Positions 1 through 64,000 of a stretch of 64,000 bases of DNA are shown here, in pieces. Made by a program: the position numbers and the translations under genes. Positions within the stretch are counted from its first letter, which is position 1; each line of letters opens with the position of its first letter. Source of the DNA: Axinella damicornis (lineage: Eukaryota; Porifera; Demospongiae; Axinellida; Axinellidae); assembly GCA_963931865.1 (NCBI GenBank), contig OZ007508.1, positions 14,010,781-14,074,780 on the forward strand. The letters are read 5' to 3'. The notes under the pieces were generated by a model. It had not been told where the DNA came from and searched no databases. It saw nothing but the letters and a program-made list of their open reading frames with translations.

Positions 1-52
1 CACAAGTATACCCACAGTTTTGTGATATAGCCCAGCTACTATGATACCAGTA

Positions 53-655
53 CCGTAGGCGCTCTAATTATGCGTCACTCAAAAAATAATTATTTTTGAA
101 ATGTAACGCAATAATAGAAATTCGGTCGCCTAAAAGGTGACGCAAAATTAGAAATATGACGCATAATTAGAAAATAACTGGATAGTGTGACTTTCGATCA
201 GCGAAGTGCAAACGAAGTCTGAAAAGAGAACAGTAGATCGAGCGAAGAAGATGAGTTTAGTCTTAGATCAGTATTTCTCCAAACTGCCAAAGGATGCTCC
301 GCTTCCAGTTTCTTGGAAGCCCAGCGCCCAACCAACAGCAAAGCGATTCAAGAGAGGCCCTGGACGACCAAGAAAGATTCGCGAGAGACTGTACTCACCT
401 CTCAGCCATCTTGCAAACGTACCTTTATACAGCAACGGTGACAGGGAATGATGACTGCTCGCGGTTCATCCGTACGCTTTCGCGAATCTTTGTAGCTGAT
501 GCATGCGGTACGATACGCGGTACGATGGCAATTGACCTGTGACGCAATAATAGAAAATTAGTATCCGGAACGTGACGCATTATTGGAAATTATCGGTTTG
601 AGACTTTGAATTTTGACGCAGAATTAGAGCGGACGCATAATTAGAGCGCCTACGG
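53..655. mobile_element. TA-flanked TIR element with AT-hook peptide and iterated terminal 16-mers (copy 1)
   Basis: Perfect inverted ends (CCGTAGGCGCTCTAATTATG...) are flanked by TA at 51-52 and 656-657, as expected for Tc1/mariner/pogo-type insertion. Both subterminal regions carry repeats of GACGCATAATTAGAAA or close variants (about eight in all), which look like transposase-binding iterons. The middle encodes a short basic peptide. It is too short to be autonomous. Confidence 0.85.
251..451 (+). CDS. 66-aa AT-hook peptide inside the TA-flanked element (copy 1)
   Basis: The first ATG (251) starts MSLVLDQYFSKLPKDAPLP; the frame is also open for 15 codons upstream without an ATG. Residues near the middle read KRFKRGPGRPRKIRER, a strong AT-hook (GRPRK core) in a basic run. 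It is probably the N-terminal, DNA-binding end of a transposase whose catalytic part has been deleted in this derivative. Identical protein in the second copy. Whether it is expressed is unknown. Confidence 0.5.
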   Translation: MSLVLDQYFSKLPKDAPLPVSWKPSAQPTAKRFKRGPGRPRKIRERLYSPLSHLANVPLYSNGDRE

Positions 656-1573
656 TATATGCATGCACAGTAGCCATAATGATGATAGCCACTTGCAAGC
701 TTCTTAATTCACAGAACCCATGCAGGTAGCTATCATTTACAAAACGTGACTACTAAGCTAACAGAACCATAGATGCAGCGAGACTATAGTAACTAATTCA
801 AAAACTGACAGTCCGCTAGTCAATTGTATCACATCTGAGCACTGCCAACTTCGTTCTACATACCCTTTACCACCCGTACATAGACTTTGGAGGTCCTAGA
901 TAAGGTTCCCTAGATAAGGTTTTCATGCTCAAAACTTCGCACAGAACTGCACACAGCCATGCTTTCCACATTCATCACTCTGACCACACCCACTCATTAA
1001 CGAGTACACAATCAAGATGCTCGGGCAATGGTAACTCACTCTTGCAGAAAAATCAGCCTTGAACACTGGAATTCAAGGCTCTAAAATCCCAAGAAATGGC
1101 CCACCCGGCTCCAACCAAGGGCTATTCATGGCTAAGCCCAGATGCGGGCCATGCTGTTTGCACCCTTTGGGTGCACCCACCCACCTCCGCCTGTCCCGCC
1201 CTTTCTGCTCATGAATCACCTCCAGATTGTCCTGAAGCATTTCACCTAGACGAACGTACACCTAGTAGTAATAGGCCAAGCACTAGCTTCATACCTGCAC
1301 CCAAATCCTGCAGACTATAGCCCTCTACTTGGCTAATAGATGTTCCAGGCCTTGGTATCCTCACAATGAGGATATGACTCATCATACTGTACAATCCAAA
1401 AGGGGGAAGCTGAATATGAAAGTATAGCAGATGCTGTCACAAACACATGTACACATGTACACTTATGAGTCAAACATGGAGGGGGAAGTTTTAGAAAAGC
1501 AAGACTACCACACTAACAGAAATGTACTTGATGACTTAATGGATATACGTAGTTATGAGTTTCATGGAGCTAA

Positions 1574-1706
1574 GTAACTGTTATTTTGTGATCGTTTCTT
1601 CCTTCCATTTACTATAATAACACTTCATAAGCTATTTCAATTTGTTTTGAAAAATTTAATAGCTTATGAAGTGTAAGTAAGGACTCAAATAACAGTTACT
1701 TATCTC
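1574..1706. mobile_element. Hairpin MITE (AAGTAACTGTTATTT ends), copy 1
   Basis: Inverted ends AAGTAACTGTTATTT / AAATAACAGTTACTT enclose a second stem, ACACTTCATAAGCTATT / AATAGCTTATGAAGTGT, around a short loop. Further copies lie at 24151-24283 (segmental) and 25900-26032 (diverged). Confidence 0.6.
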
Positions 1707-2477
1707 AAAACTCATAACACCCCATTTGAGGAGCATGCACAACACCGTTTCAAGGAATGCTCTAGTCAAGCTCACAGATCCACAAAGTTCTGACATCATG
1801 TACATGCAGACTGGCCATGCAGTGTTGTGTTCACAGAGTTAGTGTGCAGCACCATGTGTATGCAACTTACACCCCAAGCAGTATTCAATTCAACTTTAAA
1901 ACACATTACCTACTACTGCAAACAGCTTAAAGGAGCAGAAGAACATGTACAAAGTATTAACGCCTAATATTAATTAAACCTCCTATATAAATTCTTATGG
2001 GCTTATGGGTATCCTCCGGGCTCATTTGGCTGCTACAGGGTGCAACTTGCTTCATAATTATGTGAGAATCAAGTGAGGTCCCTATACAGTGACCTATATA
2101 CACCAAGGATGCTGTCATGCATGCACAGAGATGTCATTGGATTGGTCTATCACGGCATTTCCTTCCACTCTTGGGGATAACTGATCATCGGATTAGTACG
2201 AGGTTGCTTCACAACTGCTGTGAGCAGCACAGTTTGATATGTTTGGTAGTATCGATGTTGATATTGGCCTGGCAGGAAGTACATACTTTAAGTATAGGTA
2301 AATGCGCAAGCATGCACATTCAGCGCCCTGCCCCTAATATACCCTAACTCATCGCCCTACTTCCTGCCGGACCACTGAATAACCAATACAAGTAGCTGAG
2401 CTCGCTTCGCTCGCTCAGCTACTTCCCCCTCGTTCGCCTACCGTGCGTAATCCGGCGCCGGACAGCCCTCTGTGCAG

Positions 2478-2756
2478 ACTGCAGAGCTGCTCCCCGATTG
2501 CGTCAGCTACTGCTCGCCGCTTGCCTCCGCTTCAGCTGCTGCTCCCGGGCCCGATTGCGGCATCCACTTCAACTGCTGTTCCCCCTTTGCCTCCGTTGCT
2601 GCTCCCCGATTGCGTCTGCTGCTCGCCGCTTGCATCCGCTTCAGCTGCTGCTCCCGATCGCGTCCACTTCGGCTGCTACTCCCCGATTGCGTCCGCTTCA
2701 ACTGCTGCTCCCCGATTACGTCCGCTTCGACTGCTGCTCCCCGATTGTGCTTGCTG
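2478..2756. repeat. Minisatellite, about 29-30 bp unit, CT-rich on plus strand
   Basis: Tandem imperfect copies of a unit around TCCGCTTCAACTGCTGCTCC + CCGATTGCG. Chance long frames rich in Leu/Pro/Ser/Ala occur in several frames and are not taken as genes. The same unit recurs in opposite orientation at 46836-47132, with related flanks. Confidence 0.8.
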
Positions 2757-3395
2757 GATTCCAGCCCATGCCCGGACCCAAAGTTCTTGAACATTCTTCG
2801 CGGAGTTCGAGATTAAGTAAAGTACGAAGGTCGCGCGTCACTATGTCTTGTCCCGCCCCAACGAACATCCCACTTCCGTTACACACACACACACACAGAC
2901 AAACACACGTTAAAATCTTAATGTATTGATAGCTCATCAGCACGGAATGGTATTATGGGTACTGTTGCATTCAAACACTCCGGGGTCACTATTGGCCTAC
3001 AATTATACCTCTACAGGCCAGATCGTGACTGCAGTGAGTTACTGACTGATGCAACCTTGATGTGTTTAGTTCACAACGCAGTCAAGCAAAACAGATAATA
3101 TGATAGCTTCTTGCAATTTCTGTGGTAAACGGTTTGTAATGTTTTGACTCATCATCTAACTATAGCTACCTGATGCGTAGCTACTTCTTACCCGTCAGAA
3201 ATCAGCTAGCAATGCATCAACTAGTCTGGTCAGTACAGACTGAGCAGTGGCGGATTTAGGGGGGGTAAGGGGGGTGCAAATGCACCCCCCTTTGGCGGAA
3301 CACTAAAAAATGATTATGCAGCAATGGCATGCAGCAACAACAACCAGGCGGATCCAGGGGTAGTTCGTTGGGTTCGGTCAAACCCCCCTTCTTAT

Positions 3396-4179
3396 TAGTC
3401 TGGATCCCAGACCCAACCGGCGAGCGAGTAAGGGTCTGGCGAATAACTTAGCCCGGAAGTATCTCTGAGCTGGGAATGTGGATGAAGCCCTTTATTTGCA
3501 ACCATATACATGTAGCTAAGTAGGTGATATCCTTCGCAAGGCTTCTCGTAGTACACTGACGTGAAGCGAACCAAATATGCCGTGTAAAATTTGATCAGAC
3601 AGCAGCAACTTGCGCCACTTGTGGGTTGCGGAGCAGTGACTCAGGGCTTATGTATAATAGCTGGAATTGTCCCTTCTTCACACCGCTCAAGGCGTCCACA
3701 TCTTGCTGGAGCTCCCATACAAATTCAGAGGTAACTCCTTTCACGGAGAATTTCGCCCATTGCTGCATCATTAGTGCTGTGAGAGGCAACATGCATATGG
3801 CAATTGAGGGATGCTCTGTTTCTCTCAAGAAGTCGAAGGCAAGCGGCAGAAGCGCATAACAGTATGACTTCCCGCAACACGTTGGCAGGGCAACAAATAC
3901 GTCTTTTCCGCTAAAAAACTGTTGGATCGCCTCTCTCTGTTCCCTCTTTAGGCTTGCCAATCCAACAGTCTTCATGGCGTGGTCGATCGCGGCGTTTATA
4001 TTCACGTTCGAGTATATACAACTGTGCATTCGCCATCTTCAAACGATCACTGATTGCACTTCACACGTCATTTTCCCTAATCAACACTCACGGCTGCATT
4101 CCAACCTCTAAGACACTTCCGGGCTAGGTTATTCGCCAGACCCTTACTCGCTCGCCGGTTGGGTCTGGGATCCAGACTA
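3396..4179. mobile_element. Mutator-like non-autonomous element carrying a RecQ-helicase fragment
   Basis: 65-bp inverted ends (3396-3460 and 4115-4179, one mismatch) begin TAGTCTGGATCCCAGACCC. The flanks are CCTTCTTAT on the left and CCTTCTTAC on the right, i.e. an 8- to 9-bp target duplication, as in MULEs. The cargo is a helicase fragment, not a transposase, so it resembles Pack-MULEs. It belongs to the same end-type family as 5042-5646 and 58439-59008. Confidence 0.75.
3595..4029 (-). CDS. RecQ-like helicase fragment (N-terminal motifs only), captured in TIR element
   Basis: 144 aa from an ATG at 4029. Motif 0 region LKREQREAIQQFFSGKDVFV is followed by Walker A ALPTCCGKSYCYALLP, motif Ia-like CMLPLTALMMQQW and motif Ib-like LLYISPESLL. 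The frame stops just before the DEAH box, so the protein cannot be an active helicase. The Walker A has CC in place of the usual GG or FG. It may be a decaying gene fragment or a truncated product made by the element; the undisturbed frame is worth noting. Confidence 0.68.
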   Translation of the reverse strand: MHSCIYSNVNINAAIDHAMKTVGLASLKREQREAIQQFFSGKDVFVALPTCCGKSYCYALLPLAFDFLRETEHPSIAICMLPLTALMMQQWAKFSVKGVTSEFVWELQQDVDALSGVKKGQFQLLYISPESLLRNPQVAQVAAV

Positions 4180-4283
4180 CCTTCTTACCAAAGAACTTAC
4201 CGTATGGCCTTACTATACTTTCAAGCGCTTGCTTGCAGCAGTGACGAGCAGCTGTCTAATACATTGCGAAAAACGCACGTAGC

Positions 4284-4305
4284 CAGGGTTTCATTTAGGG
4301 GGGGG

Positions 4306-4348
<43 letters not shown>

Positions 4349-4772
4349 TTCGCCCCCCCCCCTTGGAATCTCTTTGCCCCCCCTTGGCATTTTCACATTC
4401 CCTATTATACAGTACTGTGAAATGAAATAGGCAATGGCACAAGCCATTCAGATTACAGTTCTTGTAACGTGCATATGTAGGTCTGTTTTTGGTTAGTAAT
4501 TTTTGCCCCTCAAATTGCATCAGAATCAATCTCAGAGGATATAAATTCCAATTTTTTTTTCTGGGGAAGGACCCCCAGACCCCCCTTTAGTAACACACCC
4601 CACCTTTGTCCCTTCCCCCATTCCCTTTTGTAAGTGTCATGAAAATAAATAAACAGCTACTTTCATACTGTATGTGTACATGTGTTTTGATTGTGAATTT
4701 TGACCCTAAATTGTGTCAGAATCAATCTCAGAGGATCTAAATTCCAAAATTTTCCTGGGGGAGGCCCCCCAG

Positions 4773-4808
<36 letters not shown>

Positions 4809-4903
4809 TGTAAAGTGTAGTAACACATGCCACTTATGCCCCCCCAAAGTTCATCGAACCTTAATTTCGCCCCCTCTTGGGAAAATTTCTAAATGAAAGC
4901 CTG
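4284..4903. mobile_element. Short TIR element (CAGGGTTTCATTTAG / CTAAATGAAAGCCTG)
   Basis: Inverted ends are flanked by GTAGC at 4279-4283 and 4904-4908. The interior has long G and C homopolymers (4300-4346, 4780-4808) and two copies of an AATCTCAGAGGATnTAAATTCC block (about 4527 and 4723). No coding content. Confidence 0.6.
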
Positions 4904-5041
4904 GTAGCAGTAACAGTGCGGAGTACAGTTGTTCCGGGGTACAAAGTTTACCGCTTCCAAACTGGGAGGGTGGAGCTGGCTGAAACCGAACGGCTTGGGA
5001 ACGAGACCACGATCTAGTATATTTACGTGTACGTAGCTACG

Positions 5042-5646
5042 TAGCCTCGTACCCAGGCCTTCAATCGCGGGGGGAAGGCCTGGTATACACTGTTTGCGCA
5101 TGCGCTTAATTTCCCCCAAAATCTTGGAAAATAGGATATCTTGGTATTCTTCCGTGAAACGATGACGTCTACGTGTACATTCCTAGAACCGCAACGAACG
5201 ACGAGTAGCAATGGTTTCTCTGAGGCTCTTTCCTAAGCTTTGCGAAGGCTGAAAATGACATGGATGACTGTGAAAGAAGAGCAGCGCTCCTCCATGAGAG
5301 CTGTGTATGAAGGCAGCGACGTGTTCGTGTGGCTAGCTACCTACTGGCTATGGCAAGAGCCTGTGCTACCAAGCGCTCCCTTTCCTCATGGACTAGCTAC
5401 AAGAAGGGACTTGTAGACAGTGGAAAGAGCTGTGGTGTGCTTCAGCCTTGTTGTGAGCCCTTTGATCGCTCTCATGCACGAGTACGCGGGTGTGTTTACG
5501 CAAACGTCATCGGTTAAGCCCAACCCATTCGCAAACGTCACAATTAAAATTGACGTAATATTCACATTTAAATTAAACGCATGCGCAAACAGTGTATACC
5601 AGGCCTTCCCCCCGCGATTGAAGGCTTGGGTCCGGGTACGAGGCTA
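5042..5646. mobile_element. Mutator-like element with decayed RecQ fragment
   Basis: Inverted ends begin TAGCCTCGTACCCAGGCC and run about 75 bases, with a perfect 9-bp target duplication GTAGCTACG at 5033-5041 and 5647-5655. The inside holds a broken RecQ-like sequence. This is the second helicase-bearing member of the same end family within 2 kb. Confidence 0.78.
5268..5510 (+). pseudogene. Decayed RecQ-like helicase fragment
   Basis: One plus-strand frame reads VKEEQRSSMRAVYEGSDVFV (Q-motif region), then a scrambled Walker A region with a TAG stop, then AVVCFSLVVSPLIALMHEYA, a clear RecQ motif Ia (VVSPLxxLM). The Walker A GKS is lost through indels. It is in a different state of decay from the intact frame at 3595-4029 and may derive from another helicase source. 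Confidence 0.62.
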
Positions 5647-5982
5647 GTAGCTACGTAGCTATTACGTTGCATGAGCGAAATTTGAGCAAGAAACGGAAGC
5701 ACATGGCGGCCCCGGGTCCTGCAATCCTTTCACATCTGGAACTTGCTGTGCAAAGCTCGAAGGTGCCACGAGAGCCCACCGAAAAATAAAGGCGAAATAT
5801 TTTTCCGCGCTTCGCGCGGACTGATCAGCGCTACGCGCCTCTGTGCGGCTGCCTTCGGCAGCCTGTATAACAACCCCCCTTTCCAAAATCCTGGATCCGC
5901 CACTACTGAGTGCTATTCACACAAGGTGTTGTATAAGGCCTTACACATGGCGATTCTAATAACTGTACTGTACTATTCCAAC

Positions 5983-6214
5983 GTAAGGTAGGGCGGGGTA
6001 ATTCGGGCCACTGGGTAATTCGGGCCACTTCAACTTCAGGTCAACGGTAACTAAAAACGGACAGACTTTAGGCAAACTTCTGGCCATGTATATCCAGGGA
6101 CTCAACCTGCCTACAACTCACTAGAAGCAAGAATCCAATGGATGCTTCTTTCCTGTTGCAACGTTGAAGTGGCCCGAATTACCCCGTGGCCCGAATTACC
6201 CCGCCCTACCTTAC
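5983..6214. mobile_element. 232-bp MITE (GTAAGGTAGGGCGGGGTAAT ends)
   Basis: 51-bp inverted ends each contain two copies of GGTAATTCGGGCCAC. The paralogous stretches near 25540 and 28660 read CCAACnCACCATGGTTGC without the insert, giving two natural empty sites. No coding content. Confidence 0.8.
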
Positions 6215-7003
6215 CATGGTTGCTGATTCGGTGCTTCGGTCCGTACAACCATAGATAATAGAGCCGCAACCCACAACCAAGTCTCTTTCTACAGCGAGCA
6301 ATCGGCAGCTTAGACGACGGCAGTTCAATAATAAACGACGTCATTCACAGCCGCCCTGTGCGCGGCGGCGCCTCGAATTGCAATGATTAATGCAGGGCCG
6401 ACATGGTGAAGGTGTGCTCTCGATCTCTGTGACAATGGAGTCGCCTCTCGCTCACTGGTCACCTGGCTACTAGCAACAAAAGGAATGTTATCCCTCAAGT
6501 GAAGTCAGATTCAGAAGACAAGGACGCCAGTTTCTGCCGATGGAGGGATAGAGCGAGGGTTCTATCCTTTATACACCAAAATAGTGTCTGGATTGTGCTC
6601 AAGTCTTGGACTGAGTAAGAGCGGGGGCTCTATCGATCCTTTCTGGATTATTCCGTCCACTGGATCTGAAACTGATATCTAGACTGATTTGTGTTTTGTT
6701 GCCCCATGGGGTCCCAACCTTTGACCTTTGACCTTTGACCAATGTTCACGGTCAATGATATTTCCAGGTCGGTCTTTATAGGTTTATACACAAACACATC
6801 TCTAAAATAGTAATAGGGTAATACTAACAGTACCCTAGAGGTCACACCGTATGTAGTCACAAGATTAATATTTAGGTTCTGATTCCACCACCAAATTTTA
6901 TTTCCGGGCACCTTTAATGTTCATAATCATATAGTGATAACAAGTTTCTATATAAAACGCCTATACCGCGAGAGTGCAATTATTTCTGTAATCTGCACTG
7001 CTT

Positions 7004-7081
7004 TTAGCCAATCAGCTACTGATTACACTTTTTTGCACTGGTACGAGTGCAAAAAAGTGTAATCACGAGCTGATTGGTTAA
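7004..7081. repeat. Short palindrome
   Basis: GATTACACTTTTTTGCACT pairs with AGTGCAAAAAAGTGTAATC around a five-base loop; the pairing extends outward through AGCCAATCAGCT / AGCTGATTGGTT. Probably a small MITE. Confidence 0.55.
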
Positions 7082-7705
7082 TGTCGCAGCGGTTTCTACG
7101 TGGTTTCTAGGTTCGAACAGAAAAGTAAACAAACGATTATCGAGTGCATAAAGGTAGCTAAGCGTCATGGCAGAGGGTAGCTACTGGTCAAATGAATTTC
7201 CTGTCCCACTACTGCGTTTCTTCATGAGAGCGTGTGCGAAAACACCGAAGATCGATGTCGCGGGGGCGGGAGAACTAGTACTCAACGCGACTGACACCGG
7301 AACTGAACCATGGACAATAAACAGCAAGGCGATGCTGCCACACCCACTGCTCCGCCTACGAGCAATGCTTACCAGGTCCCTAGCCGGAGCGCCCAGGAGT
7401 TGCCACGCGGCCTGAAGGATACCGACAACCAACAACTGGGCCCGTACGGCGGCTTGAAACGGTGGCAAAAACAGCGTGGCATCACAGTAGCTACCACTGT
7501 GTGAGGCTAGTGCTGGTGATCAATTCAAGCATGCAGTACGCTACTACACAGCGTCAAGGACCTCCTGCCTACACAATATGGACTGATACCGGACTGATAG
7601 CTGAATCCATGTCGTTGCATATACTTTCTGTGTACGGTTATTGCTGTATCAAAGATTCTTTGCTGTGCAACTGATTGATAACTCAGTTTCTATATGATTA
7701 ATATG

Positions 7706-7846
7706 TGATAGCATGATTTGGAGTGCAATTTTGGGAATTAATTGCACTCGTAAGGTCAGTAATTTCACTCGGCTTCGCCTCGTGAAATTACAAACCTTAC
7801 TCGTGCAATTAATTCCCAAATTGCACTCCAAATCATGCTATTACAT
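7706..7846. mobile_element. Hairpin MITE of about 140 bp in the gene 1 downstream region
   Basis: Arms TAGCATGATTTGGAGTGCAA and its complement enclose a second stem AATTTCAC/GTGAAATT around TCGGCTTCGCCTC. The corresponding place downstream of gene 2 (about 29810) lacks it, so it inserted after the duplication. Confidence 0.7.
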
Positions 7847-9448
7847 ATACCAACACACCACAGTCAAAAATGAAATTCTGGACATTCGAATCACAAATCT
7901 GGGTGGGCAGGAGGCTACAACTAGTGCACCATGCACTGTTTATTCAGTAAGAGGCTTAAACTTCTGATGTGTTGCATCTTGGCCACATGGCTTTATTTGT
8001 CTCATGTACGACCATTCCTCTGCATATCCTATGGGATTTGGTACCAACAGCTGGGCTTGGTCATCACAGGCTATTCCAGCTTGCTGGGAAAGACTAGGTA
8101 TGACATGCTATGTTTCTGTAAGTGAAAGTATGGAGGAGAGTGCCGAACAACGACTGGCTTGCCAGGCTCAACCACTAGGTCAATAGTGCATAGCTAGTAG
8201 ACAAAGTCTGCTGTAGCTAGTTCTTGTCTGAGATGCAATGACACAATGAGTAGGTCTTCCTCAAGGTGTAACATTGTGCATCTCGGTCACAAACCTTGGC
8301 AGATTTTGCTGTGTTTCTGTTAGTTGATCTGCTCCAGGCTCCACTGCTATAGCAGGCATATCTAGTGTAACTAGTTACCCTCAGTGATTATGACACAAAG
8401 CTATGTGTGTCACAATCACTAAGCATATTAGCTACTTCACAGATTCTTCCAGATCATGATCACAAGATGTTTACAATCAAAACCAATTAAGACTACGGAC
8501 GCAGCTTGCTAAACCGCGATATAGAGGAAATACAGTAAACTTGGCTACTGGATGTTTCCCACAATCATGTAAGTGTGTGTTTCATAATGGACAGTTAGCT
8601 ATAGGAAGACCATGCAATAGTTGAGTTGACACCTATGAGGGATGTATAGCTAAGAGTGATCGAACATTCAATGAGCTGTCATATCAGAAGGCATGCACAG
8701 TCATGCTGTGCTGCTGAAAGGCTATAGCTAAATATACATGTCACCAGCAAGGAATAATTATACCACTGACCTTTGTCATTGGGGCTCATGCTGTTGATCT
8801 GAATTACAACAAACTAAGCTAGTCAATATTGAGTCAATTATTGCAGCCTGGTGGAGTCAACTAATATAATTGCTAAGCAACAGACAACAAATCCCACTGC
8901 GAGGATGCTAGCTGTTGCAAAGTGTATTGGAACTGAACACAACTTAACATTGTAGCATAGCTAGCATAGCAGCTTGTCCCTTGAGCTCCTTTTCAACTTG
9001 GTAATGCAGAGATCGCCTCAGATCTGTCATCATCATGCAGTCTTCCTGGTCATGTAGAAGACTACATTTTACTCACTATGCAGTTTACCTGCTAGACGTT
9101 CTCCACCCAGCTTGCTGAGGCATGCATAGAAAGTTGGCTGCCAGGTGAGTAGAACGTTGTCAGTAAACAAAGGAAGGCTATGTCAACGGCACCCTTCCAA
9201 GTGAGCTTCAAGAGGCATATGCATGCAAGACAATGGCCCAATCAATAGCCTACATTGTTAGTAATATCAATGTTTTGCAACAAGAGTGGCTTGCATAATC
9301 CAATCATCAGAGGATGAAAAAGAACCTATAGCTATTGTGCTCTGGAATCTCAACATGTAGCACAGCTAGCAACATTAATTAACATTATTGTATGATTCTC
9401 AGAACTGAAATCCCCATACAAGTCAGAAAGTGTATTGTGTGTGTGAAT

Positions 9449-9668
9449 GGCATGACAAAGCGGACAAGATCTCTCTCAAAGTGACTCAGACTACCCTCAC
9501 ATTGGAGACATGCTGCCAGCCCTCTGGGTTTGGCAGCAGGTGCTGCTCATCGGCCTCCTGATCTCCAAGCTCATCATATGGATGGTTTTGTTGGGCGTTT
9601 CAGAGTGTGAAGCCCTAGCTCCAACATGGTGGCACCATATGCCCAAACTTGTTTCTTGTCACTGAAAT
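9449..9668 (-). pseudogene. Decayed C-lobe fragment of a kinase exon, downstream of gene 1
   Basis: The plus-strand sequence follows the 3' part of the kinase exon (10375-10620) in order: GACAAAGnnGAnAAGATCTC, the CTTTGGCAGCA block, GGTCnnnGAGCTCAT and ATGGTGnCACCnTATGCCCA blocks, with many substitutions and deletions. No open frame remains. A matching relic lies in the same place downstream of gene 2, so it is older than the gene 1/2 duplication and points to an earlier, lost array member. Confidence 0.68.
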
Positions 9669-10352
9669 CTTAGTGAAACCCACCATGCAAGCAGGTGATA
9701 CAATCTTATGCATGTAGCTAACTAGCTTGGCAAGTTGTGGCAGCCACGAGAGAGCCAGCCCATTTACAAGTTGCAGGCAGTCAGTCTGATAGGAGGAAGA
9801 AGTCATATGGGCTCTTGTACAAACACACTTTCTTGAATAGAAACACCATCAGATGTCAGTAGCTATGGGTTTGATGACTTCCTGTTTTTGTACAGGTGAA
9901 ACAGTTATCTAACATGTACCATATATGGGTGCTGGTTATGCAGCTCAGTACGTACTGGTTATTGATGTCAACTAGCAAGTTAAAGCTTTGACATCCAGTC
10001 TAAGTGTGTGCACATCCACCCACCAGACCTGCAGGTGGTGCAAATGTGGCATGCACATGCATCATCATCACCAAAAGGTGCATTGTATTCACGGTTGTTC
10101 AAAACATGCATAGCTACAATATTGGATGATTACATGAGAGCACTGAGTGTTGGCTTCAAAAGACATATCAAATTAATATGCACCAATCCAAAGAGGCCTA
10201 AATCATTCCAGGGTGACCAAGAGTAGCTTGTACAGCCAATTCATCATTGATAATCACAAAACGAGCCTTCTGTGCCCATAACTAACTCACAAAATTACTT
10301 ACCAGAAATTTGAATTTCTTTACCGTGAGTACATGAGTCAAATATGTGTGAG

Positions 10353-11989
10353 CTACATGTTTATCTGAATGGCAGACAAAGTAGAAAAGATCTCCTCAAA
10401 GTCTGCCCTCTCATCTGGGATATGCTCCCAACATCGCAGCATCAGTTCATAGATCTCTTGCAAGCAACCCTCCGGCTTTGGCAGCAATTGTCGTCCCGTC
10501 CCCTTAATTGCGTTATGAATCACCTCCTGGTCATTGAGCTCATTGTAAGGCTGCTGCTTGCAAAGGCTGAAGACTTCCCACATGGTGACACCGTATGCCC
10601 AAACATCTGTCTTCTCTGAGAATTGACCATAGAAGCTCTCAGTTGGCATCCAGCGAATTGGTAACGTCGCTTTCCCCTGCACACGGTAGTACGAGTCCTC
10701 ATAGAGGCTCCTGCTCATGCCAAAATCTGCAATCTTGACCACATAGTCCTGTCCCACGAGACAGTTCCGGGTAGCCATGTCACGATGGACATATTTGAGT
10801 GATGCCAGATAACGCATCCCACTTGCTATCTGCACCACCACGTAGACCAGAACTGAAGATGAGAGCTGATTTGGCGCGTCCAAAGTTGCTAGTTCATACT
10901 TCTGCAGGTACTGGTTCAGATCTCCATTCTCCATGTACTCCATAACGATAAATGGTGACCCTGATGTACAAATCGCAAGCAGACACACAATATTTTCATT
11001 CTTGAGCCTCGACATGAACTTGATTTCCTTACCAAAAGCTTCACGGACCGACAGCTGGGCATTTGGCTTCAGCTTCTTAACAGCCACTTGGATGCGTACA
11101 TTCTTGCTATCATTGTCATGGCTATGTTTCATGTCCTTTAGGCTCACTCCAACAGTTTCAGCCAACACCACCTCCCCAAACTGCCCGAATCCAAGCCGTT
11201 TAAGCTCATGGATGTTAACAGCTGTGATCTCAATGGGTGCTTCAGATCTCTTCAGAGGTTGCGGCTCAGCGTAGATGGCACCATAGGGATGCAGGTCACC
11301 CTTCCCACTCACACCCCCGTCCTGGCTAAACAACAGGGTGGGGTCAAGAGCTTCACTGTAAATGGGTTCGCTACTTCTGAATGTGGCATTTGGGGTCAGT
11401 TTGCAACCCTTTCGAGGCTCATCGTAAATGTCAAGCCCATTGGGTATGTGCTCGTTATCTTCCTCAGTCATTGGGTTTGAGCCCATTAGCACCGTATTGT
11501 CATAGAGTGTGTCTTCCAGTTCAGTTAGATCAAAGTTTTGTGCTGGGATGGCAGGTGGTGGTTCTTTGTGGACAGCACTGTAGAGTTGCGGTTCAACCGT
11601 TTGTCTCGCTTGCTTTAGATTGTGATCTTCATACTCCGTGTTGTGCAAATCAGACACATCGAAATTTTGTTCTGGGATGGAAGGTGGTGGTTGTTTGTGG
11701 ACAGCGTTGTAGAGATGCGGTTCTGTCTTCCATTCAATGTCATCTGCACTGTGCTTACGTGGTGACGAACCTGACACTGTTTCTGTTGCCATTGCTGTGA
11801 GGTTTGTTATGCCGTTGTCATTTTGTGTCCTCAAATCACCCTTGGTTGCCATCTGCTTGTGCCACCTCAGGAACACCACCACAAGCACAATCACGCCAAT
11901 GACCAGAACACCGATACAGACGAGGGCAATAATCACCACTGCAGCAATAACACCACCACTCAACTGCTCACTAGGATTTGTTGTGCTGC
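10353..11989 (-). CDS. RTK gene 1 exon 5: TM, juxtamembrane and complete tyrosine kinase in one exon
   Basis: The acceptor ATTCCAG|GCAGC joins in frame to exon 4. A TM helix (GGVIAAVVIIALVCIGVLV... to FLRWHK) is followed by two copies of a roughly 34-residue unit with consensus EP-x-LY-x-AVHK-x-PPP-x-IP, then EPIYSEAL and YGAIYAEP. The kinase has GFGQFGEV, VAVKK, EIKFMSRL, MEYMENGDLNQYL, YVHRDMATRN, KIADFGMSRSLY, SYYR and LPIRWM. The APE position reads PTE (WMPTES) instead of the usual A-P-E. The stop is TAG at 10355-10353. An intronless kinase region is a known trait of sponge RTK genes. Confidence 0.93.
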
Positions 11990-14900
11990 CTGGAATTGAC
12001 ATAGGATGTCACACTTGTAACAAGATCGCTGCTAAACTTTTAGAACTCAATTCTGTGACCAAATAATATTATACAAGTTGGCCATACATTTACTCCCATA
12101 GAAACATTTTTCCCCACACTTCTATTGTAGCCCAAAGGCTTCAGATGTTGCACACTTACTAATTAAGCAGCTGTGACGTGCAATTCAACAACCAATCAGG
12201 TCAAGCCCTGTCCTAGTATACCCATGTACATGTCGAATTCACTACACTTTGTTCTCATTAAGTGGTTGCTGTGTGCCTGCTCGCATGGTTTACTGGGACT
12301 TCTTTTATGCCCCTGAACAGAACAAATGCTGTTAGACTGGAACAAAAGCTTGACGAACGTGACAAAGTGATGTCACATACCGTAGAGTGCATATTAAGTG
12401 CACATGGTTTGGGGACATTAGAACGCAGCTGAACAGGGGGGTGGGCGCTGGATATATACGTACTCAGACTAATCATGTAGTAGCCGCCCACTCATTCAGC
12501 ACTGTATAAACCACGTGGGAGTATCAATGACCAGTCATGAGTATAATTATAAGTCCATTTTTCACGTAAGAAAATTGATTGCGCGTAAGTCCTTGAGAAT
12601 TAAGAAGCGCTCGACAGAGAAAGCACGCCGTAGTTCATACTTCATTGTAGATTAGCCTTTTGAATGCACAACCTTACCCAAAGTTTAAGCTAAGTTAGAA
12701 ATGTTGCTCAAGACTTTTGTGATGGTGGACCCTTACTACACTGCTTTTGAACCCTGTGCAGTAACTTTCGCATAAAGAGGGGGGTGGGCGCTTGATACGT
12801 GGTGGGCGCTTGATACATACTCTACGGTAAATGATATTAATCACCATGCCATACTATCACTGTAATTACCTGTTCATGGCTGCTATGTGCACATACCCCC
12901 TGCATGTGCTGTATGTTTGTTAGAACAGCGTGATTCCCTTCTAAAGCCTTCCACTTTGACAATGCAGGTACTCTCAGACAAAGTGCTGACATCTAGTTCA
13001 TTCACTTTGGGGTATGGCTTATCACCCAAATCTCTTCCTTTTGATCATGGAGATAATTATGTGATTAGCATTTAATTTATTGTGCCATCTGGGAATAAAA
13101 CTCATAAAACATGCATTAATTATACAGTGCTTGACTTAGTATAAAAAATGCAGAAATTGCACGGCTTGGCAGTGTAAAAATTCAATCCATGTCTTATTGG
13201 TACCTGAGCAGAGGAGATGCTGTGAGAACTGAAAACACAGTGCATCGCCGATTGTGTATTTTCATGATACTAAAGAGCTTTCTAGACTGTGTACCGCTGC
13301 TGTAGTACAGTAGCCAGCCACTCGGCCAAGAAGATGGTTGGTGAACTAACCTGTGGATCCACCTGATGTCATAGTGGTCCCCGGTGTCTGTCCAGTAGAC
13401 CGACTGCCAGGCATCACTGTCACCTGCGTTGCTGCCTCCTGATCTCCATCTGCATCACAGACGTATCTCCCAGTGTCTGCAGTTTCCAACTGATGGATGG
13501 TTAGGTTGGCTACTATGCTCTGGCGGGTGGTACCATCAGGATTCTGAGCCAGTCGGGATCCATTGCTGTACTCGATTGTGTACTTTGGAGTGTTCTGAAG
13601 CAGTTGACGAGCACCTCCAGTTTCTCTTGACCACCTCACACGGGGACTGTAGGACATCAGGTAGCCGTACACCTCACACGTCAGCACCACCACTCCATCA
13701 TCAGTGTACCCAGTCACCGTATCCTGTGTGTCCACAACCACTGCATGTGAACACAAGAGAGGGAATTGATACTCAATCTCTGTTACATAATACCTACTTT
13801 ATTCTGAGAAATTCCATTATCTATTGAAGAAGAATTAGGGAGGTACTACTGATAAGAACTGCTACAGCTGCAATAACCAGTATATGCACTTGTAGTGATA
13901 ATCAGATCGACTTGTCCTAAAATACTGTCGGTATCTGGTATATGATACAGAATCAATATTAGCAACGAGGTATGTAGGAGAGTAACATTGTTTTATTACA
14001 TGACTATAACAGAACTTGGATGGATTAATACCCGGAATGCTACAATCTGATTGGATATATTTCATGTCGCTAAACAAAATATTTTGCCAAATCCATTCAG
14101 CTTCTTGCTGCATCCATTCAGGGTCATCTCAGGTCAAGTCAACATGAAAAAAAGCATGACCTCTGTCGATTTGGACGAAACTTGGTAAGTTTATTAGGTC
14201 TATTGAAAAACCATTCCACACCAAATTTCAGCTACCTAAGTATACTTGTTCAACTGCAACAAATTTGGCCTCAGGTGCCCGTTTTAGACCGCATGCCATG
14301 ACTGAAATACCAGTATCTTCTGATCTGATCGCTTAGAGAGTTGCAACAAAGATCTTCTCTAAGTTCTTGATGAGCTGTTTCAATTGGCGTATATAAAGTT
14401 CAGAGGTTATGTCATCTGACCTTTGACCTTGGTTTGTGGAAAACGAAAGTTTTGAACCTACATAATAATATTATAACGTTTATTCACAAAGTTTAATTTG
14501 GGACTACACGCAGTGGGAACAGCAAATATACTCCAAAATGTAGTAGACTAGCATGTAAGAAAAATGTGCAGTTAGAATAATATAGATACTTGGTCACTGA
14601 CAGGTTATATAAAGTTGATCCAACAACATCAGCATCTCAGCACTTGGCAATCCTTGCCATCTTCTTTTAGTATCCAGCCTAAGGCAATGCTACAATGCAT
14701 GACCTCTTAAGTCATGCAACTAACCTACTGACTGACCTGTAAGACTATTAACATAAATCCCACCCTTGATAATGACCCCAACAGTCCTTTATAGGCTACT
14801 ACAGTATTTAAGTGTATGCAAGGCGCATCCAATTCTAGTAGTCTGCTTGGTGAATGGTGTTGCAGTTTTGCCAGTACTATCAGTGCTACAATCCCAACTA

Positions 14901-17900
14901 ACATAGCTATAGCGCTCCGAATTAAGTTGCTTGTGAATTTTTTGACGTGCCAAATAGAATGGATCAACGACACTGGGCTACCATACATATCAGAAGAAGA
15001 ACCTCCAACCAGTTTTATCGTGGATGTGTGAAAAACTTCCTTCAATGCCAAGGTGTGCGATGACTGCAGAAAGAAGCTTTCTAAGGTACCATTACCAACA
15101 CCTGAGTCAGCAGAGGCATTTGAATCTAATCAAGATGATGGCAGTGCAAACAGCGATCCTGAAGAACAATTTTATCAGCAGGTGTCTACAGAACCTGTAA
15201 ATCAGTGTTTGAGTGCCATTGTGGAGACTCCTATATATTGCCAAAAAAGAAACTAAAATTATCGGAAGCAGAAGCTAAAGAAAATTTGGACTGCTATGAA
15301 CAAGAGGATGCTGCCAGCAATTAGTTAAGGGTAATTCCAAATCAATTCAGCAAAAGTTTGCAAGTTACCCCCTCAGAATTGGATGAAACTTGGTTTGTAA
15401 GTAGTACTTGTGGTTTTATGAAGCCAGACAAAATGTTACTCTCGTATGTTGTATGGCTTCCTGATTATAGCCCATCAAATATTCAACTTTTTCCTGATTT
15501 TTGCTGGTATAGCAATTGTTCAAATCCTCATAACTTTCTCCTTGATTGTTTTGTAATATCAATTGCACCATCTTGAAGCATGAAGAAAGGGCTTTCATAT
15601 GGTATCTTGTATGGCTTCATCCGACAAAGTTTAGAAAGAGGTGCACATTCCTAAACTTTGACCTTTGACCTTACAAGAAAAGTGCTGCTTTAAATTTGCT
15701 GATAATTAGTTGTGATACTGGCTAGACCTTCAACTAAAAGCTGTAAAAAAAAATTTGCTGGGGCTCCATTGGGATTAGGAGATATGTGCTCTTATAGAAA
15801 GACATGTAGGCTATTTATGCCGTTTCCCCATAATTCCAGCCGTCCCCGTACATCATAGGAATCACCCCTTGCATCCAAATTTTGGTGAGCCTGGACACGG
15901 GTGCTTGCCCAAGCAGATTACCAACCTGGGTGGGCATAGCCCAAAAGGCATCGAGTAGCAGGCTTCATACGTGAGGGTGTGCAGCGAGTCCTACTCTTAG
16001 AGACTTTTTGATAGGCACCTTTCTTGGAAGGTGTATTATCGATGCTCGTTACTCGGCCTCATTAATATTAGGATAGCAAAACTTAGTGTGTGCATAGTCC
16101 ACTGGTTGCTTGAAGTGTGTACCAAAGTGAGTGGAGACTGGGCGTGGCCAAGTGGGTATGGGGGTAGTAGCGTTTCCTCCTATTTCCAGCCTCTCTGTAC
16201 GTCATAGGTATCGACCTTTGCATCCCAATTTTGGTGAGCCTAGACATGGGCCCTTGCCCAAGCAGATTACTAATCTGGGTGGGCATAGCCAAAACGGCAT
16301 TGAGTAACGGGCTTTGTATGTTAGGGTGCGCAGTGAGGTCCTTCTCTTAGAGACTGCACTTGCTGGGTGGGTGTATATTCGATGCTCGTTACTCACCCTC
16401 ATTGACGTTAGGATAGCAAAACTTGGTGAGCGCATAGCGCACTGGTGGCGTGATGTGTGTACCAAGGTGGGTGGAGACTGGGCGTGGCCAAGTGGGTATG
16501 CTGTGTAATAGAGCACTGAATTTGCCTTAAAGCCTACGTACATGCCGTTCTATAAGCGCTCATATCTCCTAATCCCAACGGAGCCCCAACAAATTTTTTT
16601 TACAGCTTTTAGTTGAAGGCCTAGCAAGTATCACCATTAATTATCAGAAAATTTCAAGACCACTTTTCTTGTAAGGTCAAAGGTCAAAGTTCAGGAATGG
16701 GTGTCTCCCCTAAACTTTATCAGATGAAGCCATACAAGATACCATATGAAAGCCCATTCTTCATGCTTCAAGATGGTGCAATCGATATTACAAAACAATC
16801 AAGTATGGGAAAGTTATGAGGATTTGAATAGTTGTTATACCGACTCGAGGAAAGACACGAAAGCAGGCTATGCAAGCAAGTTTAGTGAATAAATAAGTAT
16901 GCTTAGCTTCTGTAATACACTGAAAAGGCATCTTACAGATTTTTGGGTGAGTCCAATCCAGTCCACCAGTCCAGTGATAGCGCGTGGCCCGCATTTTACT
17001 TCCGTTCCGCGTTCCGTTCCGCGTTCCGCGTTTCGGCTTTCACAGGTACCCACCAGCAAAAATGGGGAAAAAGTTGAATCTTTGATGGGCTATAATCAGG
17101 AAGCCATGCAACATACCAGAGTAACATTTTGTCTGGCTTCATAAAACCACAAGTACTACTTACAAACCAAGTTTCGTCCAATTCTGAGGGGGTCACTTGC
17201 AAACTTTTGCTGAATTGATTTGGAATTACCCTTAAGTGAGAGTGAGGTCATCAAGCAACTGAAGGAGAAATTTCAAGAAACCACCATGAGAAGTGAGAAA
17301 GTGCAGGTGCTAACAGTTCTACCTAAAAGTTGAACATCAACCACGCTTGGAGCGAAGGAAGTGACAGTTGGACTTCAAAGTTGGTCAGAAGGTAGGGGAA
17401 AGCCCGTACATACAAATGATGTAATTACCGGATGTATACAGTATAGAGGGATATTTTCGTAGGTGCAGAAATTTTCGTCTTTTAATGCATTGCCACGCCC
17501 CCTAGCACTACGCGTACGTAACGTGTCGTCTAGTCGTTTTTAGTTGAGGCAATGCACAATGGTGAGAGGGTACGTCTACAATGCTGATATCTGGGCCTCT
17601 GTTGTTGGCAAGAATTTCGAAAAATGACGAAAAGCCGCCTGGTTGACGGCATACTTGCCAATCGTTCAGCTGCTCAGTGAACTTGACTTACTTTCATTTG
17701 TCACACTTCCCACACTGGAGTCTGGAAGGCCGTTCGAAGGCCGTTATAAAACACCATCGCTTGCTTGCCGCTTCCAAGTAACCTCGTTCCAAGGCCCATA
17801 CACAAAACGCGCCTGGGAACGAGGCTAGCTTCCACGTGTTCGATTGCCCGTTCAAAATTTGACGTTAAAATTTCGATGCTTAAAATTTTCGCAGTTTTTT

Positions 17901-20900
17901 ATTTTCATATCTCGAGGCTTCATGCGAAATATACGTAAATTAGCACCGTACGAAAATTTCCCGCTATACAGTATATGACCTGCATGACTATTTATTTATG
18001 CCTGTACCCAACATTTTACATTACGCGTGAAGTGGTCACTTTTCTCAAATCCGCTCACAAATGGTAGGGATGGTACACAAAATTTAATACGTTAGACAGG
18101 GCACAAGTTGGGTATAATTTTGGTACTACACATACAGGTACACTTCAATAGTTTTGTAGGAATCAGTTGAAGTATGATCACACCTATATAATGGAAACCT
18201 CAAGCCATATGCATGTTACCATGGAAACCTCATATGTGGGTGTGGCTAGTAATTACGGCCCACACCAATCACCCCAATCTTAAAGAATATAATATCAAAG
18301 GCGGAGGTGAAGATAACTTTTGCCCACTGTATAACTTTCTATGCATGCTCAGCTGATGGTACTATACATGGAATCATCTACATGAATCGCCAATCACCAA
18401 CAACACTTCTGCTGGACGCCAAAAGTCATCAACATTGAATAGTGCTATGACACATAGCACACTCATAAACAAGCACAAACAGTGAACTCACTTCCATGTA
18501 GCTATTGTCTATTCATACTCCATCCTCCAAGCCATATCCAATAACTTATTTAAACATTGTTCTGTTCTGCCTTCACTCCATCACTTTCCATGTACACAAT
18601 CGGCAGTGTAAAGGTCAAGCATGCACTGCCGTTTGAAATCCACACAGGAGCAGCAACTACCAAAGGTATTGGCTACAGCTATCATCCACTGGGGCCGTCT
18701 GTATTCGGTGGACTGGACTCGGGACTGGACTCGGGACTGGACTGTGGGACTGGACTCACAGAAAGTTGCGCTCGTCATTAAGCTTAATATGCATTTCTGA
18801 AGGCCAGAAACAGGAAATTGCGGAACGGCACTATATAGCTGCCACCGTAGATAATAGCTTACCAAGTACGCGAGGTGTACCAACACAGCTGTCACCATGT
18901 AGACAGCCTGCTGTGGTCCTACCACTGTACCATGCAAAACCAGCTCGACTTCGTTTCGGTGCGAATTCGTCCATGATCTGATGACGATTTCGAGGAACAC
19001 ATGGCGGTCATTGCTAGCAAACTCTTGTATACCAAGTGTTACAACCATTTTGCAGCTTCTTGAACTGCATGCTTCTGCCAAGTTTGGCTGGCGCTTCCGT
19101 TCCTGCTTTCCGCCTGCCTGTGCTGTAGGCCTATAATTATTCATTGTTCTTGTCCCCAGAACATTTCGGTCTGGGAACGAGCCGATTCAGTGCATCGTTG
19201 GCGCACGCGCTCTGACAGAAAGGGCTGATGGAACGGCTGATATCGAGTCATTATCGGCTACCCCGAATGCCATTCATGTCATGTAAGTATTTTAGTAGCG
19301 TTTGATGCTTCAAAATGATGAGCGCAACTTTCTGTGAGTCCAGTCCCACAGTCCAGTCCCGAGTCCAGTCCCGAGTCCAGTCCACCGAATGTTTTGGCGA
19401 ATCACAACTGGCATAGAACTTCAATGAAACACTGGGTCTGCTTACAATCAGAATGGAGTCCTTATATAGAGCAAACACAGGTGGGAGTAACTATACATGG
19501 AGACAACATTCTCAAAACTCATGCAACAATGTTCCATGGTGTCCATTCCCTACAGACAAACTGGTAGACTATACTCTGCTCGTGCATCCTAATGCTCTGT
19601 CATGATCAAACTGTTGCACTCTCATGCATCCTAGTGATCTAACGCCATTATCTTTCTCCGTACACTATATATTCATTTCCGCACTTATTTCTGCACACTC
19701 TCTGTGTAATACCTAATGGGTCTGACTATTACTATGGAAAAAAAAAAGTCGCCCAGTCAATTGGACGACCACGTGAAAAATTGGTCATTCTACGGAAAAT
19801 GTCCAGGGACCACCCATAATGTTGTGCACTGTTCATTTAATGCGTGTCCGCTCTATCCCACCATATAGAGTGATTCCACTCTATGATATTGATCTGACTC
19901 CTGTAAACACAGGCGTGCACAGCAATAAAAGGTTGGGGGGGGGGGGGGGGGGGGGGGGGAGAACATTGGCGGCAAAGTACGGAGGCGCGCAGCGGCCGCA
20001 AAACAGTCACGGGGTGTTGATCAATATTTCGCGCAAAGCGCAAAGCACGGAATTTTTTTTACCCAAGCACGATTTTCAGTTATCAGGAAGCCCTCTGCAG
20101 ACGTTGGCACATTTAGTACCTGGGTCCACAGCTTCAAGTGTCAACGTCCTACGAACTTCGAACTTGCATGAGATTGCACTTCAAAGCTTTGGTTTCGCAC
20201 CTATTATCGTGCAGTGTTATGTATTATCATGCAGCCGTATAGAACCTTGTTATTTCATACCAATTATCGTGCAGAGAGCATCCACAGAGAAAGGTACAGA
20301 AAGGCATGGAAAGGCAGGTAAAGACTGCTGACTGTCTCCAACTTACAGCAAGGGACTGTGCTTCCGTTCACGTTACATAAACTTCCGAATACTTGAGTTT
20401 TATATGGGCTGGGCAGGGCTTTTGGAGCTGTGCGATATAGGTACTGTGCGGTAATCGGTTGCTTATGCCAATAGGAGGCTAGCAATGAAGGAGCTGCTAC
20501 ACTATACTTACGATTGAGTTGAACAGTAATAGGAGTGCTGGCAGAGTGCCCATTGAAGCTGACTTGGCATGTATAGTCCCTTGCATTGGCAGCAGAGATC
20601 TGGGATATCTGCACGATGCTGGTCCTTGTCCCATCAGCAACCCACATATGGGCGAGGGTGATCCCAGATGAAGAGGTCCACTGCCACTTGAAGGAACCTT
20701 CATTGGCCACAGTACAGGAGAGGTTGGCAGCTGTTACGACATTGTCCAGCACAATTGGCTCCATTTGTAGGAATGTGATGTTGGCTGTAGGTTGCATAAC
20801 TAATGAGAGAGGAAAGAAATAACTGTAGTCATTCTTATTACTGTAGGAGTATGTGGGTTGGTCTTCTACACTTGGCCAGCATACACTGTTCCATAAGTCT

Positions 20901-21885
20901 TATTCTCGAATGCCTGACATTCAGCTGCAGTTCAAACAGTTTCCGAGGTGGCGGACAGCCACTACAGATAATGTCAAACTATTCTTGGCAATCACCATAG
21001 CCCATACTGAGGCCGTGTAATACTGCAATGAATGAAAACTGGTCCACCTGAAGGATCATTCAGACAACCAAGGGGGGCTAATTAATTCTTGGCCTGAGAA
21101 GGTATACACATGACATTCAAGGGAGTGCATGCTGCAGTCTCTGGAAAGGCATAGAGAACCACTGATACACACATAGCTACCTGCTTCTCCACAGAGTTGG
21201 ACTTCACTCAGGAGGATCCAGTCTATCAGGCTGGTCTCTGCTGGGAATGTGAAGCGGATGCGTAAGTACTTGTAATCAAGAATGCTATCCTGATCTGTTG
21301 TGACCACCAGTGAGACATTTCGAAGAGTTCTATCATCCTGACTCAGATCCTGGTTGCCAACAATGGCATGAGACAAGGGGTTATATTCCCTCAAGGTATT
21401 ACTCCAGAAGAGCTCAGCAGGAGGCAGTCCAATTCTACTTGATGGAATGTTGTAGAAAAACAGATTAACATGCCTCACTTTAGTTGATGGCGGGATGGTG
21501 AAAGTAATGTTGGCCTCTCTGTCCCATGCAAAGACTTTACTGGTATCGAGTTCTGCACTCCCAGTGTCATTGTCTAACAGTACTACATCACCAGGGCAAC
21601 TGAGAGTACCCAGATTTAGGAAACAGTTTGGACCAGTAGTGGGGCTGTTGTTGTACACAATAGGAATTGGGGTTGAGTCATATCTCACTGGAAACAGAAG
21701 AGAGAATGAGAAGTGGTTCAGTAGTAGCTACATACTAGGAAATGAGTAGGCAGCGCATTAACTGAGCCTGGACTAAACAAAGTAGGTAACGTACTTGGTG
21801 TAGTACATGTGGTAGCTGTTGCTAGGCTGAAGAGAGTATGTGCTGAAATCAACACAAAGATTGCTTTCCGAACTCCACAAAACAT
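10353..21885 (-). CDS. RTK gene 1: DDR-like receptor tyrosine kinase, 5 exons, 970 aa
   Basis: Coding exons are 21885-21795, 21687-21181, 20799-20512, 13740-13351 and 11989-10353, all on the minus strand; they total 2913 nt, an exact 971 codons. All four introns are GT-AG and phase 1. Predicted order: signal peptide (1-30), DS-like module (about 31-199), Ig domain (about 200-295), V-type Ig (about 296-425), TM (about 438-466), juxtamembrane region with two tandem Tyr/Pro repeats, kinase (about 685-967). The receptor should sit in the plasma membrane and phosphorylate tyrosines after ligand-driven clustering; the ligand is unknown. Kinase key residues are present: Lys730, Glu747, HRD Asp829, DFG Asp847, activation-loop Tyr859/Tyr860. 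The kinase resembles DDR1/2 in its HRD...ATRNCLVG, KIADFGMSR and LPIRWM blocks. Splice sites were inferred by comparison with gene 2 and have no transcript support; UTRs are not defined. Confidence 0.88.
11990..13350. other. Gene 1 last intron (V-Ig to kinase exon)
   Basis: 1361-base GT-AG intron that contains the TA-flanked MITE at 12380-12827. Its counterpart in gene 2 (33588-35184) has the same MITE plus a duplicated 100- to 150-base block around 34670-35020. Confidence 0.75.
12380..12827. mobile_element. TA-flanked MITE (CCGTAGAGTnnnTAT ends), gene 1 intron
   Basis: Ends ACCGTAGAGTGCATATTAAG and CTTGATACATACTCTACGGT are inverted, flanked by TA at 12378-12379 and 12828-12829. A copy is in the same gene 2 intron (33978-34434), and an inverted relative disrupted by another element lies near 58036-59036. 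The inside repeats GGTGGGCGCTTGATACGT-type units. Confidence 0.72.
13351..13740 (-). CDS. RTK gene 1 exon 4: V-type Ig domain and short Ser/Thr/Gly stalk
   Basis: This 130-residue exon encodes an Ig domain with VLTCEVYG, VRWSRETG and DTGRYVCDAD (Cys, Trp, Asp-x-Gly-x-Tyr-x-Cys), then a Thr/Ser/Gly-rich linker up to the donor ACAG|GTTAGT. The acceptor is CATGCAG|TGG. It lies 6.8 kb from exon 3 across the largest intron of the gene. The same exon is present in gene 2, but I could not find it in gene 3. Confidence 0.86.
14816..17330 (+). pseudogene. Remnant of a Cys-containing gene (CDDCRKKLSK family), split by a TTAA element, gene 1 intron
   Basis: Reading plus strand through the flanks of the TTAA element gives VCDDCRKKLSKVPLPTPESA, then LSAIVETP, KEKFQETT and EKVQVLTVLPKS, broken by an in-frame TAG before the insertion and further stops after it. 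The wording resembles a family of uncharacterised, repeat-associated proteins of sponges and cnidarians (CRKKLSKLP ... VLTVLPKSW), from memory only. The same stops occur in the gene 2 copy, so the gene was dead before duplication. Confidence 0.45.
15329..17231. mobile_element. 1.9-kb TTAA-flanked foldback element with internal tandem duplication
   Basis: TTAA at 15325-15328 and 17232-17235; the ends GGGTAATTCCAAATCAATTC / reverse complement start roughly 500-base inverted arms (15329 to about 15830, about 16530 to 17231). The centre is two direct copies of a 340-base unit (about 15828-16160 and 16171-16510, including GGAGACTGGGCGTGGCCAAG). The right arm carries an extra 215-base insert (about 16838-17050) with repeated GTTCCGCGTTCC. 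TTAA duplication with purine starts suggests a Kolobok- or piggyBac-type mover. No transposase is present. Confidence 0.78.
17434..17976. mobile_element. TIR element (ATACAGTATAGnGGGAWATTTTCG ends), gene 1 intron
   Basis: Imperfect inverted ends, with arms rich in CGAAAATTT blocks. A CCTCGTTCCCAGGC hairpin sits inside (about 17783-17826). The copy at the same place in gene 2 (37353-37940) shows insertion before the duplication. No coding content. Confidence 0.65.
18703..19390. mobile_element. TIR element with 11-bp iterons in its ends, gene 1 intron
   Basis: The inverted ends (about 75 bases) consist of four tandem GGACTGGACTC-type units followed by CACAGAAAGTTGCGCTC. Gene 2 has no such insert at the matching place near 38755. 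The inside has a long minus-strand frame (to 19144) without a recognisable domain; part of it is simply the repeat (VQSRVQSRVQS). Confidence 0.7.
19936..19960. repeat. Poly-G tract
   Basis: Uninterrupted G run. Similar long G/C runs occur at 4300-4346, 4780-4808, 25346-25368, 27208-27241, 45574-45592 and 54386-54404. Their exact lengths may be assembly-dependent. Confidence 0.8.
20512..20799 (-). CDS. RTK gene 1 exon 3: Ig-like domain 1
   Basis: The 96-residue exon has Ig-fold landmarks: NLSCTVA (strand B Cys), FKWQWT (strand C Trp) and ARDYTCQVS (strand F Tyr-x-Cys), followed by TPITVQLN (strand G). Acceptor CATTAG| and donor AATC|GTAAGT, both phase 1. The exon is 288 nt, the same length as in gene 2. 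Confidence 0.86.
21181..21687 (-). CDS. RTK gene 1 exon 2: DS-like (discoidin-like) beta-sandwich module
   Basis: The acceptor follows a pyrimidine-rich tract ending TTTCCAG; the donor is GCAG|GTAGCT. The 169-residue module has an N-terminal Cys pair (PNCF...LSCPG) and ends with LIDWILLSEVQLCGEAG. A line of the type AW-x-RE-x-NITFT...LRIRFTF...WILLSEV is reminiscent of the membrane-proximal DS-like domain of DDR1/2 (..ITFEF.., ..C.F.FA..W..FSEI..). This domain call is by eye and should be tested by structure prediction. Several NxS/T sites are present. Confidence 0.8.
21795..21885 (-). CDS. RTK gene 1 exon 1: signal peptide
   Basis: ATG at 21885 opens a 30-codon stretch with a basic start (MFCGVRK), a hydrophobic core (AIFVLISAHTLFSLA) and a small-residue end (TATTCTTP), typical of a secretory signal peptide. 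The donor is CAA|GTACGT and leaves one base (phase 1). The reading frame is open upstream, but no earlier ATG is needed, and gene 2 has the equivalent ATG. Confidence 0.82.
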
Positions 21886-22628
21886 CTGCAGGATTAGAAC
21901 ATACGACAAACAAGTACTGCATCCTTGCTTCAGTTGTTGCCAAGGGTCCTCTGACCACCTGAGTTACAGTAGGTATCACCCATGGAAGTAATGGGGTGAG
22001 CCTAAGCAAGTCCCGAATTACCAGTGTGTAGTCCATTCAATATTATCGTACCTTTATCACAGAGTCGGTAGACTAAGGATAGAACGGATGCACAATCTCA
22101 ATAACAGAAAACTTATAAGAATGTACCACCATATTCATCTTGGAGTGTTTCCATGACATATCAAGTGGTATAAGTATGGATCGTACAGCCTTGTGACAAA
22201 GGTCGAGATATTTGCTTCGTAAGGCAAAATTCCAACGTGAAAGTATGGAGTGTCACAGTAAGGGCCAAGAGGGAAGACATTTACAGACCTACTTCTACTC
22301 ATTCTCGAGATTTGAATCTCAATTAAGCTGTTCAACCACAGGTAGCGCCTCTAATTATTCGGCACTTGTGCTTTTTGGTACAAATTTTGCGGTTTTACTT
22401 CTAATCATTTTGGCAAGGCTTATCAAAAACATTTAAAATGTAACAGGATGTAGGGATACCAGAACGGCAAAAAGTAAGGAAACAAGGTAGGGATGATCAC
22501 ACAAAACAGTGAAGTATACAATCCCCCCTACAGAGATCTTATGTGTATAATGAAGAAAGATATGTTAGAATGCTAACACAAGTATACCCACAGCTTTGTG
22601 ATATAGCCCAGCTACTATGATACCAGTA
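21886..22628. other. 5' flank of gene 1 (possible promoter region)
   Basis: Matches the 5' flank of gene 2 (45182-45700), including the run TACCAGTGTGTAGTCCATTCAATAT. I cannot point to a TATA box or initiator with confidence. Near 22438-22500 it contains half of a palindromic repeat (ATGTAGGGATACCAGAACGG) that also occurs at 45673-45711 and in full at 60475-60745. Confidence 0.5.
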
Positions 22629-23231
22629 CCGTAGGTGCTCTAATTATGCGTCGCTCAAAAAATAATTATTTTTGAAATGTAACGCAATAATAGAAATTCG
22701 GTCGCCTAAAAGGTGACGCAAAATTAGAAATATGACGCATAATTAGAAAATAACTGGATAGTGTGACTTTCGATCAGCGAAGTGCAAACAAAGTCTGAAA
22801 AGAGAACAGTAGATCGAGCGAAGAAGATGAGTTTAGTCTTAGATCAGTATTTCTCCAAACTGCCAAAGGATGCTCCGCTTCCAGTTTCTTGGAAGCCCAG
22901 CGCCCAACCAACAGCAAAGCGATTCAAGAGAGGCCCTGGACGACCAAGAAAGATTCGCGAGAGACTGTACTCACCTCTCAGCCATCTTGCAAACGTACCT
23001 TTATACAGCAACGGTGACAGGGAATGATGACTGCTCGCGGTTCATCCGTACGCTTTCGCGAATCTTTGTAGCTGATGCATGCGGTACGATACGCGGTACG
23101 ATGGCAATTGACCTGTGACACAATAATAGAAAATTAGTATCCGGAACGTGACGCATTATTGGAAATTATCGGTTTGAGACTTTGAATTTTGACGCAGAAT
23201 TAGAGCGGACGCATAATTAGAGCGCCTACGG
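22629..23231. mobile_element. TA-flanked TIR element with AT-hook peptide (copy 2)
   Basis: Second copy of the element at 53-655, shifted by exactly 22576 bases, with the same flanks on its right side. It was therefore copied as part of a larger segmental duplication and is not an independent insertion. One TIR base differs (GGTGCTC against GGCGCTC). Confidence 0.85.
22827..23027 (+). CDS. 66-aa AT-hook peptide (copy 2)
   Basis: Same peptide as at 251-451, with no amino-acid change. ATG at 22827, AT-hook RGPGRPRK in the middle, TGA stop. Likely the remnant N-terminus of a transposase. Confidence 0.5.
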   Translation: MSLVLDQYFSKLPKDAPLPVSWKPSAQPTAKRFKRGPGRPRKIRERLYSPLSHLANVPLYSNGDRE

Positions 23232-25150
23232 TATATGCATGCACAGTAGCCATAATGATGATAGCCACTTGCAAGCTTCTTAATTCACAGAACCCATGCA
23301 GGTAGCTATCATTTACAAAACGTGACTACTAAGCTAACAGAACCATAGATGCAGCGAGACTATAGTAACTAATTCAAAAACTGACAGTCCGCTAGTCAAT
23401 TGTATCACATCTGAGCACTGCCAACTTCGTTCTACATACCCTTTACCACCCGTACATAGACTTTGGAGGTCCTAGATAAGGTTCCCTAGATAAGGTTTTC
23501 ATGCTCAAAACTTCGCACAGAACTGCACACAGCCATGCTTTCCACATTCATCACTCTGACCACACCCACTCATTAACGAGTACGCAATCAAGATGCTCGG
23601 GCAATGGTAACTCACTCTTGCAGAAAAATCAGCCTTGAACACTGGAATTCAAGGCTCTAAAATCCCAAGAAATGGCCCACCCGGCTCCAACCAAGGGCTA
23701 TTCATGGCTAAGCCCAGATGCGGGCCATGCTGTTTGCACCCTTTGGGTGCACCCACCCACCTCCGCCTGTCCCGCCCTTTCTGCTCATGAATCACCTCCA
23801 GATTGTCCTGAAGCATTTCACCTAGACGAACGTACACCTAGTAGTAATAGGCCAAGCACTAGCTTCATACCTGCACCCAAATCCTGCAGACTATAGCCCT
23901 CTACTTGGCTAATAGATGTTCCAGGCCTTGGTATCCTCACAATGAGGATATGACTCATCATACTGTACAATCCAAAAGGGGGAAGCTGAATATGAAAGTA
24001 TAGCAGATGCTGTCACAAACACATGTACACATGTACACTTATGAGTCAAACATGGAGGGGGAAGTTTTAGAAAAGCAAGACTACCACACTAACAGAAATG
24101 TACTTGATGACTTAATGGATATACGTAGTTATGAGTTTCATGGAGCTAAGTAACTGTTATTTTGTGATCGTTTCTTCCTTCCATTTACTATAATAACACT
24201 TCATAAGCTATTTCAATTTGTTTTGAAAAATTTAATAGCTTATGAAGTGTAAGTAAGGACTCAAATAACAGTTACTTATCTCAAAACTCATAACACCCCA
24301 TTTGAGGAGCATGCACAACACCGTTTCAAGGAATGCTCTAGTCAAGCTCACAGATCCACAAAGTTCTGACATCATGTACATGCAGACTGGCCACGCAGTG
24401 TTGTGTTCACAGAGTTAGTGTGCAGCACCATGTGTATGCAACTTACACCCCAAGCAGTATTCAATTCAACTTTAAAACACATTACCTACTACTGCAAACA
24501 GCTTAAAGGAGCAGAAGAACATGTACAAAGTATTAACGCCTAATATTAATTAAACCTCCTATATAAATTCTTATGGGCTTATGGGTATCCTCCGGGCTCA
24601 TTTGGCTGCTACAGGGTGCAACTTGCTTCATAATTATGTGAGAATCAAGTGAGGTCCCTATACAGTGACCTATATACACCAAGGATGCTGTCATGCATGC
24701 ACAGAGATGTCATTGGATTGGTCTATCACGGCATTTCCTTCCACTCTTGGGGATAACTGATCATGATTAGTACAAGGTTGCTTCACAACTGCTGTGAGCA
24801 GCACAGTTTGATAGGATGCACAAGTATGCACATTCAGTGCCCTGCCCCTAATATACCCTAACCCATATGACTTCCTGCCGGGCCACTGAATAACCACTTC
24901 GATATACTTATTAGCTCATCAGCACAGAATGTATTATGGGTACTGCTGCATTCAAACACTCCGGGGGTCACTATTGGCCTACCATTGTACAGCTACAGGC
25001 CAGATCTTGACTGCAGTAAGTTACTGATACAACCTTGATGCGTTTAGTTCACAACGCAGACAAGCAAAATAGATATGATAGCCACTTCAGCCATTATGCA
25101 ATTTCTGTGGTAAAACGGTTCGCAATTTTTCAAATAGCTATAGCTACCTG

Positions 25151-25394
25151 CAGGGGCGGAGATATAGGGGGGGGTGGGCTTGAGCCCCCCCCCCCACACA
25201 CACACACACACACACACTTTCAAAAGCAGGGGGGCTGAGGCTTGTCAAAAATGAAGGCGAAAAAATTTTCCGCGCTTCGTGCGGACTGATCTGCACACTA
25301 CATGTACGTGCCTCGATGCGCTGTGCAAATTTGCTATTAGCTTCCCCCCCCCCCCCCCCCCCCCCCCACTTTTTGGTGGCTGTCTCCGCCCCTG
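25151..25394. mobile_element. Short TIR element (CAGGGGCGGAGA / TCTCCGCCCCTG)
   Basis: Inverted ends flanked by ACCTG at 25146-25150 and 25395-25399. The matching place in the left region (about 3170) reads through. It contains a CA run, a TTTTCCGCGCTTCGTGCGGA hairpin-like block (shared with about 5800) and a poly-C tract. Confidence 0.65.
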
Positions 25395-25899
25395 ACCTGC
25401 TTGTAGCTACTTCTTACCTGTCTGAAATGGCATTAGCTAACTAACCAATTCGTGGTCAGTACAGACTGATTGCTACCGTCACACAAGTTGTATACACATG
25501 GCCAATGACGGCGATTCTAATAACTGTAGCTACTATAATATTATGCCAACACACCATGGTTGCTGATTCGGTGCTTCGGTACGAATAACCCATGGCGCCA
25601 GGAACCAGGTCTCTTGACTTTCTGCAGCTATCAATCGGCATGCAGCTTAGACGACGGCTGTTCAATTGTAAACGACATTCACTTGGCTAATAGATGTTCC
25701 AGGCCTTGGTATCCTCACAATGAGGATATGACTCATCATGCTGTACAATCCAAAAGGGGGAAGCTGAATATGAAAGTATAGCAGATGACGTCACAAACAC
25801 ACAAGCACACTTATGAGTCAAACATGGAGGGGGAAGTTTTAGACCCAATTAAAAAGCAAGACTACCACTTAATGGATGCAGTCATGAGTTTCATGGAGC

Positions 25900-26032
25900 T
25901 AAGTAACTGTTATTTTGTGATCGTTTCTTCCTTCCATTTACTGTACTAACACTTCATGAGCTATTTCAATATGTTTTGAAAAATTTGAAGTGTAAGTAAG
26001 GAAGAAATGTTCTCAAATAACAGTTACTTATC
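25900..26032. mobile_element. Hairpin MITE, diverged third copy
   Basis: Same ends as 1574-1706. The inner stem is damaged, but the right arm keeps GGAAGAAATGTTCTCAAATA, which is deleted in the two near-identical copies. It lies in a diverged local repeat of the 1.3-2.4 kb region. Confidence 0.55.
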
Positions 26033-26053
26033 TCATAACACTCCATTTTCAGT

Positions 26054-26698
26054 GGGACACTATAAACAGTGGACCTGGGGACCCGGGGACCGGGGACCGG
26101 GGACCCGAGGACCCGGGGACCCAAGGATCTTCAACTGTACGGGAGACAGAAATGCAACTATAAACAATCTGTGCTAATGTAAAAGCCTAAACACACGGTT
26201 AATACTTATGTTGTTACCTTGAGTATGTAAGTCAGCTTTGCACAACTGGATTAATACTTAGCCTCGTTCCCAGGCCATAATCCTGGGATCCAGGCTGGAT
26301 TAATATAGATTATAGTTATTAAACTATAATGATAATTGTAACAAAATTAAAGTTCAAAGTGCAGTGCTATATAGATACATGACAAAGGTCAAATGCTTTT
26401 TTGTAGCTTTGTGTAGTGTGCGAGAGTCTGACTTCGCCGGAGGGGCCGGAGAACGAGGTACATTAGTATCTGATAATCTTCTTAAAAGTGATGGAGATAG
26501 CTAGAGGACAATGCTGTATGCTGAATAATGTCTTCCGATTTGTGCCAAGCTGACTTGCATATTCCAGGCAATGATATAACCATGAGTTTTGGCTTGTAGT
26601 TGCATTTCTCTCTCCCGTAACAGCCGAAGATCCTCGGGTCCCCGGGTCCTCGGGTCCCCGGGTCCTCGGGTCCCTGGGTCCACTGTTTATAGTGTCCC
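26054..26698. mobile_element. 645-bp Mutator-type MITE with 9-bp target duplication
   Basis: Inverted ends GGGACACTATAAACAGTGGA, about 108 bases long, with perfect 9-bp duplication ATTTTCAGT at 26045-26053 and 26699-26707. Both ends include tandem GGGGACCCGA-type decamers. The matching positions at 1720 and 24300 are uninterrupted. No coding content. Confidence 0.8.
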
Positions 26699-27206
26699 AT
26701 TTTCAGTAGCAGAACACACTTTCAAGGAATGCTCTACTCATGCTCACAGATCCACAAAATTCTGGTCATGTACAAGCAGACGGGCAGTGTTGTATTCACA
26801 GAGTTGCATTTGGTGTGCAGCACCATGTGCAGTATGCAACTTACACCCCAAAATGGGAGATCTTAGAATTCAATTACAATGTTGCCACTTGCTTCATAGA
26901 GAATCAAGTGAGGTCCCTATACAGTGACCTATATACACCAAGGATGCTGTCATGCATGCACGGAGATGTCATTCTATCACGGCATTTCCTTCCACTCTTG
27001 GGGATAACTGATCATGATTAGTACGAGGTTGCTTCACAACTGCTGTGAGCAGCACAGTATTATCGATGTTGATATTATCCAGGCAAGAGTACATATACAC
27101 CAAGGATGCGCAAGCAATGCACATTCAGCGCCCTGCCCCTAATATACCGTAACCCATCGATCGCCCTACTTCCTACCGGACCACTGAATAACCACTTCAA
27201 TGAGAA

Positions 27207-27243
<37 letters not shown>

Positions 27244-27478
27244 ATATATATTACTCGCTGCTGGAGGCAGTGCATAGAGGTGTGTAGTGCTGATCAGTCC
27301 GTGCAAAGCGCGGAAACATTTTTTTGCCTTCATTTTTCAGTTATCAGGATGGGCTCTCGTGGCACCTTCGTGCTTTGCACTGCAAGTTCCAGATGTACGA
27401 GGATTGCAGTTCCCGGGCCGCCATGTGCTTCTTTCTTGCTCAAATTTCGCTCACGAACGTAATACGTACATACACGTA

Positions 27479-27505
27479 GTTTCGATCCCGAGGGATCTTC
27501 GTCAG
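27479..27505 (-). ncRNA. Candidate hammerhead-type core, left arm (variant)
   Basis: On the minus strand: CTGACGA, GATCCCTCGGGATC stem-loop, GAAAC. The next bases are TACG, not GTC, so the cleavage triplet is altered and this copy may be inactive. The compensated loop change (TCG for TTG) leaves the stem intact. Confidence 0.35.
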
Positions 27506-27863
27506 GCAAGTATAGCAAAGTGCAAGTACATGTATACATGAAATGGCTGCTTAAATACAGAGCTAGCAGACTACAGTAATGTCACGGTTCGTACAGTAAC
27601 GTCACGGGAGAACAACACAGACCGGAGAAGAAGAAGAGAGAGCTATTGGATTTCACACTGAAGACATTGGCGCCACAGGGAATGAACTTGGACGATTGAT
27701 CCATACCGAAAGAGCGTCGTAGCATTTTTTTAAACGCTGGTTACCTGTTTCTCTGTATTTCGTTGTTATACGTAGGACGAACCGTGACGTTACTGTAGTC
27801 TGCTAGCTCTGTATTTAAGCAGCCATTTCGTGTATACATGTACTTGCACTTTGCTATACTTGC

Positions 27864-27893
27864 CTGACGAAGATCCCTTGGGATCGAAACGTC
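27864..27893 (+). ncRNA. Candidate hammerhead-type ribozyme core, right arm
   Basis: CTGACGA at 27864-27870, stem GATCCC/GGGATC closed by a TT loop, then GAAAC and GTC (27891-27893), a typical cleavage triplet. Stem III would be minimal (ACGT is self-complementary, as in dimer-type hammerheads). I could not draw a convincing stem I by eye. Confidence 0.42.
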
Positions 27894-28522
27894 AACATCG
27901 CATTGTATGTTGATGAAGTTTGTGCAGACAAAGACTGCTAACTAATTTTTAGTTCACAGTAATAAACCCGAACAGTCTTTGGCCGAAGAGACTGGTTGTT
28001 GAGGACCCAGACTAATAGGAAACGTACATACACGTAGGGTATACTAGATCGTGGTCTCGTTCCCAAGCCGTTCTGTTTCAGGCAATGCACAGTATTGCGA
28101 GCCGAGGAGGCCAGGCCACGAGTTGCAACGTAGCGGCAGCTAGTTAGTAAGGAGGAAAATAAAGTGATGAAGAAGCCAAAGGGGGAGGCACCGCCCCCCC
28201 CCCCCCAGATCCGCCACTGTTATTAGCTCATCAGCACGGCCCGAATGGTATTATGCATTCAAACACTCCGGGGGTCACTATTGGCCTACAATTGTACAGC
28301 TACAGGCCAGATTGTGACTGCAGTAAGTTACTGATACAACCTTGATGTGTTCCAGCCATTTTGCAATTTCTGTGGTAACTGAACGGTTGGTAATTTTATT
28401 GACTTATCAAATAACTATAGCTAGCTACCTGGTTGTACTATACAGCTACTTCATACCCGTCTGAAATCAGTTAGCGATGCATTAGCTAACTAGCTAATTC
28501 GTGGTCAGTACAGACTGGTTGC

Positions 28523-28581
28523 TATAGTCTCGCAGGCCAGCCTCTTTTTCCAAAAGAGGCTGGCCTGCGATCGAGACTATG
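28523..28581. repeat. Palindrome (AGTCTCG ... GGCCAGCCTCTTTT)
   Basis: TATAGTCTCGCAGGCCAGCC pairs with GGCTGGCCTGCGATCGAGAC around CTTTTTCCAAAAG. Absent from the corresponding copies near 3240 and 25470, so it is a late, very small insertion. Confidence 0.6.
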
Positions 28582-29915
28582 ATTGCTATGATACTCACAC
28601 AAGTTGTATACACATGGCCAATGACGGCGATTCAGAATTTCTAATAACAGTTACTGTACTATGCCAACGCACCATGGTTGCTGATTCGGTGCTTCAGTAC
28701 GAATAACCCACGGCGCCAGGAACCAGGTCTCTTTCTACAGCTATCAATCGGCAGCTTAGACGACGGCAGTTCAATCATAAACGACATTCATAGCCGCCCT
28801 GTGCGCGGCGGCGCCTGCGAACGGCCAACGCTCACGGTCAACATTGACCGAGACAAATACATAACTAGACGAATGCAGAACATTGTGGGGCGAGCCTGAG
28901 CGAGTACAGTTGTCGAATGTGCATGGAGCAGTTGCACGAGCATGTGTTCCTACATGGAGCAGATGCATGTGCATGACTACTGTCAGTGCATGTTATCTGA
29001 ATGTGACAGAGAGCATAGCACGACTTAAGGACACAGAAGTTATGACACTAAAATACACCCATGCACTTCACAGCAACTGCGAATCAGGTTAGCCGAAGCA
29101 GTCTGGTAGGTAGCTAGGTCCAGGAGAGCTCTCTGTCTTTGTTATCACCACCGGAGGGCGACTTTCTCATTCTCTGCTGATGCCAGATCTGTGTCTTGAC
29201 TGCATGTCACAGTGAGGTAAGTGTTACGGAGCGCAGACCAGTCAAGTTCCCATCCTCTGGCAATAGCTGAAGCAGCAGTCTAACACACTGTGATGGTTTA
29301 TAGCTATTAAAGCCTGCATGCATGCTAGCTAGCTAGCTAATGCACACCATGATGTGCTCTGCACGCAGGACATGAGATCGCTTGAAGCACTCTCCCCGTC
29401 TTCATGAAATGCTTTATATAGCCCCTCACCGCGCGCTCCATCCTTGTTGAGGTAGACCGTTCATGGTTCGTGTCTATGTCGTTGACGTTGCAATGGTGAC
29501 TTGAGTTCGTTTGTGGTTTGAATTAACGCATGACGCAATGACACGCAAAATACGAGCAGGAAGTGATTTACGGCACGACGTACGATAGATAGATATATAT
29601 GGAAAATTCACAGCAAACTCGTCTATGTGGGGCTCGCTCAGGCTCGCCCCAATTAATTTTCTCGGTCAGTCTTTACAGTTACACAAACACATCTCTACAG
29701 GATACAAACACATCTCTACAGGATGCTGAAATAGTCATATTCCACCTATTTTCGGCCACCTCTGCACAGTGGCTATTGAATGTTCAAAACACACTGCTGC
29801 AGTGCAGTCAAAAATGAAATTCTGGACGTTCGAATGATCACCAATCTGGGTGGGAAGGAGGCTACAACTAGTAGCTGCACCATGCATTGTTTAAGACCAT
29901 GAATTTTTATTCAAT

Positions 29916-29986
29916 AAAAATTCAGAAGTTTAAGCCTCCATATAGCTACTCTTAGTAAGAGTATATGGAGGCTTAAACTTCTGATG
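29916..29986. repeat. Inverted duplication next to gene 2 downstream region
   Basis: CAGAAGTTTAAGCCTCCATA and its reverse complement flank a 20-base spacer. The copy downstream of gene 1 (7950-7965) has only the right half, so the inverted half arose in this copy. Confidence 0.55.
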
Positions 29987-30955
29987 CGTTGAATCTTAAT
30001 TTTGCAATTGGTCATAATCTGCTCCATGCAGGCTAGCCCCAGCTAGCTCAGCCTAGCTGGCATGCCCTTAGTGATTACGACACACACAGCTATGTGTGTC
30101 ATAACATGTTAGCTACTTCAGATTCTTCCCCCGCTAGATCATGATCACAGGATGTTTAGCTGCACTAAAAGTGCAGCAGAGTGAAGACAGACTCTCTATC
30201 AATCAAAACCAAGACTACAGACGTAGCTAGCTATAGCTAGATAAACTGTGATATAGAGTAAACTTGGATTTTCCCATACTCAGAAGGGTGTGTTTCTATG
30301 CTGGACAGTTATTATAGGAAGACCATAGCTATTGTTGACACCTATCATTATGGAAGGTCTATAGCTAGCTAGCTAGGAGTGACCAAACATTCAACAAGCT
30401 GTCACATCAGAAGGCATGCACTGTCCAACCAAAGTCATGCTATGCTGCTGGGGAAGCTATATATACATGTCACCAGCAAGGAATAATTGACCTTTGTCAA
30501 TGGGGCTCATGCCATTGCACCTGAACTAAGCTAGCTAGACAATCAGTAGCTATTGAGTCATAATTGCTAACAACAGACAACAAATCCCACTGTGAGAAGA
30601 TATCAATATTGGGTTGTTCATTATCAACTAGCTATAGATCATTATTCATACCTGCAGAACGTTGTCAAAGCACATATATAGCACACAAAGGAAGGCAATG
30701 GCAATGGCACCCTTCCAAGTGAACTTCAAGAGGCATGCAAGACAATGGCCAAATCCAAAGCCTACATACATCGTTAGTAACAACAATGTTTGAAACAAGA
30801 GTGGCTTGCATAATCCAATCATCAGAGGATGAAAAAGAACCTATTGTGCTCTGGACTCACAAACATGTAGTGCAGCGAGCAACATTATATATGATTCAAG
30901 AATGTAATCCCTACATGTAGAAAGTGGTACATGACAATCATGTGTGTGTGATCAA

Positions 30956-31172
30956 TGGCACACAAAGTGGACAAGATCTCCCTTAAACTCTCAGACTACC
31001 CGGCTCACATCAGAGACATGCTCGCAGCCCTCCAGGTTTGGCAGCAGCTGCTGTCTCATTGGCCTCCTGATTTCCAAGCTCATCGTACGGTTGGGTTGGG
31101 TGTTTCAGAGTGTAAAGCCCTCCAACGTGGTGGCACCATACTCCCAACCATGATATGTTTCCTGTGACTGAA
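30956..31172 (-). pseudogene. Decayed C-lobe fragment of a kinase exon, downstream of gene 2
   Basis: Paralogue of the relic at 9449-9668 and about as decayed relative to the kinase exon (ACAAAGTGGACAAGATCTCC, GTTTGGCAGCAGCTG, TGGTGGCACCATACTCCCAA blocks). It sits about 770 bases beyond the stop codon of gene 2. Some frames are open by chance, but the kinase frame is broken. Confidence 0.66.
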
Positions 31173-31935
31173 GCCTTAGTGAAATCCAACGTGAAACTTC
31201 TTATGCACGTAGCTACATGTAACCAGCTTGGCAAGTTGTGACAGCTATGAGAGAGTCAGCCCCTTTACAAGTTGCAGGCAGTCAGTTAGTCTCGTTCCCA
31301 GACGTTCACGCCCACCAGGCTAGCAGTCAGTCTGATACGAGGAAGTCATATGGGCTCTTGGTTGAGTGTAAATATACAAACACACTTTCCAGCTAAAATA
31401 GACCAACTCAGATGTCAGTAAGGGCTTGATGACTTTGGCCTGTTTTGTACAGGTGAAACAGTTATCTAACCGTAGGCATGCACCATACATGGTTGCTGGT
31501 TGTACAACTGGTTATTGATGTCAACTAGCTTTCACATCAACATCTTCTATAGCTAAGTGCATGTATGCTGTCCTCGAATCAGTAGCTGGCTAGGCACAGC
31601 AGGCCTATAGAACTCCCACACCTGCAGGTGGTGCAAATCTGGCATGCATCGGCATGTTCACCAAAAAGGTGTATTGTATTCACATTGAATGCATGATTGT
31701 TCAAACTCAAAGGATATGCATACAATATTGGATGATTACATGAGAGCACTGAGTGTTGGCTTCAAAAGAAAATAATATAAACAATCCAAAGAGGCCTAAA
31801 TCATTACAGGGTGACCAAGAGTAGCTTGTACAGCCGATTCATCATTGATAATCACAAAACGAGCCTTCTGTGCCCTAACTCACAAAATTATTTCTCAGAA
31901 ATGTACAGTACATGAGTCCAATATGTGCATGTTAG

Positions 31936-33587
31936 CTACATGTTTATCTGAATGGCAGACAAAGTAGAAAAGATCTCCTCAAAGTCTGCCCTCTCATCTG
32001 GGATATGCTCCCAACATCGAAGCATCATTTCGTAGATCTCTTGCAAGCAACCCTCCGGCTTTGGCAGCATTTGCCGTCCCGTCCCCTTAATTGCATTTTG
32101 AATCACCTCCTGGTCATTGAGCTCATTGTAAGGCTGCTGCTTGCAAAGGCTGAAGACTTCCCACATGGTGACACCGTATGCCCAAACGTCTGTCTTCTCT
32201 GAGAATTGACCATAGAAGCTCTCAGTTGGCATCCAGCGAATTGGTAACATTGCTTTCCCCCGCACACGGTAGTACGAGTCATCATAGAGGCTCCTGCTCA
32301 TGCCAAAATCTGCAATCTTGACCATGTAGTCCTGTCCCACGAGACAGTTCCGGGTAGCCATGTCACGATGGACATATTTGAGTGATGCCAGATAACGCAT
32401 CCCACTTGCTATCTGCACCACCATGTAGACCAGAGTGGAGGATGGGAGCTGATTCGGCAAAATCACAGATGAGTCCGAAGTTGCTAGTTCATACTTCTGC
32501 AGGTACTGGTTCAGATCTCCATTCTCCATGTACTCCATAACGATAAATGGTGACCCTGATGTACAAATTGCGAGCAGACACACAATATTTTCATCCTTGA
32601 GCCTCGACATGAACTTGATTTCCTTACCAAAAGCTTCACGGACCGACAGCTGGGCATTTGGCTTCAGCTTCTTAACAGCCACTTGTATGCGTACATTCTT
32701 GCTATCATCGTCATAGCTACGTTTCATGTCCTTTAGGCTCACTCCAACTGTTTCAGCCAACACTACCTCCCCAAACTGCCCGAATCCAAGCCGTTTCAGC
32801 TCGTGGATGTTCCCAGCTGTGATCTCAATGGGTGCTTCAGACCTCTTCAGAGGTTGCGGATCAGCGTAGATGGCACCATAGGGATGCAGGTCATTCCCAC
32901 CTTGTGCACCCCTGTCCTGGCTAAACAACTGGGTAGGGTCAAGCGCTTCACTGTAAATGGGTTCGCTACTTTCGAAAGTGGCATTTGGGGCCAGTCTGCG
33001 ACCCTTTAGAGGCTCGGCATAAATGTCAAGCTCATTGGGTGCGTGCTCATAGCTGTGGTTTTCTTCCTCAGTCAGTGGCTTTGAGCCCATTAACACCGTA
33101 TCGTCATAGAGCGTGTCTTCCAATTCAGTCATATCAAAGTTTTGTGCTGGGATGGCAGGTGGTGGTTCTTTGTGGACAGCACTGTAGAGTTGTGGTTCAA
33201 CCGTTTGTCTCACTGGCTTTAGATTGTGATCTTCATACTCCATGTTGTGCAATTCAGTCACTTCGAAATTTGGGATGGAAGGTGGAGGTTTCTTGTGGAC
33301 AGTGCTGTAGAGTTGCGGTTCTGTCTTCCATTCAATATCATCTGCATAGTGCTTATGTGGTGACGAACCTGACACTGTTTCTGTTGCCATTGCTGTAAGG
33401 TGTGTTATGCCGTTGTCATTTTGTGTCCTCAAATCACCCTTGGTTGCCATCTGCTTGTGCCACCTCAGGAACACCACCACAAGCACAATCACGCCAATGA
33501 CCAGAACACCGATAAAGACGAGGGCAATAATCACAGCTGCAGCAATAACACCACCACCCAACTGCTCACTAGGATTTGTTGTGCTGC
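31936..33587 (-). CDS. RTK gene 2 exon 5: TM, juxtamembrane and tyrosine kinase
   Basis: Acceptor ATTCCAG|GCAGC. One exon encodes the TM helix, two Tyr/Pro repeats (TEPQLYSTVHK with PPPSIP; VEPQLYSAVHK with PPPAIP), EPIYSEAL, YGAIYADP and the whole kinase with GFGQFGEV, VAVKK, HRDMATRN, KIADFGMSR, SYYRVRG and LPIRWMPTES. The insert loop before the DE helix reads DSSVILPNQL; gene 1 lacks four of these residues. It ends with the same AIQINM tail as gene 1. Confidence 0.93.
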
Positions 33588-36500
33588 CTGGAATTGACAT
33601 AGGATGTCACACTTGTAACAAGATTGCTGCTAAACTTTTAGAATTCAATTCTGTGACCAAATAATTATACAAGTTGGCCATACATTTACTCCCATAGAAA
33701 CGTTTTTCCCCACACTTCTATTGTAGCCCAAAGGCTTCAGATGTTGCACACTTACTAATTAAGCAGCTGTGACGTGCAATTCAACAACCAATCAGGTCAA
33801 GCCCTGTCCTAGTATACCCGTGTACATGTCGAATTCACTACACTTTGTTCTCATTAAAAGTGCTTGCTGTGTGCCTGCTCGCATTGTTTACTGGGACTGC
33901 TCTTATGCCCCTGAACAGAACAAATGCTGTTAGACTGGAACAAAAGCTTGACGAACGTGACAAAGTGATGTCACATACCGTAGAGTGCGTATTAATAAGT
34001 GCCCATGGTTTGGGGACATTAGAACGCAGCTGAACAGGGGGGGGGGTGGGCGCTGGATATATACGTACTCAGGCTAATCATGTAGTAGCCGCCCACTCAT
34101 TCAGCACTGTATAAACCACAAGTGCTGTGGGAGTATCAATGACCAGTCATGAGTATAATTATAAGTCCATTTTTCACGTAAGAAAATTGATCGCGCGTAA
34201 GTCCTTGAGAAGAAACACTCCACAGAGAAAGCACGCCGTAGTTCATACTTCATTGTAGATCAGCCTTTGTATGCACAACCTTACCCAAAGGTTAAGCTAA
34301 GTTAGAAATGTTGCTCAAGACTTTTGTGATGGTGGGCCCTTACTACACTGCTTTTGAACCCTGTGCAGTAATTTTCGCATAAAGAGGGGGGTGGGCATTT
34401 GATACGTGGTGGGCGCTTGATACGTACTCTACGGTAAATGATATTAATCACCGTGCCATACTATCACTGTAATTACCTGTTCATGGCTGCTATGTGCACA
34501 TACCCCTTGCATGATGTTGTATGTTTCTTATGCTGGTTAGAACAGCGTGATTCCCTTCTAAAGCCTTCCACTTTGACAATGCAGGTACTCTGAGACAAAG
34601 TGCTGACATCTAGTTCATTCACTTTGGGGTATGGCTTATCACCCAAATCTCTTCCTTTTGATCATGGAAATATGTGATTAGCATTTAATTACATTATTTC
34701 TCGTGCCATCTGGGAATAAAACTCATAAAACATGCATTAATTATACAGTGCTTAACTTAGTATAGAAATTGCACGGCTTTTGACCGTATTTCAATTTTTG
34801 CACGGCTTGGCAGTGTAAAAATTGAATCCATGTCTTATTGGTATCATGGAGATATGTGATTAGCATTTAATTACATGATTTATTGTGCCATCTGAGAATA
34901 AAACTCATAAAACATGCATTAATTATACAGTGCTTAACTTAGTATAAAAATGCAGAAATTGCACGGCTTTTGACCGTATTTCAATTTTTGCACGGCTTGG
35001 CAGTGTCAAAATTGAACCCATGTCTTATTGGTACCTGAGCAGAGGAGATGCTGAGATAACTGAATGAAAGCACAGTGCATCACCGATTGTGTATTTCAAG
35101 ATACTAAACAGCTTTCTAGGCTGTGTATTGCAGTTGTAGTACAGTAGCCAGCCACTCGGCCAAGAAGATGGTTGGTGAACTAACCTGTGGATCCACCAGA
35201 TGTCATAGTGGAAACTTCAGTTACTCCGGTCGCGGATGTCCCTCCAGTCCCTCCAGTAGACCTGCTGCCAGGCATCACTATCACCTGCATTGCTGCCTCC
35301 TGATCTCCATCTGCGTCACAGACGTATCTCCCAGTATCTGCAGTTGTCAACTGATGGATGGTTAGGTTGGCTACTATGCTCTGGCGGGTGGTACCATCAG
35401 GATTCTGAGTCAGTTGGGATCCATTGCTGTACTCTATTGTGTAGTTTGGAGTGTTCTGAAGCAGTTGACGAGCACCTCCAGTTTCTCTCCACCACCTCAC
35501 AGGGGGATTGTAGGACATCAGGTAGCCATACACCTCACACGTCAGCACTAACTCTCCATCATCAGTGTACCCAGTCACCATCTCTTGTGTGTCCACAACC
35601 ACTGCATGTGTAGCTACACAAGAGAGGGAATTGATACTCAATCTCTGTTACATAATTCTGAGAAATTCTATTATCTATTGGAGAAGAATTAGGGAGGTAC
35701 TACTGGTAAGCTGCGATAACCAGTATCTGCAGCACTTGTAGTGATAATCAGATCGACTATTAAATTAATGTTGTCCTAAAATAATATCGGTATCCGGTAT
35801 GATACAGAATCAATAATTATTAGCAACTAGGTATGTAGGAAAGTAACATTGTTTTATTACATGACTAACTGAAAAGGTTAAGTTCTTTTATTACACGACA
35901 AACAGAATTTGGATGGACAAATACCCGGAATGCTACAATCTGATTCATGTCACTAAACAATATTTAGCCAAATCCGTTCAGCTTCTTGCTGCATCTAGAC
36001 ATTCAGGGTCATTCCATGTCAAGTCAACACAAAAAGCATGACCTCTTGGTGAGTTTGTTATGTCTATTGAAAAACCATTCCACTTCAGCTACCTAAGTTG
36101 TTCAACTGCCACAAATTTGGCCTCATGAACAGTACCCGTTTTAGACTGCATGCCATGACTGACATACCAGTATCTTCTGATCTGATCGCTTAGAGAGTTC
36201 CAACAAAGATTTTCTCAAAGTTCTTGAAGAGCTCTTTCATTTGGCGTACATAAATGTCCGAGGTTATGTCATCTGACCTTTGACCTTGGTTTCTGGAAAC
36301 CTACATAATAATATTTTAATTTGGGACTACATGCATGTGGGAACAGCCAAAATGTAGTAGACTAGCATGTAAGAAAAATGTGCAGTTAGCATAATATAGA
36401 TACTTGGTCACTGACAGGTTATACAAAGTTGATCCAACAACTTCAGCATCTTGATCAGCACTTGGCTTATTATCCTAATCCTTGCCATCTTCTTTTAGTA

Positions 36501-39500
36501 TCCAGCCTAAGGCAATGCTACAATGCATGACCTCTTAAGTCATGCAACTAACCTACTGACTGACCTGTAAGACTATTAACATAAACCCCACCCTTGATAA
36601 TGACCCCAGCAGTCCTTTATAGGCTACTACAGTATTTAAGTGCATGCAAGCCACTTCCAATTCTAGTAGTCTGCTTGGTGAATGGTGTTGCAGTTTTGCC
36701 AGTACTATCAGTGCTACAATCCCAACTAACATAGCTATAGCGCTCCGAAGTTGCTTGTGAATTTTTTGACGTGCCAAATAGAATGGATCAACGACACTGG
36801 GCAACCATACATATCAGAAGAAGAACCTCCAACCAGTTATATCGTGGATGTGTGAAAAACTTCCTTCAATGCCAAGGTGTGCGATGACTGCAGAAAGAAG
36901 CTTTCTAAGGTACCATTACCAACACCTGAGTCAGCAGAGGCATTTGAATCTAGTCAAGATGATGGCAGTGCAAACAGCGATCCTGAAGAACTATCTTATC
37001 AGCAGGAGTCTACAGAACCTGTTAATCAGTGTTTGAGTGCCATTGTGGAGACTCCTATATAATATTATTGCCAAAAAAGAAACTAAAATACAGGAAGCAG
37101 AAGCTAAAGAAAATTTGGACTGCTGTGAACAAGAGGATGCTGCCAGCAATTAGTTAAGTGAGAGTGAGGTCATCAAGCAACTGAAGGAGAAATTTCAAGA
37201 AACCACCATGAGAAGTGAGAAAGTGCAGGTGCTACCTAAAGTTAAAAGTTGAACATCAACCACGCTCAGAGTGAAGGAAGTGACAGTTGGACTTCAAAGT
37301 TGGTCAGAAGGTAGGGGAAGCCCGTACATACAAATGATGTAACTACCGGATGTATACAGTATAGAGGGATATTTTCGTAGCTGCAGAAATTTTCGTATTT
37401 TAATGCATTGCCACGCCCCCTAGCACTACGCGTATGTAACGTGTCATCTAGTCGTTTTTGGTTGAGGCAATGCACAATGGTGAGAGGGTACGTCTACAAT
37501 GCTGATATCTGGGCCTCTGTTGTTGGCAAGAATTTCGAAAAATGACGAACAGCCGCCTGGTTGACGGCATACTCGCCGATCGTTCAGCTGCTCAGTGAAC
37601 TTGACTTACTTTCATTTGTCGCACTTCCCACACTGAGTCTCGTTATAGTAGCAGGCTGACGGGTGTAGACGGGTCCACTGGAGTCTGGAAGGCCGTTCGA
37701 AGGCCGTTATAAAACGCCATTGCTTGCTCGCCGCTTCCACGTAACCTCGTTCCCAGGCCCATACACGAAACGCGCCTGGGAACGAGGCTAGCTTCCACGT
37801 GTTCGATTGCCCGTTCAAAATTTGACGTTAAAATTTCGATGGTTAAAATTTTCGCAGTTTTTTATTTTCATATCTCGAGGCTTCATACGAAATATACGTA
37901 AATTAGCACCGTACGAAAATTTCCCGCTATACAGTATATGACCTGCATGACTATTTATGCCTGTACCCAACAATTTACATTACGCGTGAAGTGGTCACTT
38001 TTCTCAAATCCGCTCACAAATGGTAGGGATGGTACACAAAATTTCACACGTTAGACAGGGCACAAGTTGGTATAATTTTGGTACTACACATACAGGTACA
38101 CTTCAATAGTTTTGTAGGAATCAGTTGAAGTATGATCACACCTATATAATAGAAACCTCAAGCCATATGCATGTTACCATGGAAACCTCATATGTGGGTG
38201 TGGCTAGTAATTACGGCCCACATCAATCACCCCAATCTTAAAGAATATAATATCAAAGGCGGAGGTGAAGATAACTTTTGCCCACGGCAAAAACTTTCTA
38301 TGCATGCTCAGCTGATGGTACTATACATGGAGTCATCTACATGCATGCATGAATCGCCAATCACCAACAACACTTTTTTTTTTCTTTTTTTTTTCTATAA
38401 TATATTCTGCAAATGCATGGATACATACAATAGCAATTTATGCTAATACATGATACATGATACACTTCTGTTGGACGCCGAAAGTCATCAACATTGAATA
38501 GTGCTATGACACATAGAGCACACTCATAAACAAACACAAACAGTGAACTCACTTCCATGTAGCAAGTTTTGCTATTGTCTATTCATACTCAATCCTCCAA
38601 GCCATATCCATTAACTTATTTGAACATTGTTCTGTTCACTCCAACACTTTCCATGTACACAATCGGCAGTGTAAAGGTCAAGCATGTACTGCTGTGGAGC
38701 AGTACCATGGATTCACACAAGCAACTACCGAAAGTATTGGCTACAGCTATCATCCACTGTATACAGTGGATGATAGCCAGTTCTATAAAGACTCCATTCT
38801 GATTGCAAGTAGACCCAGTGTTTCATTGAAGTTCTGCCAGTTACTATGCCATGCAGTTGTGATGGCATAGTAACTGGCAGAACTTCAATGAAATACAGGG
38901 TCTGCTTACAATCAGAATGGAGTCTTTATTTAGAGCAAACACAGGTGGGAATAATTATACCAGTACATAGAGACAACATTCTCAAAACTCATGTAATAAT
39001 GCAACAATGTTCTATTGTGTCCATTCACTACATCTCCTCCTCCTCCTCAGAATTCATAAGTACTGTTCATGAAATTGTTCCAGCGGTCTGCGGACATGTT
39101 AAGGGTAACGTCAAGGTGCCAGTGGTGGAGTACATGAGGCAGTATTATCAGCCACAGAAGGCTCTGTGACTGGAACTTCAGTGATGCCTGGTAATTCGTC
39201 ATTAACAGGGACAATCACAGCAGAAAGAGATGAACTCCGATCTTCATCAGACGGAGATGATGGAAGCAATCGAGAATCATCTCAATGTCCGGAACAGCAG
39301 CCTCTTCCTCTTCTTGTGGACTGTCAATGGTGGTCAACAACTAGACTAAGTGTCTTGGCACTTGGAGACAGCAAATTGCACAACAGTTCTTTCCTCCAAT
39401 CACACTGAGGAATACTGCAACTTGCCGGTCCGCATTGACATCATTAGCCGCAAAGTAGAGCTCAACTCGCTCAATGTAGGCCTCTGTCGGCTAGATCTCA

Positions 39501-42500
39501 GGACAGAACTCTTGAATCTGCCCGAAGGCAGTGGCCATGGTTCAGAATAGTATCCTTGTTGCCAAAATGTAGTGTTTTAGCGAATTGCAACTGGCAGAAC
39601 GTCACGGGTCTGCTTACAATCAGAATGAAATCTTTGTATAGAGCAAACACAGGTGGGATTAAATTAAATTGTGATGCCACACCCGTTTTATTTCCTGTTT
39701 TCGGAGGCACAGCTACGGACACAGCTTTAATATTTCCTTGAAATTGTTTCTTCTATAACACTTTTTCTATCTGATTAGCGTAACCCACCAATTATCGTCA
39801 CCTGAATTTGAATGATTTGCAGCATTGTCTAGGAACGGTTCCAGGACACCAAACTTGCACCGACGTATAGACCGTCACGCCCTCTATAAGCCCTACCACC
39901 GTTAAAGCTGTTACGTATTTCCGGCTTTTAGTGGTGCACTAGCGAATGCAACCTCACGCAAATCAATTATCGGCACCCTGTACGTATTATCGTCACTGCC
40001 TAGTACTCCCATAGATAATCCTGGGTCAATTATCGGCACATGCTGATGGCATCGACTCACCTCCATCCCCTGAAGGCCACAAAAATCCACCACAAATCCC
40101 CCAGGTTCATGACCATTCTATCTATCACCCAGTGAAAAAAAAAACACCAAAGCATGCAACCCCTTCAATATATGAATTTTTAAATAAAATTCGTTCATCA
40201 CACTACACAGTAAAAGCAAAACAATTCTCTTTCTTCCACATACAGTACGTGGCACATTCGTGGAGCCATCTCTTGCACACGCACTCCACCCATTCTGATC
40301 CAGCACAGTCATGCTAGTCGTCCTCAAAAGTCTGAGCAGTGGCAGGAGAGGACCCAAGGTCGCGGTCTCCCCCTACGCTTGTTTTGATTAGACATGAACA
40401 GCCCTACAACATAAAATGGCTAAAAGGACAGTAAATGACATCCAGTTATAACCTTTTAAACAAAGACGAACCTTCTGCAAAGCTTCAGCCTTGTAAACAG
40501 CTTGCGCGACGATGACGTAATGCGAATGGAATCCGTATTTTCGCCGCTTACTCTCCGTTTACTAAGCGCCGATAATTGGTATGTCGGGTGCCGATAATAA
40601 GGTCATGCCGATAATTGGTGGTTTACGCTACTTAATGTCCAGGTCTAATTCATATGTCATTAGAGTAATAAACAAGACCTTCACAGTCTTCAAAATCTTT
40701 CTGTCCACCAAAACAAAACCATTTCTTGTTACTTCGAGGGGCAACCGCACTCCTGGTAGCTGTTGCAACTCCGCGGTTGCCTCGCCGTAGCGCAAGCTAA
40801 TTATTGCAATTTGTTCCAATTAACGCACATGCCACGTGGCAACCACACTCAGTCAAACTCTAGCAATGGCGACCAAAGGGAAGACACGAAACTATAACAG
40901 CACTTACAACCTTGCCAGCACGGTGAGTTTTGGTATGTAACAGTCAGTGAACAACAGCGATTACGGCTGTGTGGTCAGAATCTTTGTGGGCCCTTCGTAT
41001 GACTATACTGGCAACCAACGTCGAAGAGAGCGATCAAGCAATGGCAGCCGACGACACGACAAAAGGGCTTGTATCTCCACCACCAAGGTGAGTTTCAGCA
41101 CAATTATTATGTGATTGTGTCACTGCATGATGGCAATCACGACGGTTTAGTCAGAATCTCTGTAGACCTTTCCTGCGTGTTGTGAGGTTTGATTAGGTTA
41201 TTTAGATTAATTACGTGGCACAATTTTTCCCCTACCAGGAGTGTAATGAGGTCTTGCACAGACAAACCATTCATAGTTCATTCTTCAACTACTACCTAAA
41301 GGATGCCCCAAAAAGGAAATGCTGACTAAGTGCAAAACTCAAATTATGCTAATACAAAACCACATCCTGTTGGGCACCATATGGCACCCTTAACCATTAA
41401 AGGTCATGAAGACTCCTACTTTCGGCAAAGTGTTTCCCTCTCTTCATCATGCAACCTGTTCAGGGCTTCAGGGCTGTACTTCTGGTAAGTCGAGTATGTC
41501 ACTTTTCTTTTCTTTGCGATCGGTGCCAGAACCTCAGCATATTCGCTGGAACTGGCCGTCACTCTCTTCATTCTGCTGTGACACTGGTAACAGCTATTAC
41601 TACCGTCAACCATGGACAAAAAACCGCCCAGTCAATTGGACAACCATGTGGAAAATTGGTCATTCTGTGGAAAGTGTCCAGGGGCCACCCATAATGTTAT
41701 GCACTGTTCATATAATGCGTGTCCACTCTATCCCACCATATAGAGTGATTCCACTCTATGATATTGTGTATTGATCTGACTCCACAGAGGTTGTAAAGAA
41801 CATCTGTGGACATAATATCGTAAGCAACCGATTATCACACAGATTTTGTAACTGGGTCCGCAGCTCCAAGTAGCAACGTCCTACGAACTTCGAACTTACA
41901 TGAACTTGCACTTCAAAGCTTTGGTTTCGTACCTTTTGTCGCGCTGTGTTACATATTATTGTGCAGCTATATAGAACCTTGTTATTTCATACTAATTATT
42001 GCACAGAGAGCATATCCTCTGTTATAAATGAAAAAACTTACAGAGAGAGGCACAGAAAGGCATGGAAAGGCAGGTAAAGACTGCTGACTGTCTCCAACTT
42101 ACGGCACAGGACTGTGCTTCCATTCACGTTATGTAAACTTCCGAATAGTTTAATATGGGCTGGGCAGGGCTTTTGGAGCTGTGCGATAATCGGCTGCTTA
42201 CGCTAATAGGAGGCTAGCGATGAAGGAGCTGCTACACTATACTTACAATTGAGTTGAAGAGCAATGGAAGTGGTGGCAGACTGCCCATTGAAGCTGGCCC
42301 GGCATGTATAGTTCCTTGCATCGGCTGCAGAGATCTGGGATATCTGTACGATGCTGGTCCTCGTCCCATCAGCAATCCACATCTGGGAGAGGGTGATCCC
42401 AGGTGGAGCGGTCCACTGCCACTGGAAGGAACCCTCATTGGCCACAGTACAGGAGAGGTTGGCAGCTGTTACGATATTGTCCAGTACAATTGGCTCCATT

Positions 42501-45181
42501 TGTAGGAATGTAATGTTGGCTGTGGGTAGCTCAACTAATGAGAGAGGAATGAAATGACTGTGATCAATTCTTACTACTGTACAAGTATGTGGGTTTCTAC
42601 TCTTGGCCAGCATACACAGCCACACGTATGGTCTGCAGTTGCACACCATATGTACACACAACACTGATGTAGCTAACACTGCACCAACATTCTCATTTAG
42701 CATCTAGAAGTCTGGCATGTAAAGCTGTTTTGTCATATGCCAATCAGTTTAAATTAAACCCCTTCCCACAGCATTAACCTTGTCTTTGACTCCTCACCCA
42801 TTAATAGTCCATAGTTGTATGCAAGGTGCGGATGTAGACATCCAGGACTAACTAACAAACACATGATTGTACGCATGCACACACTCACACATGCACGCAC
42901 ACACGCATGCACGCATACATGCACGCACGCATGCACGCACGCACGCACGTACGCACGCATGCACGCATGCATGCACGCACGCACACACGCATGCACACAC
43001 GTACGCACGATGCACACATACCACACACACACACACACAAACACAGAAACTTAATGCACTAGAATGTTTGCGTTGGCAGAAACCTCACTGCATGACTGTG
43101 AGATAGCTGAACAACTATGAAAGTAAGTACAGTATTCTTGTGAAAGAGAGTCCATGGACAGTGCTTCTCACATGCTCATAAAACAAGTTGGCTGGGTGCT
43201 TTTTTAAAATCTTGCATCATCGGTTAGCATCCACAGCCAGCGTAGTCTACGAAGTACAGAAGCTGCACTCAGCCAAATATTTGTCAGTAGCAAATAGTGA
43301 GCCTGATAGTAGTAGAAACCAGTGCATTCATCATCGCCAGGTGTACAGAAGGCTCTACAGACTATAATATTATGCTCAATCATAAGTGAAATGAAAGTGA
43401 AACTACAACTACCTAGAAATTTCCACAGTTCCAGTGCACTCAAACCAACAATTTTTCTTGAGTGACTGAGGCCATCTTGCTAGACTGATTGATGCTGATT
43501 CAAGTAAACTTGGAACCTACCGTATAGCCGGAAAATTTGGCGGGGAATTTAATTTGGCGGTTTGGCGGATTATGAACGCACCGCCAAATTAAATTCCGCC
43601 AATATTTTGTCATGACATGTGTGGGCGGGGTCTCGTAGCGAAGCTCGAGCTATATACGTAGCTCTCGCGCAAGCACTCATAATACTATAGTACCTCTGTC
43701 TCTGATCTGCCAGAAATAGCGAGCAGGCAGCTGGTCGGCCAGAAATAGCGAGCAAACAGCCAATATCTTCCTGGGTACATGGCAGATGATGGCGCTCCTT
43801 CGCATCACTGCTACTGCGTACCACTCGCACGGCATTTCCTCTCCTGCACTCGCATCCCAGAGGTTTTTCGTAGACATGGCAACACAGCTCTCCACCGCAA
43901 ACTCGGACTCCATCGCAGCCTACTGACACAAGATCTCACGTAAACCACCGAGCGCTCCGCGGCCACGCGGCCGTGCGGTTAGTATGACATCATTCTCGCT
44001 CTGCAAATTTCCAAATCCGCCAAATTTTAATCCGCCAAATGCAATTCACAGCCTTTTAGAGCCAATCCGCCAAATTTAATTCCCACCAAATTTTCCAGCC
44101 ATACGGTATACGGGAAATTGAGCCAAAAGTGGGGGGTGGGTACTCTTTTGTGATACTACTGTATTTGCTATCCACAGTGGGTGACATTCATGGTGGACAG
44201 ACAACATGGTGGTGACACGTAATTTCCACAACATGCATTGGGGTGGCAGAAAGCCACTACAGATATTGCTAATGTAAAACATTTCTTTCTATACAGCCCA
44301 TTGAGGCCATGTAATACACCACATTGGATGTTAAACAGGTCCATCTGAAGAGTGATTCAAGCAACCAAGGGTTGCATGGGTCTGGGTACATATGACATTC
44401 CAAGGGGTGCATGCATGCTGCAGTGTTTGGAAAGGCCAATGGAAACACAAACCTGCTCCTCCACAGAGTTGGACTTCACTCACGAGGATCCAGTCTATCA
44501 GGCTGGTCTCTGCTGGGAATGTGAAGCGGATGTGAAAGAATTTGTAATCAGCAATGCTATTCTGATCCGTTGTGACCACCAGTGAGACATTTCGAAGAGT
44601 TCTATCATCCTGACTCAGATCCTGGTTGCCAACAATGACATGAGACAAGGGTACATCTGGATTGAAGACATTACTATCACTCCAGAAGAGCTCAGCAGGA
44701 GGTAGTCCAATTCCACTGGATGGGATGTTGTAGAAGAACAGATTCACTTGCCTCACTTTAGATAGTTCGTTGGTGAAAGCGATGTTGACCTCTCTGTCCC
44801 ACGCAAAGACTTTACGGGTATCGAGTTCTGCACTCCCAGAGTCACCATCAAACAGTACCCCACCAATTGGGCAAGTGATAGTACCACTCTCTATGAAACA
44901 GTTTGGACTAGTAGTGGGGCTGTTGTTGTACGCAATGGGAATCAGGGTTATGTAATATGAGTTCACTGATACTGGAAACAGAATAAAGAATAAGAAGTGG
45001 TTTAGTAGTAGCTACAGTACATACAGGACTTGCAATGAGTAGGCAGCCCATTAACTGAGCCTGGACTAAACGAGGTAGGTAACTTACTTGGTGTAGTACA
45101 TGTGGTAGCTGCTGCTAGCAAGAAGAGAGCATGTGCTGAAATCAACACAAACATCAGTCCTTTCCAACCTCCACCATACAT
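31936..45181 (-). CDS. RTK gene 2: DDR-like receptor tyrosine kinase, 5 exons, 989 aa
   Basis: Coding exons are 45181-45088, 44971-44453, 42534-42247, 35601-35185 and 33587-31936; they total 2970 nt, exactly 990 codons. Domain order and intron phases are identical to gene 1. In the kinase domain the two proteins differ at roughly 17 positions plus one small indel, while the DS-like module, stalk and juxtamembrane region differ more. No frameshift or premature stop is seen, so both copies appear to be active genes. The gene is transcribed toward gene 1, and the introns carry a different set of mobile-element insertions. Expected role as for gene 1: plasma-membrane receptor for an unknown ligand. 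Confidence 0.88.
33978..34434. mobile_element. TA-flanked MITE, gene 2 intron (shared with gene 1)
   Basis: Paralogue of 12380-12827 at the same intron position, with TA at 33976-33977 and 34435-34436. It therefore inserted before the gene 1/2 duplication. Confidence 0.72.
35185..35601 (-). CDS. RTK gene 2 exon 4: V-type Ig domain and stalk
   Basis: Ig landmarks VLTCEVYG, VRWWRETG and DTGRYVCDAD are present. The linker after the domain is nine residues longer than in gene 1 and contains GTGGTSATG. Acceptor CATGCAG|TGG and donor ACAG|GTTAGT. The upstream intron contains the gag relic, the long hairpin and several TIR elements. Confidence 0.86.
36640..37255 (+). pseudogene. Remnant of the CDDCRKKLSK-type gene, gene 2 intron (empty site)
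   Basis: Same remnant as in the gene 1 intron but uninterrupted: ...GCCAGCAATTAGTTAAGTGA... runs across the TTAA target. It has the stop TAG at the same place. This gives the pre-insertion state for the 1.9-kb TTAA element. Confidence 0.45.
37353..37940. mobile_element. TIR element, gene 2 intron (shared with gene 1)
   Basis: Paralogue of 17434-17976, with an extra internal stretch of about 50 bases near 37636-37680 (GTCTCGTTATAGTAGCAGGC...). Confidence 0.65.
38355..38395. repeat. T-rich run in gene 2 intron
   Basis: A TTTTTTTTTTCTTTTTTTTT tract, present in gene 2 but not in gene 1 at the matching site near 18405. Confidence 0.7.
38778..38935. repeat. Large hairpin in gene 2 intron
   Basis: Two inverted arms of about 70 bases (from CTATAAAGACTCCATTCTGA through AACTGCATGGCATAGT-type sequence) around an eight-base loop. 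The right arm corresponds to 19405-19480 of gene 1, which lacks the left arm, so the inverted copy formed after duplication. A weaker third copy lies near 39583-39655. Confidence 0.65.
39045..39540 (-). pseudogene. Decayed Ty3/Gypsy-type retrotransposon fragment (gag start)
   Basis: From an ATG near 39540 the minus strand reads MATAFGQIQEF, a stop, then a region with AYIERVELYFAAND and VAVFLSVIGGK, which resembles the start of Gypsy-type gag proteins of marine invertebrates. Further stops follow within about 70 codons. Gene 1 lacks this insert at the matching site near 19560. No LTRs or pol were identified. Confidence 0.55.
39776..40631. mobile_element. TIR element with ATTATCGGCAC iterons, gene 2 intron
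   Basis: Inverted ends: (GTAGC)GTAAnCCACCAATTATCG on the left, CCGATAATTGGTGGTTTACG on the right. Subterminal copies of CAATTATCGGCAC / CCGATAAT occur near 39965, 40025, 40575 and 40605. No transposase. Similar ATTATCGTGCAG motifs stand alone near 20200-20270. Confidence 0.6.
40734..41247. repeat. Interspersed repeat family R, copy in gene 2 intron
   Basis: Starts GAGGGGCAACCGCACTCCTG and ends CCCCTACCAGGAGTGTAAT, so the ends share an inverted CACTCCTGGTAG. The interior has two related blocks around GATCACGGCnGTGTGGTCAG-AATCTnTGTnG and a CACCAAGGTGAGTTTC block. Other copies: 45825-46533, 54525-55180 (inverted), 55692-56165, 56188-56262 (start only), 57092-57576. Confidence 0.65.
42247..42534 (-). 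CDS. RTK gene 2 exon 3: Ig-like domain 1
   Basis: 288 nt with the Ig landmarks NLSCTVA, FQWQWT and ARNYTCRAS. Acceptor CATTAG|TTGAG and donor AATT|GTAAGT, both phase 1. Residue changes relative to gene 1 fall mostly in strands E-G and their loops. Confidence 0.86.
42870..43048. repeat. Microsatellite (CACG/CA-rich)
   Basis: Irregular ACGC/ATGC/ACAC tandem repeats ending in a pure CA run, in the gene 2 intron between the DS-like and Ig1 exons. Long His/Thr or Cys/Val frames here are repeat artefacts. Confidence 0.9.
43520..44106. mobile_element. TA-flanked TIR element (CCGTATAGCCGGAAAATTTG ends)
   Basis: TA at 43518-43519 and 44107-44108; inverted ends with repeated TTTGGCGG / CCGCCAAA iterons. 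A minus-strand frame inside (to 43929) has no domain I recognise. The final bases of the window (from about 63985) begin another copy of the same end. Confidence 0.72.
44107..44452. other. Gene 2 intron 2 remainder (flank of DS-like exon)
   Basis: Contains the conserved run around AAGCCACTACAGATATTGCT that is also found in intron 2 of genes 1 and 3. No coding signal. Confidence 0.6.
44453..44971 (-). CDS. RTK gene 2 exon 2: DS-like module
   Basis: Acceptor TTTCCAG|TATCAG, donor GCAG|GTTTGT. It has the same core as gene 1 (AWDREVNIAFT, FFYNIPSSGIGLPPAELFW, GNQDLSQDDRTLRNVSLVVT, LIDWILVSEVQLCG) but four more residues, mostly in the variable loop after the AELFW block. Confidence 0.8.
45088..45181 (-). 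CDS. RTK gene 2 exon 1: signal peptide
   Basis: ATG at 45181 starts a 31-codon signal sequence (MYGGGWKGLMFVLISAH, then ALFLLAAATT). The donor is CAA|GTAAGTT, phase 1. It is one codon longer than exon 1 of gene 1, with the same Cys-Thr-Thr-Pro end. Confidence 0.83.
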
Positions 45182-45824
45182 CTGCAGGATTAGAACATAC
45201 GACACAATGTAGATCATTAAGCACTGCATCCTTGTTTCAGTTGTTCCATGCAAGGGTCCTCTGAACACTGAGTTATGGTAGGTATCACCCATGCAAGAGT
45301 TATGGTAGGTATCACCCATGCATATAATGGGGTGAGCCTAAGCAAGTCCCGAATTACCAGTGTGTAGTCCATTCAATATCACCGTCCTTATCACAGAGTC
45401 AGTAGACTCTATATGTAGGGATAGAACGGACGTGCAATATATCTCAATAACGGTAAACTTATAAGCCTTTATAGCAATGTACCATTCATCTTGGAGTGCT
45501 TACATGACCAACGACTCATGAAGAACCAGGTGGTCTATATATTTCTATACCATAGTGTCCTGTTAATACGCTGCCCCCCCCCCCCCCCCCCCCAAAAAAA
45601 AAAAAAAAAAATTGGACACCACATCCAGCCTAAAGTGGGGAGGGGGCTTATATTCAAACAAGTACATTAAAAATGTATGGACATGTAGGGATAGCAGAAC
45701 AGCAAAATGCCCTAGGTGATGCCTCCATAGTACGCCGTTCCTCACAACGGGTGGAACTCGTTGAAGTTGGCATGGTTGGCGAGTTCCATTGCGAGGTCAG
45801 GGTTCATTCTTGCGATTACGTCAT

Positions 45825-46533
45825 GATTGTTGCAACCGCGGTTGAGACTCACCGTGGCGCAAGCTAAGTATAGTATTGCAGTTTGTTACTATTAACGCAC
45901 ATGCCACGTGGCAACCATGCTCAGTCGATGCCAAATTGAGGGAAGGCAAGAAATTCAGATTACAGCGCTCACAACTTCACCAGCTTGTGCATGTAAGCGT
46001 CAGTGAATGAGAGTGATCACGGCCGTGTGGTCAGAATCTTTGTGGGCCTTTCGTGAGAGCTGTACCGGCAGCAAAAGTTGAAGAGAGTGCTCGAGCAATG
46101 GTGGCCGACGGTGAGACAAAAGTGCTTATAGCTCCACTACCAAGGTGAGTTTCATTACCAAAATTGAAGGGCTAGAACCATAGTGGTCTAACCCACAAAC
46201 ATTGAACTAGCTCCCCTAAACTTGAGAATACTGGTAAAATGTGTTTCAGGAGCTGCTGAAAACTCAAGAATTTGAAAATTTCAGTCATATGCTCATACCC
46301 ATTGCATATTTTTTACTCCATTTTTGTGCAATTCATGCAATTTCCAGTACTTGATTTTGGGTTAGACCACTCTGGTTCTCAGCCCTTCAATTGTACACTT
46401 GGGTCACTGCATGATAGCGATCATGACGGTGTAGGCAGATTCTTTGTAGGCCATTCCTAAGGTAGTCAGAGGTTATTTACATTACATTACATCACGTGGC
46501 ATAATTTTTCCCCTACCAGGCCAGGAGTGTAAT
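45825..46533. repeat. Repeat family R, copy between genes 2 and 3, with nested MITE
   Basis: Same order of blocks as the copy at 40734-41247. A 230-base TIR insert (46164-46393) splits it at AAAATTGTAC. Confidence 0.6.
46164..46393. mobile_element. MITE nested in repeat R (GAAGGGCTnAGAACCA ends)
   Basis: About 30-bp inverted ends TTGAAGGGCTAGAACCATAG / reverse complement, with AATT on both sides. The uninterrupted R copies (for example 57400) give the empty site AAAATTGTACGG. Confidence 0.65.
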
Positions 46534-46835
46534 AATTCATGTCGCCTAGCAACCATGCGAACAACAGGTATGTATAAGTCAGTTCCATGGTGGCAATTGG
46601 GCTGTATGGGCCCCCACCTATATTACATAGTAAGTGGCTAGTAAGTGGCTATCAACAGTCCTGGCTATACATGTACACTAAAATGTTTTAAGCATGTGCA
46701 TGTCTGTCCGTGTGCGTGTGACTAACAGAAGTAGGGGGTTCTGGGGGCGGGGCTAGACTAGTGATATGCACATGACCTCTGTATCTTAACACCCTCCGAA
46801 TCTCGAATACTCGATAACTTAGGGTAGGGGCAGTG

Positions 46836-47132
46836 GACACAATCAGGGAGCAGCAGCTGAAACGAATGCAATTGTGGAGCAGCAGCTGAAGTGGATGTAA
46901 TCAGGATTAGTAGCTAAAGTAGATGCAATCAGGGAGCAGCAACTGAAGCGGACACAATTGGGGAGCATAACACGGCTGAAGCGAACGCAATCAGGGAGCA
47001 GCAGCTGAAGTGGATGCAATTGGGGAGCAGCAGCTGAAGCGGAAATAATTGGGGAGCAGCAGCTAAAGCAGAAATAATCGGGGAGCAGATGTGGCTGAAG
47101 CGAAAGCAGTCGGGGAGTAGCAGCTCTGTACA
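46836..47132. repeat. Minisatellite, same unit as 2478-2756 in opposite orientation
   Basis: Tandem copies around GGGAGCAGCAGCTGAAGCGG + ATGCAATT. The right flank (AGCTCTGTACAGAGAGCTGC, then GCGAAGCTACTTG) is the reverse complement of the left flank of the 2.4-kb locus, so the array travelled together with its flank. Confidence 0.78.
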
Positions 47133-50100
47133 GAGAGCTGCCCGGTGTGTGCCAGATTGCTCATCCGGTGAGTGAGGAACAGTAGGTGAGCAAGTGAAGC
47201 AAGCGAAGCTACTTGTAGTATTAAATGAACCCAATTACACACCTAATCAGAGGAGGTTGGACACAATTTCTGCGCACGTGACTATGCGCTGCGCTTGAAC
47301 AGAAATAATTGCGTGTTTTACATTCCTAACCTTGCCAGCCTCGTTCCCAAGTCAATATGGCCTGGGACCGAGGGAACTCAAAATTGCCAACGAGAAGTGA
47401 AGCTGCATGCAGTTGGGAAGTTTGAAAGGTTAAAGATGCTTCAGGTTGGGAAGGCTTCCAGTTGGAGTACCGGGAGTGTGGCTTCTCCGCCATCCCGCGC
47501 GGCCGATCCTTCAAGAGGCCGTACAGCCTAAGGATCCGGGGGTTGAACGGGGTTGACGGCATATTTGGAATCTACTCTACTGGAGCTTTCGAATGATGCC
47601 AAGTTTGTTGAGATTCTCGTAAAGACTACCGAGAACACAATTCGGCATAGTAAACATCTATATAAATTCGTAGGTCACATGACCGTATCCAAACTCCTCT
47701 GACACCTAATGGAATAGTAGCATTACATGTAGTGTTTCTTGGATATCAACTGTTGACATGCACTTCCCATTTACTAACGTGCTACTGGAGTAACTAAGGT
47801 CAGGAGCACATGAGCCACCGAAGGCGGCGAAGGAGCGTCGAACTAGTATAGACATGTTGTAATCCCTCACGCCTTACAGTCATACCTTATATGGAAGACC
47901 TTTGCGGTACTGCACAAATGCCAATTTGTCTTTCACACTTTACGTAACGGCCTCTTGCCATATAAGGTAAAATTTTGGGGCGTGTGAATTAAGGACTGCT
48001 ACTTCGGCTAGGGCTCACGCACTCCTGCTAAGGTCTTCAATTTGCACAAAATCTGAGTCTTTTTTTGCTACCGGCTACAATAATTGCTGCTTCACTTCCT
48101 GTTGGGTCTGGCCATTCATCCTCTATATGGTCAGTACTGTGTGTATGCTCTGTATACTGTGTAGTCTGTAAGGTGTGTATATATAGGAGCCTACCAGAGT
48201 TCCCTAAAAGGCGCAGGGATCACTATACTGTGGGTTGTGGTTCAGACTGGCCGCCTACAACTTGTAAAACCTTGTTGCAGCCATACGCTGCAACCACTAA
48301 TTTTATCCTTATAAGGTATTGTGCAGGTTCGAGTTGCTAAGCTACACATGGTCTGTTTATTCTACACTGTATAGCTGACATAATTTAACACACCAACAGT
48401 AGGTGCATAACGGGGTGGGGATACTACATAAACAAGTCTCTACTCTGCCAGTCTAGGAACTCTAAGGGCAGCCTTAGCTGTTGCATAATAGTACAAATTG
48501 TTTTGAACACAGCACATCTAAATGCATCCTTCATCTGAATTCACTTTCACCTTCTGGCCTGGCCAACTAAATCACCGGAGTGGACTTACAGATAGCGGAC
48601 CTCCTCTGACAGATTAGGCTATACGGCGTATAAACAGTCCTATTGCTAAACACATGAGTGCAGTTAACTGCCTATATGTACATTGCAGGTCAGGCTGTGA
48701 ATCCTCAAAAGCATCCTAAACATATAACATATGCTACTCTGTGCATGTAAAGAGGTAATTATGTGGAGGACCAGAACTGTTAAATAGTGTTAATTAGTGT
48801 TTGTGCAATATTGGAGGGAGCCCCTTGGTGCGCAGGGCGAATTCTTTTGTGTATTGTAGTCTTGTCCTTACCTTTGTTGTTGTTGAATGGTCTTTTGTTG
48901 TTGCTCTGTATATTTAAGTACCGCTTTGGTTTGTATGTAGTTAGATTCTGAGATTCTGAGATTGTGAGGTTCATTATTACTCTTCGGCTGGGACAAGTTA
49001 ATACCGCCCAGGGTCCATTACACTATGTGACTGTGCACACTCATCATCAGCTGCATTTGTGTGTTTGTACTGCATGGCCTAATCTATCAGCAGAGGTCGA
49101 ATTAAACAACATGTGCACTGTAGTGGACATTGTGGGATGAGCCTGACTGGCACATATGCACACGACTCGCAATGAGCAATGCAGTAAGGATCTCAGCATA
49201 TAAAAGTATACACATGTACAACATTGAGTCGACAGGTTGAGGAAGGCACACACACACGCACTGCACACTGATCCAGCACACCATGTATTCAGGTGGCTGT
49301 ATGCATGGGCAGCTGAAAACACTGTCAATAAATGTTTGAGGGACGCAGGTATGTGTATTTGGGCGAGCGTGAGCGAGCCCCACACTAGCGTAGTCTCGCG
49401 CGCGGCGCTATATGGCGCTGTACAACGTATATATGTGTACGTCGATATGTCTCCCATACCGTAAATCGGGCGCGTGCAATATAACGTACGAAACATTGCA
49501 TTCATTTCCGGACGTCGTACTGTAAATCTCCGCCGTGCGCGAGAGTCTGGCCGAGACTATGGCGACAACAAAGACCGCACAGATCGATCGTGACCTACCT
49601 ATAGCTACCTCTGTACTTCCCCAGTGGCGACAGCAAAGACGAACAACGCTGGTGGACCTATCTATTCATTCACCTCAGAGCTGTAGCTACGTGTACGTGT
49701 CCTGCAGAGCAGTGTGCAGCATGCACCTGCCATATCCATGAGCCGCTACACTGCTTCAGCTAGCCTCACTCTGTGTTGTGCATATGCAACAGTGTACTTT
49801 TGGTGTGATATTCTGTGACCTGAGCTGTTCTCATGTAGTCACTTCTGATGACAGTCTTGTACGTAGCTAGCTACAACTGTTTCACATAGCTAATTTCGCA
49901 CATGCACTCACTCACGCTCGCCCCACAATGTCACACATTCCACTAGTTACAGTAAGATGTATTATACTATACTAGCTCACATACTTGACGCTAGTGTGGA
50001 GTTTGCTCAGCTACTTGTGTTATGCCATTCATGTTATATGCTATTCCATCCTATCACACACACACACACAAATGATGTCATGCATAGTATCTGCTAATCA

Positions 50101-51400
50101 TGCTAATTGGCTCACAATCGCTGTATCAACATTCACTCAGGAAGAGAAACCTGAGGTTCCTGTACCCTGATGTACTTTCAATATGGTACCCACTGTTTGC
50201 TTAATTGTATTTTCAATGTCCTTCCAACATTCTGCTACAGTACACCAAGAGTGTAAACCAATCAAGCAGAAATCCTGCATGCTGATTGCCTCATACAGTT
50301 CACACTCTACTAACTGGATGTTGCAAGATCTCTGTGCAATAGTATACTACCAAAAGAAGAAAATACACATCGCACGGGAAAAACAGTCTTACAACCCTGC
50401 ACGTTGGGACAACAGCCTCTCCCGGTACCATGCACTGTTGTGTCTACGTACCCACTCCTTGAACACAATGATCCCTTATATATCTTATTAGATACAATGG
50501 TTTTTGTTACTGTAAATAGCCCTATAAATTGTCCCTTCTCCTTTTCACAGGAGCGGGTTTACTTTAACTTTTCAGTTCTCATTTGGTTAACTTAATGGAG
50601 TTGTAGCATTCTGACTAATACCACAGTGCCTAATACTGTATCACTTATCCTTACAGCTATTACCCTCCCAAGTGTATACTGTGGTATGATACTAAGGCAC
50701 TTACAAGGGAGAACCTTTCATACAGCAAACCTTTGCTCAACCCTTGTTACTATATATGTGTAGTGAATCAAGTTAGAGTCCAAGCTCAAGTTCAACGTCT
50801 CACTAATGTGAACATGTCTGTGAAGCATACAGCCTATTATAGGTGAACTGGTGATTCTTACACTTATAAGCGACTATAACTACCATGCCAACGCACCATT
50901 GTTGTTGATCCACTGGTCCAAATTATGGCTCTCTGTAGCTTTTCAGAATTTATCGACTGGACACAGTAGCGCTAGCTGCTTCAGCTTCTGGTACGCAATA
51001 GAGTATACATGCGCGCGCCGCGAACGTCTGGGCCTGCGAGACTAATGCGGCCGGACTCGGGTAGCGCGCATGCGCACCACAAGTGTGCTCCCTCATTGTG
51101 CTGTTGAAGCTATATTGTAATTTCCACACAAGGCACAGCAGTAGTCCAGGTGGTGTAACTTTAAGATGGCTATACATCCCTTGGCTAATATTGTACATGC
51201 ACCCAGCAGATCTTGTGTATGCTTCGGGTACGTGCATGACTTTGGTACTTGAACAGCTGCATGGCACTGACCCGACACAAATCACTTGCAGTTTGACGGC
51301 TTTTTGAATGCTTGTTGATCTTCACTGTATGGAAAAAGTTTCTGGTAGCCAATCCCTGGGGATGAAGCGCAGCAGGTAGCTATCCCATGCCACAGTTATA

Positions 51401-51487
51401 GTCTCGTTCCCAGACCGTTTATCCAGCGTGTGTATCGCTTCCAATAAAAGCGATCCGTCCTGGGGTTGGTTGGGTCTGGGACCGAGA
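51401..51487. mobile_element. 87-bp hairpin of the TAGTCTCGTTCCCAGAC end family
   Basis: TAGTCTCGTTCCCAGACC and GGTCTGGGACCGAGACTA face each other around about 50 bases. Looks like the minimal form of the Mutator-like family at 3396-4179. Confidence 0.55.
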
Positions 51488-51813
51488 CTAAGACAAGAGT
51501 TGAATTGTTGAATTTGGTTTTCAGCAGGTTGGGTCTGTTGCCCCTTCATTCTCTATGTTCACAAAAGCTATTGCTGCTCAAACACACCACCTTGGAGTCT
51601 CATTTGTGATCTGGTGGGAATTCTTCCATCTCATCTGAGGTCTTTGACCACCTGGCCTTCGTGAAGGCTACAGATATTATAGCATAGTAGCAGCCTTGAT
51701 AACAAAAGAAGATGCAACAACAGAGCTAATAAGTAAAGTCAAACTATTGCCAAGGTGAATAGGAACACATGCAGTCAAATTAACTCAGCCTGTATCATGC
51801 TGTTCTTCAATGA

Positions 51814-53537
51814 CTATGGAATGTCGCTATATGCATGTAGGGATGCCAATGAAGACTGGATCTCGTCAAAGTCGGCTCGCTCGATTGGCTCGTGTTCCCA
51901 GCAACGCAGCATGACTTCATATACTTCGGGTGGGCAGTCTTCTGGCCTTGGTAGCAACTGCCTGTCTAGGCCTTTCACGGAATCGTCAATCACTTCTTGG
52001 TCCGTCATCCCTTCGTAAGGCTGTTTCTTGGCAAGCGTGAAGATCTCCCACACAGTCACGCCAAATGCCCAGACATCCGTTTTCTCTGCAAATTGACCAT
52101 AGAAACACTCGTTGGCCATCCACCTTATAGGCAGCAAAACACGGCCCCTGATCTGATAGTAGTCAGAGGAGTAGAGGCTTCTGCTCATGCCAAAATCTGC
52201 AATTTTCACAAGGTAGTTTGCACCAACTAAACAGTTTCTTGTGGCCAGGTCTCTGTGGACAAATCGCAGTGATGCCAAATATTGAATTCCCATGGCTATC
52301 TGCAGGGCCATGTAGAGGAGGGTTGATGGAGGAAGCTGGTTCTCACCGGAGGGAGCTTCTAAGGGTGCTATCTCAAACTTACGCAGGTACCGATTCAGAT
52401 CTCCATTTTCCATGTACTCCATGATAATGAACGGATTCTCAGACAAGCAGATTCCAAGCAAACGAACAATGTTGTCATTGTTGAGACGAGACATGAATTT
52501 AATTTCCTTCTCAAAACCCTCTTTCATGGGTCTTTCTGAATCTAGCTTGAGTTTCTTCAAGGCCACAAGAATTGATATACTCTTATCATCGTCAGAAGTA
52601 CTTAGTTTCAGATCCTTCAAGCTAAGTCCAATGGTCTCCGCCAAAACTACTTGACCAAATTGCCCAACACCTAGATTTCGCTTCTCACGGATTTGCTGAG
52701 CTGTGACCTCCATGGGGCCTTCTGATCTCTTCAATGGCTGAGGATCACAGTAAATGGGTGCATATGGGTACAATTCAGTGTCTGTTGGCGACACAGATCT
52801 GGCTTCTCGGAAGTGAGATGGAGTGATAGACTCACTGTAAATCGGTGCAGGATGGGAAGGTGGGGAGGAGGGCCTGTGAGAACTCGGCGATGGAACTTGT
52901 GAGGGTTCTGCGAAAATGTTGATCTGTCCTGGGCTATCAGCCATATCTAGAGAAGGGGCTCTCCCTGATCTTATATCACCATCAGTACAATCTGCTTGGG
53001 TGTATGAGGGATTGATTTGAGAGTAGGGCTCATGCCTCACCTTTAACAGCACGGGATCTGGTTCTGATGGCTTTGAGGAGATGGAGTTATGCTGATTGTT
53101 CATGTCAACAAGCTCAAGGTGTCCACTGCTACCCCTGTTATCAGCTGTAGTATACGTATCAGTAAAGTAAAGACTATTCGGAAGAGGTGGTGGTGAAGAC
53201 CTTTTCACTTTGGAGTACAATGGCTCTGGAGTATAGTTCTTCTTGTTGAATGTAATTTGAAGTTTTCCATTGCACTGCTTCCACCTGGCTAACATGATAA
53301 CTGCAATGAGAACTACGACTACTATGATTGCTACGATGAGTGCACCAACTACACCCCCTATGATACCCCCTATGATTCCCCCTATGTCACTGGATGAAGA
53401 TGAAGGAAGGGATGTGATTAAAGGGGATGTAATCAAGGAAGGGGACATGATCGAGGGAGGGGACATGATTGAGGAAGGGGACATGATCGAGGGAAGCGAT
53501 GTGATTGAGGGAGTGGAAGAAGGGACCCCATCTGACT
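51814..53537 (-). CDS. RTK gene 3 exon 5: repetitive stalk, TM, juxtamembrane and tyrosine kinase
   Basis: The acceptor CTTACAG|AGTCAG joins in frame to exon 3. The first coding part is a stalk made of six-residue units such as SPSSIM, SPPSIM and SPSLIT (an 18-nt tandem repeat), then SSSSSD and a TM segment that opens with a glycine zipper (IGGIIGGIIGGVVGALI). The juxtamembrane region has EPLYSKVK, EPYSQINPSYTQ (an NPxY motif), PIYSES and YAPIYCDP. The kinase has GVGQFGQV, VALKK, EIKFMSRL, FVHRDLATRN, KIADFGMSR, DYYQ and LPIRWMANE. The two Tyr/Pro repeats of genes 1 and 2 are not present. Confidence 0.92.
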
Positions 53538-56500
53538 CTGTAAGTATGTATGTATGTGTGTGTGTGTGTGGTAAGCATAGGTCAAAACCAATTCAGTAGA
53601 GATGGCAGGAAGCAATGTTAGTGTAAACACAAAGGGTGGAGCTACGAACAATAATGACAGAGTACTTCCAAAATCAAGTACCTGACTTAATGCTTGGCAA
53701 TTACAGAGCTGTTAATTGCCGAGCGCCTTAGCGCGAGGCAACTAATCGTACAGCGTAGTCACATCACGTCTGTATATATTGAAATTCCGTCACACTTTAA
53801 CTGCGCGGGACAGGGGGTGGTTGCATCGCTGCGGTTTCTGTGGGCTCGATAGCCACGTGCATCTATAAAGGGAAAAGGACACTGCCTCAGAAAAGAGAGT
53901 AAGGCAAAGGAGAGAGAGTCTGACAGATTGACGAAGAAGTGATGTATACAATGTACCAGGAGAGTTTAGCGGAGACAAGTAAGACAAACGTTTAGTCTAG
54001 GCCATGCATGGTACATATAGAGTGTTGACAGTGTCGAAGGGTGTAGAACTGCACTAACGTCTTCGTATTCTTCCTGGCAACGCTTAGCCATCTTCAACCT
54101 CAATTCAGCAACTTCGCACAACTTCGAACAACTAAACTTCGCATGCTGAACTCGTTTTTCTTCCACAGGAAACCACGCCTACTATTACAGATTGTGAGCG
54201 TGCGTGAGGCACAGATACTGCACTGCGCATGCATATTCCTAGTCTTACTGTAGTAATGTTATCTCCCAACATGACAGTAATTAACCTCCTCTAGATCTAC
54301 CAATACACTGGAACACATACACAGCACAGCCTAGAAAGCTGTTAGCTTCTCTTATAGTAGTAGACTTTAATGTCAGACCACTGATCCCCCCCCCCCCCCC
54401 CCCCTTCACATAAGGCTTCATTTTCACAAATGTCAGGGAGCCAAAGTGCTGCCTCGCAAAGTCAGAGAGCCACCAAGCCAACCCAGGCTTTTAAGAAATT
54501 ACCATCATTTGTGCCAGATTAGAAATTACACTCCTGGTAGGGGAAAAATTGTGCCGCGTAAATAAATAATATAATTAATTAATATAATGTTTGAGTACTT
54601 AGGATTGGCCTACAGAGATTCTGACTACACCGCCGTGATCGCTATCATGTACTGACCTGAACGTAAAAAGTTGGTGCTGAAACTCACCTTGGTGGTGGAG
54701 ATATGAGCGCTTTTGTTTCGCCGTGGCCGCCATTGCTCGAGTGCTCTCTTTGACTTCCGGCGGCAGTACCGTTCTTAGGCAAGGCACACGAAGATTCTGA
54801 CCACATGGCCGTGATCGCTGTCGTTCACTGACGCTTGCATGCCAAAACTCACCGTGCTGGCAAAGTTGTGAGTGCTGTAATAATGTCTTGTCTTCCTTTT
54901 GGTCGCCATTGCTCGCGATCGACTGAGCGTGGGTGCCACGTGGCATGTGCGTTAATTGGAACGTACTGCGCTTGCGCTACGGCAAGTCGCAACCGGGGTT
55001 GCAACACAGCTACTTTATGAATGGATTTACTTGGTACTCGAGAGCACTCTAAATAATTTCAGATCTTCCCTATATACAGCTATCATGGTACTCACTTATG
55101 TGTAATAATTGGAACGAACTGTCACACTTAGCTTCTGCTACCGTTTAACCGCGGCTACCAGGAGTGCGGTTGCCCCTCGATACATTTCAGAAAAATTGCT
55201 AAATGCAATGCATTATACTATATTAATTGCTGCAAGAGCACGTGTGTGAGTGCTATGGCTGCTAAGTATGCCGGTACAGCCTTCGGCCTCTGCCAATTCA
55301 TTGGACTTCAAGTGCGGAGCCACTCAAGAAACCCAAGCAGGGATCGCGGAGACCTCAAAAGGTAGTAGAGCAGGTTGATTTAGCAAGTAACAACAGCAAA
55401 CACTCACCATCTCCGCTGAAAGATGCCGTTGCCAGCTTTCTGCAGCTTCTGCTTGTGCTATTTACATCAGTAACTGTGCCCAATGTGAGCCGCTTCATGG
55501 AATTGACACAAAATATTGTGCTTACAGTATTACATGGCCCACTTCTGATTGACCAGACTGAACCAAAATGGTGGTGTGTTGTGGCCAAAATGAAAACAAA
55601 AGCATTCATAACTGCAACCATGGTGAACCTACATTATTTTCCCTTCCACTGAAAGGAGGATTAGTTGAGGAATTTAAGTTTCAATCATACAAGGGGCAAC
55701 CGCACTCAGGACTGGTAGCTGTGTTGCAACCGGATGCAGCTTGGCTGGTTGCGCAAGCTAGGTATTGCAGCTCATTCCAATTAACGCACATGTGGGGACC
55801 ATGCTCGGTCGATGGAGTCAGCAATGGCGGCCAAACGGAAGACAAGAACTTATTACAGCACTCACAACTTCGCCAGCACTGTGAGTTTAGGCATGTGAGC
55901 ATCAGTGGACGACAGCGATCACACCTGTGTGGTCAGAATCTTTGTGGGGCCTGCGTAAGAGCTGTACTGGCGACGAACTCCGAAGAGAGTGATCGAGCGA
56001 TGGTGGCCGACGGCACTACATAAGCGCTTGTATCTCCACCACCAAGGTGAGTTTCAGCACCAAAATTGTACGGTGAGGACAGTGCATGATAGCGACCACG
56101 ACGGTGTAGTCAGAATCTTTCTGCGCCATTCCTAAGTAGTCAAACGTTATTTATTTTTACATTAGGTTCGATTATGTATTTATTTATCGAGGGGCAACCG
56201 CACTCCTGGTAGCCGCGTTGCAACCGGTTGCAACTCGACGGTAGCGCAAGCTAGGTATTGAGGGACCAGGACATGTCTGAGGCTAGCACAATTCCAAGGT
56301 ATAGAATCTGATGACATGACTCTCTATCGCACCATTTATGACCAAGCTGACTACAACATACTTCAGGATGATGTTACAGCTATTTCTCAGTGGGTGGATG
56401 ACAACTACTTGACTTTACACACTGGAAAAGCTTGCCTGATGTTTGTTACTTGCAGGCATTCACTTTCTAATCCCCCACCTCCGCTGTATATGGGCACTTC

Positions 56501-59500
56501 AGAATCTCCTTTAAGGTTATGGGATATATACTCGTGCGCGTGTCGTGAGAAATGTATTGGGAAATGTATACTTAAGCTCGCTAACCAAGAATCTCTGGTA
56601 CGAACAGCGTGAGCAACTTGATTTTAGAGGTGGAGGGGCGCTGTCACAAGGTGCAGGGCATGATGGAAGCTTTTACCGATATGCTGTATAGCCTTGCAAA
56701 AACTAGCACTTCAGTTTACCAAAAAGCTGTATTTACCGCTTTTCTCGAGCAAGACAGTAGATAAATTTGCCAGGGATTATGCTATCAAAAAAAGCTTCCG
56801 TCATGCCCTGCACCTTGTGACAGCGCACCTCCACCGCCAGAATCAAGTTGCTCACACTCTTCGTACCAGAGATTCTTGGTTAGCGAGCTTAAGTATACAT
56901 TTCCCTATACATTTCGCACGGCGCGCGCACGAGTATCCCATAACTCCAGGTCAACCCAGTCATGCTATACGGAGAAATTCGAGTTGCAACATCATTGATG
57001 TATAATATTAATCCTACATCTATAATATAATAGTTCTATACTATACGGTACGCATATACCACTTGGTTAACCAATCAGATTGGTATTACATTTTTAACGC
57101 ACATGCCACGTGAGGACCATGGTCGGTCGTCAGTCGACGTCCAGATTGATTGAGCTGAGTCAGCAATGGTGGCCCAAGGAAAAGACAAGAAACTCTTACA
57201 GCGCTCACAACTTCGCCAGCACGGTGAGTTTTGGCATGTTAGCGTCAGTGAATGACAGCGATCACGGCCGTGTAGTCAGAATCTTCGTGTGCCTTTCCTA
57301 AGAACGCTACTGCCACCGGAAGTCGGAGAGCGCTCGAGCAATGGCGGCCACGGTGAGACAAAAGCGCTCATAGCTCCATCACCAAGGTGAGTTTCAGGAC
57401 CAAAATTGTACGGTGAGGACAGTGCATGCTAGCGATCACGACGATGCAGTCAGAATCTTTGTAGGCCATTCCTAAGTACTCAAACGTTAATTGTTTACTT
57501 TATTTACGCGGCACAATTTTTCCCCTACCAGGAGTGTAATTACGCGGCACAATTTTTCCCCTACCAGGAGTGAAATTATTTTAGTGAACATCACTTACGA
57601 TTGAGTTGAACAGAAATGTTAGCAGACTTCCCATTGAAGCTGGCTAGACAAGTGTAGTCGCCTGCTGAGATCTGGGATATCTGCACGATGCTGGTCCTTG
57701 TTCCATCAGCAACCCACATCTGGGAGAGGGTGATCCCAGGTGGAGAGGTCCACTGCCACTGGAAGGAACCCTCATCGGCCACAGTACAGGAGAGGTTGGC
57801 AGCTGATACCACATTGTCCAGCCTTGGCAGAAGAATTGGTTCCATAGAGATGAAGGTGATATTGGTTGTAGGTAGGGACACTATTGAGAAAGGAGAATCC
57901 TTATTTCACAATAATCTTTCCTGCAATCTCAGTACAGCAGTTTGTCATTTCGTATTCCTCTCCCCCTCCCACACTTGGCAACATACTCAGAGTCACATGG
58001 TATTAAGCACAACTCACTCATAGGCACATAGCTATTATAGAGTATGTATCAAGCGGCCACCACGTATCAAGCACTCTTCAGGCAAAAGTTCTTCATAGGG
58101 TTCAAAAGCAGTCTGGACCAACCCATCACACAAGTCTTGAGCAGCCATTTCTAAGGTTTTACATTCAGACATTTTAGATTTGCAGTGAAGTATCAACTAC
58201 GGTGTGCTTTCACTACCGAGCGTTTCTTCTCAAAGACTTCACGAAGATGCGCAATCGACTTCTTACGTGGAAAATAACTTATATATATTCATAGCTGGTC
58301 ATTGATATTCCGCAGTGTCTATATAGCGCTTGTTGTGCTAGATGTTCAATGGGTGGGCGGATAGTACATGCTTAATTGGTCTGAGTATGTATCTACCACC
58401 CACCCTGTGTTCTAATGCCCCCAAACCATGGGTGCTTGATAGCCTCGTTCCCAGGTCCCGTCCGAAAAGTCGGAAAGGGGCCTGGTGGTACTTCCATGTT
58501 AAATCTGTCGCTGCTGTACACGTCATCAAACGCGTGCTATGGTAGGACACACCTTATTTCAAACATCAGATCAGCTGACTATCACCGTCACAAAGACTAA
58601 TGTGGAACCCAAGAGAGCGTTGTTTCACAGTATATCGGTTGATCGGGACTCCAGCTAGTGCTGATAGATGGTCGGGAAGTTTGTCGCGATGACCCATAAG
58701 CGTAAACAGCGCTCTCCGATTTCGATCGTCCAGCCATCTCCCGCAAACACGACAGCACTTCTTCACGAAGGAAAGAGACGAAGACGCCGCAGTCTGGAGT
58801 GGCAAAGTAAGCTCTATAATGATCTGCATGGTCCGTTTTGTGCTGTATAATACTAGTCAACACTTTGTCTCACGTGAAGGGATCACGTTCGCGCATGGTT
58901 TCGTTTAGAAATCTGATTGGCTCCTCTTGAATTTGTGAGGCATAGTCGTCAGAAATTATACGGAAGCGCTACCAGGCCCCTTTCTGATTTTCGGATGGGG
59001 CCTGGAACAAGGCTAGGGTGCTTGATACATACTCTACGATATTCGAAATGAAGTGCACTTCCTCATCAAGGAATGTCATTCTCACTTATAGGTGCATATT
59101 TCCTTCATACATGTGAAGATATATAGGTGCATGCGCCTAATCACAAGCAACTATATAATTATGGTAATAGCCTTGTCCCCAGGTTTTAGCCACCTCCAGG
59201 TTTTGATTGCCTGCAGCATGCAAATATTCAAATGTGGAAGAAGAAGGCCAGGGAGATCTGGTCATGTGTGTCGTCAGGTAGACTGATGTGGTAGAAACAC
59301 AGGGGGCAGTCCTCGTCCATACAGTGACAGTGAGTGCACACTCACAGCCTAACCCACGGAAAGCAGTCTCCTCCAAGTCACTAGGCTCAAGTGCAGCATG
59401 CCCGTATAGGAAGCAATTTTCGGTTGGAACGGCAGCGAAAGCTTGAACAGTGTAGGCACTGTTGAAGCATGTTATGCAAGGTTGAAGTGCATGAAGCACA

Positions 59501-62500
59501 TATGTTAGGGGGGTCTGCGTGCATAACTTCTGGGGATGCTCCCCCAGAAAATTTGATGTTCTGAGATTGATTCTGGGTCACTTTTTGCAATATCAGCAAG
59601 GTACTAATTCAGTATACTAGTTGTACGAACTCCACCGATCGTTTTCAACGAATCGGAATGATCCCTGTGGTCATGGAGCATCATGAGATCATGTGTGTCT
59701 GCTACAGAGACTTTATTATAATACAGCAACATCTTATTCTGCTTAAACGCAGTCACACAAGGCAACAAGCGTGGCAGTAAGCCAAGTCATTCGCCTTGGC
59801 ATAGTACAACCAGGCCCACTGATTAAACCAAGACTGCTGGTATGATCGCCATATGATTTTTTTTTCCCCGAAAGCCTGCCTTAGAAAAACGAAATTACTT
59901 TGTATTTCCGCGATCAAACGCCGTCCTTGATTAGAGACCGCCTCTAAAAATAGCCGCACCTCCAGTAGGGATGAACGAAATGAACACTGCATTTGTTTAG
60001 TAGCTGCTGTTATAGCGCTAGTATGTATTGTAATAGCACATCAGTAACCTCACGTGGATGATCGATGGCCGAGTGAAGTGCTTGTCTAGTACTCGAGGAG
60101 GGAAGCGAACGTGACCATTTAGCTGTCAGGATGAAGAGAGGAGAATAGATTGTTGGACATGCACTCCGAGAGCTGTCAAGGAAAGTTTGGCATTTCCTGA
60201 GGCATGGATGGTGATTCACGTGTGACCGGCAAAGCCTTTCACGAAATTAATGGCTCGACAGTTTCCTACCGTTTTTCGTGATGATTAGGGTACTGAAGCA
60301 AAACTTCAAGCTTCTTTTGTCATGCTACATACACAGACTCCAATCCATTTCTGTTAAAAACGCCTTCCTTGATTAGTGGCAGCCCTCGAGATAGTAGCCG
60401 CAGTTAATCACGTGATGAAGGAAATAGTAGCCATTAGAGCTGCAACGATATTGTGTTTGGCTGTATAGATACAAGTGTAAAAAACATTAAAAATGTATGG
60501 AGATGTAGGGATAACAGAACAGCAAAAAGTATGAAAACAAGCAGGGATGATGGCATAAAACAGTTCAGTATACAACACCATCTTACATATCTTTCCCCAT
60601 CCCATAATACATGTATAATGAGAAAAGTATGTAGGGTGTTGTATACTGAACTGTTTTATGCCATCATCCCTGCTTGTTTTCATACTTTTTGCTGTTCTGT
60701 TATCCCTACATCTCCATACATTTTTAATGTTTTTCACACTTGTTTACCTCATTTTTATAGCAGCATACTTGATAGCATTCACTCCGCACACAGTACACAA
60801 TTTTGAGTTCAAAGTTCAAAGTTGCTCTACGCATGCGCACATATGAAGAAAATGGCGTCGCACATGAAGCCATAGTTATCGAGTGGGCGGTTTCAAGCGC
60901 CTCGTGAGACTTCGAAGTAGCCAAAAAGCGATGGGGTCGCGCACTGCTCAGTGTAAAATGCTGCTGTTTTGAGCAAACACCGTCGTGAGGGAGTCAGCCA
61001 AATTTGAACTAGCCCGTCTGAAGAAAGAAGAAGAAGAAAACCGATTTTGGCGGTTTGGCGACTTTTTGGCGCGGTACTTTCGCGACGGTTATTCATGACA
61101 CTGGGAGTCTTCTGGGCCAGGAAAACACTCGAAGACGAATAGTAAGTTGTCATAAAGGCTTATTTGCCGCCCGTTTTTGAGATTTGGAGAGATTTGGGAA
61201 GATTTTTTTGTATTAGCTTCAATTACGTGTCCGTTGTATCCCTACATATAGAGTCTACCGACTCTATGATATTGCACCTGATGTATTGCGATATATTGAC
61301 GTATTGCGATACACCGACATATGTTAAGCTGAAGGACAGGTCAGAGTGAGGAATGTATGAAAGAGGTCGTTACTGTCATTACAACTCCATGTTTACAAGT
61401 GATGCCGTTTTGGATGGGTATTGAAATTTTAAAATCGATATATTGCGATATATCACGATATTTCGATATATCAATACTGTAATAGGATGTATTGATATCA
61501 TATTGTGACTGTCAGTATTGCGATATATCGATATGCCGATATATTGTTGCAGCTCTAGTAGCCATGGCATTTGATCGTGAAAAATGGTACCAGACAGCTG
61601 GTGAGGAGTCCTTTAGAAGAAAGATCCAGCACAACAAGCCGAACTGCATGCATGCATGACATTTTGAGTGCCCCCATGTGGGTGCCACACTCCCAATTGT
61701 ATATCTAGCTCAAATTATAAGGCGACGAAAAAAAGTGGTATGGCCTCAAACCTACCAACCATACCAGCCATGCACACTGGCCCACACACACACAGACACA
61801 CACACAGACACAGGCTCTTTTGGCTAGAAAATGTAGTCCAGGGGGACCGGTGCAGCAACTGTCATGGAAGATTGGCGCTCATGAGTGGTAGCCAAGAGAG
61901 CCACTTTTCATTCAGTGATCTGTACTTTCCACAGAACCTTTAAAATGCAGTCTATGGCGATTCATTCCAGGGCTGTGCCTACTTTACATTGCTGATGGCA
62001 ATTGCAGCCTACAGTTTTGTCACTGACAAAGTTAAGGCACTAGAACTGGTAGATCTAGACCTGCTCACAATGCATCAACAGTATAGTCATGGAAGGAAAC
62101 TTTGCATGGAGAGCTAGCTGTAAACCCACTGGCAGTACACACTCATGAAGTATTTGTTATCCACATTCATGGTGGTAGTGGTGACACTCAATTCACTATT
62201 TCCACATTGGTGGTGGGAGAGGGTGGAGGTGGCATAAAGCCACTACAGATATTGCTAATGCCTATCAATTACCATACTTATGCTATCACACTGAGGCTGT
62301 ATATAATACACTGATATACACATGCATACCTGCTTCTCCACCACAGAGTTGGATTTCACTCAGGAGGATCCAGTCTATCAGGCTGGTCTCTGCTGGGAAT
62401 GTGAAGCAGATGCGAAAGTATCTGTAATCAGGAATGCTATCCTGATCTGTTGTGACCGCCAGTGAGACATTTCGAAGAGTTCTATCATCCTGACTCAGAT

Positions 62501-62866
62501 CTTGGTTGCCAACAATGGTATGAGACAAGGGTCCATCTGGTTTGAAGAGATTGGTATCACTCCAGAAGAGCTCAGCAGGAGGCAGTCCAATTCCACTTGA
62601 TGGGATGTTGTAGAAGAACAGATTCACTTGCCTCACTTTAGTCGGTGACATGACAGGAAAGGTGAAAACAATGTTGACCTCTCTGTCCCACGCAAAGACT
62701 TTACTGGTATCGAGTTCTGCACTCCCAGTGTCATTGTCTAACAGTACTACATCACCTGGGCAACTGAGTATACCAATATCTGTGAAACAGCTTGGAACAG
62801 TAGTGGGGCTGTTGTTGTTCGCAATAGGAATTGGATTTGGGGTTATGGTATACGTGCTCACTGGTA
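51814..62866 (-). CDS. RTK gene 3: diverged DDR-like receptor tyrosine kinase, partial (signal exon not in window)
   Basis: Visible coding exons are 62866-62330, 57880-57599 and 53537-51814, totalling 2543 nt; one base from a missing upstream exon completes 848 codons. All junctions are phase 1. The protein has the DS-like module and one Ig domain, then goes straight into a Ser/Pro/Ile/Met repeat stalk, TM and kinase; the V-type Ig exon of genes 1 and 2 was not found between 53.5 and 57.6 kb. The kinase keeps all catalytic residues and is closer to DDR wording than genes 1 and 2 (RFVHRDLATRNCLVG, SDYYQIRG, LPIRWMANE). The tail (SLHAYSDIP) is unlike the other two. The signal exon is either beyond 64000 or lost. 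Confidence 0.83.
54525..55180. repeat. Repeat family R, inverted copy in gene 3 intron
   Basis: Reverse orientation: begins ATTACACTCCTGGTAGGGGA and ends GGAGTGCGGTTGCCCCTCGA. Contains both GATCACGGC-type blocks. Extra sequence near 55000-55130 is not in the other copies. Confidence 0.62.
55692..56262. repeat. Repeat family R, plus-orientation copy and a truncated second start
   Basis: 55692-56165 follows the family order. At 56188 a second family start (GAGGGGCAACCGCACTCCTG) runs only to the GCGCAAGCTAGGTATTG block, then breaks off into the LINE fragment. Confidence 0.6.
56289..56520 (+). pseudogene. LINE-type reverse transcriptase fragment
   Basis: One frame reads SDDMTLYRTIYDQADYNILQ, then ISQWVDDNYLTLHTGKACLM, as in the RT palm region just after the catalytic YADD of CR1/L2-like elements (here S-DD). 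It is cut at its 3' side by the foldback at 56519-56954 and at its 5' side by the R repeat start. Confidence 0.66.
56519..56954. mobile_element. Foldback element inserted in the LINE fragment
   Basis: Arms of about 165 bases (starting TTAAGGTTATGGGATATATA on the left; right arm inverted) contain GGTACGAAnAGnGTGAGCAA and CAAGGTGCAGGGCATGANGG. The end resembles the TTAA element at 63031-63730 (TTAAGGTTACGGGATACC). The internal frame is a by-product of the arms. Confidence 0.65.
57092..57576. repeat. Repeat family R copy ending beside the gene 3 Ig-exon donor
   Basis: The copy begins at the TTAACGCACATGCCACGTG block. Its 36-base end (TTACGCGGCACAATTTTTCC...) is tandemly doubled. It stops about 22 bases short of the GTAAGTG donor of exon 3 on the other strand. 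Confidence 0.6.
57599..57880 (-). CDS. RTK gene 3 exon 3: Ig-like domain
   Basis: 282 nt; Ig landmarks are NLSCTVA, FQWQWT and AGDYTCLAS. Acceptor CAATAG|TGTCC, donor AATC|GTAAGTG. An interspersed repeat copy ends only about 22 bases beyond the donor, so the start of the intron consists mostly of repeat DNA. Confidence 0.85.
58439..59008. mobile_element. Mutator-like element with 10-bp target duplication (TAGCCTCGTTCCCAGG ends)
   Basis: Inverted ends of about 50 bases (TAGCCTCGTTCCCAGGTCCC; right end GGGGCCTGGAACAAGGCTA), flanked by GGGTGCTTGA on both sides. Same end family as the RecQ-carrying elements at 3396-4179 and 5042-5646. The cargo is a Cys-containing frame on the minus strand. Confidence 0.75.
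58566..58829 (-). pseudogene. Cys/zinc-finger-like fragment inside the Mutator-like element
   Basis: The frame includes FVKKCCRVCGRWLDDRNRR, then ALFTLMGHRDKLPDHLSALA; a CRVCG followed by an RRALF and amphipathic segment resembles the N-terminal part of ZAD-like zinc modules, from memory. The second Cys pair is not seen, and the frame crosses no intact start context. Treated as a captured fragment, not a gene. Confidence 0.35.
60435..61557. mobile_element. hAT-type non-autonomous element, 1123 bp, 8-bp target duplication
   Basis: Ends TAGAGCTGCAACGATAT and ATATTGTTGCAGCTCTA are inverted; perfect 8-bp duplication GTAGCCAT at 60427-60434 and 61558-61565. The right third is rich in CGATATATCG-type repeats (61430-61550). 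No transposase. A 250-base palindrome is nested near the left end. Confidence 0.82.
60475..60745. mobile_element. Near-perfect palindromic element nested in the hAT element
   Basis: Arms of about 110 bases (AAAACATTAAAAATGTATGG ... CAGTTCAGTATACAACACC) face each other around a short centre, so both strands give almost the same frame. Half copies lie in the 5' flanks of gene 1 (about 22438-22530) and gene 2 (about 45670-45711). Confidence 0.7.
61783..61812. repeat. CA/CAGA microsatellite
   Basis: ACACACACAGACACACACAC-type run in the gene 3 intron. Confidence 0.85.
62330..62866 (-). CDS. RTK gene 3 exon 2: DS-like module
   Basis: Acceptor TTTCCAG|TACCAG, donor GCAG|GTATGC, phase 1 at both ends. 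Conserved blocks: SCFTDIGILSCPGD, AWDREVNIVFTF, FFYNIPSSGIGLPPAELFW, GNQDLSQDDRTLRNVSLAVT, LIDWILLSEIQLCGGEAG. The intron on its 3' side retains sequence seen in intron 2 of genes 1 and 2 (AAGCCACTACAGATATTGC region), which supports common descent of the three genes. Confidence 0.82.
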
Positions 62867-63030
62867 CTGGAAACAAAAGAAAGAATGAGAAGTGGTTCAA
62901 CATTATCTACTGTAGTGCACTAGTACCATAGTCTCCTGCTAATTATTCGCCCTCTTTGAGTAAATGTTCTCCCCCTTTCAACCCCCAGATGCCCTGTTCA
63001 TGATAAACTAGTTGGTTGAAGTTTATAGCT
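62867..63030. other. Upstream flank of gene 3 DS-like exon (intron 1)
   Basis: Shares GAATGAGAAGTGGTTCA with intron 1 of gene 1 and then diverges. No signal-peptide exon like those at 21795-21885 and 45088-45181 is seen from here to 64000. Confidence 0.55.
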
Positions 63031-63730
63031 TAAGGTTACGGGATACCCAAATGTAATTAACGTCTGATTAATTAAGTGGGCGTGGCTTCCTAGTTTTACA
63101 ACTAATGTGGAGCTCGTTCTGGCTCACCCTAGTAAGCAAGGCTCACGCACTATGAAGTACAAGAGATGTATCATTGGATGCTGCGGAGATCAGCGGTATA
63201 AGCGCTAGGGCACATGCACTGCGTGCAGTTATCGTACGACTCTGTTACAAGGATTTTTTGACGTCAAATTTTGGAGATAGAAAGGGACATTCAGAGCACA
63301 AATCGTACTTTATCGAGACCTACCTTGCCGATAATGGTGACAGAGACCATAGTGAAAGCCTGGGGAGGTCTACGATGAGAGATAGAATCGACGGAAGTCG
63401 AAAGTGGAAGTCACAGAGGTCAAATCGTCCCCCTTTCAGCACGTACTACTTCACGGAAAGAGCCGACTATCGCTGTTCTGCTGTCTCTGGCACTGCAACA
63501 GGTACCTCACTTTCACTCGCGGTAACAGCGCACACCCTACACTGAACGGCAGCGAAGACGTTTGACGTCGAAAATCAGTGGCCATCACGAACACGTCTTC
63601 ACTATGGCAGGACAGCAGCTGCCTTGGTTTGGCGCATGCGTACAGGAAGTCACGCCAATTTAATTGGCCTAATACAGGAAGTCACGCCCACTTAATTACC
63701 TAATTAGTTATTGGGTATCCCGTAACCTTA
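63031..63730. mobile_element. 700-bp TIR element with TTAA flanks
   Basis: TTAA at the two edges (about 63030 and 63729), ends GGTTACGGGATACCC / GGGTATCCCGTAACC, and inner inverted ATTAAGTGGGCGTGnCTTCCT. Encloses a 123-codon plus-strand frame (63174-63545) with no domain I recognise. It lies upstream of the visible exons of gene 3. Confidence 0.72.
63174..63545 (+). CDS. Unrecognised 123-aa frame inside the TTAA element
   Basis: Open from ATG? the initiator codon is TTG in the tract (GTATCATTGGATGCTGCGG); the first ATG in frame is much further in. It is Ser/Arg-rich (SRKWKSQRSNRPPFSTYYFT) with one Cys pair late (YRCSAVSG). I do not recognise it. It may be a captured exon fragment or chance. 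Confidence 0.2.
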   Translation: MDAAEISGISARAHALRAVIVRLCYKDFLTSNFGDRKGHSEHKSYFIETYLADNGDRDHSESLGRSTMRDRIDGSRKWKSQRSNRPPFSTYYFTERADYRCSAVSGTATGTSLSLAVTAHTLH

Positions 63731-63984
63731 AGCTTTTAGCTTAGCGAACAAAGTTATAAGCCTGTTCTGTTTCCTCCTGAAGATGTTGACACGTCAGAAC
63801 CATCCAGTCCTTCCCTTCATCTCACTAGCATTGAAAACGCAAGTTATCTTGCTGCCAATGGTAGTACTAGCTGACTTGGGAAATGTCTCATGGTACATGA
63901 CCAATGTTGTTGCTATTTTGTCGTAATAGCTACAGCTAAGTCGTTTTTCATTCTCGCAACGTCCTTGCATTTGTGGGGGGCATA

Positions 63985-64000
63985 TACCGTATGGCCGGAA
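63985..64000. mobile_element. Start of another CCGTATGGCCGG-type element, cut by window end
   Basis: The last 16 bases (TACCGTATGGCCGGAA) match the end of the TA-flanked element at 43520-44106. Confidence 0.5.

Follow-up and report, generated by a model that had tools for sequence, protein, structure and literature searches.

The window analyzed here, a 64,000-nucleotide stretch of the Axinella damicornis genome (C4:14010781-14074780; genome size 226 Mb), is part of a receptor complex of about 1 Mb, in which a group of genes that lack the kinase but have similar outer exons lies close by. We consider it probable that this complex encodes DDR-lineage receptor tyrosine kinases (RTKs) of the sponge 'class II RTK' family that do not carry the collagen-binding discoidin domain. 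Since varied outer modules are joined to one conserved kinase, these receptors would thus offer many recognition specificities that feed a single pathway.

Three minus-strand genes lie within the window (Table 1), in agreement with a sequence-only reading of this DNA that had claimed their number and exon structure. Our gene models were drawn from genomic sequence alone (frames, splice sites and profiles) in one assembly. Genes 1 and 2 consist of five exons each and encode 970 and 989 aa, respectively, with GT donors, AG acceptors, phase-1 introns and no internal stops, so that the frame closure claimed earlier stands for both. The five-exon plan also holds for these two genes but was not seen in gene 3, in which no second Ig domain (IgB) was found by similarity to the array Ig exons and whose signal-peptide exon lies outside the window. 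The splice sites of gene 3 are phase-compatible across its DS-like, Ig and TM-kinase exons. Its kinase appears, by sequence divergence, to have split off early and separately within the family, with dS saturated in the kinase domain. Leaders resembling that of gene 1 occur in gene 2 and in other array genes. Symmetric phase-1 exons permit modules to be exchanged without disruption of the frame.

Table 1. Exons of the three window genes (window positions unless marked C4)
Feature	Position	Strand	Evidence
Gene 1 exon 1, signal peptide	21795..21885	-	ATG, hydrophobic leader MFCGVRKAIFVLISAHTLFSLATATTCTTP, phase-1 GT donor
Gene 1 exon 2, DS-like (galactose-binding-like) domain	21181..21687	-	
Gene 1 exon 3, Ig domain A	20512..20799	-	Ig_3 E 4.8e-4
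Gene 1 exon 4, Ig domain B and S/T/G-rich stalk	13351..13740	-	Ig_3 5.8e-6, V-set 7.5e-6
Gene 1 exon 5, TM, juxtamembrane with repeated tyrosine motifs, complete intronless tyrosine kinase	10353..11989	-	PF07714 274.3 bits; best PDB matches DDR2, DDR1
Gene 2 exon 1, signal peptide	45088..45181	-	
Gene 2 exon 2, DS-like domain	44453..44971	-	76% identity to gene 1 exon 2
Gene 2 exon 3, Ig domain A	42247..42534	-	Pfam Ig match, splice phases
Gene 2 exon 4, Ig domain B and stalk	35185..35601	-	Pfam Ig match, splice phases
Gene 2 exon 5, TM-juxtamembrane-kinase	31936..33587	-	Pfam kinase match
Gene 3 signal-peptide exon	C4:14076010-14076108 (~window 65230-65328, 1.2-1.3 kb past window end)	-	matches leader type
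Gene 3 DS-like exon	62330..62866	-	80% identity to gene 1 DS-like
Gene 3 Ig domain A	57599..57880	-	similarity to other array Ig exons
Gene 3 TM-juxtamembrane-kinase exon	51814..53537	-	49% identity to kinase exons of genes 1, 2

A Pfam scan of 10 exon ORFs (3 kinase, 4 Ig of genes 1 and 2, and 3 exon-2 or DS-like) matched PF07714 in all three kinase exons (267-274 bits) and Ig_3 in all four Ig exons (E 4.8e-4 to 2.8e-6), while none of the three exon-2 ORFs matched any Pfam family at E<=1. Ectodomain Ig-like domains, Pfam-matched in genes 1 and 2, were not found in some array paralogues. The proposed absence of an N-terminal discoidin domain (F5/8 type C) is borne out: none matched at E<=1 in the ten ORFs, exon 1 of gene 1 is separated from exon 2 by 107 bp, and a genome-wide search with PF00754 returned four weak exon matches, none of them on C4 (introns may hide others from this search). 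The kinase is confined to a single exon of 1.6-1.7 kb in genes 1-3, with no intron inside it, and the motifs that had been quoted for it (ATRNCLVG, KIADFGMSR, LPIRWM, FMSRL and MEYMENGDLN) are present in the translations. Across a contiguous 280 kb stretch, all 15 kinase ORFs longer than 400 aa, picked by HRD and DFGMS, also carry VA[VIL]KK and a glycine loop. Their juxtamembrane segments hold between 1 and 14 YxxV/L/I motifs, and NPxY occurs in 9 of the 15 (raw counts, without shuffle control).

Kinase phylogeny, proposed earlier as a check, places the array within the DDR clade. The best PDB matches of the gene 1 kinase are DDR2 (283 bits) and DDR1 (at most 275 bits alone, 279 in a DDR2/DDR1 chain), followed by one chain deposited as EGFR (238) and by TrkB (218 bits). 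A 46-row tree contains a clade (100/96) made up of DDR1, DDR2 and 32 array-family rows, which comprise 15 array rows, L007 (also of this array) and 16 database proteins; inside it the 32 rows form a clade of their own (100/99); a 22-row tree unites DDR and the array family at 100/99, both trees being without cnidarian, placozoan, ctenophore or Geodia kinases. AU tests of four alternatives, FGFR1 not among them, rejected union of the array family with TrkA (p 0.0026), MuSK (p 0.0013), ROR1 (p 0.0002) or IGF1R (p 0.018) instead of DDR. Tree and architecture together support the initial interpretation as a DDR relative with Ig domains and without discoidin. The relatives P0120 and P0049, named class II RTK-like, fall inside the family clade. 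P0049, named as from the snail Gigantopelta aegis, groups beside the Ephydatia protein Em0016g28a (97/94) and possibly represents sponge contamination of the snail genome or a lateral event.

The tandem array described previously is real in its three window genes, but its extent had been understated, as it reaches far beyond the window. Own-genome searching, in which 138 of 905 candidates were scored and all counts are lower bounds, identified at least 20 open DDR-like kinase domains, all on the minus strand at C4:13.804-14.127 Mb, and at least three broken ones at C4:13895k, 13933k and 14099k. Array kinases make up 24 of the 37 matches listed at E<=1e-20; the other 13 lie elsewhere and show at most 49% identity. 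Two of the broken copies (C4:13933225-13934089 and C4:13895425-13896560) lie amid open ones. Two pairs of kinase domains are spaced about 2-3 kb apart (C4:13803997-13807557 and C4:14108724-14111612), with no DS-like exon seen between the members of the former; each pair may share one ectodomain via alternative splicing, or be partial duplicates. Inside the array, C4:13958275-13960850 (+) holds a RecQ-type helicase-like ORF with an adjoining mobile-element protein, as judged by eye.

The outer exons extend further still, and their counts are likewise lower bounds. Type-1 (gene-1-like) DS-like exons gave at least 32 matches with at least 20 open, of which at least 9 are on the minus strand at C4:13.986-14.135 Mb and at least 11 on the plus strand at C4:13.355-13.515 Mb. 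Type 2 is represented by at least 15 matches (14 on C4 and 1 on C12), and type 3 by at least 4 full matches, with 2 weak ones to type 1. Among the matches listed, the type-2 exon at C12:3077056-3077562 is the only DS-like match off C4, and C4 holds all 43 of the IgB exons and 39 of the 41 IgA exons. Related ectodomain exons span C4:13.098-14.135 Mb; between C4:13.1 and 13.80 Mb no kinase was among the matches scored in two genome searches, and a small plus-strand kinase fragment lies at C4:13.830 Mb. In ORF-based models, one kinase-less plus-strand gene (L035) comprises a DS-like domain, five IgA-IgB pairs, a TM segment and a short tail with LAYKPV, and a kinase-less plus-strand unit at C4:13841493 (H) comprises DS-IgA-IgB and, after it, an ORF that carries a TM segment and VVYEEV; the label ITIM-like for such tails denotes a consensus match only. 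By eye, the leader of the gene after L035 resembles the window leaders. A series of IgA-IgB-like pairs with no kinase occupies C4:13811349-13828333 (+), and an ORF at C4:13820687-13821403 combines Ig, TM and a tyrosine-rich tail.

Ectodomain composition differs among the kinase genes. Some minus-strand genes have the DS-IgA-IgB architecture and gene 3 has DS-IgA. A DS-like domain is also present in the genes with kinases at 13847428, 13852640, 13868415, 13881047, 13900968 and 13937515; array Ig profiles found no Ig in these six, and S/T/P-rich stretches lie upstream of their TM segments. They are resembled by P0120 of Dysidea avara (NCBI name 'class II receptor tyrosine kinase-like'), which matches the DS profile at E 3e-11 over part of its length and has no Ig in Pfam. 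The combination of DS-like domain, TM segment and kinase therefore looks like a shared core, to which Ig domains would be a later or variable addition.

The identity of exon 2 was approached through its predicted fold. Among 50 rows of structure comparison, the DDR1 DS-like domain ranked first both by Z and by length of the aligned stretch, and among 50 Foldseek rows it had the highest TMq (0.60, compared with 0.41 for EphA7). The structural check suggested by the sequence-only reading thus came out for DDR1 on these three measures but not on all, as ordering by E-value put 8pe9 only 13th and a second, weaker model of exon 2 tied DDR1 with several folds. The Pfam DDR1-2_DS-like profile had no match in the genome, as was the case for the controls, and PDB searches with exon-2 profiles, one built from 16 sequences and one from 70, recovered no chain of a DDR. 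That exon 2 and the DS-like domain of the DDRs go back to one ancestral domain is favoured but not proven, and the assignment is weakened because its basis is a predicted fold. It is conceivable that a galactose-binding-like domain not directly descended from the DDR DS-like domain, for example a carbohydrate-binding or Eph-LBD-like one, was recruited independently onto a DDR-type kinase. We think this unlikely given the structural rankings, and given that the attached kinase groups with DDR on its own evidence.

Exon histories within the array conflict, as seen when array genes with kinase exons at C4:13919020, 13964048, 13977640 and 13998509 (A, B, C and D) are compared with window genes 1, 2 and 3 (E, F and G). 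For E-G, dS is 0.136 [0.070-0.226] in DS, 0.203 in IgA and saturated in the kinase (lower bound 2.4); for A-E it is saturated in DS, 0.046 [0-0.112] in IgB and 0.332 in the kinase; and for C-E it is 0.155 [0.082-0.250] in DS and 0.040 [0.012-0.075] in the kinase. DS data reject an A-F clade excluding G (p 1e-57) and kinase data reject a C-G clade (p 9.7e-6), these groupings having been named after the earlier pairwise comparison was viewed. Judged by this divergence, exons have evidently been exchanged between array genes. A mosaic could also result if DS-like and Ig exons had been assigned to a neighbour's kinase, since the models come from genomic sequence and the gene 3 kinase exon sits 4 kb from the Ig exon with IgB missing. 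Such an artefact seems to us quite improbable: all gene 3 exons, including the outside leader, are same-strand, ordered and phase-compatible, and similar incongruence is seen in genes A and B, which are compact (about 5 kb) and have DS and IgA within a single open frame. The neighbours D and E have a 15.35 kb stretch in common at 98.9% identity and are therefore the product of a recent duplication; copy D has a frame break within its kinase exon.

By sequence comparison, these proteins have changed faster outside the cell than in the kinase. Pooled omega for C-E, C-F and E-F was 0.81 in DS, 0.74 in IgA, 0.91 in IgB, 0.51 in the juxtamembrane and 0.24 in the kinase (Nei-Gojobori counting on three non-independent pairs, with D, A, B, G and H outside the pool), and the number of column bootstraps per 2000 in which the part was not above the kinase was 3 for DS, 22 for IgA, 3 for IgB and 85 for the juxtamembrane. 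Variable DS sites were not significantly enriched in loops (p 0.16, 24 rows). Omegas near, and mostly below, 1 fit relaxed constraint and diversifying selection equally well, and relaxed constraint stays in contention because most pairwise omegas are below 1. The complex might be an ordinary birth-and-death tandem family, with unequal crossing-over adding copies, gene conversion mixing exons and ectodomains drifting under relaxed constraint, all for one redundant developmental or matrix-sensing job and no variable-ligand recognition. The D-E duplication, the frame break in D, the broken kinases and the predominance of omegas below 1 agree with such a history, to which we assign a real if minority chance. 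Against it stand the low kinase omega, the VA[VIL]KK motif and glycine loop kept in every long kinase ORF, the open type-1 DS-like exons and the recurrence of outer exons in a separate kinase-less cluster.

We prefer the reading of DDR-lineage receptors with many specificities and one pathway. As read from the sequence, each receptor consists of a signal peptide, a DS-like domain, zero to two Ig domains, a TM segment, a tyrosine-rich juxtamembrane and an active-looking kinase, and its DS-like/Ig side would bind surface or matrix ligands. In RTKs generally, ligands drive clustering, activation-loop tyrosines are trans-phosphorylated and tyrosines recruit SH2/PTB proteins. By analogy, ligand-driven clustering would activate the array kinases through trans-phosphorylation of their activation-loop tyrosines, and the juxtamembrane tyrosines (YxxV/L/I, NPxY) would recruit SH2/PTB adaptors. 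More tentatively, kinase-less members might serve as decoys, ligands or partners, or dampers. The likeliest use of the ectodomain diversity would be self/non-self recognition. A bolder and doubtful proposal is that the whole block of about 1 Mb is a sponge recognition complex of activating, kinase-bearing and damping, kinase-less receptors with ITIM-like tails, which have common kinds of leader, DS-like and Ig exons, exchange exons and govern the recognition of self and non-self or of microbes. Such a complex would be the receptor-kinase equivalent of paired immune receptors, derived from the DDR lineage after loss of discoidin or before its gain.

The array resembles DDR1 and DDR2 in kinase clade, in the predicted fold of exon 2, for which the DS-like domain of DDR1 is the top match by Z, and in its layout as a single-pass RTK with a long, tyrosine-rich juxtamembrane; DDRs carry NPxY in this segment, as do the 9 array members noted above. 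Unlike DDR1/DDR2, the array genes have no N-terminal discoidin (F5/8C), many copies have Ig domains between the DS-like domain and the TM segment, and the kinase is encoded in one exon and clustered in at least 20 open copies, where humans have two DDR genes. A shared architecture is seen in Em0016g28a, by its 'Em' name presumably an Ephydatia muelleri protein, which has a DS-like domain, two Ig domains, a TM segment and a kinase. Of 7,996 scored candidates it was the sole ectodomain relative at E<=0.01, with 37% identity across 88% of the ectodomain query. The co-occurrence of a DDR-clade kinase and a DS-like domain without discoidin, here and in proteins of two other sponges, suggests that the DS-like/kinase core is older than the collagen-binding domain, or that discoidin was lost in sponges.

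Published views on DDRs outside Bilateria conflict in the passages cited: of the species compared, human and fly alone have DDR1/2 (PMC5395295), and DDR kinases are listed as emerging in bilaterians, with the FA58C domain earlier (PMC8662651), whereas clear DDR orthologues are given for sponges and ctenophores (PMC6485061). IgSF members are also described in sponges (PMC11999971). That sponge RTKs with Ig domains and an intronless kinase region exist, as the initial reading stated, is already on record in excerpts on the Geodia cydonium RTK of the 'class II RTK' family (Schaecke 1994, Gamulin 1997), which contains Ig (PMC12018476) and has its introns outside the kinase domain (PMC5793068), as do the array genes. 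In those excerpts that receptor is presented as a single gene, and nothing is said there of a DS-like module, of placement with the DDRs, or of a gene complex whose members exchange exons.

With a conserved kinase and varied, swapped outer modules, the complex is a candidate locus for cell recognition in an animal from one of the earliest-branching lineages. How sponges recognize tissue at the molecular level is not known to have been settled, and a clustered, exon-shuffled complex of Ig receptor kinases offers a concrete locus for genotyping in fusion/rejection tests. Botryllus fuhc and Hydractinia Alr, recognition loci of other invertebrates, are clusters of membrane proteins with variable outer domains that are not known to be DDR-type kinases. 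The array, as known from sequence in one assembly, resembles both in its physical clustering and its variable outer domains.
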